From Ceratodon purpureus (lineage: Eukaryota > Streptophyta > Bryopsida > Pseudoditrichales > Ditrichaceae), in contig CM026421.1 of NCBI GenBank assembly GCA_014871385.1, positions 18,025,048-18,089,047 on the forward strand: a stretch of 64,000 bases of DNA, given 5' to 3'. This document shows, piece by piece, positions 1 to 64,000 of this stretch. The notes under the pieces were generated by a model, which saw nothing but the letters and a program-made list of their open reading frames with translations, was not told the origin of the DNA and did not search any database. The translations under genes were made by a program, and so were the position numbers. Within the stretch, counting starts at the first letter, position 1, and each line of letters opens with the position of its first letter.

Positions 1-54
1 CCTTCCAGCCCCCAATCAGGACTGACCTTTTGGGTCTAGCCCAAGGGGCATGTA

Positions 55-140
55 AACTCCTTAGGCCCAATTCTTGGGCCTATTTCTTGGACCCATTTCT
101 TGGGCCCATTGCCTCGGCCCATTACTTAGGCCTAGTTTAT
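55..140. repeat. cluster of TGGGCC/GGCCCA motifs
   Basis: Six or more degenerate copies of a roughly 16-bp phrase built on GGGCCCA lie back to back. TGGGCC is known in plants as a site II/TCP-type promoter element. A similar density of GGGCCC words recurs near 1255-1480, together with a short phrase shared with the window start (catgtaaact next to ggcc), so both stretches may belong to one repeat family. No gene start is visible next to either. Confidence 0.4.
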
Positions 141-631
141 AAATTATTTATGATTTTGTATGGTTTATAAATGTGAATTACGTTTTTTTTCTTGGTACGT
201 TGAGTGAATGTATTATGTAAAAATAATTTTAAACATACTTTGAACCTGTATATTAAATTGTTAATGTTCGGTTTCATGTGGAAGTGGTCATTGTGAAGTA
301 AAAAATTGACATATTTCCTTAGGAAAATAATGTATTTCTTTGTACATAACACTTGAAAATAGAATGTAATTTTAATTTTTACTTGCAATTAAAGATTTTG
401 ATTGAATTATTAAACAAAGTGTACTTAATATTTTTAGAACTTGAATTATTTTTTTATAATAAGCCTTTATTATGATATTTTTATATCTAACAGCCTAAAT
501 ATATAACACAGACCTAAACATAACATAACATTACATCATAGACCTCCACATAAATTTACATAACAGAATACACTTTCACATATTAAATTCATACATGTGA
601 GACCCAACATCCCCATATTAAATTGATACAT

Positions 632-781
632 AGTCGGTGGAGAATTATGTGTTAAGGAAGCTGTGAGGCGTGATCGGGCAGAGTGGGAGTTTGCCTACAT
701 TGCGAGCCGCTTCTCTTGTGATTTGGGTGCACTCGGATCATCTGGAAAGGAAGGATTCGCTGCCGCTTCGAGACACCAGCT
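632..781 (+). other. candidate isolated exon
   Basis: An open frame of about 50 codons, more GC-rich than its surroundings, ends at a strong donor (CTG followed by gtgagt). It reads as ordinary soluble protein (it includes RRDRAEWEFAYIASRFS). I do not recognise the family and cannot find a partner exon with confidence; the open frames to about 1830 look non-coding. It may be a relic of a gene lying to the left of the window or a captured fragment. Confidence 0.25.
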
Positions 782-2133
782 GGTGAGTCTTATCTTCAAT
801 GTTTTGGAAGGGTGAGGTCGTGGCATTGTGCAGGGTTTGTAATTCGGGAAGGGGATGTGTTGATGTGCGCGATGGGGGTGTTTGTGTTTGGTTTAGTGGG
901 AGAGGTTGTGAGATGTGGCTAGGTTTTGCTGGAGACCCACATTGGGTGCTGGCCGGCATTGTGGAATTCAGAGGCGTTGAGGTTATGAGAAGAGGCGGAG
1001 TCGAGTTGCATATTCATGGATACTTCAGGGAATTCGTGCTTTGCGTGAGGAAGTTTGGAGGGTTTTGATGGGTGATCTGGTTTCGTGGGTTCATGGGTTT
1101 GAGAATTGTTGCAGCAATGCTGAGAAGATGGAAATCCTTCCGAGCTCGAATTGTTGCTGCAACGCAGACAAGAGACAGGAGAGAAGAGAGAAAGTAATGG
1201 AGGGTGGGGATTTGAAGGATCCAACGGAGGTGCACAATCGGGTCCAAGTTTCATCTTTGGGCCACGGAAAACCTTGCCCCGATTGCACCACTTGGGCCCA
1301 AAGATTTGGCGCCAAAATACTGCCACATAAGCTGCCATGTAGGATATGGTGATGCTTGGGACGGGCCCTAGTATAAAACCCTTGGGCCCGATTTGAGAGA
1401 ATGGAGCAATTCTATTGGTTGAAAAGTGGAGAGTTCGGGCCGGCCCTCAATCGGGACCCATGTGTAAACTGGGCCTGAACCACTCGAGGAAGTGCAATCA
1501 AGATGAGATAAGTAAAAGCCAAGTGAAATCTCTTGCTGTCGCGGGGTCGCGTAAAGCTGTAGTCCAGCACATCAGTCCCACGTGTCATTATTACAAACCC
1601 TCGTAAATGCGGTAATGACGTGGATATTAGGTGGCGAGGAAGAAGCACTACACAGAGCTTGGCACCTAGGAATGGAGGGGGTGGTTCCGGGAGCAAATTT
1701 GGTAGGTGCGGAGAGTCCCTACAGATATGGAGTCAGCAAATTTGATAGATTACCTCATCTGATGAGGTGTCAGCACATTGTGGCATCTCGTTGTTTCGAC
1801 CTTTGGTCTTGGTAAATTCTCGCCTGAAATATTTTCACCACAATGCACTGTCGTGTTATTTATATTCTCCATCACCTACGTGTCATATGGTCGACTGCCG
1901 TCAGCGAGTGGGGTAACTTGTGCAATGTATTGTTTTGTTACCTTGTAATGCAGATTTATACTTTCAGTATGGATGTAATATTCTGGTACTGTCGCTCCCC
2001 CATTTTCAATTAAAACAAAATTGCATTTATATTAGTTGACGAATCCTTTTGTATATGTTATTAGAAATAAAAAAACATAAATAATTCAATAAAATGAGTA
2101 ATAAAATATAAAGGTAACGTCTAGTTTTAAAAT

Positions 2134-2830
2134 ATGACGAATTGCCAGTTGGAAGTTGTAATTTTTGTTTTCATTTCATTACGAAGAGTCATTTTACAAG
2201 TTGAAATGCAAAGATTGTTAGAAAAACAACATTTTCTTACCACATGGGATCTTGATGTAATCTTAAAATCGAGTGATGCAAAACAAGTGTATGCTCATAG
2301 AGCTACTTTGATAAATGTTTTTTCGGTGATAGCAAATTATCAAAACATTGATTATAGTAACAACATAGTTGAATTCACTATCTTTCAATATTTTTGAATA
2401 ATATCATATTCATTAAATTGGCCAATCTTTATTAAATTGGTAGGCTCAAATAGTGTGATATCAGTTCATTTTCTCTTTTTATTTGATTAATGTGGCAACC
2501 AATTTAAACAGGATTGGCTAGTTCAATGAATATGACTATTAATCTACATAAATATTATGTCACTAATTTGTTACGTAATCTCAAGAGGATAAAATTTACA
2601 TATTAAATTTTCATTGAATATTGTATATTATATGATCAGTACTGAAATTCTTCACAACCACAATAACAATGTTGTTTGATTTATTCTAGATGGGAAAATC
2701 CTATGCGTTTAAAGTTTCATTTTCTCCTATGTTGGACAAGTTAATCCCAATCACAGTAAAAATGGACATGGAATATAAACCTCTTGAAGCTTTCATACAT
2801 TTCTTTTATACTGGGTATATATTGAAGATG
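2134..2830 (+). pseudogene. decayed BTB/POZ-domain gene
   Basis: The first piece (2134-2397) contains DVILKSSDAKQVYAHRATL, the typical beta-strand and helix of a BTB/POZ domain (usual form DV.L......F.AHR..L). About 290 bases further, after an AT-rich gap, a second piece near 2690-2825 reads FSPMLDKLIPITVKMD and then AFIHFFYTGYI, matching the second half of the same fold. The halves lie in different frames, with no convincing splice sites, and the rest of any BTB protein is absent. BTB proteins usually act as substrate adaptors for CUL3 ubiquitin ligases; this copy looks dead. Confidence 0.55.
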
Positions 2831-4138
2831 AATATTTGGACCGATTTGTAAATACACTTATAATTATAAAATTAATTATTTGTATAAAAAATGAACTCAT
2901 GGAATCTCCAATTGATAAGATAAGAGTACAAAGAATAATGTTGATTTAAATATAAGAAGATACCACAAATATCTTTTAAAAAAAACAAAACGATGATAAA
3001 TCATATGTATTAAATAATAAATCTTGAGTATGAATTGTGAATATACAACCAATCAATTATTATTATCTTCTTTCAATCCATTTCAAAATTAATTTCTACT
3101 TTGTAATGGCAAGAATAATTCTGCAATCTATTTTATAGAAATCTTTGAAATGACTAGATTAAAAGTACATGGTCAAACTTGAATTTTTAATAAAGATTTA
3201 TTTTAAAAGCACTCCAAGTTTATAATTTTCATGAATGAAGAATGAACTTTTATATTTACAATCATTTTGATAAAATATAGTACATTATTATAAAATGAGG
3301 CTGAATAGTTTTAGAACTATAACAATATTGATCTAAAAACAACATTTAAAGGTGAGTAATACAAATATATAAGTTTCAATAATATATGGTGCAAAATGAA
3401 TTAATGTTTAATTAAGTTGCAACATTAAGTAGAAATTTCAATATTTAATATAATCTTATTTATAAAATGATTAAATTATACATAATTTAAATTAATTAAA
3501 TACTAAAAAGAATCCTCCTCTATCAAATATTAATTTCAATGATTGTTTTTTGGGAAATTGAAGGAAGAAAAAAATTAAGAAAATTGATATATAAAAAAAA
3601 ATTAAGAAAAAAGTGTTATTATTATCTTGCCGCAATTGAGGTTACAAAAAGTATTACAAAAGTTATTGTGATTTTAAAAGAATTTTTTGAATATGGATAT
3701 GAGAGTCTACGTTTCATGTTATATTCCAAATATCAAACAAACTGTGATGCGTATCATTTATACACATTCTGAAAGTTCAATTTTAGAAGCTCGTGATAAA
3801 ATACTACAAGCATTGGGACTTGGTGAAAAAGAGTTTTATTAAGCCTTGGATTCGAAAGAGAAGAATACTTGTTTTCCATAAGTCAGGTACCTTTTTCATA
3901 ATTAGCTATAAATTCAGCGCAAAAAATTTAAATTAGTAAAGATTTGTTATCAAGATAATCTAAACTTTCATTCAAAATTAGTTTTAATTTTATATATTTT
4001 CTTTTTTTATAATATCTTATATTTTCAAACTTTGATATTTAAATTGAATTTCAATAACAACTATGTAAGAATCATGATTAAAAATATAATATAAGAATCA
4101 TCTATTGCAAATTTAAATACTATGATCAAATAGTTTTT
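2831..4138. other. AT-rich stretch, no gene recognised
   Basis: Very AT-rich sequence with many stop codons on both strands. One open frame at 3539-3772 (77 codons) has no domain I can name; it could be further decay of the upstream BTB-type gene but I cannot show that. Confidence 0.5.
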
Positions 4139-4139
4139 T

Positions 4140-4199
<60 letters not shown>

Positions 4200-4680
4200 C
4201 TCTTCCAACTCCAATACTTGTGTCCACATGAAAAAAAAGATAATTCTAAATATAAGGTGTATTACACTTTTAAAAACATCTTTTCTATTTTTTTATCACT
4301 TTACTATAGTATATCAATACATATGATTTATTTTACTATTTTAATTTTTAATATTTTTGAAAAGTCGATATTCACTTATCTTTATTTAAAAAAATTTTGT
4401 GTCCAAATGAAAAAAAGATAATTCTAAATATAAGGTGTATTATACTTTTACAAACATCGTTTCTATTTTTTATCGCTTTACTATAGTATATCAATACATA
4501 TGACTTATTTTACTATTTTAATGTTTTTTTTTTTTGAAAGTCAAATTTTCACTTATCTTTGTTTTTAAAAAATTTATGTCCAAATGAAAAAAAGATAACT
4601 CTAAATATATGTTACGATATACTTTTAAAAACGTCTTTCTTGTTTTTATTGCTTGACTGTAGTATATAAAGACATATGAC
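4139..4680. repeat. poly-T tract and ~180-bp tandem repeat
   Basis: A nearly pure T tract of about 59 bases (4141-4199) precedes three diverged copies of an AT-rich unit. Each copy starts with gtccaaatgaaaaaaagata and they begin near 4219, 4402 and 4577, so the period is about 175-183 bp. The third copy is cut short. No coding potential. Confidence 0.75.
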
Positions 4681-4950
4681 TTGTTGAAATTCTAATATCT
4701 CACTTGCCTTCTCTTATATATTTGAGTTTGTATGTGATGATATATTTCTCCCTCTCATGAATATACTTTACAAGTACATTTCAAAGGTTTGATAACATGT
4801 ATTTCTATCAATATGTATTTTTGAAGACTTGAACATATTTGAAGATTCTTATATTTTCTATCAATATATTTGAAGACTTAATTTTACTTATACATATTTC
4901 ATGAAGATATATTTTATAGACTCATTTTAGAATCTTTGATTTTTATTTTA

Positions 4951-5068
4951 CAGGATCTTCAATTTTCATTTTTGGATCTTCGATTTTCATTTTTGGATCT
5001 TCAATTTTCATTTTTGGATCTTCAACATTCATTTTTGGATCTTTAATTTTCATTTTTGGATTTTTGAA
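4951..5068. repeat. 21-bp minisatellite A
   Basis: Five to six tandem copies of a 21-bp unit built on ggatcttcaattttcatt. Because 21 is a multiple of three, the minus strand stays open and translates as repeated MKIEDPK; I regard that as a by-product of the repeat rather than a gene. Confidence 0.8.
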
Positions 5069-5129
5069 AATCATCTTTAGATATTTGGTTTGTCTAACCA
5101 AGTACCTATTTATAATTTTTAATTTTCCA

Positions 5130-5245
5130 TAAATGATTGTCAATCTTCCATTTATGATTTTTGATCTTCCATTTATGATTTTCGATCTTCCATTCATGAT
5201 TTTTGATCTTCCATGCATGATTTTTAATATTTCATTTATAATTTC
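5130..5245. repeat. 21-bp minisatellite B
   Basis: About five tandem copies of a second 21-bp unit (gatcttccatttatgatt). It shares the GATCTTC start and the period of minisatellite A, so the two probably arose from one ancestor that diverged and spread separately. Confidence 0.75.
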
Positions 5246-6158
5246 AAACTTTCAATTATTTGAGGTGCTTCGAATTTTTTGCTCAAAGCTTTGGAATTTT
5301 TATTATAGGAATTACAAATTTGGGGATAGATTTGAACACCTACCGATGTTAATTAAAAACGGTGATAGAAAAGGCAGTAGCAGTAAGAGGACAAGTAATT
5401 ATCTGCACTGTAACCCTTAGTAATAAAATAAATACACAATTCGAGAACAACGGAAGGACCTCGCACAACTATCCAACCATTTTGACATACTCAGCTGTTT
5501 TGATAGTAAGCAAAAAAATTACACTATTACGAATGTGCCTCCCATGTCAAGTACAATAGACATAGTTATAAGTACAATGACATACAAAAGTAGTTGTGGA
5601 CAGAAGGTTATGTGAAAAGTAAAGAAATATATTAGTGGAGCACACGTATTGACAGGCAAGGCAGTTGCAAGATACGTAAGCCCTGTCGTTGAGTAACGTT
5701 GTTACAACAACAGAAAAGCCACTGCACTACCAGTCATATTATCCCCCGCACGTTCTTCTCAAACATCTGCAAAATGCCAACCAAACGGATATGGCAACCA
5801 TTTAAATTCATGCAGACATATTTGACTCATTTATGAACACAATCGCATTCGAAAATCCTATCGAAACTTATATTAGATTAATTTATGTTCTATTCATGAA
5901 TCTCCTATTAAAGGGGATGACTTCGCAACAACAAAGAGAAATATGTATAGATATATGCTACACTCTCGAATCTCCAGAACAAAGCTTACATATGTATAAA
6001 CAAGATTTTCAATTAAACAAACTACCTGGGCTTGCTGTCGCTATAGGAGCGCTAGAAAAAATCAAGATAAAAACATGAGCCTTCTACACATAACAAATCA
6101 CCTACTGAACGTATTATATGATCACAGAGGAAATTGTGCAACTTACATGTATCACAGT

Positions 6159-9100
6159 CTACACATTCACCAATGCCGCAATCACTAGCCGTAAGATTAA
6201 GATAACCTGCGATTCATAGGATGGAAAATAGACCTGGGCAGATTGACTTAACTCGGAATCCGAAGACTCCCCCACATCTCTGTCGAATACCGATGCATTA
6301 TTTGCTTCTACCGACGCAAACAAGTTCTCCATTTGTAGTAATCTTCCACCAGGAACGGCTGGCAAAGGTTCCTCAGAGATTATGGCAGGGGCTCTTAGAC
6401 CCTCATAATCTTCGTCACGGCCAGTCTCAAATAAGTTTCCCTCTTGGCGATCCTCGGGCGAATGAACAACCCTCCTACCTCGGGGATCCACACGAATCAC
6501 AACCTTCCAACCGGGTATTTCGGGACAGTCCGAGAAAAAAACTTGTTCTATGTGGGACGGTAAGGCAAAGGAATCTGCATCGAAATCTATCATTCTATTG
6601 AAGTTAGCTATAGTGAAACCCCACCTATCTTTTTTCACAGTTGCTGAAGGACCTCTGTAATTGGCCTTCACCCATGAAGCTACCAACACTATTTGTGTAA
6701 AAATACCGTAGTCTAAAACAACAATCTCATCAAGGTTTCCCACGTATTCAACAGGGGCCATTACTATATTTTGGTCTCCTGCTCCAGAACGACACGCCCT
6801 GATGAACGTACCTGCTATCCCAGAATCGGAGGTCTTCATTCCAACCTCTGCACTTTGAACACAAAGATGATTGCCATATGCGTACATACTTCGGTATTTT
6901 TGGGCCATCCTGTTCGGGAACTTGGAAATAGCACTCACCATTTCGTCAACCCATGTCCCATTCTCTTCTTCGTCCCGTATGCTCTGTCTAAACCAGTCAG
7001 GAAACTGTGGATATTCTACGAGTTCTGTAGGGAAATTAGGAGCTCGTGTCCCAGAGCGTGCTGGATGTCTAGAACGCCACTACATCCGAGCCCCATTTCG
7101 CTCCTCTACCAGCGCAGAGTATCTCCTACATAAATAAAATGAACATGGATTTACATGCAAATCAATGCACCTCCTTTCATACAAAATACAATCTGTGAAT
7201 CAACAATTTTTATAATTCAACAGTTAAGATCATAATACTTGGTGGCAAACTAGACTGCTGGTCCTTGCTAAAAATGTTTATAAAGTCTAGAACAAACCAC
7301 TTAATAACTGCTATTACAAGAAGTCGACATACAGATTACTAAATCAAAATAAATGACAAAAAAGGAAACAGATGTTAGTTGTACTTACAGTCTGTATGGC
7401 TCCACCACGTCAGCATTTCCGATGACGAAGCTGTGAAGATGGCGGTGTAAGATAGGATCAAGTGGCCGCTGCTTTGCGTTTCCCTCAAGTTTAGTGTCCT
7501 GCATCTCCGGATCCTGGTTTGACTCCCACACTCTACGAAAAGAACCTACATTTTCACTCAAATATTCTGAGACTAAACCACATGATTCCTCTACTTCATA
7601 CGCCTTTGCTATACAACCTTCTGGCTTAGCCATATTCCGGACAAAACTCTTAAGAGTTTTGAAGTACCTTTCGTAGGGGTACATCCATCTGATATGAACT
7701 GGTCCACACAAGAAAAGCTCTTGGACTAGGTGTATGGTTATAATGGTTAGATGTACCATCACGTCGAAAAAAGAAGGTGGAAACTCCTTTTCAAGGAGAC
7801 AGAGCGTCTCAGCACAGTCCTCAAACAGGGTTTCACGCTCCTCCATGTTAACTGTTTTAGAACAGATTTTTTTAAAAACCCTTGACAATCGGATAATTGC
7901 TGCTGCCACGTTATTGTCTCCTAAACCTCTCAAGCACACTGGTAGAATATCCTGCAAGAGAACGTGATAATCATGTGACTTTAATCCCTGTAGCTAACCT
8001 TTGCTGATTTTGGAATGGAGCGAACTACAGTAATGTGTAGGCATCTTCATAGACTTCAAGCACTTCAGAAATTTCTCCCTGTCAGGCTTGGAGAGGACGT
8101 AATTTGCATCAGGCATTAATGCTTGATTTCTATCTTCTCCCATGCTGCGTAGCCATAGGTGCCTCCTCTCTTGAATGTCAAGTCTAACTTTTGCAGTGTC
8201 TTTTTCACCAAAAAGTGTCTTCAGAATGTTTTCCACTATGTTCTTCTCCGTATGCATCACGTCCACAGTGTGTCTAACCAAAAGATCGTGTAAACAAATG
8301 TCCAGCCATATTTCCCATGGTAGTTAAAAGGCCAAACGAATCTGAGCACTTGAGGCTTATATTAGCAGATTGAACGGAATTGACTGTAAGCATTAGAGGT
8401 CAAATGTGCGCTCCCACATGGCAAATTAGAGTGCAAACAGATTCAAATACTATCGAAATTCAATTAGAGAATAAGTTTGATATTGATATTTGTACTCGTC
8501 TGCCAAAAAAAAAAACACACGGTGTATGGTTCATCAAAAGTTCAGTACGACGTTAACGGAATTAGACTATAAGGTGGTTAATAAACTCAACCAAAGGAAA
8601 ACAATAAACGTGAACTCTAAATACTGTTACTTCTAAATAACGTACACCTCTTACTATGAAACGAAATCAGAATGGACTCGAACATCTTACATGAAAACAG
8701 AGATTATAAAATACCATGTTTTTAATGCCGTTTACGACTACATAGGACCCTTACAGGGTTCTATTTTACGTTAGCCATCGATCGAAACAACCAAATTCAT
8801 AAAAATACGAAAGACACAAATCGCTATTTTAAACTTACCAGTCCTAGCTTCCTCACCATATTCTTCAACTTGTATGCTGTACGAGGAAGACAATTGGAGC
8901 GTGGAAGTAAGGTGCCTGTTAGGTAGGTGAGGAGCGCAGACAAAAAGGCATCCGAAACTCTATAAACGGAGGCGAGTGTCATGAGGACAATTCCACTTTG
9001 GAGTCTGTTCTCACGAGACCCCTTGTACACTGGAGTTGTACTCTCCCGTACCATGTTTTCATAGTCTACGTCGTCATATACATGTTCTGTTTCGTCATTC

Positions 9101-9640
9101 TGGCCCCCCATTTCGAACTCCTCTTCAGTTGCCGCTCTGTGGAGTTGATCTGCCCTTCCGTATGCGTCTGACATCATGCCTTGATAGTCGAACTCCTCTT
9201 GGTTTGGCCACACAAAATCAGCACTATCCTCGCGGGGTGATTCTCTTCTGTAGAACTCTTCACCTTCATCTGCTTCCCGTACAGGTCCCCGCAGATTCTG
9301 GCCATCAACAGTCTGGGAACAAAATGAAACCTGAAACTCATGAGCGGGCGTGGATAGACATGTGTTACTTCTTCCCTTTCATCTACAAATTCAGCAGCAG
9401 TATTATGAGAAGTTGAGTAACGTAAATCGTTTCATTGGGAATGGGATGAAAATTACCAGTACAGGGTAGGATAGGAAAGGGTCACGCCCATACTTGCGGT
9501 GATGTTTGGCGACGGTGAGAACCCGCCTTATGCGTCCTCCCCTACATTTTTGGCACGCACATGGATATTCTATCAACCCCAGCCGCAAACATATAGACCG
9601 CTCAATGTGGTAAGCCGGTGCCAATCTCCGTTGTCTCATG
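6159..9640 (-). pseudogene. TNP2-like CACTA transposase, core deleted
   Basis: Pieces follow the normal order of a TNP2 transposase. The N-terminal zinc-type segment (CACQKCRGG) is at 9403-9639. An acidic stretch leading to the NMVRKLGL motif, ending at a good donor, is at 8842-9314. VRHTVDVMHTEKNIVENIL is at 7994-8281. A DUF4218 domain (PPSFFDVMVHL, GPVHIRWMYPYERYFK) is at 7385-7990, and a DUF4216-type domain is at 6159-7127. Several hundred residues normally lie between RKLGL and the DVMH.EKN motif, including the catalytic core; here only about 550 bases of AT-rich DNA remain. In-frame TAG stops occur at 7994-7996 and near 7082. The gene cannot make transposase, so the element would depend on a helper. 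Confidence 0.85.
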
Positions 9641-10199
9641 ATCGTAATGTGTACGCCTGCGTCCTAACTTAATAGAAAACAACATGCATATTACAATCAG
9701 TTCTATTTCCTTTCTTCTCTTGGATAACAATTCAAGAGCGGTTCAAAGTATGTCCTACTAGATTTATAGTACACCGTTTAAATGCAATAAATTAAAAAAT
9801 TGATGAAACAATAGTGACTACATCAAATAATCCAAAGTGACTATATTAAATCTTGAAACACAACTCAAGTGACGTACCTATTGTTTAGAATGCAGGAAAA
9901 CAGAACAATAGTCCGGTTTGTCTGAATCACTCCCTCGAAGGCTGACCTTGCCTTTGATCTGTTGAAAACAAAAGGACTTAGCTAATCAAATTTCAGATTG
10001 GTGACACCTTCAGATAATCCCACTGTTGATTACTGGTTCGATGTAAGTCTTGCTAGCATTCAGCACCATTGTTTACAGAGTTCTTTCACAAGCATCCTCG
10101 ACAATATTACGTTATTCACTACTGAATCTAGAAATCACACCAACCCCCTAATTTCTCTAAGCACCTAATCAAATTGAGAAGCATAATCAAACAACCTAC

Positions 10200-11884
10200 C
10201 TAGTATCCAAGGAGAGGTTTCAGTGAACTTCGCTGAATATCTTCGTAATCTCTCCCTCGACAGTCCTTGCCTCTTGAAGACCTTGTCCAGCTTTGTAACA
10301 ACAATTGCCACCATGCATAAACCAGCGCCCCATACTGGAGAAAGGCAAAATGAAAAGGGGGCAACTCATTTCCTCAAAACACCAAAACAACTTAAACAAG
10401 AGGAGAGTTGTTTTGCGTCGTTCTATGGTAGGGTTCATAGCAGTGAAGACAATTCACCGAATGCTACTGCATGAGCATCGCGTCAGCAATAGAACGTATT
10501 AGTAGTACAAAACGGTTTTAAATGACTCACAAAATTCCAAGATAATGCATCCAAGACGGTGTACGTCCAGTTTGCGTGGATGACGAATTCCATTGCGCAG
10601 TCCCTTCTCATCGAAGAAGTATCCCAATTGAGAAAAACATTTAGTTGATTGAAAATAACTGACGAGGATCCTCCGATGAAAACCACCGCATCTGGCATCC
10701 ACCTTTTTGCTACGTTAATTCTGGACATGAAAGGTTAAAGAGGATTAATTTTGAAATCTACCAACCCTCTTAGAGAAATTAACGGAGAGTATTTTGCATC
10801 AAGGAAATTTCCTCCAAATTATGTGTAGGCATATTAAGAACTGGGCGGGAGAATATAATACAACATGGTGCAATTTTGATGTTTCTCAAATTTTAACGAC
10901 AAAGTAATCTAATATAAAAAACTCGTACAGAGAATTGTACCATTCACACATTTTACGTCCTTTCGAGTGGTTTCTACTCTATCACAGACCTCCCTCTGCA
11001 ACTTCGTAACAGTCACGAGATTGCCCTTGTTCCTTCACCTCTCTGGAATAGCTAGATAATCCTCTACAGGCATTATTTTGTTAGATTCAAGGGAATCTGA
11101 CATCCAGTCCACGTAAACCACTCTAATTTTAGAAGATGCTGGAAGAATGAATTGTCTGTAGATTACCATGTCCTGTACTCCTTGATCGCCCAAGCTGTTG
11201 AAGTCAGTGGTAAATTTGGTTAGGAATACAATACGATATTGCGACCAGAAACGGAGATCCACAATCAATACCCACCGCAGGTTCTAGGCTATTTGAAGGT
11301 TTGATTAATTTACCTGCGGAGAATGTCTTTCTTAGAAAGAATTTGTCCTTTGTTTCGATATACAATAATGTGCGTTACTCCATCAAACACGCTTGCTGCC
11401 TCAGTTGCGCCCACCGTTAGGGCCTCCAACATCAATGTCCCCATGCACAGAGAGCCTACCGCGCAAGAACCTGAGACTCTACATAGCCCACAACACGAAA
11501 ACCCTAATAAAACCTGCTTACGGAGTTTCATTTGATTACATTGCTGATCTATACATTGACATTATTCATCAGAAAGTTTTAGAAAACAACAAACATTAAA
11601 ACTTACGCCGAGTGTATAGGGGGAGCTTGAAAAATCCGAACACCGGTGAACCAATGAAATCGAGCCCAGTCCTTCAGTAGATTTTTCTGCAGCGAATTCA
11701 CCTGAATTCCTAGTTCCACACTCGCATTCAAGAGGCGCACCCATCTATCCAAAGAGTGCACCCTGCGTTTCATCTTCTGATCTCGTTCGTGATGAACATC
11801 CGAACTCCCGGGATGATCAGTCGTTTCAAGCGCAGGGCGTTTCAGTTCACGCACCGAAGGAGAGAATGTTGCAAAGGAGTCCAT
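10200..11884 (-). CDS. unidentified five-exon gene
   Basis: Five open blocks on the minus strand are bounded by usable splice sites: 11607-11884 (start MDSFATFSP), 11314-11478, 11039-11283, 10531-10720 and 10200-10334, the last closing with TAG. Phases agree across three of the four junctions. The junction between the second and third blocks is off by one, so that intron may be misplaced or the gene damaged. Block four reads INVAKRWMPDAVVFIGG and is rather hydrophobic. I do not recognise the product. It lies between the two CACTA genes, so it may be a host gene captured by the element, or a host gene flanked by two separate insertions. A weak open frame in the other direction starts near 12010, and the space between could be a shared promoter. 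Confidence 0.45.
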
Positions 11885-11999
11885 GTTCTAGCAGCAGCGT
11901 GCGACCACAGACAATAACGAATCCAACCTATAACCCTAAACCTGCCAAGAGTGACCTCAATCGATGATATAAAACTGAAAGACCAGTTGTATCGCTCGT

Positions 12000-13526
12000 A
12001 GCATCTTTCATGCGAAATTATGGTCTGAACTCGCAAACTGCTTTCCAAGGGTGGGACCGAGGATACGATGCATCTTGCCTACAGTGCACGTGTAACAGGG
12101 CTGCGGTCATCGTCTACGGCAAATCTAAACCCTTGTATAACCACATTGGAATCCACGAGTTCCATGTAGTCGTTGGACATTTTACCCCTTTAACAACGCA
12201 CAAGCTGAACACATCTAGGCTTGTAGATTTCCTAGTCCCTAGTAGGATATTACCTAATCGGGTGGACCTAGAGTTTATAGTGGCCCGCATGGAGAGTGCG
12301 TAGGTCCCAATCATGTAGCGCCGCAATTGCATTAAAGGTCCAGTTAACTACAGTTCAGTTGTAGTTGTCACGTAGTAGACCATCCAGGTTTGGTGCCAAC
12401 TCATAGTTCCCAGGTAGAAGCACACAACAACGCAGCCTCCACAGCTGTAGGGTTTTCTAAACTCTCTTCAGGTTGTACAAACCCTGACGCAGTTTGATTT
12501 TGTTATCTGTTTGTTCTCCTCTTCCGAATTATAATTTTTGTACGGACATCGGCTGTCGATGTCCAAAACTAACTTCTTTCCACTCTCTCCTGTATTGTGA
12601 ATGCGGGTTTCGCAAGTACACACGCCAGTTGTTTAACTGTAAGATTACAAGTCGTTTGTTTCGGTGTCTTATTCAACTTCAAATGCAATCCTTGCACTAT
12701 GTTGTTCCTCTCATAGTATCCCTTAACCAAGGTTTTCTTAACGAGTTGGTCGGCAAAGACTTAACCATCGGACGTTTGTGTTGTCACGTTTACTACAGAA
12801 GCTACAGGAAGACGACGGTGAAGCACATTCGTGGGAAAGGTGAGTCCTTAACTCATGACGTCACTGGTTTTCTATTCGACGTGTCTGCATGCTACGTACT
12901 GTAGCTGCAAATCCCTAAAGGAACTTGTGAAAATTATTATTTTAGATCATTAAAACAACTTCCTTCTGTTAGATGCCGCAGGCATTTTGCGGCTAAGTCG
13001 AGAACTGTTACTCCTTCATGTCAAACACTCTTCGTCATTGGCACACATTTTTTGCGGTGAACTGTTGTCGTTCACAGAGCCAAAGCACAGAATTAAATTA
13101 GGGTTTTTAAAATCACACATGGATAAACTCGAATGGATCTAGTTTGCTGAGTGATCCAACTTCGTATGCATTTACAAGTGTTGATGTCCCCTGTCTAGTG
13201 TGGCTAGTTTGTCTGATGTTAATGTCTAATGTACAGTTTGTCGCCGTGAACTAAATGTGCAGGTGAAAATCATTGGTACCTGTGACAGGGGCATTGTCAG
13301 TAACGAGGTAAGAAGGGAAGTAATGGCCACATATGGTGTATCATTGAAATTGTGTTTTTTTATAATTCACTTTGTTTTAAACTTTCTTTCACTACTCGAA
13401 ACAAACTTACATCATGCATAATATATCCGCAGACTTGCATAGGTATACATTACAGATTGAAACCACTTACCATTCTAAGAAAGATCTATCCTCACTCATT
13501 TTGGTCAAATAATTCTAATCACGACA
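12000..13526. other. gap without a firm gene
   Basis: Moderately AT-rich. Open frames at 12010-12303 and 12494-12904 (plus) lack recognisable motifs or good codon texture. This stretch probably holds the 5' leader and promoter of the transposase-24-like gene starting at 13527. Confidence 0.4.
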
Positions 13527-16500
13527 ATGCCAAGGGGGGGCGGTAGGGGTAAACGTGGACCCGAGTTTGCTCCTCTACCAATCACGATGGCGCCGAAGGG
13601 AGGCGGTAGGGGTAAGCGTGGACCCGAGAGTTGGAACAGTGGGAGCCAGAAAAGTAAAATTCAATCTCTACAGGATCAGATTCCCAAACTTTTAGAGAAT
13701 TCTTCTCGGTCACGCCCTAAATTTACACCTGGCCCTGATCCAGTTATAGCCCTCACCGAGGATTTTATGAACTCCCGCAACAGCAAGTCAACATGTGCGT
13801 CAAAGACCACCTCTCGGGCAGTTGGCCCTTCGTCACAAAGTCCTCTCGACGAAACACAAGGTAAGTCCACATCCACATAGCCTTAAGTAGGGATCGTCAT
13901 TACAGTGCCGGTGTGATCCTAAATCAAAATTAACAGTATTAGGAGAGAAACCAGTACAGATTGCTCATTTTTTCATATTGGATCTTCGTTGTGTAGTTAC
14001 GTTCCTTTGTCAGACAACAACTCGTCAAGTTACATTTCTGGATGTGTGCACCACATTAAATATTCATGATAAAATCTACATGCTCTTATCCATGTGTGTG
14101 ATTGAATCAGAGACGGAGATCGATGCCATCGCCCCTCAAGTTAATCCGGATACAGAACCTCATATCAGGACAGAACCTAAGATATTTACTACGTCAGTCA
14201 ACATTGAAGTACAAGCTCCTATGCCCCCGGCTCCGAAAGAAGTTAACATGTTTGACAACATTGAAGAAGAAGTTCCTATGCCCCCTGCTCCGAAGGTCAG
14301 CAAGGAACAATTTGTGTTCGAGAAGATCATGAAAATTCCAGAATGTATTCCTCCACCCAAAAAGAAGTCTGGTTATGATATTTTAGCCGAGGGCGATGAC
14401 CACCTCTTGCGTAGAAGTCAACCTCAACGGAGTCCTCGTGTGCTGCATCGACATCCAAAATCTACTAGGAAGTACTCATCGTCTGAATCCGGGGAAGTAA
14501 GTAAAATAGTTTGTTTATGGTTTTTAAAGTAGGTCATGACATGACGGCAACTCGTGATTGTGTCAATGATTGTGGTGGTAGTTGTATGCACGCGTCTAAG
14601 TTCCTTTTCGTAGGTAGTTCTGATTGCATATTATATGTCACTGTATTGATCTATCATCGTACATTCTTCGGCAATATCATCGTACATTCTTCGGCAAGTA
14701 GTATCTATGTTGCAATTCTTTATTTTTTAACCCAGATTATCTACCAACATAGGAAAGCGATCGTCGTCCGCGGAGAAGGCATAGAGGACACAGACATCGC
14801 GCAAGGAGATCAATATTAGGTTCAAGTTCGTCCGGAAGCCCGGAGTATAGATATAAAAGAAGAGAACGTTATTCCTACAGTGATCGCCGTGACTCGCGAA
14901 GACATTCACGCCGATCAGAGTCGCCTTACATCGACAACTCCCACCATGAACGACGCGGTGCTCAAATAAAGGAAAACCCGATGCCATCGCCTGGAACATC
15001 CGCGCCTCCAAGACCTACATTGCTGGATCCTCCAGGCTCCTCCTTCAAACTTAGCATGTCCTCGCTGAAATGGAACACTTACCGTGGAGGATCTGATGCA
15101 AACACTGCGGGTGGGAGTAGCACCCCCTTCGGTAAGGATTCTACATCCGTTTCAGCTTTTTCACTTAATCCTGAAAGTGCTTGCAGAAGAGAGCGGAGAC
15201 TGCTTGAAAGAGAACGAGAAGACAGAGCCATTGAAAGAGAGAACGCCGGAAAGAAACGTTTCTATGTACACGTGAATGAAGACGGAAAACCCTATGGTCT
15301 AGGGATAGGTACGTGGAATGACATGCTGGGAAAGGTCGTACGAGGACTAGACCCTTCTTACATTGACATACGACACCAACCGTTTCATTTGATGGAAACT
15401 CTATGTAAAAGATTGAACGAGCATTTTGAGTACAGTGACAAGGTGAATCCAGCGTGGTTGAGGGCAAGAGTGGGCGCTGCACTTTCTTCTTACAGACATG
15501 ACCTTATCAAGCGAATTGAGTATGAAGGCAATCGACCCCATTGGGTTAGTGAATCCATATGGGAGAAGCTTGTCACGATGGCTGGCTCGGACAAGTTTAA
15601 GGCCAAGTCTGAGCAGATGCGCAAGGCAAATGCCAGCAGAAGAACCAAAGGTCGAACAGGACCTATTGGTATCGTGGGAATTCAGGAGCGTCTCCGAATG
15701 CGGTTAGGGAGGACACCCGACCCAGAGGAGGTTGAAAGTGAAATGAGGAGGGACAAAGGCTACGGAGGTAAATCTAGGCAGAGGAAGTTTAATTCAAGCA
15801 GGGATTCCGATTCATATGGCATTGGTGGTCAAGATGCAGTTGGACGGTTGAGCTCCAACAACCAAAAATCTCCTGAATTAGAAGAAGCTCTGTCACCTAT
15901 CCGTGAGGCACGACATCGCACTCCACACCAAATTTCTTCACCCGACGTGTCCCTGCCAGGTAACGACTCTGTCTCCCATGTGGTTACCGAATGTGAGGAC
16001 ATCACCTTTGCAAAGAGCCACCCCTTAGGTCGGGTTATTTTGCGTCAAATGCAGGAGTTGAAGACAACGCCAGAATGCAACACACCTGAACTTCAAATGG
16101 TGCTCGATGGACTAATGACACAAATTCGAGCTTTGCGATCTAAGTCAAACTCGTATACACAGCTACAATCAGGTACATTCCATGCACAGTCTTCATCACG
16201 TCCCGACCTGGCAGCTAATGCGTACGTCCACTCGAGCACATATGACAAGCCTGAGAATTCGGTGGCCCATACAGAGGTATTATCAGAACCCAACCATAGC
16301 TTTTCGTTGATGAGTTTCACGATCTTAGAGTCACGTGAAATAATATTCTCAATTTCCACTCTTTTCATATCATTTCTTATCATGATGCTTAACTAATTAG
16401 TAAACGTTCGCTGTTTCGATGGCAGTGCGGAGGTGATGGTGACTCCGAAATTCATCATGGCAGTCCAGGTCATCGGGAGGCAAAACACCCCTCAGCAGCT

Positions 16501-16778
16501 ACACGGAAGAGCATCCGCATTCCCAAACCAAAAAATAGAGGTAATACCCCTCTGCTGGTTTCAAGTTTTAATTCTCACGTAATATGTTCTTGTCGCACTG
16601 CTATCTGTTAACATTGATTTGGAGTCATTTGAAGTCTTTCGTCGTGATCGTTACATTTTTTACCTTTAAATGTCTCATCAACATATTAAGTTATTATATG
16701 TTATAGAATTGTTTAAATGAACATTCTTTTTCTTCTGTTGCTAAACTATCATCATGAACTGTCGCAGACGTCTATTAG
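13527..16778 (+). CDS. CACTA companion protein (plant transposase-24/TNPA type)
   Basis: Five exons splice in phase: 13527-13860, 14111-14496, 14753-16276, 16426-16540 and 16768-16778 (TAG), giving about 789 residues. The N-terminus has two copies of a GGGRGKRGPE phrase, then a proline-rich part with two VPMPPAPK-like blocks, then an RS-rich basic stretch. The recognised domain follows (about residues 325-490): YGLGIGTWNDMLGKVV, then a helical region ending TPDPEEVESEMRR, as in the second gene of plant En/Spm elements. Such proteins bind subterminal repeats and assist the TNP2 transposase; here they would act in the nucleus. The reading frame looks intact although the neighbouring TNP2 is dead. 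The exact start is uncertain because a second ATG lies 60 bases downstream, inside the duplicated phrase. Confidence 0.75.
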
Positions 16779-17840
16779 CGGACATCATTTTAAATAGGTG
16801 TGGACATGACATAAACCAAGAAACATCCTGTGTGGGCGCATGTGGCGTATTCAAGGGTTGAGAGCAAGCTGGAATCTCTGTCGAAGCATATACCGTATGT
16901 TTTTTGTTTTTGTTCCAGTGGCCTCTACACTGCGATGATAATATCTATATCGGAGTATGGTGTGTAAATATTACACATTTTACATAGTACTTTGCGGGAG
17001 TGATATTCTTATCTTTCCTTTGAATATCCCCTTAAATCTCCGCGAACACCTTCCCCTCATAGTTTGAAGATCAAATCTGATTCGGACAGCCTGGAAGAAA
17101 TGTACTTTGTATGATCTTTATAAATCTGAAGTTCTTAATTACTTTGCTTGTAATGGTGTTCGAATTGCATGTATATCGTTTTATTCTACACCGACATATG
17201 CTTCACTGAAATGCACCGACAAACTCACCATACAGGACATGAAACGTTGTGTCTACACGTGTCAGGAATTGGGCCAGACATGTGTCCCAACTGTAACGTT
17301 CGTCGTGACATTTTCATATTATTCAGAAATAATCCAGTCTGTCCCTTCCTAGTGCAACATCTGGCATTCTAGAATAGGCGGGGATTGACCACCAATGTAT
17401 CATCTAAGCCGAACACGTGTAACCCTACAATGTGATATGATAATCTTTGGAATTCATCCGGATCATAATGTACTGATGCAGTTTATTCGTCCATGACGTC
17501 AACTTACAGCATGGCATATGTGGAATGACTGCCACGTCGATTGTCCGACGTGGTGTCCAGGTCATCTACTCAAGTCCACCGTGGAAGGGAGTCCATGGGG
17601 TACTGATTACGTGGACATCAATCAACTACTCTACATTCGTGATTTGATCAAGATGTCCGAAGCAAGACAGAAAATCAAGTAATCTCTCTTCGAAAACTCT
17701 TCCTGGGAGCACCATATTCCTTGTAGTGCGATCTGTAGCTCTCTCTCGTGTATACCGGGTGCTTAAACCGCCGCTGAAACTGTTGGGGATTTCGGTTCCG
17801 AATTCACAGCGAGGTTGGGATATGTTTTGCCTGACGCTCC

Positions 17841-18811
17841 CGAAAGGTGTCGCCCATGAAGGAGAAATCCAGAAGGTACAATCAGGCCAAACAGATGCAT
17901 TAAACGATATATTTGAGCTTATTTCGTTGATAACTCAAGCTCTAACTAATCGTCAAGATGAACCTGCTAGAGCTCCCTCTTGTATGCCAGGACATTCTCC
18001 ACTTTGTTGCAACACTTTCTTGCCATTCTACAGCAAGGATTGGGAGCACGTCCTTGTGACGTGGGTCATTGCTACTCTGAAACTTCTCCGGATGGAGAGG
18101 TTAATATTGCAGCTTGAGCCAGATGACGTTGAAGCGGACGGTATGACATCGAAGTCAATCAATGATACATCGGTGCAAGTTGAACTTGCAACTATCACCC
18201 CTGCTAGCAATGGTCATATCGATGGACCAGGGGTCCATGATGGAAGTGATATTGTGGGCGAAAATGACTTGCAAATTACAAGAAACAAGGCAGTGTGGGC
18301 AATGATGTACGTGTGCCGCTTCCTTACAAGCATCCCGGAGCTTCTTCCCTCCCAACTAGATTACACCAAAGAGCTTGTTGAATTGGAATTTGCAGAAGCG
18401 GAGCTTGACATCAAAGATTTGAAGAGATGGGTCGATAAAACTAGAGAAGAAGTCGCACAATGGCCTCCCCCAGAGCCTATAACATTCAAGAACGGACAAA
18501 TTGGAACATCCACCTCCCCGGTTGAATTCACCGGCTATGCATACCGGCATCACAATCACGAGAACCAGCAAGAGTATCGATTCTCTGATGTTTTTCATTG
18601 CAAAAGAGCCAGCGCATATGTTGCTGTAATGCTGTTTAACCTGGATCCTGCCAGTCGATGGAAGGTGGTGGCAACATCGGCGTGCTGGTTTATTGCGGCC
18701 CTGGCACAGACTCTCAAGGTTGAGGAGCACAGCATACGGCTGACAAAAGGCGGGGAGTTGCTAACAACGCTATGGATGCTCTCTAGCCATTTGGGAGGAG
18801 GAGTGCAGTGA
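17841..18811 (+). CDS. unidentified protein with DUF594-like tail
   Basis: A long single-exon frame is open from 17726. The proposed start region is uncertain; ATG at 17822 and later ones are possible. The protein is helical with the segment AVWAMMYVCRFLTSIPELLP in the middle. Its C-terminus reads RLTKGGELLTTLWMLSSHLGG, which resembles the end of plant DUF594 proteins (KGGE.LT..W.L..H.G). The rest is not recognised. The frame begins exactly at the proposed right end of the CACTA element, so it may be a host gene, or a fragment, lying just outside it. Confidence 0.5.
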
Positions 18812-19028
18812 ACGACATACACTTGTGGGCGTCAAGATTGGAGAATGGCTTGGTGAATATTTCAAACTCTCCTACAAAAAGGAAACGAAAGGGTATAAAG
18901 GAGAGATGAAACCACATACCTTCAAATGCTCTCTTGAGCAGAGAAGGTGCCATGTGAGTAGGTACTCAAACGAACTCTCCAAGTTGAGGGATAAACAGTA
19001 CAGTCAGTAGGCTATTCCATCTTTGTGC

Positions 19029-19135
19029 ATGTTACTAATGTACTAATGAAATGTTTTCATTAGTACATTAGCATATTACAAATGTACTAATGAAATGTAC
19101 TAATGTACTAATATACTAATGTACTAATGAAAACA
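19029..19135. repeat. TACTAATG repeat with perfect hairpin
   Basis: About nine copies of TACTAATG or its reverse complement are packed in roughly 100 bases. Positions 19038-19051 and 19055-19068 form perfect 14-bp inverted arms (ATGTACTAATGAAA and its complement) around a 3-base loop. No gene is involved; it could be a small foldback element or simply a slipped repeat. Confidence 0.8.
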
Positions 19136-19928
19136 ATGCATGGAAAATCATTTTGAGATTCATAATAATATCTCTTGATATACAAGAGTATTTCACTAGT
19201 CACATTCGTAAAAAAAATCTATACAAAAGTGACCAAAAAGGTAGAGGTCAAAACCAACTATCCAGCTTATCCATGATATAAGAAAGGAGAAATGCTTTGA
19301 AAACGTGACATACTAGACGAGTAGTTGTCTTGGGAACATCTACGGGCACTTGCTGGCAGTGGATCACCTTGATTTACCCGGGAGAGCGTCAAGCTCACAG
19401 ATGAAACGGATATGCATTTGGACTATGCCAAATAGAAACTTCGGAAGTTGGTTATCCTGGATCCACATCTCTTCGAGTAATGGGTTTGTGCAATTTTTCA
19501 ACAGGGCCAGTTACTTGTGCACTCACAGCTAACACCTGTTCGAGGTCTTTCTTTTTCTCTGCATGCCTTTTCGACTTCATGGTACCTGTTAATAAAATTA
19601 CATTCAGGTGATGAGACACATCTACAACAAGATGTTGATAGCAATTTAAACCGTAACTACTTGGCTATCAATTTTTGCTACGACAACCTCGGTTACACTA
19701 GGAAAAATCCTGACACGAAGATGGTGTTCCTGACCTACGATAGCCCGTCCTGTCTAAGTGCTTCAAACCTAAATGTAACAACAGGTTCTCAAAATACTTT
19801 TTTACCCCAATGAGAATTAGACCCCTGTTTAGAGTAGTTCGTTAGTTGCATTCTCCTCCCTTCCAGAGGTAACCTCAAGTGTCGAGTAACTGTACCAGTC
19901 TGGCATAACTGTAATGAGTTGAGCAATG

Positions 19929-21638
19929 TCAGCGACACGTTGAGAGCACCAATTGAGACACCGTACCATGCGTAGAAGCCTGTGGATTAAGTGGAACTGA
20001 AGAAACTTGGTCGTCGCTTCTCGAAGGATTCTCATCCGTTGACGTTGGAGCGATAATTCCAATCACTACTTTCTTTTTCATGTTCTTTGTCCGTGCCTTC
20101 ACTGAAGGCAAACGATCGGGTGATAAAATCTACAAAACAATCTGTGGTTAGAAAACGACACAGAGATTCTGTGAAGTAATTTGAAGACACAATGGCGCAA
20201 ACCAAAAGAAGTAATAAGGCGGTACCTTCCAAAAGGTTCTACGTCTAAGGTAATAGTTCTCTAAAAACAGGCAACCGTACGCCAATCACTTAGTACACAG
20301 CAAATAGAGAAAGTAAAACTAAGATCCTTACTCTGTTGGTATGTGATATGATAGAATGGGCATTGTCCGCGTCCATAGAACTTTGTTGAGAAATCCCGGT
20401 TGTTGAACGAGGTGACTGTACAGGTGACTGGACTCGTGTCTGTTTTACAATGTCATTCAAAATAGGCCCTCTGTTGGTGACGAGTTTGCTGGGCCGGCCT
20501 CGCCGCTGTAGAATCGGCTCTGCTGTGCTATTTAATTTAGGACGTGATTTCCTACCCTGCATCAAGAGGAAATCAATTCATGAGCAACTGACGACGGCCA
20601 TGGAATCTCTGTCACTAAACACAATTAACCTTCTTGTCTCAATTTGAAAGCACTAGCAATAGATTTAACTTTACATGATCGTTTTCACTGATCCTCTTAA
20701 CAATTGCCTTCACTGTAGTCAAACAAATGGCAGAGCTTGCCCTCAGAAGAAGACTATTTATGTAAACTCCTCTCTAGAACTATTTGTTATTAAGAGTACA
20801 TAACTTACATATCTTGAATTATATCTTGCTGAACATAAGCATGTAGGCAGGAGCTTTTAGAAAGGCAAAGAAGAAAGATTTGAGTAATTCTTAACTAAGA
20901 TGTGAACAATATAACATTCAATTTTTAAATGTTTAACACATACGATTACTGAAGGGGTTCTCACCTTTCCCATACATTTTTCCAAGTGTGGAGCAAAGCG
21001 GCCAGCCACAATAGGACGCCCACAATTCATGCAATCTAAGGTTTCATTTGCAATAGCAGGATGTGACGCTCCAAACACATCAACTGCATGTTTGCCGGTT
21101 TCCGACCCAGTGACGTCCACATCGACACTGCCAACAGCTCGTGCGTGAGCAAGCAACTGAGCTTGATCTGCTTCGTCGTCGTGATCAAGCCGGGGATCTA
21201 AACCAAGCTTTGCTCCTCTATGTGCTTCAGTTGCGACATCAACTATCACCGAATCCAACAAATCCAAAAACACTAATTCGTGGGCCTGTACCAAAATAAC
21301 AGCATAATCTATGTGAGGATTGGCCAATATGAATCGCAACTTGGTCACAACTGAGGGGGGCTGACAATTAGATGCGAAACTACTTAAAGTTAGCTCCCAA
21401 AGAAATGAAACAAATCACGTAAACGAATCCAGGTAAACTACCATGTAAAGAATTACTGTAAAACCCTAAGTATATCACAATTCAGGAATAAGGCTTCTAT
21501 AATAGACGGTACCTGTCCTAGAATGAAACTCATACTACGTTTGACGACTTGCAATAAAAAACAATCGCATGCAGCGAACGCAACAGATGAATACAAACAT
21601 ACAATTCATACCTGAGATCGTGATCGTGAAACTACCAT
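19929..21638 (-). CDS. SGF11: SAGA-associated factor 11 (Sgf11/ATXN7L3-type)
   Basis: Four in-phase exons on the minus strand (21612-21638, 20965-21285, 20332-20556, 19929-20129) encode about 257 residues. The N-terminal helix (FLDLLDSVIVDVATEAHR) would pack with the deubiquitinase module. The diagnostic C2HC Sgf11 zinc finger follows: CMNCGRPIVAGRFAPHLEKC, then GKGRK across the exon 2/3 junction. The basic, low-complexity C-terminus is longer than in the short plant relatives I know. Sgf11 anchors the ubiquitin protease that removes ubiquitin from histone H2B in the SAGA coactivator. The start was chosen because ATG at 21638 gives a short first exon ending CAG/gtatga that joins in phase. This is the clearest host gene of the window, squeezed between transposons. 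Confidence 0.88.
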
Positions 21639-22629
21639 GTTAAGCTCCCCTAAACCCAAGTCATTACGACTCTAGATTACGACAAATTCCGTTAGCTGTG
21701 CTGTAGAGTTCCCACACCAGAATAATTGCAGCCCTCGAAGTATTGCCCATCGACCACAACCGAGCGCCTTCTCACCATACCAACCCCCCAATGCTGGGAC
21801 TACGACCACCACATTTGCTTCTCGCACCTGCCCAAAAATGTACATCACGCAAAATCAAAGGTTAGCTATACTATGCCCACTATTGAGCTCATGCGACTTT
21901 CAAACACGACTCTTATGCCAATAACTCGATTAAAAACCTCCTGATCAGTTGCTCTTAGTCACATAGTAAAACGATTAACTTGTCTTCTGTTCATTGATGA
22001 GTAAACCAACAACAGCTAAGATGGAGGCTGATCTAACAATCAATGTATCAATTCTAGGGATTGGACCCCTGAGAAAATGGCCAACTAAAGAGCACCAATT
22101 CCAAAAAATATCTCCTTAAAAAATTGTAACGAAAACCTTAACCTACCTGGAGCAACTCTTGTGAGAGCATATTCCAGAGCAGTGTGACTTGATTTCGAAG
22201 AAAACAGAAATCAGAACCTACTCTACATGAGGAGGCAAATAACAACCTAAACCTCGATCCCCACATCCAAACCTCAACTGCTGAATTCCTCAATTCCATG
22301 AAAACCCCAAAACCAACCCAATATCCCCAAAGCAGCCAGAACAAATTCCCACCCACCTCCACGCAGCATAAATGCTGCACCTACCCAATTACGGACAATC
22401 TGCATACAACCCAAAAAAACCCAAAACATCCAGAGTTTGAATAAAATTTAAAATAAGCAATCAACCCAAACCAAACTAGCTATCGACAAGAATCCAAAAG
22501 GCTACTCTTTCTCGATCGAATCAACGAGCGTGAATCCGACATACCAACTTCCCAAAAACCAAAACCCAAGTTACAAAAATCCATAACCATCTCCTGATAC
22601 ACAGCCTGAGGCGAGAGACGAGGAAACAA

Positions 22630-22960
22630 ACCTGGTGGGTACCCCGTAATGGAGACGATTCCGATGAAGACGAAGAGGGATTGCGTTGTGATGAGTACCG
22701 AAGATGACTAATAATGAATCTCCGAAGGTGCGCCGATGCAGCAAAGTCGGTGCCAGAGAGTCTAAGTGATGCACACGCACTCCCTCCTCTCCTGGAGCTG
22801 ATGCAGCAAGTAAGTGATATTGCATGCGAAAGATGATGATTGTGAATGCGGAGACTTTGCGAGTTTGTGAGTTTGTGAGTAGCTCGATGAGCTGTGTTTT
22901 GCTGCAAAAGATGTTTCGGAGACGACGTTGCCTTTGCTTTGGTATGGTTCCGGGAGCCTA
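22630..22960 (-). promoter_or_regulatory. likely 5' leader/promoter region of SGF11
   Basis: A pyrimidine-rich, CT-repeat-bearing stretch on the minus strand ends near 22630 in CACCAG followed by gtttgt, a possible donor for an untranslated first exon that would splice towards the coding exon at 21638. This is inferred from position and base composition only; the open frames here show no protein motif. Confidence 0.3.
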
Positions 22961-23290
22961 CTTTTTCAGGGAGCCTGCTTTTTCAGGTCTCTAGCTGAAT
23001 TTTAAAGTTTTCTGCTACTTTTTATGGCTTTTAAAGGGAAGTTTGGGGTGTAGATAGTAGGTACTCCATTCGTAGGTCGAAAGTAGCTTGAGTGTAAATC
23101 TGATTGGAAAAGAGTTTTGAGAAAGGTGGAGATCAAAAGTAGCTTGAGTGTAAATTTGATTGGAAAAGAGTTTTGAAAAAGGTGGAGAGGAGGCATAGAA
23201 TTAGGGTTTAAAATGAACGAAGTCTATTTCTGCTTTAAATGATGAAGGGAATTTTACTTTAATTTTGGAATTTAGAAGGAGACTTACTTT

Positions 23291-23700
23291 AGAGCGTCTC
23301 CACCGGAGACTCTGGGAGGCCAGAAAAACGGCCACATGCTGCCGAAGTAGAAAAGTGGAATCGCACCGGAGACTCTGCAACGGCAGCGTAGTAGTCGGGC
23401 TCTGGCAAGGAGGCCCAGGGCACGGCCAAATCTCACGATATACAAAGCTCTCTACACCACTCTTGGGAGCTAGTCAAAGCGAGTCTTCTTGGTTTTTGCA
23501 CCTTTTCAGGAAGGGTGGTGGGAAGTAGGAGAGCTTCGTAGCAGGCTGCACCTCTCACGTCGCAGGCTCACCTCTCACGTCGAGAGCCACCGGTGGGTGT
23601 GGTGCCACTGGGCCGAATTTTTAGGACTCTGTCACATTCCCTGAGCTCGCCCAAAGCCTCTGCTAGAGCCATTTCCCAGAGTCTCCGTTGGAGATGCTCT
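23291..23700. mobile_element. 410-bp MITE
   Basis: The left end AGAGCGTCTCCACCGGAG and the reverse complement of the right end, AGAGCATCTCCAACGGAG, match at 24 of 26 positions when extended to ACTCTGGG. The interior is GC-richer than its flanks and non-coding, and carries a third copy of the CCGGAGACTCTG phrase near 23362. This is the form of a non-autonomous DNA transposon. I see no convincing target duplication, so the superfamily stays open. Confidence 0.75.
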
Positions 23701-23804
23701 TACTAGTAGGATGTGTAAGTCAGGTCATTTTTAAGAGTGAGGTTCTTCATCAATGGGTAATGATGACTAAACGAACAAACGAAATTTCTGTTTATAATTC
23801 TTGA

Positions 23805-24062
23805 CAGGTCAAGGTGCAAAGTTGATTTGATTTTTGACCGGTCACGGCGCAAAGTTGATTTGATTCTTGTCAGGTCAAGTTGATTTGATTCTTGCCAAGT
23901 CAAGGCACAAACTTGATTTGAGCTGCAGGGTGGCGATGGTTGGAGGACAAACTCCTTCTTTTGGATTGATGCATCATTATGTTGTTTTTTTTGTCATTAT
24001 GGGCACCTTCTTTTGGATTGATGCATCATTGTGTTGTTTTTTTTGTCATTATGGGCACCTTT
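23805..24062. repeat. two short tandem repeats
   Basis: Positions 23805-23920 hold about four diverged copies of a roughly 33-bp phrase built on gttgatttgattcttg and ggtcaagg. Positions 23953-24060 hold two nearly identical copies of a 53-bp unit (ccttcttttggattgatgca and following). Neither codes for a recognisable protein. Confidence 0.75.
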
Positions 24063-24099
24063 TGTGTGTAGTGGATTGCAATGAATGGGGAGAAGTGGG

Positions 24100-25390
24100 A
24101 GTTAGATATAGATTGGCTGATTGATTTTACAAAAAAACCAATTGATATTTTAAAATTTCAATTAAAAACCAAAATAAAATATGTGATACTTGGGTAAGAC
24201 CTATATAATAGTTGGACAATGACGTGATAAATTGGTAGGTGAGACTACTTGTTTACAAAAATATAGAACCATTACCACTTTCTTTGGAAAACTCAGCAAA
24301 CACTCGGAGACTATTGCTTTAAGAATCTAGCCAATTGCAATAGTATGGTCTGGGTTTCATTTAAGTGATTGTGGTTTTTTTCCAAGTGCACATTCAAAAG
24401 ATGAGATGAAATTTAAAAATTTAGACATATAAATTTTTTGTTAAAATTTGCATTTTTATTGTTCTTCCAAAATACTGAGTTCTAGAAAAAACATATATTA
24501 AAAAATATTACAATTATCTTCACTGTTCAAAAAATTATCTAATATATCATCTCAATTTCCGCTATATTTTAATTTTTGCCAAGTTCATGTTTAAAATTGA
24601 AGCACAAGGTGCAAAGTTATGATATTTTATCCACTTTAATGGAATATAAAATTCAACATAGGCATCTTGGATTACTGATTTTATACCAAAAAAACTTGGA
24701 AACGGCTCTAAAAGCAAGTATGTTACAATATTCTTCTAATCTCACATGTTTAAAAACTTCAATCAAAGAAAATGATAAGGGGACTACATTCACTACATAT
24801 AGTACTCCCGACAAGGAATTGAGCACTTCTAAGTAATGCCAAAAAGTCATCCTATATCCAAAAATCTTTATGGTACTGGACACGTAGTAAAAAACTATTG
24901 CTTATAGAAAACACAACCGCATGCTCTAAAGTTATCAAAAAAGTACTCAACATCGATATTCCTATATTAAAGAAGATCATACAATTAAGTTGAATACTCA
25001 ATATATTAATGATATACATGCGGCTTGGTTTTGAAGATGCCAAATCTTGGAATTGAGTTGTGACCATTGGGCCCTCTACTTCATTGCAGAAAACAATTGT
25101 GAGAATCCTACCGTGTTTTTTTTTAACATTTGTCTTTCAAGTAATAATTATTGTTTAGAAGTATAAAAATACAGTATTTTTTTTTTCAAAAAACGTTTGA
25201 ATAACATTATGTATGTGATTTTGTGATAAAGACGTTGTGGAGTTGATGGGTCTTATTATGATGTTCAAGAGTTCAAAGATTAACTATGTTGATTGATTGA
25301 CCGCTATTGAGCATTCGCTAATGGGCCATATCAAATGGTTTGTACATGACCTATTTAATATTAATGTTTGGAAAAGAGAAATGTGGGATC
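24100..25390. other. AT-rich stretch, no gene recognised
   Basis: Short open frames on both strands (for example 24576-24836) show no motif or codon texture. I see nothing to annotate. Confidence 0.5.
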
Positions 25391-25747
25391 CGAGAAACTT
25401 ATAATAAACCGGAAAAGCCTCATCCGGAGTTAGTATTCCAATAATTTTTCATTTTTTTTCGGTTAATTGGGTAAAAACTAGCTAGATACTAGCTGTATTA
25501 GGGGTTAACACAAACCGGATACTCCAGAAACCTTAAAACAGTTAACGCAGGAAGAATTCTCGGAACTTGGATTCCGAAACTCGGAAGAGAAAACACGGAA
25601 CGGGTGGACGATCCGAGTACTCACCGTTACTGTAACCGCGTCAAGGATCCGAAACGACGCGGAAGTCATCATGACCCGGATAGGCGTCTAGCCCGGTACG
25701 GTGGCGGCTGCAATTACGGGCCGCCACAGCGTTTATGATGCCTGGGG

Positions 25748-25755
25748 TATATAAG
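25748..25755 (+). promoter_or_regulatory. TATA box of the 25.9-kb gene
   Basis: TATATAAG stands about 160 bases before the ATG at 25907, at the right distance for a start site near 25780 and a leader of roughly 125 bases. It is the most canonical core promoter in the window. Confidence 0.6.
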
Positions 25756-25906
25756 CGAGGGTGTTAGGGTCTGGAGTTCCTTTTTGCGAACTGGGAGTAG
25801 AGAGTGAAAGAGCGGTGAGGTGTTTTTGTCTTTTCCGATTCACCGGCAGTTGGATTGCCGAGTTTCTTGCTGTCGGATCGTAGAGGGAGAGAAGTAAGGC
25901 GTAGAA

Positions 25907-28122
25907 ATGGCGCACGTGCAGTGTAGAGTCCTTAGTCCCGGTACTCCGGTGAGGGAATCGGAGATGGAAGAACTGATCGTCGACCTCACCCGGATGAGGT
26001 GCGAGGGGTTGTTGTCACGGCCGTGGTTACTGAAGAGTGAGGTGATGGTGAGGGAGGTCCTGGAAGGACCGGACAATAGGTGGGATAATACGATCCGAGG
26101 CAAGCCCACGCTGTGGAATGCGGAACAGTGGGCGGCAGCTTACGATTTCGAGCAGACCGGGCTCCTTTGGGCGACCCGGACGGATAGATACGTGCAGGAT
26201 AAGTTTCACGGAAAGATTCATAGGAATAATGGATACGAGATAGACGCCTACAAGGATAGGAGGCAGAGGCAGGTCTTAGCCTTCCTCGTTCCGATCCTGT
26301 ATCCGCTGAAACCGGAACAGGTCACCATTACGGTCGGGAACACCATCCTCGGAGCGTACTCAGGAGAACGTCCGGTGAATTGGGCCGCACTCATGGCGGA
26401 AGTTGTGCAGAAGATGGTGCCGGGGATCGGAAAGAAGCCGACCCCGATCTCCCCTTTCCTCTTCCACCTTTACAAGGCGTATGAGTTGCTGAGCGATAGG
26501 GAGGAAGAGACTTATACGATGGCGAAGAACTTCCTCAACTTTTCGGAGATTCCGCCCGGAATGGAAGCCGATCCGCGGGGCGAAACCTCAGATACAGCAT
26601 CCACGGAACAGGAGGACGATACGAAGGAGGTTCCGAACCCCGGCACTACTAGGGCTCAGTCCAGGTCACGATCGGAGCGCGCTGCGTCGCAGCGCGCGGA
26701 GCCTTCTACGGTCCGGGGAGATACGGAACGGAGGGAGGTCAGTTCCGAGCGGGGGTTCCGGTTGAGCTATTCCGGGGGATTCGGGAGGAGACTCACCGGG
26801 CGCAGGCTTCTTACGATCGGATCGAGACATTGTTCCGGGGAGTCTGCACATCTCTGGGAGGTTGCTTACCGGACGAGGTGATCCGAGAGGTGGAATTGTT
26901 GAAGGACGCCCCGAAACTTCGGAGTGAGAAGAAGCAGCTGGAGCTTCAGTTACAGGAGCTGACGAAGGAACTGGCGGCGAAGAGCGAAGAGATCCGGAAG
27001 TTCCATGCCGAGCAGGAGGAGACCTTGGGGGAGCTTCGGACGTTGGTAGGAAGTTCGGGTGCGGTAATCAACAAGGCCCGGCTGTTTGATGAGAACGTAT
27101 TGCAGTCGGCCGATTTCGAGAACAAGCAGAGGATCATCATGATCCTCTCCAAATGCGAGCACTCGATGAACCAGATCCTGAAGAACGTTCGGCAGCTGCT
27201 CAATCCGAGTACCGGAAGTCCTAGTACTGTAGTCGCTGGTCGGAACCTTCCGCTCCCCGGATCTCCCTCTCGGGCCGTTGTAGGAGAATCTCGAGGAGTA
27301 GGGTTCCAAACCCCAATAGAGCGTAACCTCCAGCTCGAGGAGCGGATGGCAGCCGACGCGGACATCTTCATGACGAACCGGACGATCGCGGAGGTGATCC
27401 GGGAGCACCAAGCACAGGTGGCGTCACCCGGAACCAGTACGGTCCAGCAGAGCTACGCGATCCCCACCGGTCAGGCGGAAGTTACCGGAACTACAGTCAC
27501 CGAGAGGCGGATCGAGGAGAGGACGGTTACGGAGCAGGTGACCCGGTCCGTGCCGCCGGATGTTCTTCCACGACTCGGAGAGGAGGTGATCATTGCGAAT
27601 TACCGAGGAGAGATAGCGGGAACGGAATGGGGACGAGCCATTTCACCACCCGGACGGATCCGGGTAACTCAGGAGGGGGGACTTACCCCTTCACCCACAG
27701 CCAAGACCGGAACGGTGACGCCTACTCCCACCGGAACGCCAGCAGCGGATTCCCCTTCTGACAGTGTCGGTGCTCGGAGAACTTTGAGGAAGAGGAAGGA
27801 GCCGGCAGAGAAGGGCACCATTACGATTTCAGAGTCCGACTCGGAGACTTATGCGAGCTCTCCGGTTGGGACAGCCGGAATTGGGACTCGGACCCCTACG
27901 ACCGGAACCCCTCCCGCACATATGATACCGAAGTCTCCCAAGTCTCCCAAGAACCAGATCGTTACCCGGCTGTCCTTGGAGGCCCAGGCGAAGGAGTCAA
28001 AGGCGGAACGGAGTGCTAGGCGTAAGGCGGAGCGAGCAGCAGGGGTAGGCGGATCCGAGCCGCGGGTGACCAGGTCGAAGGATCGCGAGCAGGAGAGCCA
28101 CAAGAAGACAAAGAAGAGGTAG
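25907..28122 (+). CDS. transposon-like two-exon protein, coiled coil
   Basis: Exon 25907-26737 joins 26806-28122 in phase through GAG/gtcagt and gcgcag/G, giving about 715 residues. An unspliced reading would instead need a frameshift between 26653 and 26830, where the second frame is also protein-like (LFRGIREETHRAQ), so both views are kept. The N-terminal domain (residues 1-220) reads VLAFLVPILYPLKPEQVTI and ISPFLFHLYKAYELLSD; this resembles the putative plant transposon protein domain in layout, a weak match. After an acidic, Ser/Arg-rich linker comes a coiled coil (LRSEKKQLELQLQELTKELA). The tail is disordered and basic with probable nuclear signals. Function unknown; a gag-like or chromatin-binding role would be guesswork. 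Confidence 0.6.
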
Positions 28123-29099
28123 ATTCCTCTCGCTGCCACTGGCCGTAACTTTCCGGATTTATAGGAGTAGATTCTGGATCGGGAGATCCGGTTTAGTCGT
28201 AAAGTAGAATTCCAGGTAGATAATTAGGATTAGGGTTTTGATTGAACTACCGGCGCCGCCGCTTTTGTGAAAGCCCCTGCTTACTTAAACGGGGAAGGCG
28301 ATGCAGTCGGGGTCTTTGTTTTGCATGTTTTCTCCCTATATTCCTTATCAGTAAAGTATTCCTATTTTGCAAGTACTGTGCGTGATTTCCCGCTAAGTGT
28401 GAATGATCCGGGAAGGATATGAGAGTTCCGCTGTAGCTCGGATAGGAAGGTGATGGGAGTTGTGACAAGGCCCGAACCGGAAAGGTAATGGGATTGAGCG
28501 GAAAGATTTAGTGGATTGTCGTAGGAGTGAAGCCTCACTGTTCCGTCCCCAAACCAACCTCATACGGAATAGCCGTCGCTAGGGTCGAAGCGGATCAAGG
28601 ATTACTTGGTCGGGCTCCTTGAACTTCTGAAGAGGTTCCGTACACAGTGAGAGGGGGAGTCGGAACGTGGTACGGGTCGCCTAGGGATAATCGGATCCTG
28701 GTTCTCCCAGATCCGGATTGGTTTGTCGTTGTAGTCTCACGGATCGGAGAGGATCGTCTGTGTGACCTACTGGCCAGAGTATTCTAGGACAGTTGTGAGA
28801 CGGTAACTGATCCGAGACGTTCGGGTTTGTGGACAAAACACCTGATAAGAGAGAGAAAAAGAGAGAGAGATAGTTAAGGGGTTACGTTCCGACGACACTA
28901 TCCGAGCAGTGGCAAGGCTCGGAACGATTAGAAGTAACTACTTGGTGAAACACTATTGAATCCCTGGACGATACTCGGAACTAAGTGACAATACGGAAGT
29001 TTACGCCCAATCAGGGTGCTATGCAGATGTTGGTTGTGTTTCCGTGTTCCGACAAGAAAAGTGCCCAAAAGCACTTGGAGTCCAATTTAGGGAGTCCTC

Positions 29100-30630
29100 T
29101 CTATATGTCAAAAGTGTACTTTACAAATGATCAAGTTGATACAATTCTTGCGTCTTAGGTGCTCTATTTCTTCCTTTAAAATTGAATTTGAACCTAATTT
29201 GTTTAAAAGTTGATTTAATTGATTTCAAAACATAAATCAAGATCCAATTTTGGTAGTGAATCTGTTAAAATATCATTATACTAATCCATCTGCTAAAATT
29301 TGCCCTTTTTAAAAATCTTTTTTTAACCACTTCAGCTTTTTGATGCATACACGTACTATTATCAGAACGTTGATATATAATCAAATGCGTATTTGTACTT
29401 TTTTTATTTGTATTCTGTAAGCTTATTTTTTTCCACCAGCTTGGCCATCTAGTTTCAAAACATATCCAATTTTTGCACAACAGGCATATGAAGACCCTCG
29501 GGAAGCAACTGTCCACGGAAAAAATGGCTAAAAATAGGACAGTTGTTCGCCAAGCAGCTCAATAGAAGTATAAAGAACGAGAGTTGTTAAAGCTAGCGTA
29601 TTTGAAAATAAGTCTACCAAAGTAACCGTGAGCAACTATGATGTCCTTAAAAACATAAGTTATCAAAGTTATTATGTTAGACAAATTAACCCAATAAAAG
29701 CACGAAAGTTAAATAATACTTTTCATAAAATCAATCTGTTGATTCTATTCGTGTCCATTTGTTTTTCCATTTCAAAATAACAAGCGGTACTTGCAATGGA
29801 CATACGTCTTGTGATCTGTTCTCAATTGATCAGTTCCTGATTTACTCTTGTAGTCACTATGGACAGCATTGTAGCGACAATCTGATCCCCAATGGAGTTA
29901 CTTAAACATTATGTAAGAGACGACATGAAGTACTGGAATGCGAGTCCCGACTCCGAGTTAAACTATGGTCACGGTTCTGAATCCTTTGAAGGTTCGCTAA
30001 TTGTACTTTTATTTCATACATGATGAAGTATTATTTTGTGTGTCTTGATGAATTCATGCGGTGCCCAAGAGGTTTATTGGAAGCGATCATTGTTTGGAGC
30101 CGAATTCAAGGTTCTCTATTACAGACTGTGTCTTGCTGCTTGCGCAAAGATTTATGGTGTAAGCACCTATCCCCGGACCCCCCCAAAGGTGGACACCCCA
30201 AATTCTTGCTGCAGTGGAGATTTGATCACCCTATAATTACCTATAATGTATCCCATGCGTACATGCAGAAGGGTGTCCGGCTATCTAGGTCAACCTATAT
30301 TGGTCACTTCTAAAATTTGTAGTTATTATTGTAAGTGCTTATAAATATCCTAAAAATGGGGAAACTTCGTTTTTTCTTATTGTTAATCACTGAGAAATAG
30401 TAAGCCACTCATTCCACCTCTACAAGTATAGTAAATTCCTCAAGTGTACGAAAATAAGTGTTGCTACCCTAATGAGTTTTGTTGATTCTACACTTTTTTC
30501 AGAGTCACTTTTAATTGTGATCTGGGGAGCAGCCCGACCGTTTGCATGTCTGTGGATGTACTTCTTCAGAATTGTCCTTCAGCATTCATACGATATTAAT
30601 ATTCTGACGTGACCTAGCCACTTGTACGTT
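29100..30630. other. no firm gene
   Basis: AT-rich DNA. A possible exon near 30045-30160 (plus strand, SLFGAEFKVLYYRLCLAACA) has coding texture but no partner and no family I recognise. Confidence 0.4.
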
Positions 30631-30644
30631 ATTGCTACAAACTT

Positions 30645-30739
30645 TTTTTTTTATTTTTTTTTTTCTTTTTTTTTAGCAAATGAACGAATTTTATTGCAAA
30701 GAATATAAAGTACAACCCTCATCGGACAAAAGTCCAGGG
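30645..30739 (-). mobile_element. 5'-truncated retroposon, 14-bp target duplication
   Basis: The 14-mer ATTGCTACAAACTT occurs at 30631-30644 and again at 30740-30753. Between the copies lies a T-rich tract followed by about 60 bases that, on the minus strand, end ttgcaataaaattcgttcat before the poly-A. A poly-A tail, a variable-length target duplication and extreme 5' truncation are hallmarks of LINE-type target-primed insertion. Only the last few dozen bases of the source element are present. Confidence 0.85.
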
Positions 30740-30935
30740 ATTGCTACAAACTTGAAACTTGATGGTGAAGTTGAAGAGCTTAATTATGGACTCGGAAACT
30801 TTACCTAGTTTTCTGAAGCTCTCATGGATTATATCGAGCAGGACTTATCCATGATGTCCACTGGTCCTCCACTGATCAGGACTCTATCTGCAAAATAGCT
30901 AAATTAATTCGGTTGCGATACTGGAATCCTAAAGT

Positions 30936-31190
30936 GTGGGCTGCCTTCCTAACATCCCTTTTCCCAAGTCTTATGAGATCGCAAATGAGTTCACAATGTC
31001 CAGCAGGTTCATGAATCCATTTTGGAAGTTGCAGCGAGCTCTCAAAATTGGCTCAGAGGCAGCTGTGGTTAAGAGTGCAAAAGAAGTGGCCGGTTTTAAT
31101 TACAGCGTGATCAAGCCAAGGAGAACAGACTTGATAATGAGTACCAAGGACTTTGGGAATGGCCGAAGATCTACGAAGTCACGTAAGTGA
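30936..31190 (+). pseudogene. cytochrome P450 fragment, CYP704-like
   Basis: The frame reads NIPFPKSYEIANEFTMSSRF and then MNPFWKLQRALKIGSEAAV. This corresponds closely to the middle of CYP704 proteins (FIDP.WK...FLNIGSEA, then an alternating basic/acidic helix). CYP704 enzymes are fatty-acid omega-hydroxylases of pollen and spore wall biosynthesis. The oxygen-binding I helix, EXXR and haem-cysteine motifs are absent, and the neighbouring sequence carries stops. It is a relic exon. Confidence 0.7.
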
Positions 31191-31199
31191 ATTTTTGTC

Positions 31200-32850
31200 A
31201 ACTTAAACCAGATCAATTAGTGGTGGCTACCACCATGACTTCAGGATGAACAGGGCACTGGCCAATCACTGCGTGTCCGAGAACAACATTGTTTTGGTAG
31301 CACGTCAGTAATTTGTGACTTAGGAACACGGTCTGTTCAAAGACATCACCCTACAAGATTATTTTATACGGATCCAAAGTTCCAATTTCCGGTAAATTGA
31401 CTAAAGAGACTCGTCCTAAGCTTCTAAATTTGCTGCAGAAATACAGATGGGATGGTTTTTGGTCGTGAGACTTGCAAGGATCATGTTTATATGTAAGATG
31501 CGGGATTGTGACCTGCCACGAATGTTGTCCTAGAAATGATTTTTAGCTAGCAACGACCGCCAGAGATAATTGCTTCGCAGCTACGACAAGCTGCAGATTT
31601 ATGTGCCATGATGCGATTTTATATGCTGATATAAGACATTGTATTGTAGTGAGCTGTTTCAGCACTTATTTGCGCCATACTAAGACGATTTGTTGACAAT
31701 CATTCACTCATGCGACGGCTCACATTCCAGCGGCATCCACTCTCAATCAGCTCTCATTCTCCCAATCATGGATCACAGTTACAGAATGACTCTAATTACA
31801 TGCTTATATAACGGAGCTCAGGGTACCACCGTTCTCGCTCAAACAATGATTAATGTTTCACTACACTCTGCAAAGACATAATATATATATTACGAGACCA
31901 TGCATGGAACCCGGCTGCAGCTATCCTTGAATTTAGAAAGTTTACGATGACTTCAGTTAAGTGAGTAGTTCAGAACTTCAGATCCTGCGGAACTTTTATT
32001 CATCTCAATATAGAAACTCTGATTGGGTCACGACGCACCATCTTGAGACTATTGTCTGTAGAACTGTGGACAAAGCGCCGGCCTGCAGCTATGCAACACA
32101 AACGCACTGTCAGGCTGAGTGCATCACGCATAATCATACATGCAGATCATTGCTGGGGAACGTATGTATTTATGAAGCATCGTAACTTCACAATTAATCG
32201 ACTGTACAGTTAAATCTATCAAGCCTCTCAATCCTACCACAAAGAATCATCTACATAAAAATTTCCATTGAGCTCAATGGCCATGAAGCATCAAGAAGTC
32301 TCGGCAACATGCAACTTCCTGCTGAGAAGCCATGGAAGCTAGCACGAGCTGGACTAATCCATGAGAGGCCTACATTAGTAACATAACACATCATATTTCC
32401 CGCACATAGAAGCAGAAAAAATAATGCTTGCTCTAACATATATGTATGAGCTAAATTATGTACAGGCTACAGCTGGTCAAGATCCGGACCAACAACAGTC
32501 TAGTCCATCTTGGTTTCCAAAGGAATGTTCAATCACTCCCGATCCACATGTAACCGATCGATACAAGTCGGCTTGAAACCCAACGTTCAATTAAGTCCAG
32601 GTGTTCAGGACTCTGCTTGCTTCCACATTATCCTCGCTACATCGCAACCCTCGATCGGACTCCTGCACTCAACAATGATCCCCCCTCTCCACAAATCCAC
32701 ATGCCAAGTTCCCACTCTGCATAGATCCATGCCCTAATTACCTCAGCGCTGTGCTGATCTGATGGCCATGGAGGCATCTAACACGTTAACATCATATTCA
32801 TTAAAATGGGACATAAACGCATTTGTGGGACTAAGATCCCTAGTTTCTAG
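31200..32850. other. no gene recognised
   Basis: Mixed composition with short open frames on both strands (for example 31690-31881 and 32510-32737) and no motif. The left edge of the outer giant element probably falls in or just after this stretch. Confidence 0.4.
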
Positions 32851-32924
32851 GATGTCCCTTACTATGAGCTAAATCTCTTTCCTAGTCAACAATGAGCTAA
32901 ATAATTGCTAACATTGAGCTAAGT

Positions 32925-33000
32925 TGATATTGCTAGCATTGAACTAAGTTAATATTGCTAGCATTGAACTAAGTTAATATTGCTAGCATTGAACTAATTG
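32925..33000. repeat. 25-bp tandem repeat
   Basis: Three copies of a 25-bp unit (gctagcattgaactaagtta and following) stand next to decayed gagctaaat half-sites of the outer palindrome family at 32866-32915. The unit may itself be a degraded derivative of that palindrome array. Confidence 0.75.
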
Positions 33001-33024
33001 AGTTGGTGTAATCATTATTGTGAA

Positions 33025-33056
33025 TTTGTTTTTTTTTTTTTTTTTTTTGAAGCAAA
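33025..33056 (-). mobile_element. tail-only retroposon scar
   Basis: ATTATTGTGAA occurs at 33014-33024 and 33057-33067. The 32 bases between are almost only T with a few bases at each end. This is what an aborted target-primed insertion leaves when little more than the poly-A tail is copied. Confidence 0.6.
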
Positions 33057-33412
33057 ATTATTGTGAAGTTTTCAAAAAATTTGAGAAAAGACTAAGTGGC
33101 GTTTGTTAGTGTCTCACTTTCCACCAACTTACACAAGTAATGAAAAATACGATCATGGATACAGTAGATCAAAATTCCATATTCATATTGAGCTCATTGT
33201 GAGCTAAAACGACTGAAGAGACAATTTCCACCATAGTAAATGAGGTAGACAAACCCAGTGAGAGTCAAGTTAAGTAAAAGGCAAACATTCCAACCATTAC
33301 TATGAAAAAAATAAATATATCGAAATGATACAGTACAGTATCAGTATTTTTATTGGAAATATTAATAATAAATGAGCAATGACATGGTATAATTGAGTTC
33401 GGTACTAGAAAT

Positions 33413-34208
33413 CTAAACTATAGATTTCTTCCCTTCCTTTGCTTTCAGGTCCTCCAAGGCCTTCATTATGTCGCCTCTCCGCGAAACGGTCGTAGGGTAT
33501 GATTCAGCGAAAACTGAAGTCTTTGTTTGTAGCCGAAGAATAGGATGAGCTAAGGAATCTCTCATTTGTCGCTTAAGTGTTGCTAGATCTGGACCTGTAG
33601 AAGAACAAGAACGGGTAGGCTGGAATCTAGATAATCTCGGGGGTTTGGGAGCAACAGTTGGCACAGTTGGTATTCCCAAGCATGAAACATCACGTTCTCC
33701 TATATTTGGCTCACGGTTAGGCATGGTTCTAGAAATATTTCTACCTACCGATCTAGTCTCCAGAATTTGCTCACTGTGAACAAAAGGCTTATTGGCAATT
33801 TCTACCCTAAGAGGTAATATTTCAGGTGCAACAACCTCGTACAGTTGTCTTTGAGGGATCATAGACTTCTGAGGTGCGGGAGAAGTAGAACGTTCCCGCC
33901 TAGGTGTAAACCTCCCAACCGATTTCAAAGGGGAAGGTGACGACACTGTGATTCGACCACCTAAACTGCTAGGAGGACTGTTTACTACGTCTTGCTCCAC
34001 ATCTCCCCTTGAAAAATCTATAGCTGCAGAAGCAGCGTCTGTGGCAGAAAACAACAAGAAGGGCTTCGAATATTGTTGAACTCCGAGAGCCTCCCCTTCA
34101 GATATAGAGCATGTACCAACGAACTGCCCACTTGAAACATTCGACGTTAGGCCGAAAGAATCACCGAACCTGCAATCAGACCCAACAGAAATAGAGTGCA
34201 GTGGCTGA
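33413..34208 (-). CDS. disordered Ser/Pro-rich protein (3' exon)
   Basis: The frame opens after an acceptor (ttcag before GTTCAGCC) and runs about 265 codons to a stop at 33413. It is low in hydrophobic residues, rich in Ser, Pro and Arg, and ends in a short charged helix (MKALEDLKAKEGKK). No known domain. The upstream exon was not found. It lies just downstream of, and in the same direction as, the FCP1/NIF-like gene, and could be an alternative 3' exon of that gene or a separate cargo gene. Confidence 0.45.
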
Positions 34209-34354
34209 ACCTGAAGAACAATTACACATCGGTAAGACAGGCAAATTAGTATTACGACAAATTGCAAACCTTACAAAATCTGATTTCAACCGGTAGAGAA
34301 AAACAATAACATTTACATAAACATTTACAAAAACATTTACAAGTTTGTCCATAG

Positions 34355-37300
34355 TTTAGCTCATTGTGAGCCACCGTCTTCTCAATCATTGTTCAATTTT
34401 GCCGAGGATTGCTAACCCCGCAAACATCATAAACAGTACCCACATTCCTTGTAGAAACGGCCATTCCCTCTAAAATATGGTTGAATAGTGGATCATCGTC
34501 GGACATTGGGGGGACTCCTATTCTGTTTGACTCAACATAATTTCGAAGATTTCCATTAGCAACCACCTTGACCAAATTGGACAACCATGGAGCCAAAACT
34601 GACATTAGGTAGTCATCTTTGTCATCCTTTTCGATCCAGGACTTTAGGAAAACAGCATTGCCAGTCTCATTACAGATGCTTTTCTCCGGACTATCATCAA
34701 TTAGAATCGTGTTGTTCACGTTGTAGATACTACCCGCTCCAAAAAGGGTTGAAGAGAACGTTTTCAAAAATATAGGCTTATCTATGTCAGGGTATTTCAA
34801 GTAGGTACGGCGAGAAGTTTGAATTCGTTCGCAATCTTCCTGACTAAGAACAACCGAAGGCATGGGCAGCCCAGTGAAAAGATATTTGACAACATCCATC
34901 GCTGTCAAATTCTTCATTGAACTCCAGACCAAAATATTTGCGAAATCGTTCACAAATGCTATGAAATCCGAGAATCGGGGCCGAACATACACTGCCTTCG
35001 GTCCAACAATAGTGGCGAACTTCGGACTATGAACAGAAAGGTTTATGTGGTTTGTCACTGAGTCCTTCAACCCAAGACGCCTCTCGACGCATTTACATAG
35101 TATACCATTAATGTCCAAAACAATGTTCAGCCACTTCTTGGATGTTACACCCTTAAGACCTCGTGGAAACTGTGTAGAAGCTTCAGCCTGGAAAATCAAT
35201 AAAACAAAACAAATGGCGTTACCTGTTGAAATGCAGATGGACGAAAAGGCGAGGAGAATTTGAACTTTTGATTTTGACAATTGGAACGCAATTCCACGTC
35301 GCTAACCACAGATTTAACAGCAACCGGGCGGTGAACATGGTCAGTTGCTTTCAGCTGACCATCCATTGAAGCACACCAATTTAAACAAGTCAAATTCAGC
35401 AGATATTCAAATTCTTCTACTAATCAATGAAATTAACATCTTCACTTTGCTCACTGTGAGCTAAATAAAATGCCACGATAGATTAACTTAAAATAATGAA
35501 TATTAAAATTTTATAAAATGTGTATAGTCACACTTACATATATGTAAATACAGTCACTTATCATTCGGCTAAGACCTCTACTTTAGAATAGGACAGTGGG
35601 GAAGTAATACTCAGAGCTTTAAGTTGATATATATCTCAGAGGTGCATACCTCGGGACAATCATCACTTTGCTGACTCTCCAGGTGAATCCTCTGAGCGTC
35701 TGGGAGAGAGAGACTTGCCCCTGGAGACTCCTCGTAGTCCACCAACTCTTCATCAACCGGATCGACAAGTGCTTCGGGTTCCACCAAACAGTCTGAGGGC
35801 CCTGAAGTCTCTTTTGGTGTAGGGTTGGCCGACAGGTTACCTGCTCCCTCCAGGTCCACCGTGGGGCTCGTTGCAGGTGTGACTGGGATAACGGAGAATT
35901 CATCACCGCCACTACCAATGTCATCATTGTCATTTTTCGGGCCTGACGACATTGGAGTCATCGGTTTGCAAGGGCTCGTAATGACTGCGTCCGGAATCTC
36001 CTCTTCGACCACAACGGCATTCTCCACCGTAGTATCCGCAGTGGCCAAAGCATCACAACCTGGATAATTAGAAATACAAGCGTCAGCTACTTCTTTACGA
36101 TTTTGCTCAGTGTGAGCTAAATCATTTAATACAGGCCTAGATGATCACCAAATGCAATTCATAGTGTGTTCAGTCCTTGAGCACGTTGATAATTCTTTAC
36201 TGTTACAATCTGTCATGAAGTTCAAATAAGTTGATCCAGATTTCTAACATTCTAAATGACATTAAAAACTAATGTGCCTAGTTCTAATATTTCGTCGATT
36301 TGTACGAATGTGAGAACTTAGAAGATCCCACACACTGCTTCGAAATGGGACAAAATTTGAGCTACTGCCTCCTACCTATTGCAACAGGATCGTACATCAA
36401 AGTAATGTAATTAGAGGCGTAATATTTTGTGCCTTTGATGGTGAAACCAGTACTGTCAACTGGAATAAATGGAAATCTCCAAAAATATGAAAAACGTAAA
36501 CAACTACGTATCTGGACGCATTCAGAAACGACAATCATACCGAATCTATAACAAATACAGTGAGACACTTAGAGAACCATACATCCAGGTTTTTCATACT
36601 CGATCATGCCATACTATCCATGTTTTCTAGATTAAATTTGTGACTATTTAGTCTTTACCTTTAGGACTTTCAACTGCATCACTACAGGGCATCACAGTGG
36701 GCTTCACGATGGCGGTCTCCTGCATTGGAGCAATGATTTGACCTCGCGTCTGCAACAACATCAGACGCATTTCCTGCATCTCTTTATCCCTCTCCCGCAT
36801 CTCTCTGTCCCTCTCCCGATCCTTCTCCTCCTGAATCTTGAGGAGACTCTCTGCCCTCTCCTTGGCCAAACGAGCCTCTTCAACAATAAGCCGAGTTGCC
36901 TCGGCTTCCCTTTCCCTCTTCTCCTCCTTCTTCTTTCTCTTCTCCTGGTTATACTCGAACCAGTCCACGTCCCTCTTCGAAACCGGTGCTGCCGGATGAG
37001 GTGCCTTCCCCGCAGCATTGAAGACTTCCTCCCCGTCATCTGGTACCAACTCCTGGCGGACAACTACAGGATGGACCACTGCTGTAGAGACGACAGCAGG
37101 ATGTACCACCGGTGCCCTCGCTACAACCCTGGCCTCTGAATTACTTGGGTCTTCATCGCTGCCATCATCATCGGAGTCGCTGAGCAAAACCAACGGAGTC
37201 TCCGTTACTGTCTTCACACTGCTCTCCCCGCCTCTATTGCCCTCTACAACATCGTCGGGAACTCCTTCATCTGCTCCCCCCTCCACGTTCTCCTCCTCTT

Positions 37301-38076
37301 CCATGTCAACATCTTTCGAAGTTGACCCACCGACTCTGATTTGAGCCTGCTGCTCTGACCCAAACTCCTGAACGAGGCGCCGACCTAGTATAGAGTTCTG
37401 TTGGCGAAACCTAGTCTCACGTGGTGAAGAATGACGGCTTAGTGGTGAGGAATTTAGCTCACTGTGAGCTAAACTTGATGACCGAGTATCTGGCTGAGGT
37501 GTGGTGGGCAAAGTCTCGATTCCAAGAGTCTCTTCGTCAAATCCTGCCCCAAGAGTCTCTTCGTCAAATCCTGCCCCAAGAGTCCCTTCAATCGGTTCCT
37601 CCTCCAGAGTATCGTCTTCTTCCTCTTCGACTATCTCATCTGCCTCATCATCCGAACCCGATTCTACAGTGACGTTCCTTTCAAATTCATCATTCTCAAG
37701 AAACTGCTGCCTCTCTGGCATTGGCTCGTCCTCCTTCGGTAAGTCATAGATTGAATCCTCATGAATGAAGTCATTCATATCGAGGTGGGGCACTAGCTTA
37801 GCCATATCCTTGTAGCAGTTTTCGAAGTTGTGATCAATAATCCCGTAATAAAACATACCGTAGATCCGGACAGAACTAACATACTTCATTAGACTGAAAA
37901 TATAATGAAACATAAAGCTCACAATGAGCTAAAATTCATGCTGACTCTACAATGACAAATGTATATGGGATATACAGATTCACTAACTATACAAAACCGA
38001 ATATCATTCAAACTAGAGAGTAACCCAAATTTATGCTTGCTGTCTCAGACCTGAATTTAGCTCACTATGAGCTAAT
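34355..38076. repeat. scattered 21-bp palindromes, left arm
   Basis: Copies and near-copies of TTTAGCTCAC, then A or T, then its reverse complement, occur near 34358, 35447, 36102, 37453 (perfect), 37914 and 38056; more decayed ones lie near 33189. Most fall in introns or between genes; the one at 37453-37473 lies in a coding exon. Confidence 0.85.
34393..35366 (-). CDS. FCP1/NIF-like phosphatase domain protein
   Basis: Exon 35223-35366 joins 34393-35187 in phase across a tiny 35-bp intron with good borders, giving 312 residues. The second exon carries an FCP1/SCP (NLI-interacting factor) haloacid-dehalogenase domain: VLDINGIL in place of DxDxT/V, WSSMKN as motif II and DDSPEKS as motif III. 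The family removes phosphate from proteins such as the RNA polymerase II tail. Here the second aspartate of motif I, the general acid, is asparagine, a change seen in several plant relatives, so activity is doubtful. It is a cargo gene of the outer element and may influence transcription of the element itself. Confidence 0.65.
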
Positions 38077-38209
38077 ACAGTCACTACTAACTAAGTCAAA
38101 ATTTAGACATAAGAACAATAAAGTAGATACTACTTACCCGAGCAGCTAACATGCATTTTGTTCCACTGAACACCCCCCAGAAGTTCTCGCCAGGTAAGCA
38201 AAATGTCTT
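35611..38209 (-). pseudogene. ParB-methyltransferase-like gene, 3' part (split by MULE)
   Basis: Exons in transcript order are 38138-38209 (rest of the split exon), 36659-37883, 36376-36459 and 35650-36059, the last possibly reading on to a stop at 35611. All junctions are in phase. The first piece contains CLPGENFWGVFSGTK and MLAAR, a methyltransferase motif I region of the FxGxGT type in which the glycines are partly replaced. A long acidic, disordered region follows. It contains duplicated TLGAGFDEE blocks, a likely SUMO-interacting motif (PLVLLSDSDDDGSDED) and a charged coiled coil (about residues 1230-1310 of the full protein). With the 5' part the protein would have about 1500 residues. 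The 18.6-kb insertion between the parts should prevent a normal transcript. Confidence 0.7.
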
Positions 38210-38218
38210 CAACAGTTC
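38210..38218. repeat. 9-bp target duplication, left copy
   Basis: CAACAGTTC directly precedes the left end GGGGAAAG and is identical to 56848-56856. Confidence 0.88.
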
Positions 38219-38336
38219 GGGGAAAGTTAGCATGCGTGCGGCGAGCGGCGAGCGGAGAGCAGCGAGCGCAGATTTGAGAGCAGAAATTTGAAATTTGAAC
38301 ACCCATTTAATTAAATAAAACACCCTATGACCGTGG
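38219..38336. repeat. left terminal inverted repeat of MULE
   Basis: It begins GGGGAAAGTTAGC and runs into a GC-rich block made of repeated GCGAGCGGC words (38233-38270), ending with CCCTATGACCGTGG at 38323-38336. The GC block matches the right end at about 95 percent; the outermost 15 bases are looser. Confidence 0.85.
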
Positions 38337-38985
38337 GAAATTTTTATAAATGGGGTTATATTTTTAGAATATTTTTAGTAAGAGTGTGTAACTCCGTGGA
38401 ATTCTGAACCTCATGATAATCTTTTTCTAGGTTTAGGGTGATATAGTAGAATTAGGGCTGACGTCATGATGATGTCATGATGACGTCATGCGGAATGTTC
38501 AGTCTTCTAAAGCTTTTAACAGGCCTAAATCTTCTTCTATTACATATACCATTCCGATTAAATATAGGAAATCCATTATTCTGATATTGTCTCTGATACG
38601 ATAGAAACGGTAAACAAAGAGGCAGTTGATTCTTCAAGGAAAAAAAAGATAAGACATAAATTTGAATAATAGTCGTGCTTCATCTGCATTTGAATAAGAG
38701 TGCAGAGATGATTGTAATTCACTCGTGAATGTAAAGAAGCGCTTTGAAATGTTCTTAGGATTACTTAAAAACTGTGTAGAATAATTGTATTGCTAAGTCA
38801 AAAATTTATCCACCCCAAAGTTTCTTGTCATTACTGATAATTCAATCGACTACAGATAAGATCTATTCAACCTTTTTATTACACTCGCAATTCCATATAA
38901 ACCATACAAGTTTAGGATCTGCTTGTTTATAGTCATCAACTGAAACAGTCTGGATTCTTTCAATCCACAGGGAAGGCTTGAGAGG

Positions 38986-39498
38986 ATGAGCAATTCCTTT
39001 GAAGTTGTTGCTTGTGAAACAATTCTTCAGAATCTGCTTCGGCGGATGGCAGATGGACCAGACCTTTGGGAATCAGTCTGTGTTGGTACAACTCAAGGTT
39101 GGAGTCCTCCAGTAGTGATCACGTTCGAGGATGTGCAGAGTGCTCGTGGAGTGTCGAAGCTATGGAGACGTGAGATCGACAACAGCCCTGAGTACGCTTG
39201 CCTCCGACTTGCAAGATGGGATTATGATACAAACTCGGAGGGGCACTGGACGCCGAAGAGAGACTATGAAGCGTTTCGCTTCAACGTGAACTGGAATATT
39301 TTTAAGAGCTCCTGGATATTAGCACATCCGATTGGCAATGACAGATTAGAGAAAGCGTCATTTGCTGAACTTAGTTGCATTGAGTTAGATCAATTAAGGT
39401 CATTCATCATTGACAATAGAAACAGAGCAATGTGGGTGGAACCGGGAGAGAAAGTCGTTCCTCGTGATGGTATTTGGGTGTCTCCTAATCATAGATGA
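38986..39498 (+). CDS. small F-box-like protein
   Basis: A single exon of 170 residues. The start gives FEVVACETILQNLLRRMADG and further on RGVSKLWRREI, the helical pattern of an F-box-like region that would bind SKP1. The remainder is Trp-rich with no repeat I recognise. The match is by pattern only. It is the first cargo gene inside the left end of the MULE. A relative may be the next gene, which shares a closing GIW phrase (DGIWVSP here, EGIWLDR there). An adaptor for ubiquitin-mediated removal of silencing factors would suit a transposon, but that is speculation. Confidence 0.5.
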   Translation: MSNSFEVVACETILQNLLRRMADGPDLWESVCVGTTQGWSPPVVITFEDVQSARGVSKLWRREIDNSPEYACLRLARWDYDTNSEGHWTPKRDYEAFRFNVNWNIFKSSWILAHPIGNDRLEKASFAELSCIELDQLRSFIIDNRNRAMWVEPGEKVVPRDGIWVSPNHR

Positions 39499-39991
39499 GG
39501 ATTTTTTGCTTAAGAATTCATAAATGCAATACAGTTGTATATGAGTAGTGATCTTTGAATATATTGAGCCTTTGAATTATATGTGCATTCGGGCTATTTA
39601 CATGATTGCAATTCTTATCTATCGATATCTTTAAATGAATATATCATACTTCAAAACAAATACTAGGAAACCAGTAACAACTCAGTGTGGTCACAATTTA
39701 GTGTCTTCAAGATTTGAAAGTTCGCTTGGATTTTCATGTATCCATACTGGATAACTTTGAAATAAGTAACTGCTATGTAAAAACCTTTTTCGTTTGTCAA
39801 AAGGTTTAACAGGTACTGAAAAGTTATCATATGTGATTGAAGCAGACGCTCATTGTAGAACATCTTTTGTCAGAACAACTCATTTGAGAACATCTTTTGT
39901 CAAGATTTGAAGAAATAAACTTCGAGCTTTTCATTTTTGAATCTCATAAGCTATATTAGAAATCAATTAATCTTCACTTTTATTTTAAAGC

Positions 39992-41023
39992 ATGGAAAAT
40001 CATAGACTTCAACGCATTTCTGCACTAATATATATCTTAGTTCTGACAATTTTCCGACAAGTACAATCATTTGATGAGGAAATTATACAGAATGTATTGT
40101 CACCAGTTGAAATTACAAACAATATGCACAAAAAGGTATGGCTAGATTGCTTCGAAAAGCAATATGATCGTGGTGTGCCAATAAAGCAAAACGTCGTGTT
40201 TGATCAAATCAAAGCTCATGCATCTATCGAGGTTGGCCGCGGTCTTCTCGATTTTGAAGATAATTTGTTTTGTGATTTTGAATACGAAATCCGCGAATGG
40301 AATTGTGCCATAAAATATGTGATAGATTACATGTGCATCTGGGAGCATCCACATACTCGTCTTATGCGGCACGAAGATGCAAATTTCAACGATGACAATT
40401 GTCCAATCTGTGAACAAGGTCCCAGCCCTGATACATATTTGTGTCGATGGAATATTGAACGAGATGGTCTGTATGTTTCTCAGTTCCATCCTTTTAGCGG
40501 TAGACATCAGTACAAGCTTTTTAAGCGATGGAAGGAGGACGAGGACCACCACGAATTTCTGTCAGAGTATAGAGTGTCTATTTTCAATGATCTCGATGAT
40601 GAATTATTGCTTACATTTGGAGTTATGGATGCCCCAATGAATACTGTGAAAATTCCAGGACGACTTCGAGCACACATTTCCGAACGATTTTTTTACATAT
40701 CCGTAAATCCACGCACCGACGAGCGTTTACTCAGTTCGCCTTGGATATGCAAATTTAAAGACCTGGGGAGTATGGCATATCGTAGAGATGTGAAAATATG
40801 GAAACCTCCTCTAGTGAACAGCGTTTCAATGCCTATTGACTGTATAGATTGCGCATGGAAAGCAGATAATGAAGGGATATGGCTGGACAGAGTTGGATGC
40901 GGACAAACGGCATCAATTTGGGAAAAACGATTTGACTGGGTTCCAATACGAAAGCGGACAAGAGAACCTGACGATGATGATCAATCGGCAAAACGTCCAA
41001 AACTGGAGCACTTGGAACTTTAA
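39992..41023 (+). CDS. unknown cargo protein with nuclear signal
   Basis: A 343-residue single exon. The first 25 residues are hydrophobic (ISALIYILVLTIF) and could be a signal anchor if this ATG is used; a later start at NMHKKVW would give a soluble protein. The body is Trp- and Cys-containing with the phrase CPICEQGP near residue 137, and the tail is a likely nuclear signal (IRKRTREPDDDDQSAKRPK). No known domain. The nuclear-looking tail favours the later start. An unexpected copy of AAACGTCCAAAACT is repeated downstream near 41100, so the 3' end may have been duplicated. Confidence 0.5.
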   Translation: MENHRLQRISALIYILVLTIFRQVQSFDEEIIQNVLSPVEITNNMHKKVWLDCFEKQYDRGVPIKQNVVFDQIKAHASIEVGRGLLDFEDNLFCDFEYEIREWNCAIKYVIDYMCIWEHPHTRLMRHEDANFNDDNCPICEQGPSPDTYLCRWNIERDGLYVSQFHPFSGRHQYKLFKRWKEDEDHHEFLSEYRVSIFNDLDDELLLTFGVMDAPMNTVKIPGRLRAHISERFFYISVNPRTDERLLSSPWICKFKDLGSMAYRRDVKIWKPPLVNSVSMPIDCIDCAWKADNEGIWLDRVGCGQTASIWEKRFDWVPIRKRTREPDDDDQSAKRPKLEHLEL

Positions 41024-41562
41024 AAATTTTCTGAAAAAGGGGCATTTCAACTCTAGTTATTAATTGGATAGTTATTAAACGGATAGATATAATCCAGCAA
41101 AGCGTCCAAAACTTTAGCGCCTGGAAATTTAAATTTTTTACGAGGAACTTCACATTTATTAATTGCACCTATAAAAATACGCAATCAATATTTGTCATTT
41201 TAATTTCTCTTATTTAATAATTGTATTCAAGACACTATTAGTACATGTATTTAAACGAAATATCTAGATCAAATGATGAGGAGTAATACTGTCCCAGTTG
41301 AGGTTTTGCGTTTTAGTGGTTATGATTAATCATGACGCTGGCGTTTTAAGGGGCGTCTATGATATGTCATTTATGAAGGAGCTCAGAACATGTGAACTCA
41401 ACATTATCATTTAACGGATCTGTTCATAGCCATTGTGCACAAGGCCTTGAAGCTCTATTCTTCCTATTTGGTGTATTGTGTGCTGCTCTTTAGTTATTTT
41501 GAGTTTTGAAGTTCTTGTATTCTTGTAAGTGGTTTAGGTTTCTACTGTGTAAGAGAGTAGAT

Positions 41563-43020
41563 ATGACGTCTGGAAAGAGAAGGAGAGCAAATAGACAACG
41601 GGCGATTAGAATCCCTGGACCTTCTGCTGGTGCTGTGGATGCGGACAATAGTGAAGAGATGTTACGAACCCAAGGCGAGGAGAGTCTTAGCGACAGGTCA
41701 TACTGCGCAGAGGAATTTGATCAGGCTTTTGACCTATCTGACATATCTGAAGATGTTCGTGAGAGAATGATAGTAGCTGCGCCAATGTTGATGGGTCGCT
41801 ATGCAGAGTATGGTCGCAAGTTCTTCACTGAAGTTGTTGGGTTGTGTGATGAAGGACCGCTGCTCAAGGATGTTTCTAAAGTATATAGTTTTATAAGAGA
41901 GGAAGACATTGGTATGGTGTGGAAGGAGGGGGCTACTAAAGGTCGATACGAACTTGCGAGGTGCAAAGACCTGGAGCTGCTGAAGAAGTTCCGCCATCAC
42001 TTTTTCAAGGTATACGGTAACAAGCCAGATAACACATATTTTCCATTACGTTTCTTGAAGGCTTGCTATGCTACGTTTGTGCATGACAAGCCAGTCAATT
42101 GGTGTGCTGAAGCCTTGGACCGGCACAAATCGAGACTTAGAAATGCAAGTCGGAACCTTGCAAAGCTTGGACCTGTTGCCACACGATGCCAAGTAGAGGG
42201 GCTCTGTGAGATCATCAGGAACTTGTCATTAAAGATGACAGAGGGGGGTCAGAACAGTGGGATCAAGGAGCTCCTCGATGCGCAGGAGGAAGAGCACCAG
42301 CAAAGTCAAGACTTGACTGATGCCTCCCAAATCTTGGAGGCTTCGAAAGAAAGATACCGCGCTGCAGTGCAGAAGATGGAGCGTGGGGCTACTGATTTGA
42401 AGGAGGAAGCACTGAATACAGAGTACAGCACACTGCAGAAAGTGACTCGGGGGATTCTCGTAAACGGAGGTTCGGCTGAAGAATACAAGACACTATCAAA
42501 GAAGATGGAAAATATTTTGGTGGAGCTGAGAATGCTACGAGAAGCGGAGGCTGTAAGACAGACAGAGATTCTTAATTATAGAACAGAGGTAAATGAGCAC
42601 CATTCCGTGTACCGATCAGCAACTGTTGCGTTGGAGAACGCCAAGGCCGCTGTCGAAGTTGCAAGAGGCAAGTTGCTGACGATGCGGACACCCAGATTTT
42701 TTGAGTACCCTAAGGGGTCATCAATTCCGCCAATCGGATTTGAAGGTAAAGAGACTTGTTCGTATTGTGGTTTCGGTTTTGTTTGGAAGGCAGCAGTGCT
42801 AGCTTCTTGCGGATGCTTCTTGCATCCACCATGTGTAGCAGAGATGATCGCAGGTGGAATACATAAGTGCAAGGTCTGTAAAGATGAGCATCTTGCCTCA
42901 TCACCCCTTCACCTCACAGGGGAATGGTTGGCCCAATTCGGTGGACAGTTGAATCAACAGCAACGCACAGAGTGTAGTGGATTCTCTGACGTTCTACGGA
43001 TGGCCAGAGAGAAGGCCTAA
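41563..43020 (+). CDS. coiled-coil RING-like zinc-finger protein
   Basis: The ATG at 41563 (MTSGKRRRANRQ) was chosen over 41506 because it begins a basic nuclear-type N-terminus, giving 485 residues. The middle (about 240-390) is a long charged coiled coil. The C-terminus holds a RING-like zinc site: C-S-Y-C, then ASCGCFLHPPC, then C-K-V-C, a Cys4-His-Cys arrangement in which the last pair seems to close the site early. Such proteins are usually E3 ubiquitin or SUMO ligases. It lies back to back with the 3' end of the ParB-methyltransferase gene. Confidence 0.65.
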   Translation: MTSGKRRRANRQRAIRIPGPSAGAVDADNSEEMLRTQGEESLSDRSYCAEEFDQAFDLSDISEDVRERMIVAAPMLMGRYAEYGRKFFTEVVGLCDEGPLLKDVSKVYSFIREEDIGMVWKEGATKGRYELARCKDLELLKKFRHHFFKVYGNKPDNTYFPLRFLKACYATFVHDKPVNWCAEALDRHKSRLRNASRNLAKLGPVATRCQVEGLCEIIRNLSLKMTEGGQNSGIKELLDAQEEEHQQSQDLTDASQILEASKERYRAAVQKMERGATDLKEEALNTEYSTLQKVTRGILVNGGSAEEYKTLSKKMENILVELRMLREAEAVRQTEILNYRTEVNEHHSVYRSATVALENAKAAVEVARGKLLTMRTPRFFEYPKGSSIPPIGFEGKETCSYCGFGFVWKAAVLASCGCFLHPPCVAEMIAGGIHKCKVCKDEHLASSPLHLTGEWLAQFGGQLNQQQRTECSGFSDVLRMAREKA

Positions 43021-43517
43021 TCTGGTAACTGTCACGTTATATATGGAGGTTATAGAAGTCACTGCGCAGGGGATCAAGGGTTCTACGTTTTCAGTGCAAC
43101 TAGTATGTAATCAAAGGTTAAAGTATCGTCTTTGGGTCAGAAATGGCTAATTTTTGTTTTAGTTGATTTACGGATACTCTTCGAAGTAAATGTCTCATAG
43201 CATGCACAGTTTTTGTAGTAAAACATACGCAGTATGGATAGTCGAGGAGACGTTAGACATGGTATGTTATCTCTATTTTTTTTTAAAAGATCTGGACATG
43301 TGTTTGGTTGAGTGGTATGTGAAAGCGATTCTAAACAGTTGGTGTGGTGTCCTCCTTGAATAACCAAAGTGAAGAAAATAGAGGTTCTAGTTAGTGATGC
43401 CTGTTTGCATGCAATACCAAATCCGCATCCGGGGATGTATGGGGAAAGGTAGCATTGATGGTAAGATATGAGTTAAAGAGTAATAGAAAATGCAAGATAA
43501 GAACCACTGAAGTCAGA

Positions 43518-46500
43518 CTATGGAAAAAATTCATCTTCTGATTCGGAAGCACTTAAGTCCAGAAAGATTCTAGCTGATGGATCTAGTCGCCCACGAGGGC
43601 TAGATGACGCACTTGAACTATTAGAAGAGATCTCAGCTAACAGACGAGCCCGGGATTCAGCATAGACTGGAAGTTCAAATGTTGATCTTGGCGGTGACGC
43701 AGAGAGATGCCACAGGGACGGCAAGATCAGAAGCCGACTGCGCCAAAAAGCACGTATTAGAAAGAGCACAATAAAATAAAATTTGCAATTGAGGAGAAAA
43801 TCAGAAGAGGTAAAACTTACTCACAGTAATCAATCTTCTCCTCGTCAGGGAGGGGGGTATCGTCATCATCTTCGTTGTCAATCTGGAGATCAGCAATACC
43901 AGGTAGAGGTTCAGCCGCCATCTGAAGGGGCTGTAGCACTTCCTTAAAAATTAAGGAATCCGCCTCCATAGCAACAATGTGTCTACCTTCCAACTGGGCA
44001 GCACGTATGGCAGCTCCTGTATATATCCTCAGAATCAGAAAATAGAAAAAAAAATAAAATTTGGAAATTCAGATTTGAAGTTTATTAAACCCACCCGTTC
44101 CAGCAGTAAGGTCCACAACTATGCCGCCAGTCGGGGAGAAGGTGGTCACAAAGAGTTGGAGCAGGGAAACACATTTTTCTTTCGGTCCCCTCCAGAGTGA
44201 TCCATCTGACTTCTTCAGGGCTGATTCCTCGCTGACGACGTTGTGGATAACGTCATCTATCTCAAGCTTGACTTTGCCAAAGCGCGGATCATGTGAGAAT
44301 TTGTGCTCCTTCGGTTGTCTGGTAAGAGATGTCTTGAATGACCGAACGATAACAATGGCCCTTGTCTTGAGGGTCTGCAATTAATTAAAAACAGATTAGT
44401 TATGCTGTAATTCACCTGCAAATATAATTCGTAGTTTAAAAAATACCAAAATATGCTTACCAACTTAGCTGGTGTGAGAGGATGACAAGAGTGGAGGTCG
44501 TTGCAGATGGTCCACTCCTCCATCATCTTGAGGTTGTTTTTGTTGAAGAAGGCAAAAATCTCCTTCCTTATGGTGGGGTTGTCAGGATAGAAGAGCAGGA
44601 ATGCACCGTCGTCGTGAAGGAAACCTCCAAGAAATCCAACTGTGTGCTTCAGGAAATCTTGAACAAGTGCATTCCATGCAGGTGTTGATGTCACTGGGTC
44701 CGAGATACCGGGCACTGGAAGTCCGTCTGGAAATTCAGCGATAATGAGGTCTGCACCGGGTCTAGACATGAGCTTCCCCTCGAAGTAGAATTCTCTACCT
44801 GACCCAGCCTGTAGATACACAAGTTAGAATAAGAGAAATAAATGTCGAGATGAGTAACATAAAAAAATTGTCAGTGGTGTTGAGTGTATTACCTTAATTA
44901 GGAAAGCAACCATGGAGTCGTATGACTCTGGGAATTTCTTAGTCTTCATCCTCAGCTCCGCCATCCTTGGGAACGAATCATTAAGCACAAGTACATTAGA
45001 TGAGCGAACTGATGAAGAGAAGCCCACCGAAACCGACTGGGGCATCTTACCAGCTGCTACAGTAAGTGGTGCAGCAGGGGCAGACTGTGGAGGCGAGATT
45101 GGGGGGCGCTTCTTGAGTGATGGTCGAGCCTCCACTGAGGTTGAGCCTGGATGGGGAGGGACCATCACTGTCCTCTCGCTGCTTGCAGCATCAGTCGCTA
45201 CTATGTCTTCATCAGCATCTGCCCCTTCATCGACATCCGATGCCTTTCTCTTGCGACCCCCTGACTTCTGTACTTTCCTTGCCCGGCCCTTGCGTACTTC
45301 TGGAGAAGGAGCTTCGGCATCAGGTGGTGTCTGCGCAGGCAAAGTGGAGAGAGCCGGCTGAAGACTGTCCCGCAATGAGATATCAAATGGAGGGCACTTA
45401 CTGACAGCGCAGTCCATGTACCATCCACAGCGGTCGTAGTGCAATGGATCCCAGGCCTTAATAATCGCTGGAGTATACATACACTCGCTGCTTGTGATAT
45501 CCAAGTAGTTGCCAAAGAAAGCAGGTACCTTCGAAGTTGCCTTCCTTGGGTAGAGGATATACTTAAAGTACCTGTACAGGACTCTTCGACAAGCTTGTTT
45601 GAAATTCGGCATTTCCGCGGATGTCTTGTTCTTGTGCACTCCATTGTCTCCCTTGAATTCCCTGAAGAAGGCTGTCTCCCACAGTGAGCACCTCATTGAC
45701 TCGACCCAATCAAATATTTTTGGAATTGGTGTCTCGCCCTCGGGTTCGTAATTTATCGTCACCCCCATATCCTCAATCACTCCTTTGAACAGCTCTTCCG
45801 CCTCAACAGCAATCTGCAAAAAAGGACATGATTTATGAGTCAAACCATTCATTTACAAGCAAGCAATTGCAAGAAGGGAGACGAGAAGAAATCCTCATGC
45901 AGTACCTTTAAAGCTTTCGTATTGCTCTGCTTCTCAGAAGCTGCAACGGGGTTCAGCCATATCAGGCTTATTCTCTGAGAATGCTGCTGGGTGCTCAGCA
46001 TACCCAGCCCAAGGGTACTGCCGTTAACGGCAGTACCCTAAACGAGCCTTCGCTCATTCGAGTGAGGCTAGGCGGTCCCAGGATACTGCCGTTAACGGCA
46101 GTACCCATGAAGGGCCTTCACATCCGAGTGAAGGGAGATGCCGGGCGAACCGATGCCGGGCGAACCGATGCCGGCTGCTGAACAGGAGCGGTCCCAGGGT
46201 ACTGCCCTTAACGGCAGTACCCGTGAAGGGCCTTTACAGTCGAGTGAAGGGAGAACCGATGCCGGGCGAGTGTGTGGGGCGGACTACCGGCAGGGAGAAC
46301 CGCTGCAGGTAGCGCAGGGTACAGCCGGTACCTCTACCCGCTCTGGATGAACAGTCCCAGGGTACTGCCGTTAACGGCAGTACCCACGAGCGGCCTTGGG
46401 CGAAGCGCAGCAGCAGGGGCCAGGTCAAACTGGTGGCCTGCAGATCCGCTGGGTGCAGCTCTGGGTACTGCCGTTAACGGCAGTACCCATGAAGGGCCTT

Positions 46501-49423
46501 GGGAGGACCGCAGCAGCAGGGGCAGCTATGGTGGCCGGGGGAATCGCAGGGGGCACCTATGGGTACTGCCGTTAACGGCAGTACCCTAGGAGGGGCAGCA
46601 ACTTTTGCTTGGAGACAGTCAAGGACCAAGAAACATATAGACAATTTAAATGAGATGAACAGAGTCGGTTGGATTTGCACAATGGCTTACCTGTGCCCAC
46701 CACGTAGCCTTGTGCAACCAAGGTGGGAAGGATATATCCGTGAAGTCTTTTTTGGGAAATTTGTGAGAATCCCGAATGGCTTGGGGAGAGTTCCACCGCT
46801 GTAGCCGCTTGATCTTCATCTTTGATGGCATTGCAGATGTTGCAAACATCCACAACTTTTCCTGTGTCATCTCTGGAGACTCATCAAACTTTTCGTAGTG
46901 AAGCCTGATTTGCTCAAGAAACGCGGACGTGTTATCTGGATCCGCTATAGGAAGCAGCTTCTTTAGCTCATTTTGGAATTTGTCTGCTGCCCTCTTCACA
47001 GCCTTCGTAATCCATTCGTCGACTGACTTTGATGTCCACTCACTCGGATTAGGATACCTTTCGTAAAATCTCCGCTCTGCTGCTGCTGCCGCCTCTCCGA
47101 GTTCTTGCTGCACTTACAACCGTATATTGTTAGTAAGGTCCTATTACAAAGTACAATGACATCAATGAATTCAGAAAAAATGAAACTTTATTACCTGATA
47201 AAGCACACCGGTAAGGCCTTCAAGCGTCAATGTGTACCATGTACGCTTCGGCCCCGCCTGTTTTGCTTTCGCACTGTCGAGGGTAGCTTTAGTTACGATG
47301 CCCTCAAAATATGCAAAGGGTTGAGGGGCTATGTTCTGAATCCTGTAAAGCTTGTGAACAATGTTTGTCTCAACATGAGATTTCTGATTTCGCCTGCACA
47401 ATACCAGCAAACATAAATTTTTTAGTAGATAGCAGATAATGAAAGAAGAAGGAAAAAGAACAAATCCAGAATTACATTTATGCGAAGCTCACCAGTTGAC
47501 TTCATGGAGAGCCTCCAAGACATATCCGACGTCGCCTTTGGGATCTAGTATGACACTTTCCACATTAAAATGCCAATTCAGGTCCCCCTTGTGATATTGT
47601 TCGATAATTGGAAGCCAAGCCTGAAGACGATGGTTTCCGTCCCAAACCATGAACATCTTGTTCGAAAAAACCTTCAGGTCTTCATCTGAGAGAAGAAGGT
47701 CCTCGAACTCATCATTTCTTTGTCGCCACTCGTCGCCCCATTTCTCCATTATGGCAGGTGTGACGTCCTTCGTAAATCCGTGATTATCCTCTAAAGCAAC
47801 ATAGAAGTAACCATTCCCAGTCAGATACCCACAGTTCCGAAAATGGGAAGCAAGATTAAGGACATCCTTCTTTAGCGAAGGCCGTACAACCGGAAGTGCA
47901 ATCATTCGACATAGAGGGATATTGAGCAGTCCTTTATGTGTGGGCTTCCACTTCAAGTGATCCAGACGAGTCGCGGTGTTCGTTGTTGCGCTCCCAACGA
48001 GGTCGTGAAGCTTTAGGTTCACCTGGTCCTGAGTAAGTGGAATATCTGGTTCATCTGTCATAACATAAAAAACACGAAGTTAATCGTTTTCTAATCATGA
48101 GAAAAAGTGCACGAATTGTTAATATTCGAGCACTGTAGAGGTACTGCCCTTAACGGCAGTACCTTTGGCGAATACGCAAATGTGCCGAAGCTCAGAATTA
48201 CCAGAAACTAAAATAGATGAAATGAAAAATTTTAACAGGCCTGAGGGAACAGCCGTTAACGGCAGTACTCCCCAGGGGTATGGAATTACGAGAACGTGCA
48301 TCACCATTACGATGCTGATCCTTCTTAGAAGTATCTGAAGCGGCCTTGAGGTACTGCCGTTAACGGCAGTACCTTTTGGGTGCAAGATAATGAAGAATGA
48401 GTGCATGCTTAACCAGAACCAAAGAGAAACCGAAGCATCGGCGAGGGAGAATAGAATGCAGAAATACTGCCCTCAGAGTACTGCCGTTAACGGCGGTACC
48501 TGCGGGGCCTTCAGAATAGTCTTTACACTGCACCCACCTGCATATGATTAAACCAAAAATTAAAAATCTAGACCCCCTCGAGGTACTGCCGTTAACGGCA
48601 GTACCTCTGAGAGGCTATCCGGGTGCCGAGAGGTTGCACCTCCAAGGCATGAAAGAAGTATTAATTAAAAATATAGTGGCAGCGGAATGGTACTGCCGTC
48701 AACGGCAGTACCCGGTATCGGCACCAAGAAAAAAAACCGATGGTACCGAGGCCCGAAGCAAAAAGCTTGGAATCGGAAAATGAGGCATGCTAAAAGGTAC
48801 TGCCGTTAACGGCAGTACCCCAGGGTCGCAAAAAATTCTATGTAGAGATCCCCTTCCTCGACAGACCTGCCCTGAAGATTGAAAAAAATATTCGAAGTGA
48901 TGCAGCACCTCTGCAAAAATTACATTAATGGAATTATATTTTCAACCCTAAATGCACCGCCGTTAACGGCAGTATCGTAAAGTGTATGCTCGCGCTCAGA
49001 CATCGAATTATTTTGTAGCCAAATTGCTTTGAACTAACAAGAACTAAAACAGTTTTTAGGTACCGCCGTTAACGGCTGTACCTCAGAGTGACTTTTAGAT
49101 TTCCTAACGTGACACTGTGATTCGGAAAATCACAAAATATATTATTCGAATATCAGGCAATCAGCGTATTGCAGGAATACTAAAAAATAAGAATTAGGGT
49201 TTTGAGAAGAAATACCTTCCTCCGACACGACGTCTTCACCGGTCGGTGGCTCCTCAGGCTCCTGTCGTTGTCGCTCGTCGTCATCTTCATAATCCTCATT
49301 GGTGGCGATCTCACCAGCGTCGTCGCCGGTGGGCTGCTCCGAGACAGGGTCGACATCGGTTGCGTCGCCCATCTCGACCTCTTCCGAGTCTGGAGCGATT
49401 GGTGCAGAAAGAGTATCCGACAT
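43518..49423 (-). CDS. ParB-like/DNA-methyltransferase-like fusion of the MULE
   Basis: Ten exons join with consistent phases: 49216-49423, 47493-48054, 47195-47393, 46691-47107, 45906-45986, 44893-45813, 44461-44808, 44095-44374, 43825-44016 and 43518-43666, about 1118 residues. After an acidic N-terminus comes a ParB/sulfiredoxin-like domain (residues about 113-240) with MFMVWDGNHRLQAW at 204-217. A helical region, a Lys/Pro-rich linker and then a methyltransferase fold of beta order follow: a motif IV position (ADLIIAEFPDGLP, about 815-827) precedes motif I (VVDLTAGTGG, about 997-1006, then EGRHIVAMEAD). The usual catalytic D/NPP(Y/F) is not evident. The tail has IFLDLSASESEDE, a possible SUMO-interacting motif. 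ParB-methyltransferase fusions are known from phages and bacterial mobile elements; a spliced plant version is unusual. Start and exon 5 borders are the least certain. Confidence 0.75.
46013..46586. repeat. palindrome family I, cluster 1 (six copies)
   Basis: Six copies of a 24-bp perfect or near-perfect palindrome (half-site GGTACTGCCGTT, centre GTTAAC) begin near 46013, 46081, 46197, 46360, 46463 and 46561. In this cluster the palindrome extends to GGGTAC...GTACCC. Copies are followed by a shared phrase such as cccatgaagggcctt, so larger units were duplicated. The stretch 46136-46175 also has three tandem copies of gatgccgggcgaacc. All lie in the intron between exons 4 and 5 of the ParB-methyltransferase gene. 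Confidence 0.92.
48139..49083. repeat. palindrome family I, cluster 2 (nine copies)
   Basis: Copies begin near 48139, 48246, 48349, 48477, 48582, 48689, 48796, 48953 and 49059. Spacing is roughly 105 bp, but the bases between copies are largely unrelated, so the palindrome itself seems to be what is conserved. Here the extension is AGGTAC...GTACCT. Several substitutions affect one arm only. All lie in the first intron of the ParB-methyltransferase gene, close to its promoter. Confidence 0.92.
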
Positions 49424-51062
49424 CTGCGTCAGACAAGGTAATGCTTTTACGCTCTGAATATTGCATGAACCCGAAAACCAAAAGCTTGAACTCAGTAACC
49501 AAACCAAAAACAAACCAGCAAGAGAAATAAGCATTAAAAATCTTATGGTACCTCTTCTCCGTGATCGGGTGGCTTGGAGCAGAGAGCAAGGGAGAAGACT
49601 ACAGAAAATAATGATCACGATATTGAAGACCAAGAGAAAGAGAAGCTAAAGAAACGACATCTCGCAGTTCGGGAATTGGTGTACACGAGGAGTTTGGCAA
49701 TTCCTAGAAGAAGATTTGGCGACGGAGAACCAGCCTTAGGTACTACGAGAAGCCGTGGCGCAGAAAGTAAAAGAAACGACGTCTCAGAGTTTGGGAATGG
49801 GCGGAGCACACGAGGTGCTGTGGGAAAACCTAAATCAAAGAATTGGCGACCCAAGAACGGCCCTAGATACTACAGATGGTGACTTCAAACTCCTGAAGTC
49901 GGCCCGAATTGATGGGTGAGGTAACCTATGTCATTTACATGATTACAGCCTACATCGCCCTACCATTAGGTTGTAAAAAATTTCCTCAGCTCAAACACGC
50001 GTTATCAATTCCTTTTTGATCACATTGATAGATTAATCAGCCATTTCATCTTTCACCATTCTCCATTTTAGTGAACATTGATAGAATCAGCAGTCCAATA
50101 TGTACAGCACTAACCTTTGGGATTTTCTTGGCTTTCTTCTTGGGTTCACCTTGTTCGTCTTGTTTTGACCGCCTCTCGTACTGCTTCGTGCTAGTCCTTA
50201 GCCTATTCTTCGCAGAAGACTCTACCTCTGAACTTTGATATTCTAAAACACGCGTTATCCCACTCTTATCAAAACGCTCTGAAGCACTCTTGTTTTTGGC
50301 CATTCTACTTCTTTCTAGGACCCTCTTGGAACTATAACGGAAACTGGTCTTCCTCCTCTTCTTTCTAGTACTGCCTTGCATATCACACTACAGCCATCTA
50401 TTCTTGCGATAATAAACCAAAACACACTATCAGACTGAGACCCGACTCATATACTTGTGACCACTGAGTCCTTCACTTCTAGAAGGGTCCATTGCTTCTA
50501 TAATCTAATGCAAAATATTAAGACGCTATTTTAGAGAATAAATAGTAAACCCATTCTATAATCTCACAATCTTTATTAGTGCTCTTACGTTTGACGGCGA
50601 AGCCTAATCTTGTCCAGATCAACGAGTTGAATTTGAGCCATGATATAGTATGAAAGTCAAGTGGACACCAAATTCCAACAGAATTAACTTTTTCTTAATT
50701 AGGAGAAACAAACAGTAAGTGCGCGCCTAAATTCCACTATTATTCCTTACTACATTCCATGATCAAATATGGGGATTGTGGACAAATACCTATCAGGAAG
50801 AACACTTACTAAGAATGATCATGTGGAATATTATCAAGTTGGCAACGATGCAGAATGTGTCAGATCTTCCATGACGGCTCTTTTAATGCTTCTTCTATTT
50901 TTTCACTCACCTTTACATCCATTTGTCGTTAGAAAATCGTGATCATTAGTTGAGATGAAGAATACTAAACCTTGGATAAATAGAGCAAGAACAATGCACT
51001 AATCCTCTCTCTTCGCATTCTCTAATTCTTGTAGCACCTGCTTAAGGTCTCCACAGAAAAGA
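49424..51062. other. intergenic region between divergent MULE genes
   Basis: It separates the start of the ParB-methyltransferase gene (minus) from the transposase (plus). The plus-strand frame at 49574-49882 and the minus-strand one at 49615-49854 overlap and have no motif. The stretch must contain both promoters; no palindromes of either family occur in it. Confidence 0.5.
50115..50381 (-). CDS. small basic protein, first exon
   Basis: MQGSTRKKRRKTSFRYSSKR opens an 89-codon, very basic exon ending KKKAKKIPK at a good donor (gttagt). It is almost certainly nuclear if expressed. The following exon towards 49.9 kb was not identified. It could be a small DNA-binding accessory protein of the MULE. 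Confidence 0.4.
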
Positions 51063-54000
51063 ATGGCTAATCTCCCAGCAGACAGAGTGTTAGGCATGGC
51101 CGTGCTCAAAGCACATGGTGTTGGTATTCCACTTACAGTACGTGTAGACGAGGATGGCTTGGCCCTTGTGACGGCACAACGCCTTAGCCTCAGATTTCAC
51201 TTCAGAGAGGAGACTATCTGTTTAGAGGAAGAGATTTATGATGATGAGACAAATGAGATTACGCATACGGTAGATCAGGTCTCTGAGAAAGATGATGATG
51301 ATAACAGGTTCTGGAACCTTTATCCTGGTAGATACAGAGTATATGGTCTTACAGAGTCCCAGATGCAGGCGTCTACTGAGATTCTAACTCCTCGTAGATC
51401 ATCCACTGTTCAGACTCCTCTGCCTCGTGATGTGAAGGTTAAAATAGAGCCTGGCTTGGACACTCCAGATGTAACACCAGTGATCTCCCTCTCCTCAGAT
51501 GAAGAGACTAGTCCGCTGAAAGCATCACCTTCTTTGCCTAGAGAGACTGTGGTATCTAGCACGCCAGCTACACTACCACACAAATGTGCCAGTACCTCCC
51601 AGACATCAAAGGAGGAGACTGTCAATGTAGTGCCACTGATTAGGATACTTGCAGAGAGACCCGGGAGGAAAAATGTTCTGAAGAGAATAGATTTCTCCAC
51701 AGTTCGTCAGGAGAAGGTTGAGTACTTACCTGCAGTCTTCAACAACAATGTGATCTTCGAGCTCCCTCCTGTTGGTGACGGGGCTTCCAAGACGCAAGCG
51801 AAGGCAATGAAGGGGATGGACAAGCGCTACGACGGCCACATTTGGACGAAGACAATCACTACCAACATCACTAACGAGTTCGGCCTGTCATTCCGCTATT
51901 CCAGCTGCGTTGGTTGGCTGCGCTGCGTCAACAAAGAATGTGAATTTCTCAACCGTCGACCTCGGATCGTCGAGGTAAACGAGACTGAGTTTGAGGGTAG
52001 TACCCTCCAAGCTTTTACAGTGAATCAGCCACCCCCAGCGGATGCAACACTTGTCTGCAAGGTATGTAAAGAACCTCATGCATGCATCGCTACATGCGGA
52101 GCCAAGATTTATTACGTTCTAGGTAAATCCAATCAGACAAGGGCATGTATCCATCAAGGAACACATAATCATCCAGTGAAGGTTGAGGACTATAGAGACA
52201 CTAAGGAGGAGATCAATAGCTTGATTGAAGAACAGGTGGAGAATACTCCCCGGGCTACGAAGAGCGCCGTTGTCCTGGAGGCCAGCAAGATCCTGATTGG
52301 GAACTACCTTCTACAGCCTGAGGATGCACCACCGAAGAAGCTGAGCATGGAGGAGCTCATTCCTGTACTTGACCGGTGCAAGGACATGGCTTCCCCCAAT
52401 ATCCGCAACAAGGTGATGACGTTCAAGCGAATTGGAAAGTACGGAGTGATGGACGCCATCACCAAACTCCGTTGGATCAGTTTGTGGGCCTTCGTCCAGG
52501 AGAACAAGTTCCCGGGCCAAGGAGCTGACAGAGAGAAGGTCTTCGTCTTCAAGATGTCAGAAGTTGGGCCAGGTAGTGGTGTTGACTTGGTCAGAAGAAT
52601 GCAACCAGGTGGGGATCTTGACAATGCTTGGATTATGTTCGACCACGTTAAGCGGGTACGGGATTGGTCCACGATGGCTTGCCATGTATATGACGCCACC
52701 TACTGCCGCGTCATGACGATTGCAAGTTGCGACATGCAATCCGAGGACACTGAGGCCCAGCTGGTTTTCTGGAAGAACCTGAACAGCGTTATGGAGAGGA
52801 ATGGCGTTGCAGCGCCAAACTTCAAGGGTTTCATGGCAGACAACGCACAAGCAAACTGGAATGCGGTTCGGATCCTCTATGGGAATGGCAACAAAGAAGA
52901 CAAAATGGAGGATCGGGAAAGGTCATGCTTGTTCCACTGGACCCAAAACATGGTCCAGTACACTGACAAGTACTTCCCCGAAGAGCTCCGGGAACAGCAC
53001 AAGAAGATGTGCAACCAGTATAGGACAGCAACGACTTTGACAGAGGCGGACACTCTTTATCACGCGTTGCAGGCATGGTGGATATCTACTGGGGTCCTGG
53101 GAGAGAAGGCACTAACCAATCTGGGGACTTGGCTCGCATTCTGGCACCACCGCTACCGTCAATGGGGTGGATTCATGTCTACGGTATGATGCTACTAAAC
53201 CCTGCTGCTGTACTTGATTTCTGTTTCGGTAAACTTAATCGACACCACTTCTATAATTGATCCTAATTATTAAAATTTCTCAAATTGCAGAAATTTACTG
53301 AAGAAGAACTCACAGAGATGCCGACCTGTAACCTCGCCGAAACAGTTCACAATAAGTGGCTACAAGCATCAGGTAACAACGGCAGCGACCTCTATGTTGC
53401 GACTGTCGATGATTACGTTCGGGGCTTTCTGCAGGTAGTAAACTACTACCAGTTTCTGAAAGGAGATGTAGGCGGAACTGGACCTTCGAAGAAGGAACTC
53501 AAGCTTCGCATGGCGGAACGCTTGGCAAAGAAAACAGGAAATCCTAAAGTCCTAAAAGATCCCATGCTGGCTATGCCTGGTGCAGATGAGTTCTGCACCC
53601 GTCAGCCTGTCCTGGCCGGAGCAGAGGTGTTTGGATCACAAAAGCGTAAGGCGGACGTTCCCATCGGAGCTGACGAGGAGTCACACCGACCAGACAAAGT
53701 TAACTTCTCACGTCCGAGAGGTGTTGGACGCAACGTTCGAGCTCGCACTGTCCAGCTGCCCATCATCGTCGAGAACGCTTCTGAAGAAGAAGAGGCCCAA
53801 GAATCACCCGCCCAAGAAGCTTACTCCCCCCCAGCGTCTCCTGTGAACGAGGTAGGCGTTCGCCATGTCAACGCTGTTGAAGAAACCAAGGTTGATGTGA
53901 AGGAGTGGCACATTGCAAGACTTCACAAAGCTTCTGCAAAGTGCTGCTGGGCCCAAAGAGCTGGTACAAAAAAGAAGTGCACTGAGAGAATTGTCAGGGG

Positions 54001-54775
54001 CCCAAACTTCACTGCTGCACCGACCTACACCGGAGTTTGGACAAACTATCGCAGGAATACGGTTGAGAGGACAGAGTTTTTCTTCTGCTCCGATGATATT
54101 GAGCGCTGCGTGAAAGGCTCAAGGCGCAAGTGGGTTGCACACTACTCCAAGGACCTCGAAGTGCCGCCGATTCCAGAGGTGTGGCCCGTAAAACTAGGTA
54201 CTAACCTTAAGCTCACAGAGATCCTCGCCCTTGAAGCTGCAGGATTCCAACTCCCGCCGAAGAAGCCAGTCTCCCCAAGACGTCTCTTCTCGTCTGCTCC
54301 GCCTCCTGCAAACCTCGCTTCGTTGCCGATTCCAGCAGAGGCTGACCGCTACCCCGGTAAGCGAGATGGGAAGATGGTAAAACGCACAGCAACTCGACCG
54401 AACCCGGCGCAGCGACTCTCCATGGGCTCCTCTCAGTCCCTCAAGGCTCGCCTCCGTTCCATCACCATGATACCTCATCCAGGCCATGGTTGCATCATCG
54501 GGCTGGATTCGGGCGTTGCTCCAAACATCACACAGTACAACATCACCATCACCTCTTACCCGAGTTGCACTTGTCCAGCTTTCAGGAAGACGATGACTAA
54601 GTTTCGAGGTAAGATACAGTTTTCATACTGTAAACATATTTATTACATCCTTTTAAAGGTCTGCAACCGTAATCCGGAGGCCGAGCTTTTCATCCATGCG
54701 CCTACCTTTAGTTTCAACGAATTCAAGCTAGTCCTAGAGAGCGGAATCTTGACACACCCCTTGGCCAAAATCTAG
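51063..54775 (+). CDS. MULE transposase with SWIM zinc finger
   Basis: Exons 51063-53183 and 53291-54775 join in phase (ACG/gtatga, ttgcag/AAA), giving 1201 residues. An N-terminal region with a SUMO-interacting-type motif (VISLSSDEE, about 140) is followed by a Cys/His-rich WRKY/GCM-FLYWCH-like zinc segment ending ACIHQGTHNH (about 350-375). The MULE core comes next: HVYDATYCRVM (first Asp about 543), FMADNAQANW (second Asp about 594), CLFHWTQNM, and PTCNLAETVHNKW at the start of exon 2, with the likely acidic third residue. The SWIM finger (C-T-C...Y-C-K-H) is at about 1130-1165. It would cut the terminal repeats of the surrounding element. No stops or shifts are seen. Confidence 0.88.
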
Positions 54776-55033
54776 GAGGCACTATACTATTATGGTCTCA
54801 AGTATGCATAGTGGACAGTGGTTCATGCGGATACTTAGCTTGAGGTGATTGAATTTTTCCTTGTACTGAGTCAGCAATACAAATCTCGTATTGTCTATTT
54901 CAATATAAAGGTTTTGTCATTCACATTTATTACATTGTGTTACAATAGCATTCAATCAACAAGTGGCATTTGTTATTTATATCAACGCACAATTGGACTG
55001 TACTCATTCCATGAATACATTTAAATATAGATT

Positions 55034-55486
55034 TTATTCCTTGAACTTAATGCGTTTAGGCATCCCCTTCGCATTTTCAGCACAATCATGAACAACCTCC
55101 TGCACTACAGGACAAGCTACATCGACATTCATTGATTGTTCCCCAATTTGCAGTTGTCGTAGGCGGGGACGTTTCAACAGTGGAATAGCTTCACTCTTTC
55201 CACGTAATGCCTCCCTAGAATAAGTCCCCGGTGGAATCTTCCCGACCTTGGAGTATGCATGAGGTGCCAAAGGAACAACCGGTTGCTCTAGGGGAACTTC
55301 GAGAACACCTGGCTTTTCTACAACCACTATGTCCCCTAGCACGTCTACTTTTACTTCCACGCCGTCATTTCCAGAATGCCCTAAATTACATCCATTCAAC
55401 TCATCTTCCCCCTCGACCTCCACATACGGATGAAATGGGCCAACGACATCACCAAGTGAGATAGTGGTTTCCCCGGCAACTTCCAT
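55034..55486 (-). CDS. small acidic protein, unknown
   Basis: A single frame of 150 residues, acidic in the first half (VEVEGEDELNG) and basic near RLLKRPRLRQLQ-type residues, ending IKFKE. Its end faces the 3' end of the transposase gene. No recognised domain; coding status rests on length and residue composition only. Confidence 0.4.
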   Translation of the reverse strand: MEVAGETTISLGDVVGPFHPYVEVEGEDELNGCNLGHSGNDGVEVKVDVLGDIVVVEKPGVLEVPLEQPVVPLAPHAYSKVGKIPPGTYSREALRGKSEAIPLLKRPRLRQLQIGEQSMNVDVACPVVQEVVHDCAENAKGMPKRIKFKE

Positions 55487-55699
55487 TTCACAACACGCTC
55501 TTCTTGGAACTTAATTCAAGAAGAGCACGATCAAAGAGGGTGAGACCTTCTACTGCCACTACTTAAATATCGAGAAGGTAGATGCTCGGCGCCCTTAAAT
55601 AGTGGGATATATAAGAATGATTAAATATTATACCACTCCATGGCATGAATAGGTTTGTTATGACTGATTTAATTAATTTCTGGACAGGATACCCTAACC

Positions 55700-56040
55700 A
55701 TCAATTGAGAGTGAACTAGAAGCTCTTTCAAATGATAAATATTAAAAAATGAAAAGATTCTAAAATAAGAAGACGAATTATAAAAAATAAGGATATTAAA
55801 AAGATAAAATATAAAATATAGAAGATAAAAGATTATAAAAATAAATAAATTAATCGATTAAAATAAATAGGAAATAAAAACACATAAAAGGAAAATTATA
55901 CATATATAAAGAGTGCAAAAATAGGACAAAATTATAAAAAAAGTAAAAAGGATAAATGATTAAATGAAACTTAAAAAAAAGGAATTAATGATTAAAAATT
56001 TGAAAAAACAAAAAAGATAAAAGATAATTATATATGTATG

Positions 56041-56094
<54 letters not shown>

Positions 56095-56560
56095 TTTAAT
56101 TCGATGAAGAAAAAGAGAACAGTGTAAAATAAAATAAAATAATGAATATACAAAAAAGAACAATAAAAATATAAAAGGTTAAGAATTAAAAATAAATAAA
56201 AAACGTATAAAAATAAAAAGAATAAATGATAAAAAAGAGTTAAATCAGAAAAGGTTAAAAAAATTAAAATAAATAAAAAACGTATAAAAATAAAAAGAAT
56301 AAATGATAAAAAGAGGTTAAATCAGAAAAGGTAAAAAAAATTAAAATAAATAAATAAAAGATAATAAATGCAACTTAAAGATGTGCCTTTATTACCAACC
56401 GTATATAGTATTTCAAAATAAAAATTCGAAGGGAATAATTTAAATGGAAAAAAAAATAAAAAAATATATACATTAGAAGAAAAACAATAAGACATGAAGA
56501 GAACAGTAGAAATGTAGTAATGTGAAGAAAAATGACCTAGGATTCGAAACTCAGTTAGTC
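55700..56560. repeat. A-rich low-complexity tract with (AT)n and 77-bp duplication
   Basis: Purine-rich, A-dominated DNA inside the right end of the MULE. It contains a pure AT dinucleotide run (about 56046-56088) and two tandem copies of a roughly 77-bp unit between 56180 and 56350. No gene is visible. Confidence 0.75.
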
Positions 56561-56629
56561 AATCATTACAACATTAAATGTCGGGGCAGAGGACCTAGAT
56601 TGAAAATTAATAAAAATAGTGAATTCAGT

Positions 56630-56847
56630 CCACGGTCATAGGGTCATATTTATTACCAAAAATAGTAATATTTTTTTAATTTTCTAAAAATATTCTGAGA
56701 ATATTCGAATCTACTAATAATAGTTTTTATTATTAGTAATAATATTACTGTTTTTAGATTTAGTCCTTCATTTTCTGCTCGTAGCTCACCAAATCTCCGC
56801 TCGCCGCTCTCCGCTCGCCGCTCGCCGCACGCATACAAGCTACCCCC
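56630..56847. repeat. right terminal inverted repeat of MULE
   Basis: On the minus strand it begins GGGGGTAGCTTGTATGCGTG and enters the same GCGAGCGGC-rich block as the left end; the complement of CCCTATGACCGTGG lies at 56630-56643. About 100 bases longer than the left repeat because of an inserted AT-rich segment with its own inverted symmetry (tattattagta). Confidence 0.83.
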
Positions 56848-56856
56848 CAACAGTTC
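56848..56856. repeat. 9-bp target duplication, right copy
   Basis: CAACAGTTC follows the right end of the MULE and is identical to the left copy. On the minus strand it encodes the ELL codons of the interrupted gene. Confidence 0.88.
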
Positions 56857-58376
56857 GATGTAGAATTCCATCCGCAGCTCCCGAGCATTCAGTCGTAGGT
56901 GAGCTTCCTTGTACAATCCGTACACTGTGTAATAGTTTGTATTAGGAGCTTTATAGACTGACTTCACCTTCTTTCTGTCGTCGCTCCTACCTGCACGCAC
57001 CAGAAATACTAGGTACAACTCATCCTTCCCTGAGTTTCGAGTAGTATGATCATTAAGGCGTTCGTTCTTCGCAGGGATGTATCTAGATGGAATCACCTCG
57101 TATTGTTTCATGTACTTCTCTCCGTATGCTATTGCTTGGGCATTTCTATGCTGTGAAGCACTAATCCAAACCCAGACTTCTGGATCGGAGACAGCTGGAG
57201 ATTTCAGAAGAAGCAGCTTCTTCATAAACGGCTTAAAGAATGGGTTCTCGACAGTGTCATCCTTGGTGGAATGGCCCGGGGTATCTCTCAAATCCAGTAA
57301 TGCCAAACCAAGTCTCGGTTCACTATCATAGCGCCACTGCTGCCCGAACTCCATTTTAACAGCATTGAATAACCGCGTACGAATCCTTCCTTTCAGGGCA
57401 ACGAAATTACCTTTCACCTCCAGGAACTTCTTGAAGAACGGAAAAACATTGGGCCATTTATCTGTCAAATCACGTGACCTCTTAAACATCCCCTTCTTCT
57501 CAGCACGAAAACCATAAAATCCCTTATCTGGTCGGTCTAGAAGGACATTCAATGTCGCGCTAGAGATACCGTGTTCATCCTTCCACTCGTGCCACTTCTC
57601 TCGGTTGATGGTCATGTCCTTGTTGCAAAGGCCAAGAGATGGCATAATGTCATGGAGTTCTTGGATGCATATCCGCTTCCGCTTCTTCTTGGCCATCCAG
57701 TCGCCAGATGAGTAGTGATGTGGCAACACCGTGCCACGAGTTTTGTGTACGGATACCTTGGGGTATTTATACTGCCAATTCTTTGTCAGCATCAGTAAGT
57801 GGGTTACCAATGACCTCGTCTCCTCCTCGGTCATGAAGCCCATACCACGGAAGAAGCTGCGTTGGAGCTGAAACGACTTTCCGCCTTTGAAGCCCTTCTT
57901 CTGGTTGAACCTCTCGCAAGTCTCCGGATCTATCAACTCTCCTGTGCTGTGCTTCGTGATGAACTCCTTCCACAGATTAAAATGATCGTCGGGAGCGGTG
58001 ATGATAACCATCTCGTTCTTAATATCAGCCGGCCCCTGCACTTGCTTTCCGTCCTTGCTGGGGTCGATGTTCTGGAATCGCTTTATAAGCAACTCGACGA
58101 ATTTCTACAAAATGCATACTTTTAGATTAGAGATATCATGTTTCATTTATTTATGTATAGAAATAAAATGCACTTGTCCAACTATTTCGCTATACAATCC
58201 ATCACTACATGGAACTGTATCACTATAGGAACCCCTGAACATAACAGATTACAACCATAGTCACCCAGAAACTATTCAATCTGTTGAATCAGACAGTTCT
58301 ACAATTACAGAAATCCGTTAACCATACAGCAAACCATAGAAGTAAGAGTTCATTAATTCATAAGAGAAATAACAAA

Positions 58377-58397
58377 TTTAGCTCACTGTGAGCTAAA
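58377..58397. repeat. single perfect 21-bp palindrome
   Basis: A perfect copy of the outer palindrome in the intron of the split gene, between exons ending at 58520 and starting at 58104. Confidence 0.85.
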
Positions 58398-60129
58398 CGC
58401 GACCTTTGTATTCATTGTAAACTCAAGCAGTTGATTTAACACACAGTGAACCAATTTGAAAATAATCACTCCACACAATCATCTTGAAGAAATCTCGTGT
58501 TAGTTTCATGTTCACTTACCTGATATTTCTTGGTGTTGTATAGAGCCCCATTATGGCGGTTGTTGTCCTTCATATTAGTAGGTTTATCTTGGCTTATCCA
58601 GACATTCCGCGCACTAAGTATGTTAGTACCCCATGTCGGTTGCGCGTGATTAAGATGGTTGCACATATTATAGAACTCCGAGATTCTGACCAGAATCATA
58701 GCTTCTTTGCTCCACACAATGTATGCGTCCCAGTACTCGAGCTCTTTCTTCCTCTTCTCCCCGCAACCTGAAATCTGTAACTCCTGCGAAGCTACTATAC
58801 TATGTTGACCATTGATAATCATAAATTTCCCATCTTTAATCTCCCCCCAAGACTTCGGCTTCTCTGGCAGGAGTTCTAGTTTGTCTGTCACTGGCATCAG
58901 ACAGACCTTTTGTCTCTGGTTAATATCTCCCATCCTTACAAGCTCTTCTTTAACCGATTTAACGATCTCTCTCTCTAGGTCTCGGACGATATACTCATCC
59001 TTGGCAATGTGGCACTGTTTCACATTAACTGGGAACGTGGTCTTCATGTCGAAGACATATGCGGATTCACAATCATCCCAGAATGTCTTCTGTATCTCTG
59101 TGAATTTCTGATAATCCGGCACGTCCTTGTCCTTAGCCTTAGCCTTCGTCTTCTTTGTTTCTTCTGTCTGCGTGAGAACAGATCCAGAGCTCCCTGCCTT
59201 CCCTGTCTGCTTCCGTTTCTTCCTTGAGGTGGAGGCTTCTTGAATATCAGTGGCCGGGCGCTTGCTTCCACGTGAACGCGAAGGTGCTGGAATTGGTGAT
59301 GCGCGTGGGTGTTGAATGCTCCCTCTTGATGGAGCAGCGGAGTCCTCGCGCACAACAACTAATGCTGAGCTCTGTAACGGAACTGTGCTGATCTTGGAGG
59401 CGGATTTGTCAGTTATATAGTGAGTAAGTGTCAAGAAAACTCGATTCAGCCTATGCCCAAAGGATACGGCACTCAAGTGTGTTCCATCTTTATTTTTCCA
59501 GGCGGTCTTCTCTAGGTCGAGTATAAGGTCTTCGCATGATGTTCCAATCATGCTTTTAATTAGCGGATCCCCGTCAAATTGAGCATGTTCAGCACCGACT
59601 TCGATTACTAACGAGTGGACGTGTGACAAGTCACACTCGGAATCTCGGTCTACAGCACCGACCACGAGTACAATGTACTTCCCATGATGTTCCTCGATAA
59701 CCTTCAGACGCTCATGTACAGACAGGTCCAGATACCTAGGACTGTTCTTTTCTTTATGCAAGATTCTCACAAACTTGTGGTACCGGGACACGGCCAGAGA
59801 CCAACCCTCGACTTCGGACTTGAACTGCCACAGGGATCCGTAGGAATTCTCCAACGACGGCTCAATGAAAGGAGTCGCTGGATCGGGGTTCTTGAACCTC
59901 TCTAGGAACGGATCGAGGTGACTCATGTCGTATCCATCTGGCATTAGCACTGGGGTATCCATCGTCATCTGAAATCATTCACACAAAACTTCATTAGTTT
60001 AACAAGTTTCTCGATTATGTATCTCTTGTATCAATCCACATCAATCATCAACATGGAGAATCAGACAATATGACCAGTATGAATGAAATTAGCTTACTGC
60101 AATGGAAATATTGAAGGTTGACTGCAAGA

Positions 60130-60924
60130 TTTAGCTCACTGTGAGCTAAATTCGTACAAATAAGTATGCATCACTACTCTCGAAGTTCTCTAGCTTTTAG
60201 TAGATCTCAAATCAAATTGAGCGACTGTTAGTACATAACTTCTTGAGTCAGGCAAAAGTCATCAAAGTTTATCGTACAAGTGCATTGGATTTAGCTCACA
60301 GTGAGCTAAAGAGGTCATAAGGGCATATAAATTAGTTTGTTGAGACCAAACATATCGTTTAGGTTCATATGTTAGCGTACATTGATCTTTGTACGGAAAG
60401 TAACACTACGTTTTAGCTCACAGTGAGCTAAATCCACTAAGTTACACTACGATTTAGCTCACTGTGAGCGAAATCTTCAAAGTTGCACTAGTATTTAGCT
60501 CACAGTGAGCTAAATCCACTACGTTGCACTACGATTTAGCTCACTGTGAGCTAAATCTGTTAAGTTGCACTGGAATTTAGCTCACAGTGAGCTAAATCCA
60601 CTAAGTTGCACTATTATTTAGCTCACTGTGAGCTAAATCTTCAAAGTTGCACTTGAATTTAGCTCACAGTGAGCTAAATCCACTAAGTTGCACTACGATT
60701 TAGCTCACTATGAGCTAAATCTCCTAAGTTGCACTGGAATTTAGCTCACAGTGAGCTAAATCCACTAAGTTGCACTACGATTTAGCTCACTATGAGCTAA
60801 ATCTTCTAAGTTGCACTGGAATTTAGCTCACAGTGAGCTAAATCCACTAAGTTACACTACGATTTAGCTCACTGTGAGCTAAATCTTCTAAGTTTCACTA
60901 CAATTTTGCTCACACTGAGCTAAT
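60130..60924. promoter_or_regulatory. array of 15 palindromes, 13 in 41-bp register
   Basis: Copies start at 60130, 60290, and then at 60412, 60453, 60494, 60535, 60576, 60617, 60658, 60699, 60740, 60781, 60822, 60863 and 60904, exactly 41 bp apart. The central base alternates between A and T from copy to copy, so the true repeat is an 82-bp pair. Linkers also alternate (ccactaagttgcac and cttctaagttgcac types). Substitutions are few. It lies upstream of the first coding exon of the outer ParB-methyltransferase gene, probably in its promoter or an upstream intron. Confidence 0.95.
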
Positions 60925-60929
60925 TCTTA

Positions 60930-62130
60930 TATCTATGTAAAGAATGTAGGTCCATGGGACCCACAACTAATACAGAATATTGTAAAACAATGCAGAACTT
61001 GTGAAAACGTTACTCTATGAAAACAAATTCTGCAATCCGTATGTAGTAAACATATGCTGTAGTAGTGGGACAGAATTGTATAGAAGAAAAAAACAAGTTG
61101 TCTACTTTTTTAAAACACACGGATAAATCCCTTCAGTTTGATTGTTAGGTATAGAGAGAACAAAAATATGTGAAGTCCAAATTTATAATGACATTACACT
61201 CAAATCGATTCGTAGAAACATAACAGAATTAAATCATTTACATTCACAACAGTCACTGTCCTCAGCAATAAAGTTACCCGAGGAGGAGAATTCATACAAA
61301 TAACAAATACATATTCATTTCAAAGTTCCTAGAAATTAGCGCATATACTTATGATCCACAAACGACAGAATACTCAACATTCTGAACATCCTAATTTAAG
61401 CATTAGATAAGGCTACCCTTTATCACTGTAGTAAGTTTATTCTATACATATACAAGTTCATATGAAGGTTAACGACAAAGTCTGCAGCAAGTAAAATGCT
61501 TACCGCTCTTCTCTAGCTCTGACGTCTACAGGTCCACGGTAACACACGCCTTGGATTCCTTGAAGATTGCAACCTGCATTACGTTGAGAAAGGAAATGCA
61601 ACGACTTCATCAGCCAACAACAGGGTTCAGTAAACATAGAAGGCACCGAAAATAATAATTATCTAGAACCAACAACGAAATGTTGTGATACCGAAACTAA
61701 AAAACAAGAAAAGAGATGACAGGATCAATGCAACAGCTTACAGGTCTGTAAAATGGGAATTTATCAAGGAGACAACGTCAAAAGAGAGGCTGGAAACCCT
61801 GCAGAGGACTGAAGTAACAAAGTGATATTCAGTTCCACGCAAGAAATATGCATCACGCATAATGCACAAAACCGACATTGTCACACAAACCAAAAGCTTG
61901 AAAAACAACTAACAATTGTCACACAAAAAAACAAGCGTAACAAACAGGTGCAACAAGTGTTTCAGCAAACCGAAGGTTACACAACAAACATACATCGAAG
62001 TGTAAATATACAAGCTACAACAAGAATTGTAACCAACGACGATGTTACTCTCACCTTACACCCAAACAACAAAGCACCCACAAAGACACACAGTCTCTAG
62101 GGAAGTACGAAAATTCAAGAACAGAATCGA
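60930..62130. other. upstream region of outer gene; possible small exon
   Basis: No palindromes and no firm gene. A block near 61505-61575 (minus) has acceptor- and donor-like borders and an open frame (GVCYRGPVDVRAREER), but its phase fits neither neighbour. Confidence 0.3.
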
Positions 62131-62136
62131 ACTCAC

Positions 62137-62197
62137 CAAAACAGGCCGTTTTGTCGACTGAAGCGGCGCGTCCACCTCGTCTCCAGAGATGTCTTGA
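62137..62197 (-). other. candidate first exon of outer gene
   Basis: The minus strand reads DISGDEVDAPLQSTKRPVL and then a strong donor (gtgagt). It is acidic like the first exon of the inner gene, but no in-frame ATG is certain. A weak palindrome half-pair lies just upstream at 62276-62300, and beyond it a GC-rich stretch that looks like a promoter. Confidence 0.35.
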
Positions 62198-62699
62198 ACT
62201 AACAAATAGAAAAACAACAAGGTGGACGTTGAAACTGCACACAAAACTCGATCAGAGTAGATGAAACCTAGGGTTCGAGGGCTAAATTCGCTGTGATCTA
62301 AATTTTAGAAAACGTAGAGAGCCGACGGCGCTTGCAACTATCACCAACAACTACCCTGTAACAAAACAAAACTGGAGTACTACAACTACAACAAAGTCTA
62401 GAAGAAACCACCTAATCGACAGTATGATCTAGAAACCCTAAATGCGAACCAGGTAGCGTATCGCGATTACAACCCAGGCACGCCATGTCTCCATATTGAA
62501 AGAGACGACGAAGGAAGCTCACGAGGGAAGAAGGACGCGGGAGTTCGGAAGATCATGTCGTGGGCTGTTCACGAAGTGATTTCGTGGGCAGCCCTGCAAA
62601 CGAATGGCGGCTGCGGGCAGGAACCCTAGCCATAGAGGGCATGCCACGTGCCATTGACGTAGTTCTTCTGAGCCCTCATTAATGACTCATCTCGGTTAT

Positions 62700-63060
62700 A
62701 AGGTGACTACTCACCATAATTATACATATTTTTTTTTTTTTTTAATTTGAACATGTGCCATATATTATATTTATTTTTAAAATTTAGAATGACTTTAAAA
62801 AATCAATTAAATTGGGAACCTCTTAAATAGCATGCATTAAATGAATTATTTTTGTGACAGTTAATGAACGTACTTTTCTTATAAAAATGAAATTTTAACT
62901 AAAATATGAACTTGTATACTCTACTAACAAAAAAAGGCTATATAATGCTATAATTACGGTTATTCTACTTTTTTCAACACTTTAAGCTAAAATGTTTGCA
63001 ATACTTTACTTATTCACACAATTAAATAAATAAAAACTAATAATATTTAAAATTCAATCG
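62700..63060. other. AT-rich flank, nothing recognised
   Basis: A sharp drop in GC marks the probable right limit of the outer element. There is a run of 17 T near 62731 and no open frame of note. Confidence 0.5.
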
Positions 63061-63602
63061 AAGAAGAGTAGAAGAATAAAAAGCGAAAAAGAGGAGATAG
63101 ATAGGGAGAGGAATAGAAGGATGAAAAACCAACGGAAAATATGGATGACCAATAAAGGAATAAAAAAGATGAAATGATAGAATAGGAGACCAATAAAATA
63201 TTAAGAAAATATTAATATTAGAAAATCAATGGTGAAGAATAGAAGAATTCAAATAAATTTAAAAAAATTGAGATAGATAGGGAGGGGAATAGAAGGATGA
63301 AAAAACAACGGAAAGGATGGATGACCAATAAAGGAATAAAAAAGGTTAAAGGATAGAATAGAAGACCAATAAAATATTAAGAAAATAATACTATTTGGAA
63401 ATCAATGGTAGAAGAATAGAAGAACAAAAAAAACAAAAATAAAAAAAAAGATATATAGAGAGGCGAATAGAAGGATGAAAAACCAACGGAAAGGAGGGAT
63501 GACCAATAAAGGGATAAAAAAGGTAAAAGGATAGAATAGGAGACCAATAAAATATTAAGAAAATAATACTATTTGGAAATCAATGGTAGAAGAATACAAG
63601 AA

Positions 63603-63637
<35 letters not shown>

Positions 63638-64000
63638 TATATAGAGAGGCGAATAGAAGGATGAAAAACCAACGGAAAGGAGGGATGACCAATAAAGGGA
63701 TAAAAAAGGTAAAAGGATAGAATAGGAGACCAATAAAATATTAAGAAAATATTAATATTAGAAAATCAATGGTGAAGAATAGAAGAATTCAAATAAATTT
63801 TAAAAAATTGAGATAGATAGGGAGGGGAATAGAAGGATGAAAAACCAACGTTAAGGAGGGATGACCAATAAAGGGATAAAAAAGGTAAAAGGATAGAATA
63901 GGAGACCAATAAAATATTAAGAAAATATAGAAGGATGAAAAATTGAGGGAGTGGTTGGATGACCACTTAGAGGATAAAAAAGGAAAACACATAGAATAGA
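63060..64000. repeat. purine-rich satellite, ~180-bp unit
   Basis: At least five tandem copies of a strongly purine-rich unit, anchored on gaatagaaggatgaaaaa near 63112, 63285, 63465, 63651 and 63827, so the period is about 175-186 bp. One copy contains an A tract of about 33 bases that lengthens it. The array runs off the end of the window. Open frames through it are repeat artefacts. Confidence 0.85.

Follow-up and report, generated by a model that had tools for sequence, protein, structure and literature searches.

Two nested transposons in the moss Ceratodon purpureus each carry a ParB-like gene together with a palindrome family of their own. They lie in a stretch of 64,000 nucleotides (the window), beyond which the outer one extends. 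Among the relatives of the inner gene, we observed that gene clade and palindrome are paired, that the palindromes keep their placement and that they track the gene tree, with one exception in which a core is shared. This clade-by-clade change of the palindrome with the inner gene suggests recognition of an element's own DNA by the protein that it encodes. We propose, with a probability of about one half, that these proteins act as element-encoded activators or anti-silencing factors, with a logic similar to that of VANC and with different domains.

The inner element is MULE-like, spans positions 38220 to 56847 (18.6 kb; 18,628 bp) and is inserted in the ParB-like gene of the outer element. 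Its limits were set from inverted arms, a target site duplication and natural empty sites. The inverted arms of 66 nt are located at 38211-38276 and 56790-56855 (terminal inverted repeats of approximately 57-66 nt, 86%), and the sequence reads as a 10-bp duplication, CAACAGTTCG, bracketing the element at 38210-38219 and 56848-56857. The empty site, without the insert, is seen in two further copies of the outer element in the genome, and in both of them the BLAST pieces overlap by exactly the 10-bp CAACAGTTCG. The duplication and the empty sites thus bear out the nested arrangement put forward in an earlier note on this DNA. Members of the MULE superfamily have 8-11-bp target duplications and long terminal inverted repeats, as found here, and the inner element is probably a MULE. 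Reading of the frames gave two transposase-like ORFs on the forward strand (51063-53189 and 53285-54775); the long one has no match to the Pfam MULE transposase domain up to E 1, and the second has a SWIM-like C-terminus (E 0.11).

The outer DNA transposon, delimited by the ends shared among its copies, starts at 32787 and continues past the end of the window at 64000 to approximately 72994 (window coordinates). Its terminal repeat is AACA[TC]CATATTCATTAA..GGGAC. Further copies with common ends and differing flanks are found on C2, C3, C4 and C5 (two); for the C4 copy, the stretch examined did not reach the right end. Five copies with both ends read have 4-bp target duplications (CGTT, AATA, CATG, TAGT and ATAT), as for a Sola-type DNA transposon, since Sola elements make 4-bp duplications. 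The transposase matches DUF7869 (E 7.5e-45), and a literature search found no link between DUF7869 and Sola. The outer ParB-like gene lies on the reverse strand, with exon 1 at 58520-59968 (483 aa, ParB-type box FMIINGQHSIVAS, splice sites read from the sequence), exon 2 at 56858-58104, cut by the inner element as judged from the sequence and the copies, and a downstream exon, whose long tail looks disordered, at 36651-37928 (frames read in three copies). Among the C2, C3 and C4 copies its dN/dS is 0.05-0.07, and the protein is under purifying selection. On the same strand, the outer element also contains a gene for an NLI-interacting-factor-like (FCP1-type) phosphatase (34396-35301; PF03031, E 1.8e-13), a region whose DNA is conserved in the C2, C3 and C4 copies at 75.6-76.9% identity.

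The outer palindrome is 21 bp long. At up to 3 mismatches the window contains 22 matches, all of them in the outer arms (33188-38076 and 58377-60924), with 0 expected by chance (100 shuffles). The exact pattern occurs 446 times genome-wide, versus 0 for the reversed control; for the genome-wide 21-bp and 24-bp patterns, positions are known only for the first places of each. Single palindromes start at 33188, 33765, 34355, 35445, 36101, 37453, 37913 and 38056 (up to 4 mismatches; 33188-38076), and the one at 37453-37473, present in six copies, falls in the coding sequence of the downstream exon. The motif search placed another in intron 1 of the ParB-like gene (58377-58397) and a group upstream of that gene, mostly in a 41/82-bp tandem array (60130-60924). 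More sites lie past the window at 67.6-68.6 and 71.7-72.2 kb (window coordinates), the latter as sub-terminal arrays of the right end, and the left end has a half-site array (32904-32997). The sites are spread across the whole element, and arrays flank the transposase gene on both sides. The six outer copies hold 53, 54, 51, 46, 40 and 47 motifs, with 0 in 74.6 kb of their flanks. The earlier note had confined this family to the outer arms, which agrees with 22 of 22 window matches and with its absence, even when 4 mismatches are allowed, from the 18,628-bp inner element; an outer arm at 58.4-62.3 kb does contain sites, but the element and its sites extend well beyond it. A single palindrome serving both elements was ruled out by the same absence. 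Between two outer subfamilies the half-site consensus is identical and the array periods differ, with a synonymous divergence too high to compute.

The inner palindrome is 24 bp long. A search of the window that allowed 3 mismatches found 14 matches against 0 expected by chance, and every one of them falls within the inner element, from 46014 to 49082. Genome-wide, the exact pattern was found 155 times and its reversed control 0 times. Six copies lie in the intron that separates exon C from exon D in the inner ParB-like gene (46014-46585) and eight (nine at up to 5 mismatches) upstream of exon A (48140-49082), as located by motif search. None was found near the transposase or the ends of the inner element. 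The expectation that this family occurs only inside the MULE was therefore correct for all 14 matches, but they are restricted to the intron and upstream region of one gene and are not spread over the element. A chance origin of the palindromes was ruled out by shuffles, reversed controls and control stretches. Among the genomic 24-bp sites listed, several do not coincide with any gene in the list from the protein search.

The inner gene lies on the reverse strand. Exon A (47493-48061), with the ParB-type box MFMVWDGNHRLQAW, was defined by splice sites and paralogue alignment, and exons B-H by a splice-site model (47393-47195, 47107-46691, 45813-44893, 44808-44461, 44374-44095, 44016-43821 and 43737-43518). 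The predicted protein of 1049 aa looks like a ParB-type domain followed by an amino-methyltransferase-like C-terminal half in which the SAM-binding motif is kept and the catalytic motif altered. The box WDGN[HY]RLQAW is present in all 10 exon-A rows aligned, out of 27 exon-A sequences with the window included; Pfam, NCBIfam and PDB gave no significant match to a ParB domain. N6_N4_Mtase (PF01555) matched the model with E 1.5e-4 (22.3 bits, under the cut-off of 26.7) and 4 of 4 paralogue segments with a best E of 7.6e-6 (25.8 bits for the first member, also under 26.7), and the weak PDB matches were all methyltransferases (7/7, including RsrI, DpnA and CcrM). A protein database search with the 1049-aa model scored 7999 candidates, none of which reached E 0.001, and fold predictions of single exons had mean pLDDT values of 34.0 and 32.7. 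This half was compared with N6/N4 amino-methyltransferases of the beta order: the SAM-binding motif I (VDLTAGTG-type) and an IVALE/IVAME segment are conserved in 4 of 4 segments. The catalytic motif of amino-methyltransferases is [DNS]PP[YFW]; in all 7 segments read (the window copy and its paralogues L050-L055) it is replaced by [DE][FY]PDG, which suggests a loss of catalysis. The proposal that each element has its own ParB-methyltransferase-like gene is thus plausible for the inner element, but in the outer protein no methyltransferase profile match was found, and such a part is putative, from the reading of motifs. Homology between the two proteins was likewise not supported, since profile comparison gave only a 17-column match in the box (E 0.088).

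We examined 28 of the 38 places listed for the inner-gene family, whose exon A is 62-92% identical to the window copy. Palindromes of the form GCCG-N4-CGGC were present at 25 of the 28, with 4-17 copies each, and absent from 74,150 control bases. The commonest spacers differ by clade (TTAA, GCAA, GCAC, GTAC and GTAA), and spacer and arms follow the exon-A tree with 10 label changes (least possible 9; shuffled mean 17.3; 0 of 200 shuffles as low), a clustering that is partly due to descent, as many of the sampled places are near-copies. At five new places, motif clusters predicted the gene clade correctly each time, and the motif is predictive of clade for one clade. Where the intron stretch was examined, 15 of 18 places had both upstream and intron arrays, and the commonest spacers of the two agreed at 13, tied at 1 and differed at 1; L026, L027 and L028 had arrays upstream only. 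With 3 mismatches allowed, the c1 consensus matches places of c2 and the c2 consensus those of c1, and the c5 consensus likewise matches places of c2, so that it is the spacer that separates these classes. In total, nine spacer/arm classes were named in one genome, two of them with a common core. The earlier note had expected each paralogue clade to have its own palindrome, and had counted paralogues lacking any array, or a palindrome common to distant paralogues, as evidence against a co-evolved, element-specific pairing. Both were encountered in part: L030, L038 and L042 had no palindrome array in the stretch examined (L030 has a non-palindromic repeat instead), and clades c1 and c1b, with exon A 66-67% identical, share the 20-bp core TACTGCCGTTAACGGCAGTA. 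The pairing is supported in the form of palindrome classes that follow the gene tree with this one common core, and its extension to binding is our inference.

According to the proposed mechanism, each element would encode a protein with a ParB-like N-terminal DNA-binding part, fused in the inner family to an amino-methyltransferase fold with a kept SAM-binding motif and a changed catalytic motif. This protein would recognise the palindromes in the non-coding DNA of its own element, in promoter regions, introns and the flanks of the outer transposase gene, and once bound to the arrays it would keep the genes of the element open to expression, most likely by counteracting silencing by the host, in the manner of VANC in Arabidopsis and TnpA in maize. 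Arrays and protein would change together whenever the motif of a lineage changes, so that each family would act on its own copies. Binding, anti-silencing and a benefit of specificity are all presumed here, and so is the self/non-self distinction between transposons suggested earlier. Somewhat short of even odds, in our estimation, is a broader version: a combinatorial self-recognition code, with a fixed GCCG-N4-CGGC core, variable spacer and arms and diversifying ParB/altered-methyltransferase readers, by which a family would protect or activate only its own copies, also where these are nested in another element, an unrelated second pair having evolved the same solution in another transposon type.

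The position of the inner motifs around the ParB-like gene only counts against the anti-silencing reading, as it fits autoregulation equally well. The palindromes in promoter and intron would then set the protein's own level only and leave the rest of the element unaffected, in agreement with all 15 inner sites found at up to 5 mismatches, every one of them in the intron or upstream region of that gene. The element-wide outer sites, with arrays on both sides of the transposase gene, render this explanation unlikely. The sub-terminal arrays at the right end and the half-site array at the left end of the outer element could instead point to an accessory role in transposition or replication, the protein binding repeats to assemble ends or pair copies like known binders of sub-terminal repeats. 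Yet the inner element has no motifs near its ends, and such a role hardly explains those found within introns and one coding exon, so that we consider it improbable.

Even less probable is an active methyltransferase half that marks its own DNA at the palindromes like a modification enzyme, using an unusual catalytic motif; the conserved motif I and IVALE/IVAME segment speak for it, and the replaced catalytic motif in every segment read speaks against it. Tandem arrays are common and relatives inherit both gene and repeats, which could reflect co-inheritance by descent and spread by slippage with no functional link at all. We regard this as most improbable: one scaffold recurs over the whole identity range of exon A, two separate arrays mostly carry the same variant, and the outer 21-mer is unchanged despite rebuilt array periods and saturated synonymous sites. 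If our preferred reading of an element-encoded activator or anti-silencing factor is correct, sequence-specific anti-silencing may have arisen a second time in plants, from non-homologous proteins. Within one genome, the nine classes provide related proteins whose palindromes are defined and differ from one another, a natural series in which the evolution of DNA-binding specificity can be tested directly. A palindrome-binding family that can be reprogrammed would also be useful as a tool.

Several known systems resemble parts of this arrangement. In bacterial ParB-parS systems a ParB-type box binds palindromes, and phage and plasmid ParB proteins are fused to amino-methyltransferase domains. 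The moss genes have in common with them the box, the palindromes (with putative binding) and the fusion, but they reside in plant transposons, contain introns, lack a significant ParB model match and have an altered catalytic motif. TnpA of maize Spm/En has a 12-bp sub-terminal motif. Like the proteins proposed here, it is transposon-encoded and activates its own element, but Spm/En is a CACTA element and the moss outer transposase is of the DUF7869 type; the domain scans made detected no domain relation to TnpA. TnpA activity is reported to correlate with demethylation (PMC10398659). Fungal DNA transposons encode TET/JBP dioxygenases and thus, like the moss elements putatively, carry a gene acting on DNA methylation, but reportedly by enzymatic removal of methylcytosine (PMC12730594). 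VANC of the Arabidopsis VANDAL elements, the expression of which causes loss of methylation on its own family, is similar in logic. VANDAL21 carries motif arrays in the introns and upstream regions of the gene for its own binding protein, VANC21 (PMC5735166). Both systems have an element-encoded non-transposase protein, short motifs arrayed within the introns and upstream of the element's own genes, motifs and proteins that diverge between related elements (here except for the c1/c1b core) and tandem arrays that change quickly, but VANC has DUF1985/DUF287 domains and motifs of 8-9 bp, as against palindromes of 20-24 bp here, the core of which is fixed in the inner family (PMC5735166, PMC10398659). 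The outer exons, the inner model and 10 exon-A paralogues gave no Pfam match to DUF1985/DUF287. The moss proteins differ further by their ParB-type box and, for the inner one, the methyltransferase-like half, and in the moss two element types each have a protein-palindrome pair. As in VANC/VANDAL, an element-encoded protein is accompanied by its own motif arrays in the non-coding DNA of the same element.

The inner element, a MULE-like transposon at 38220-56847 with inverted arms of 66 nt, is flanked by copies of CAACAGTTCG, a 10-bp duplication (38210 and 56848). On contig C5, two outer-element copies match 32788-38219 at 98.3% and 98.8% identity and the part from 56848 on at 95.7% and 99.0%; in both, the pieces overlap by 10 bp at the insertion site and the insert is absent. 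The inner element has therefore inserted into exon 2 of the outer ParB-like gene, and the nesting of two elements proposed in an earlier note is confirmed. Comparison of copies on C1, C2, C3, C4 and C5 placed the outer ends at 32787 (left) and approximately 72994 (right) in window coordinates, with 4-bp duplications in all five copies of which both ends were read.

Besides its ParB-like gene, the outer element carries a DUF7869 transposase ORF (4824-7721 of the compared stretch L021, E 7.5e-45) and, as cargo, an FCP1/NIF-type phosphatase gene (34396-35301, minus strand, Pfam match), which is among its longest conserved blocks (diverged copies remain about 76% identical at the DNA level). The transposase-like ORFs of the inner element had no Pfam match at E 1 except a weak SWIM-like one (E 0.11) and one at chance level, so that the label 'MULE' rests on duplication length, terminal inverted repeats and ORF reading. 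Three more cargo ORFs of the inner element lie at 38944-43017 (plus strand); motif reading shows a RING-like Cys pattern close to the end of the last one. Elsewhere in the window, at 25898-28119, overlapping G+C-rich ORFs (327 and 489 aa; about 58% G+C) with no Pfam match of weight are possibly another mobile element.

In exon A, the first exon of the inner ParB-like gene (47493-48061, minus strand), the ten paralogues aligned out of 27 tree rows share WDGN followed by H (nine) or Y (one) and then RLQAW, as well as I.LCRM..LPVVRP. We read this run as a putative ParB-type box, which found no support in Pfam, NCBIfam and PDB searches. The C-terminal half matched N6_N4_Mtase in four of four segments (best E 7.6e-6), and its profile gave seven PDB matches (E 0.024-0.16), all methyltransferases, with RsrI the best. 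Methyltransferase motif I is kept in all four segments, and in the window copy and six paralogues [DE][FY]PDG stands in the region of the catalytic motif, on which grounds the domain is predicted to bind SAM and is probably non-catalytic. Profile comparison of the outer and inner proteins revealed a short box in common and nothing more.

A protein search of the genome (362 Mb in 151 contigs) with the inner protein yielded at least 126 exon matches, counted as 38 places (44 of 5621 candidates scored). We took 28 of these, the window and L023-L049; for L043-L049 the stretch consists of exon A plus some 1.2 kb upstream. Outside exons, de novo detection of gapped palindromes gave 2-23 copies in 25 of the 28 places, against a maximum of 1 in shuffles (ten per place). 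Control windows of 2.5 kb (25 in all) gave a top palindrome count of 1 (17 windows), 2 (seven) or 3 (one); by this measure the counts of L027 (3) and L047 (2) do not stand out. The same 25 places have the scaffold GCCG-N4-CGGC in common, with 4-17 copies each (shuffle mean ≤0.15); it was absent from 74,150 control bases and from the outer parts of the window. Sites of the 24-bp type also occur away from the listed inner genes, at C1:7.09M, C2:0.83M, C2:9.60M, C2:11.92M, C3:3.45M and others, and may represent unscored genes, remnants or non-autonomous elements.

Palindrome classes, named after the motifs had been seen, were defined by the commonest spacer and arm per clade. Class c1 (arm GGTACT, spacer TTAA) comprises the window, L031, L032, L040 and L041; c1b (nGTACT, TTAA) L035 and L045; c2 (GGTACT, GCAA) L023, L024, L025, L036 and L039; and c3 (AGCAGT, TTAA) L026. 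The arm is GAT in c4 (L028, spacer GTAC in 7 and GCAA in 5) and c4c (L047, GTAA in 3/6), and AAT in c4b (L027, GCAA). Class c5 (AACT, mostly GCAC) holds L029, L033, L034, L043, L044, L046, L048 and L049, and c6 (weak arm, GTAC) L037. On a tree of exon A with 27 rows (L038, lacking exon A, was left out), c1, c1b and c5 are each separated from the rest by a single branch (96/95, 100/98 and 100/98); c2 requires two changes because it encloses L042, whose stretch has no array. All labels together need 10 changes (minimum 9; shuffled mean 17.3; 0 of 200 shuffles as low), a clustering partly aided by near-copies. Among the 18 places with an intron stretch, arrays are present both upstream and in the intron in 15, and upstream only in L026, L027 and L028; no palindrome lies inside their exon stretches. 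The commonest spacer is the same upstream and in the intron in 13 of the 15, tied in L037 and different in L034, which has a single intron copy.

The check suggested in the earlier note, whether each paralogue clade has its own palindrome, comes out in favour in that the scaffold occurs in 25/28 places and the classes track the tree, but not as a strict one-to-one code. Classes c1 and c1b share the core TACTGCCGTTAACGGCAGTA despite 66-67% exon A identity, spacer TTAA recurs with other arms in c3, and GCAA is found in both c2 and c4b. When as many as 3 mismatches are allowed, c2 places contain 4-16 matches to the c1 consensus and 3-12 to the c5 consensus, and c1/c1b places 4-16 to the c2 consensus; with an exact core, no GCAA spacer occurs in c1 places and no TTAA spacer in c2 places. 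Three places have no array in their stretch. L030 (C6:103957700-103961000; several stops) has no GCCG-N4-CGGC palindrome and carries instead a repeat around GCAGCCTCACAAGCAT that is not palindromic. Its copies are mostly spaced 111-118 bp, one of them on the intron side and eight at exon A or upstream of it, the palindrome position in other clades. L038 has another short repeat, CACAGCCGACTG, and for L042 a c2 site lies just past the end of its stretch, at C10:16286069.

The c2 18-mer GCCGGCAACGGCAGTACC has 126 genome matches, and its reversed control none. Among the places listed, six clusters that had gaps of 1.5-1.9 kb and were missing from the protein search results formed a prediction set, c2 exons being expected in each gap as fixed beforehand; other clusters, e.g. 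C3:1.127M, were outside the test. Five of the six were read, and exon A was present in 5/5 gaps (in one over 94 residues only), with 92-100% identity to the best four c2 members; identity was 72-73% to the window copy (c1) and 61-67% to a member of c5. As these five genes are near-copies of known c2 genes, the prediction bears on the link between motif and gene, not on independent evolution.

The 21-bp palindrome of the outer element occurs, at ≤4 mismatches, 53 (C1), 54 (C5a), 51 (C5b), 46 (C3), 40 (C4) and 47 (C2) times in the six outer copies and 0 times in 74.6 kb of their flanks; the C3 and C2 copies had 10 kb and 2.5 kb masked, respectively, and the C4 stretch stops short of the right end. 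Arrays precede the ParB-like gene and the transposase and also occur close to the right end, with single sites in introns. One site (37453-37473) lies in a coding exon in 6/6 copies, where it encodes LAHSELN at an identical position of the outer gene, with bases nearly unchanged; a second palindrome inside an ORF is at 33765-33785. Array periods are 41, 26 and 54 bp in the C1/C5 subfamily and 25 and about 122-125 bp in C2-C4, and the half-site consensus TTTAGCTCAC is identical in both, its final base being the weakest (54-77%). A 25-bp tandem array of degenerate half-sites (ATTGCTAGCATTGAACTAAGTTAAT) is found near the left end (32904-32997), and an AT-rich tandem array with a 176 bp unit at 63086-63927 within the element.

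Between the outer subfamilies, the ParB-like gene has diverged too far at synonymous sites for a value to be computed; among C2, C3 and C4, dN/dS was 0.05-0.07 for exon 1 and 0.02-0.06 for exon 2, one stop each in C5a exon 2 and the C4 stretch being skipped. The genome has more copies than these: a protein search in which 51 of 903 candidates were scored gave at least 67 matches to exons, with identities of 57-100% (the C3 copy is absent from the list) and no clearly distinct outer clade among the matches listed. Of these 67, 51 are on C6, a single contig of 110.5 Mb, about 30% of the genome. An excerpt of a published account gives 360 Mb for the Ceratodon purpureus genome and more than 100 Mb for each of U and V (PMC8000587). 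If C6 is a sex chromosome, the outer element has piled up there.

Judged by title and opening of the abstract, none of the papers listed on ParB-like proteins linked to transposons, methyltransferases or palindromes described such a system. Autoregulation by the ParB-like protein is the chief alternative reading in the case of the inner family. We favour, by analogy of array layout with VANC21 sites in VANDAL21, a role of the ParB-like proteins as element-specific activators or anti-silencing factors. Excerpts of PMC5735166 describe VANC21 motif arrays in introns and upstream regions of VANDAL21, differing between related families. Like these, the inner arrays lie in the promoter and an intron of the putative binding protein's own gene, and the outer ones throughout the element.
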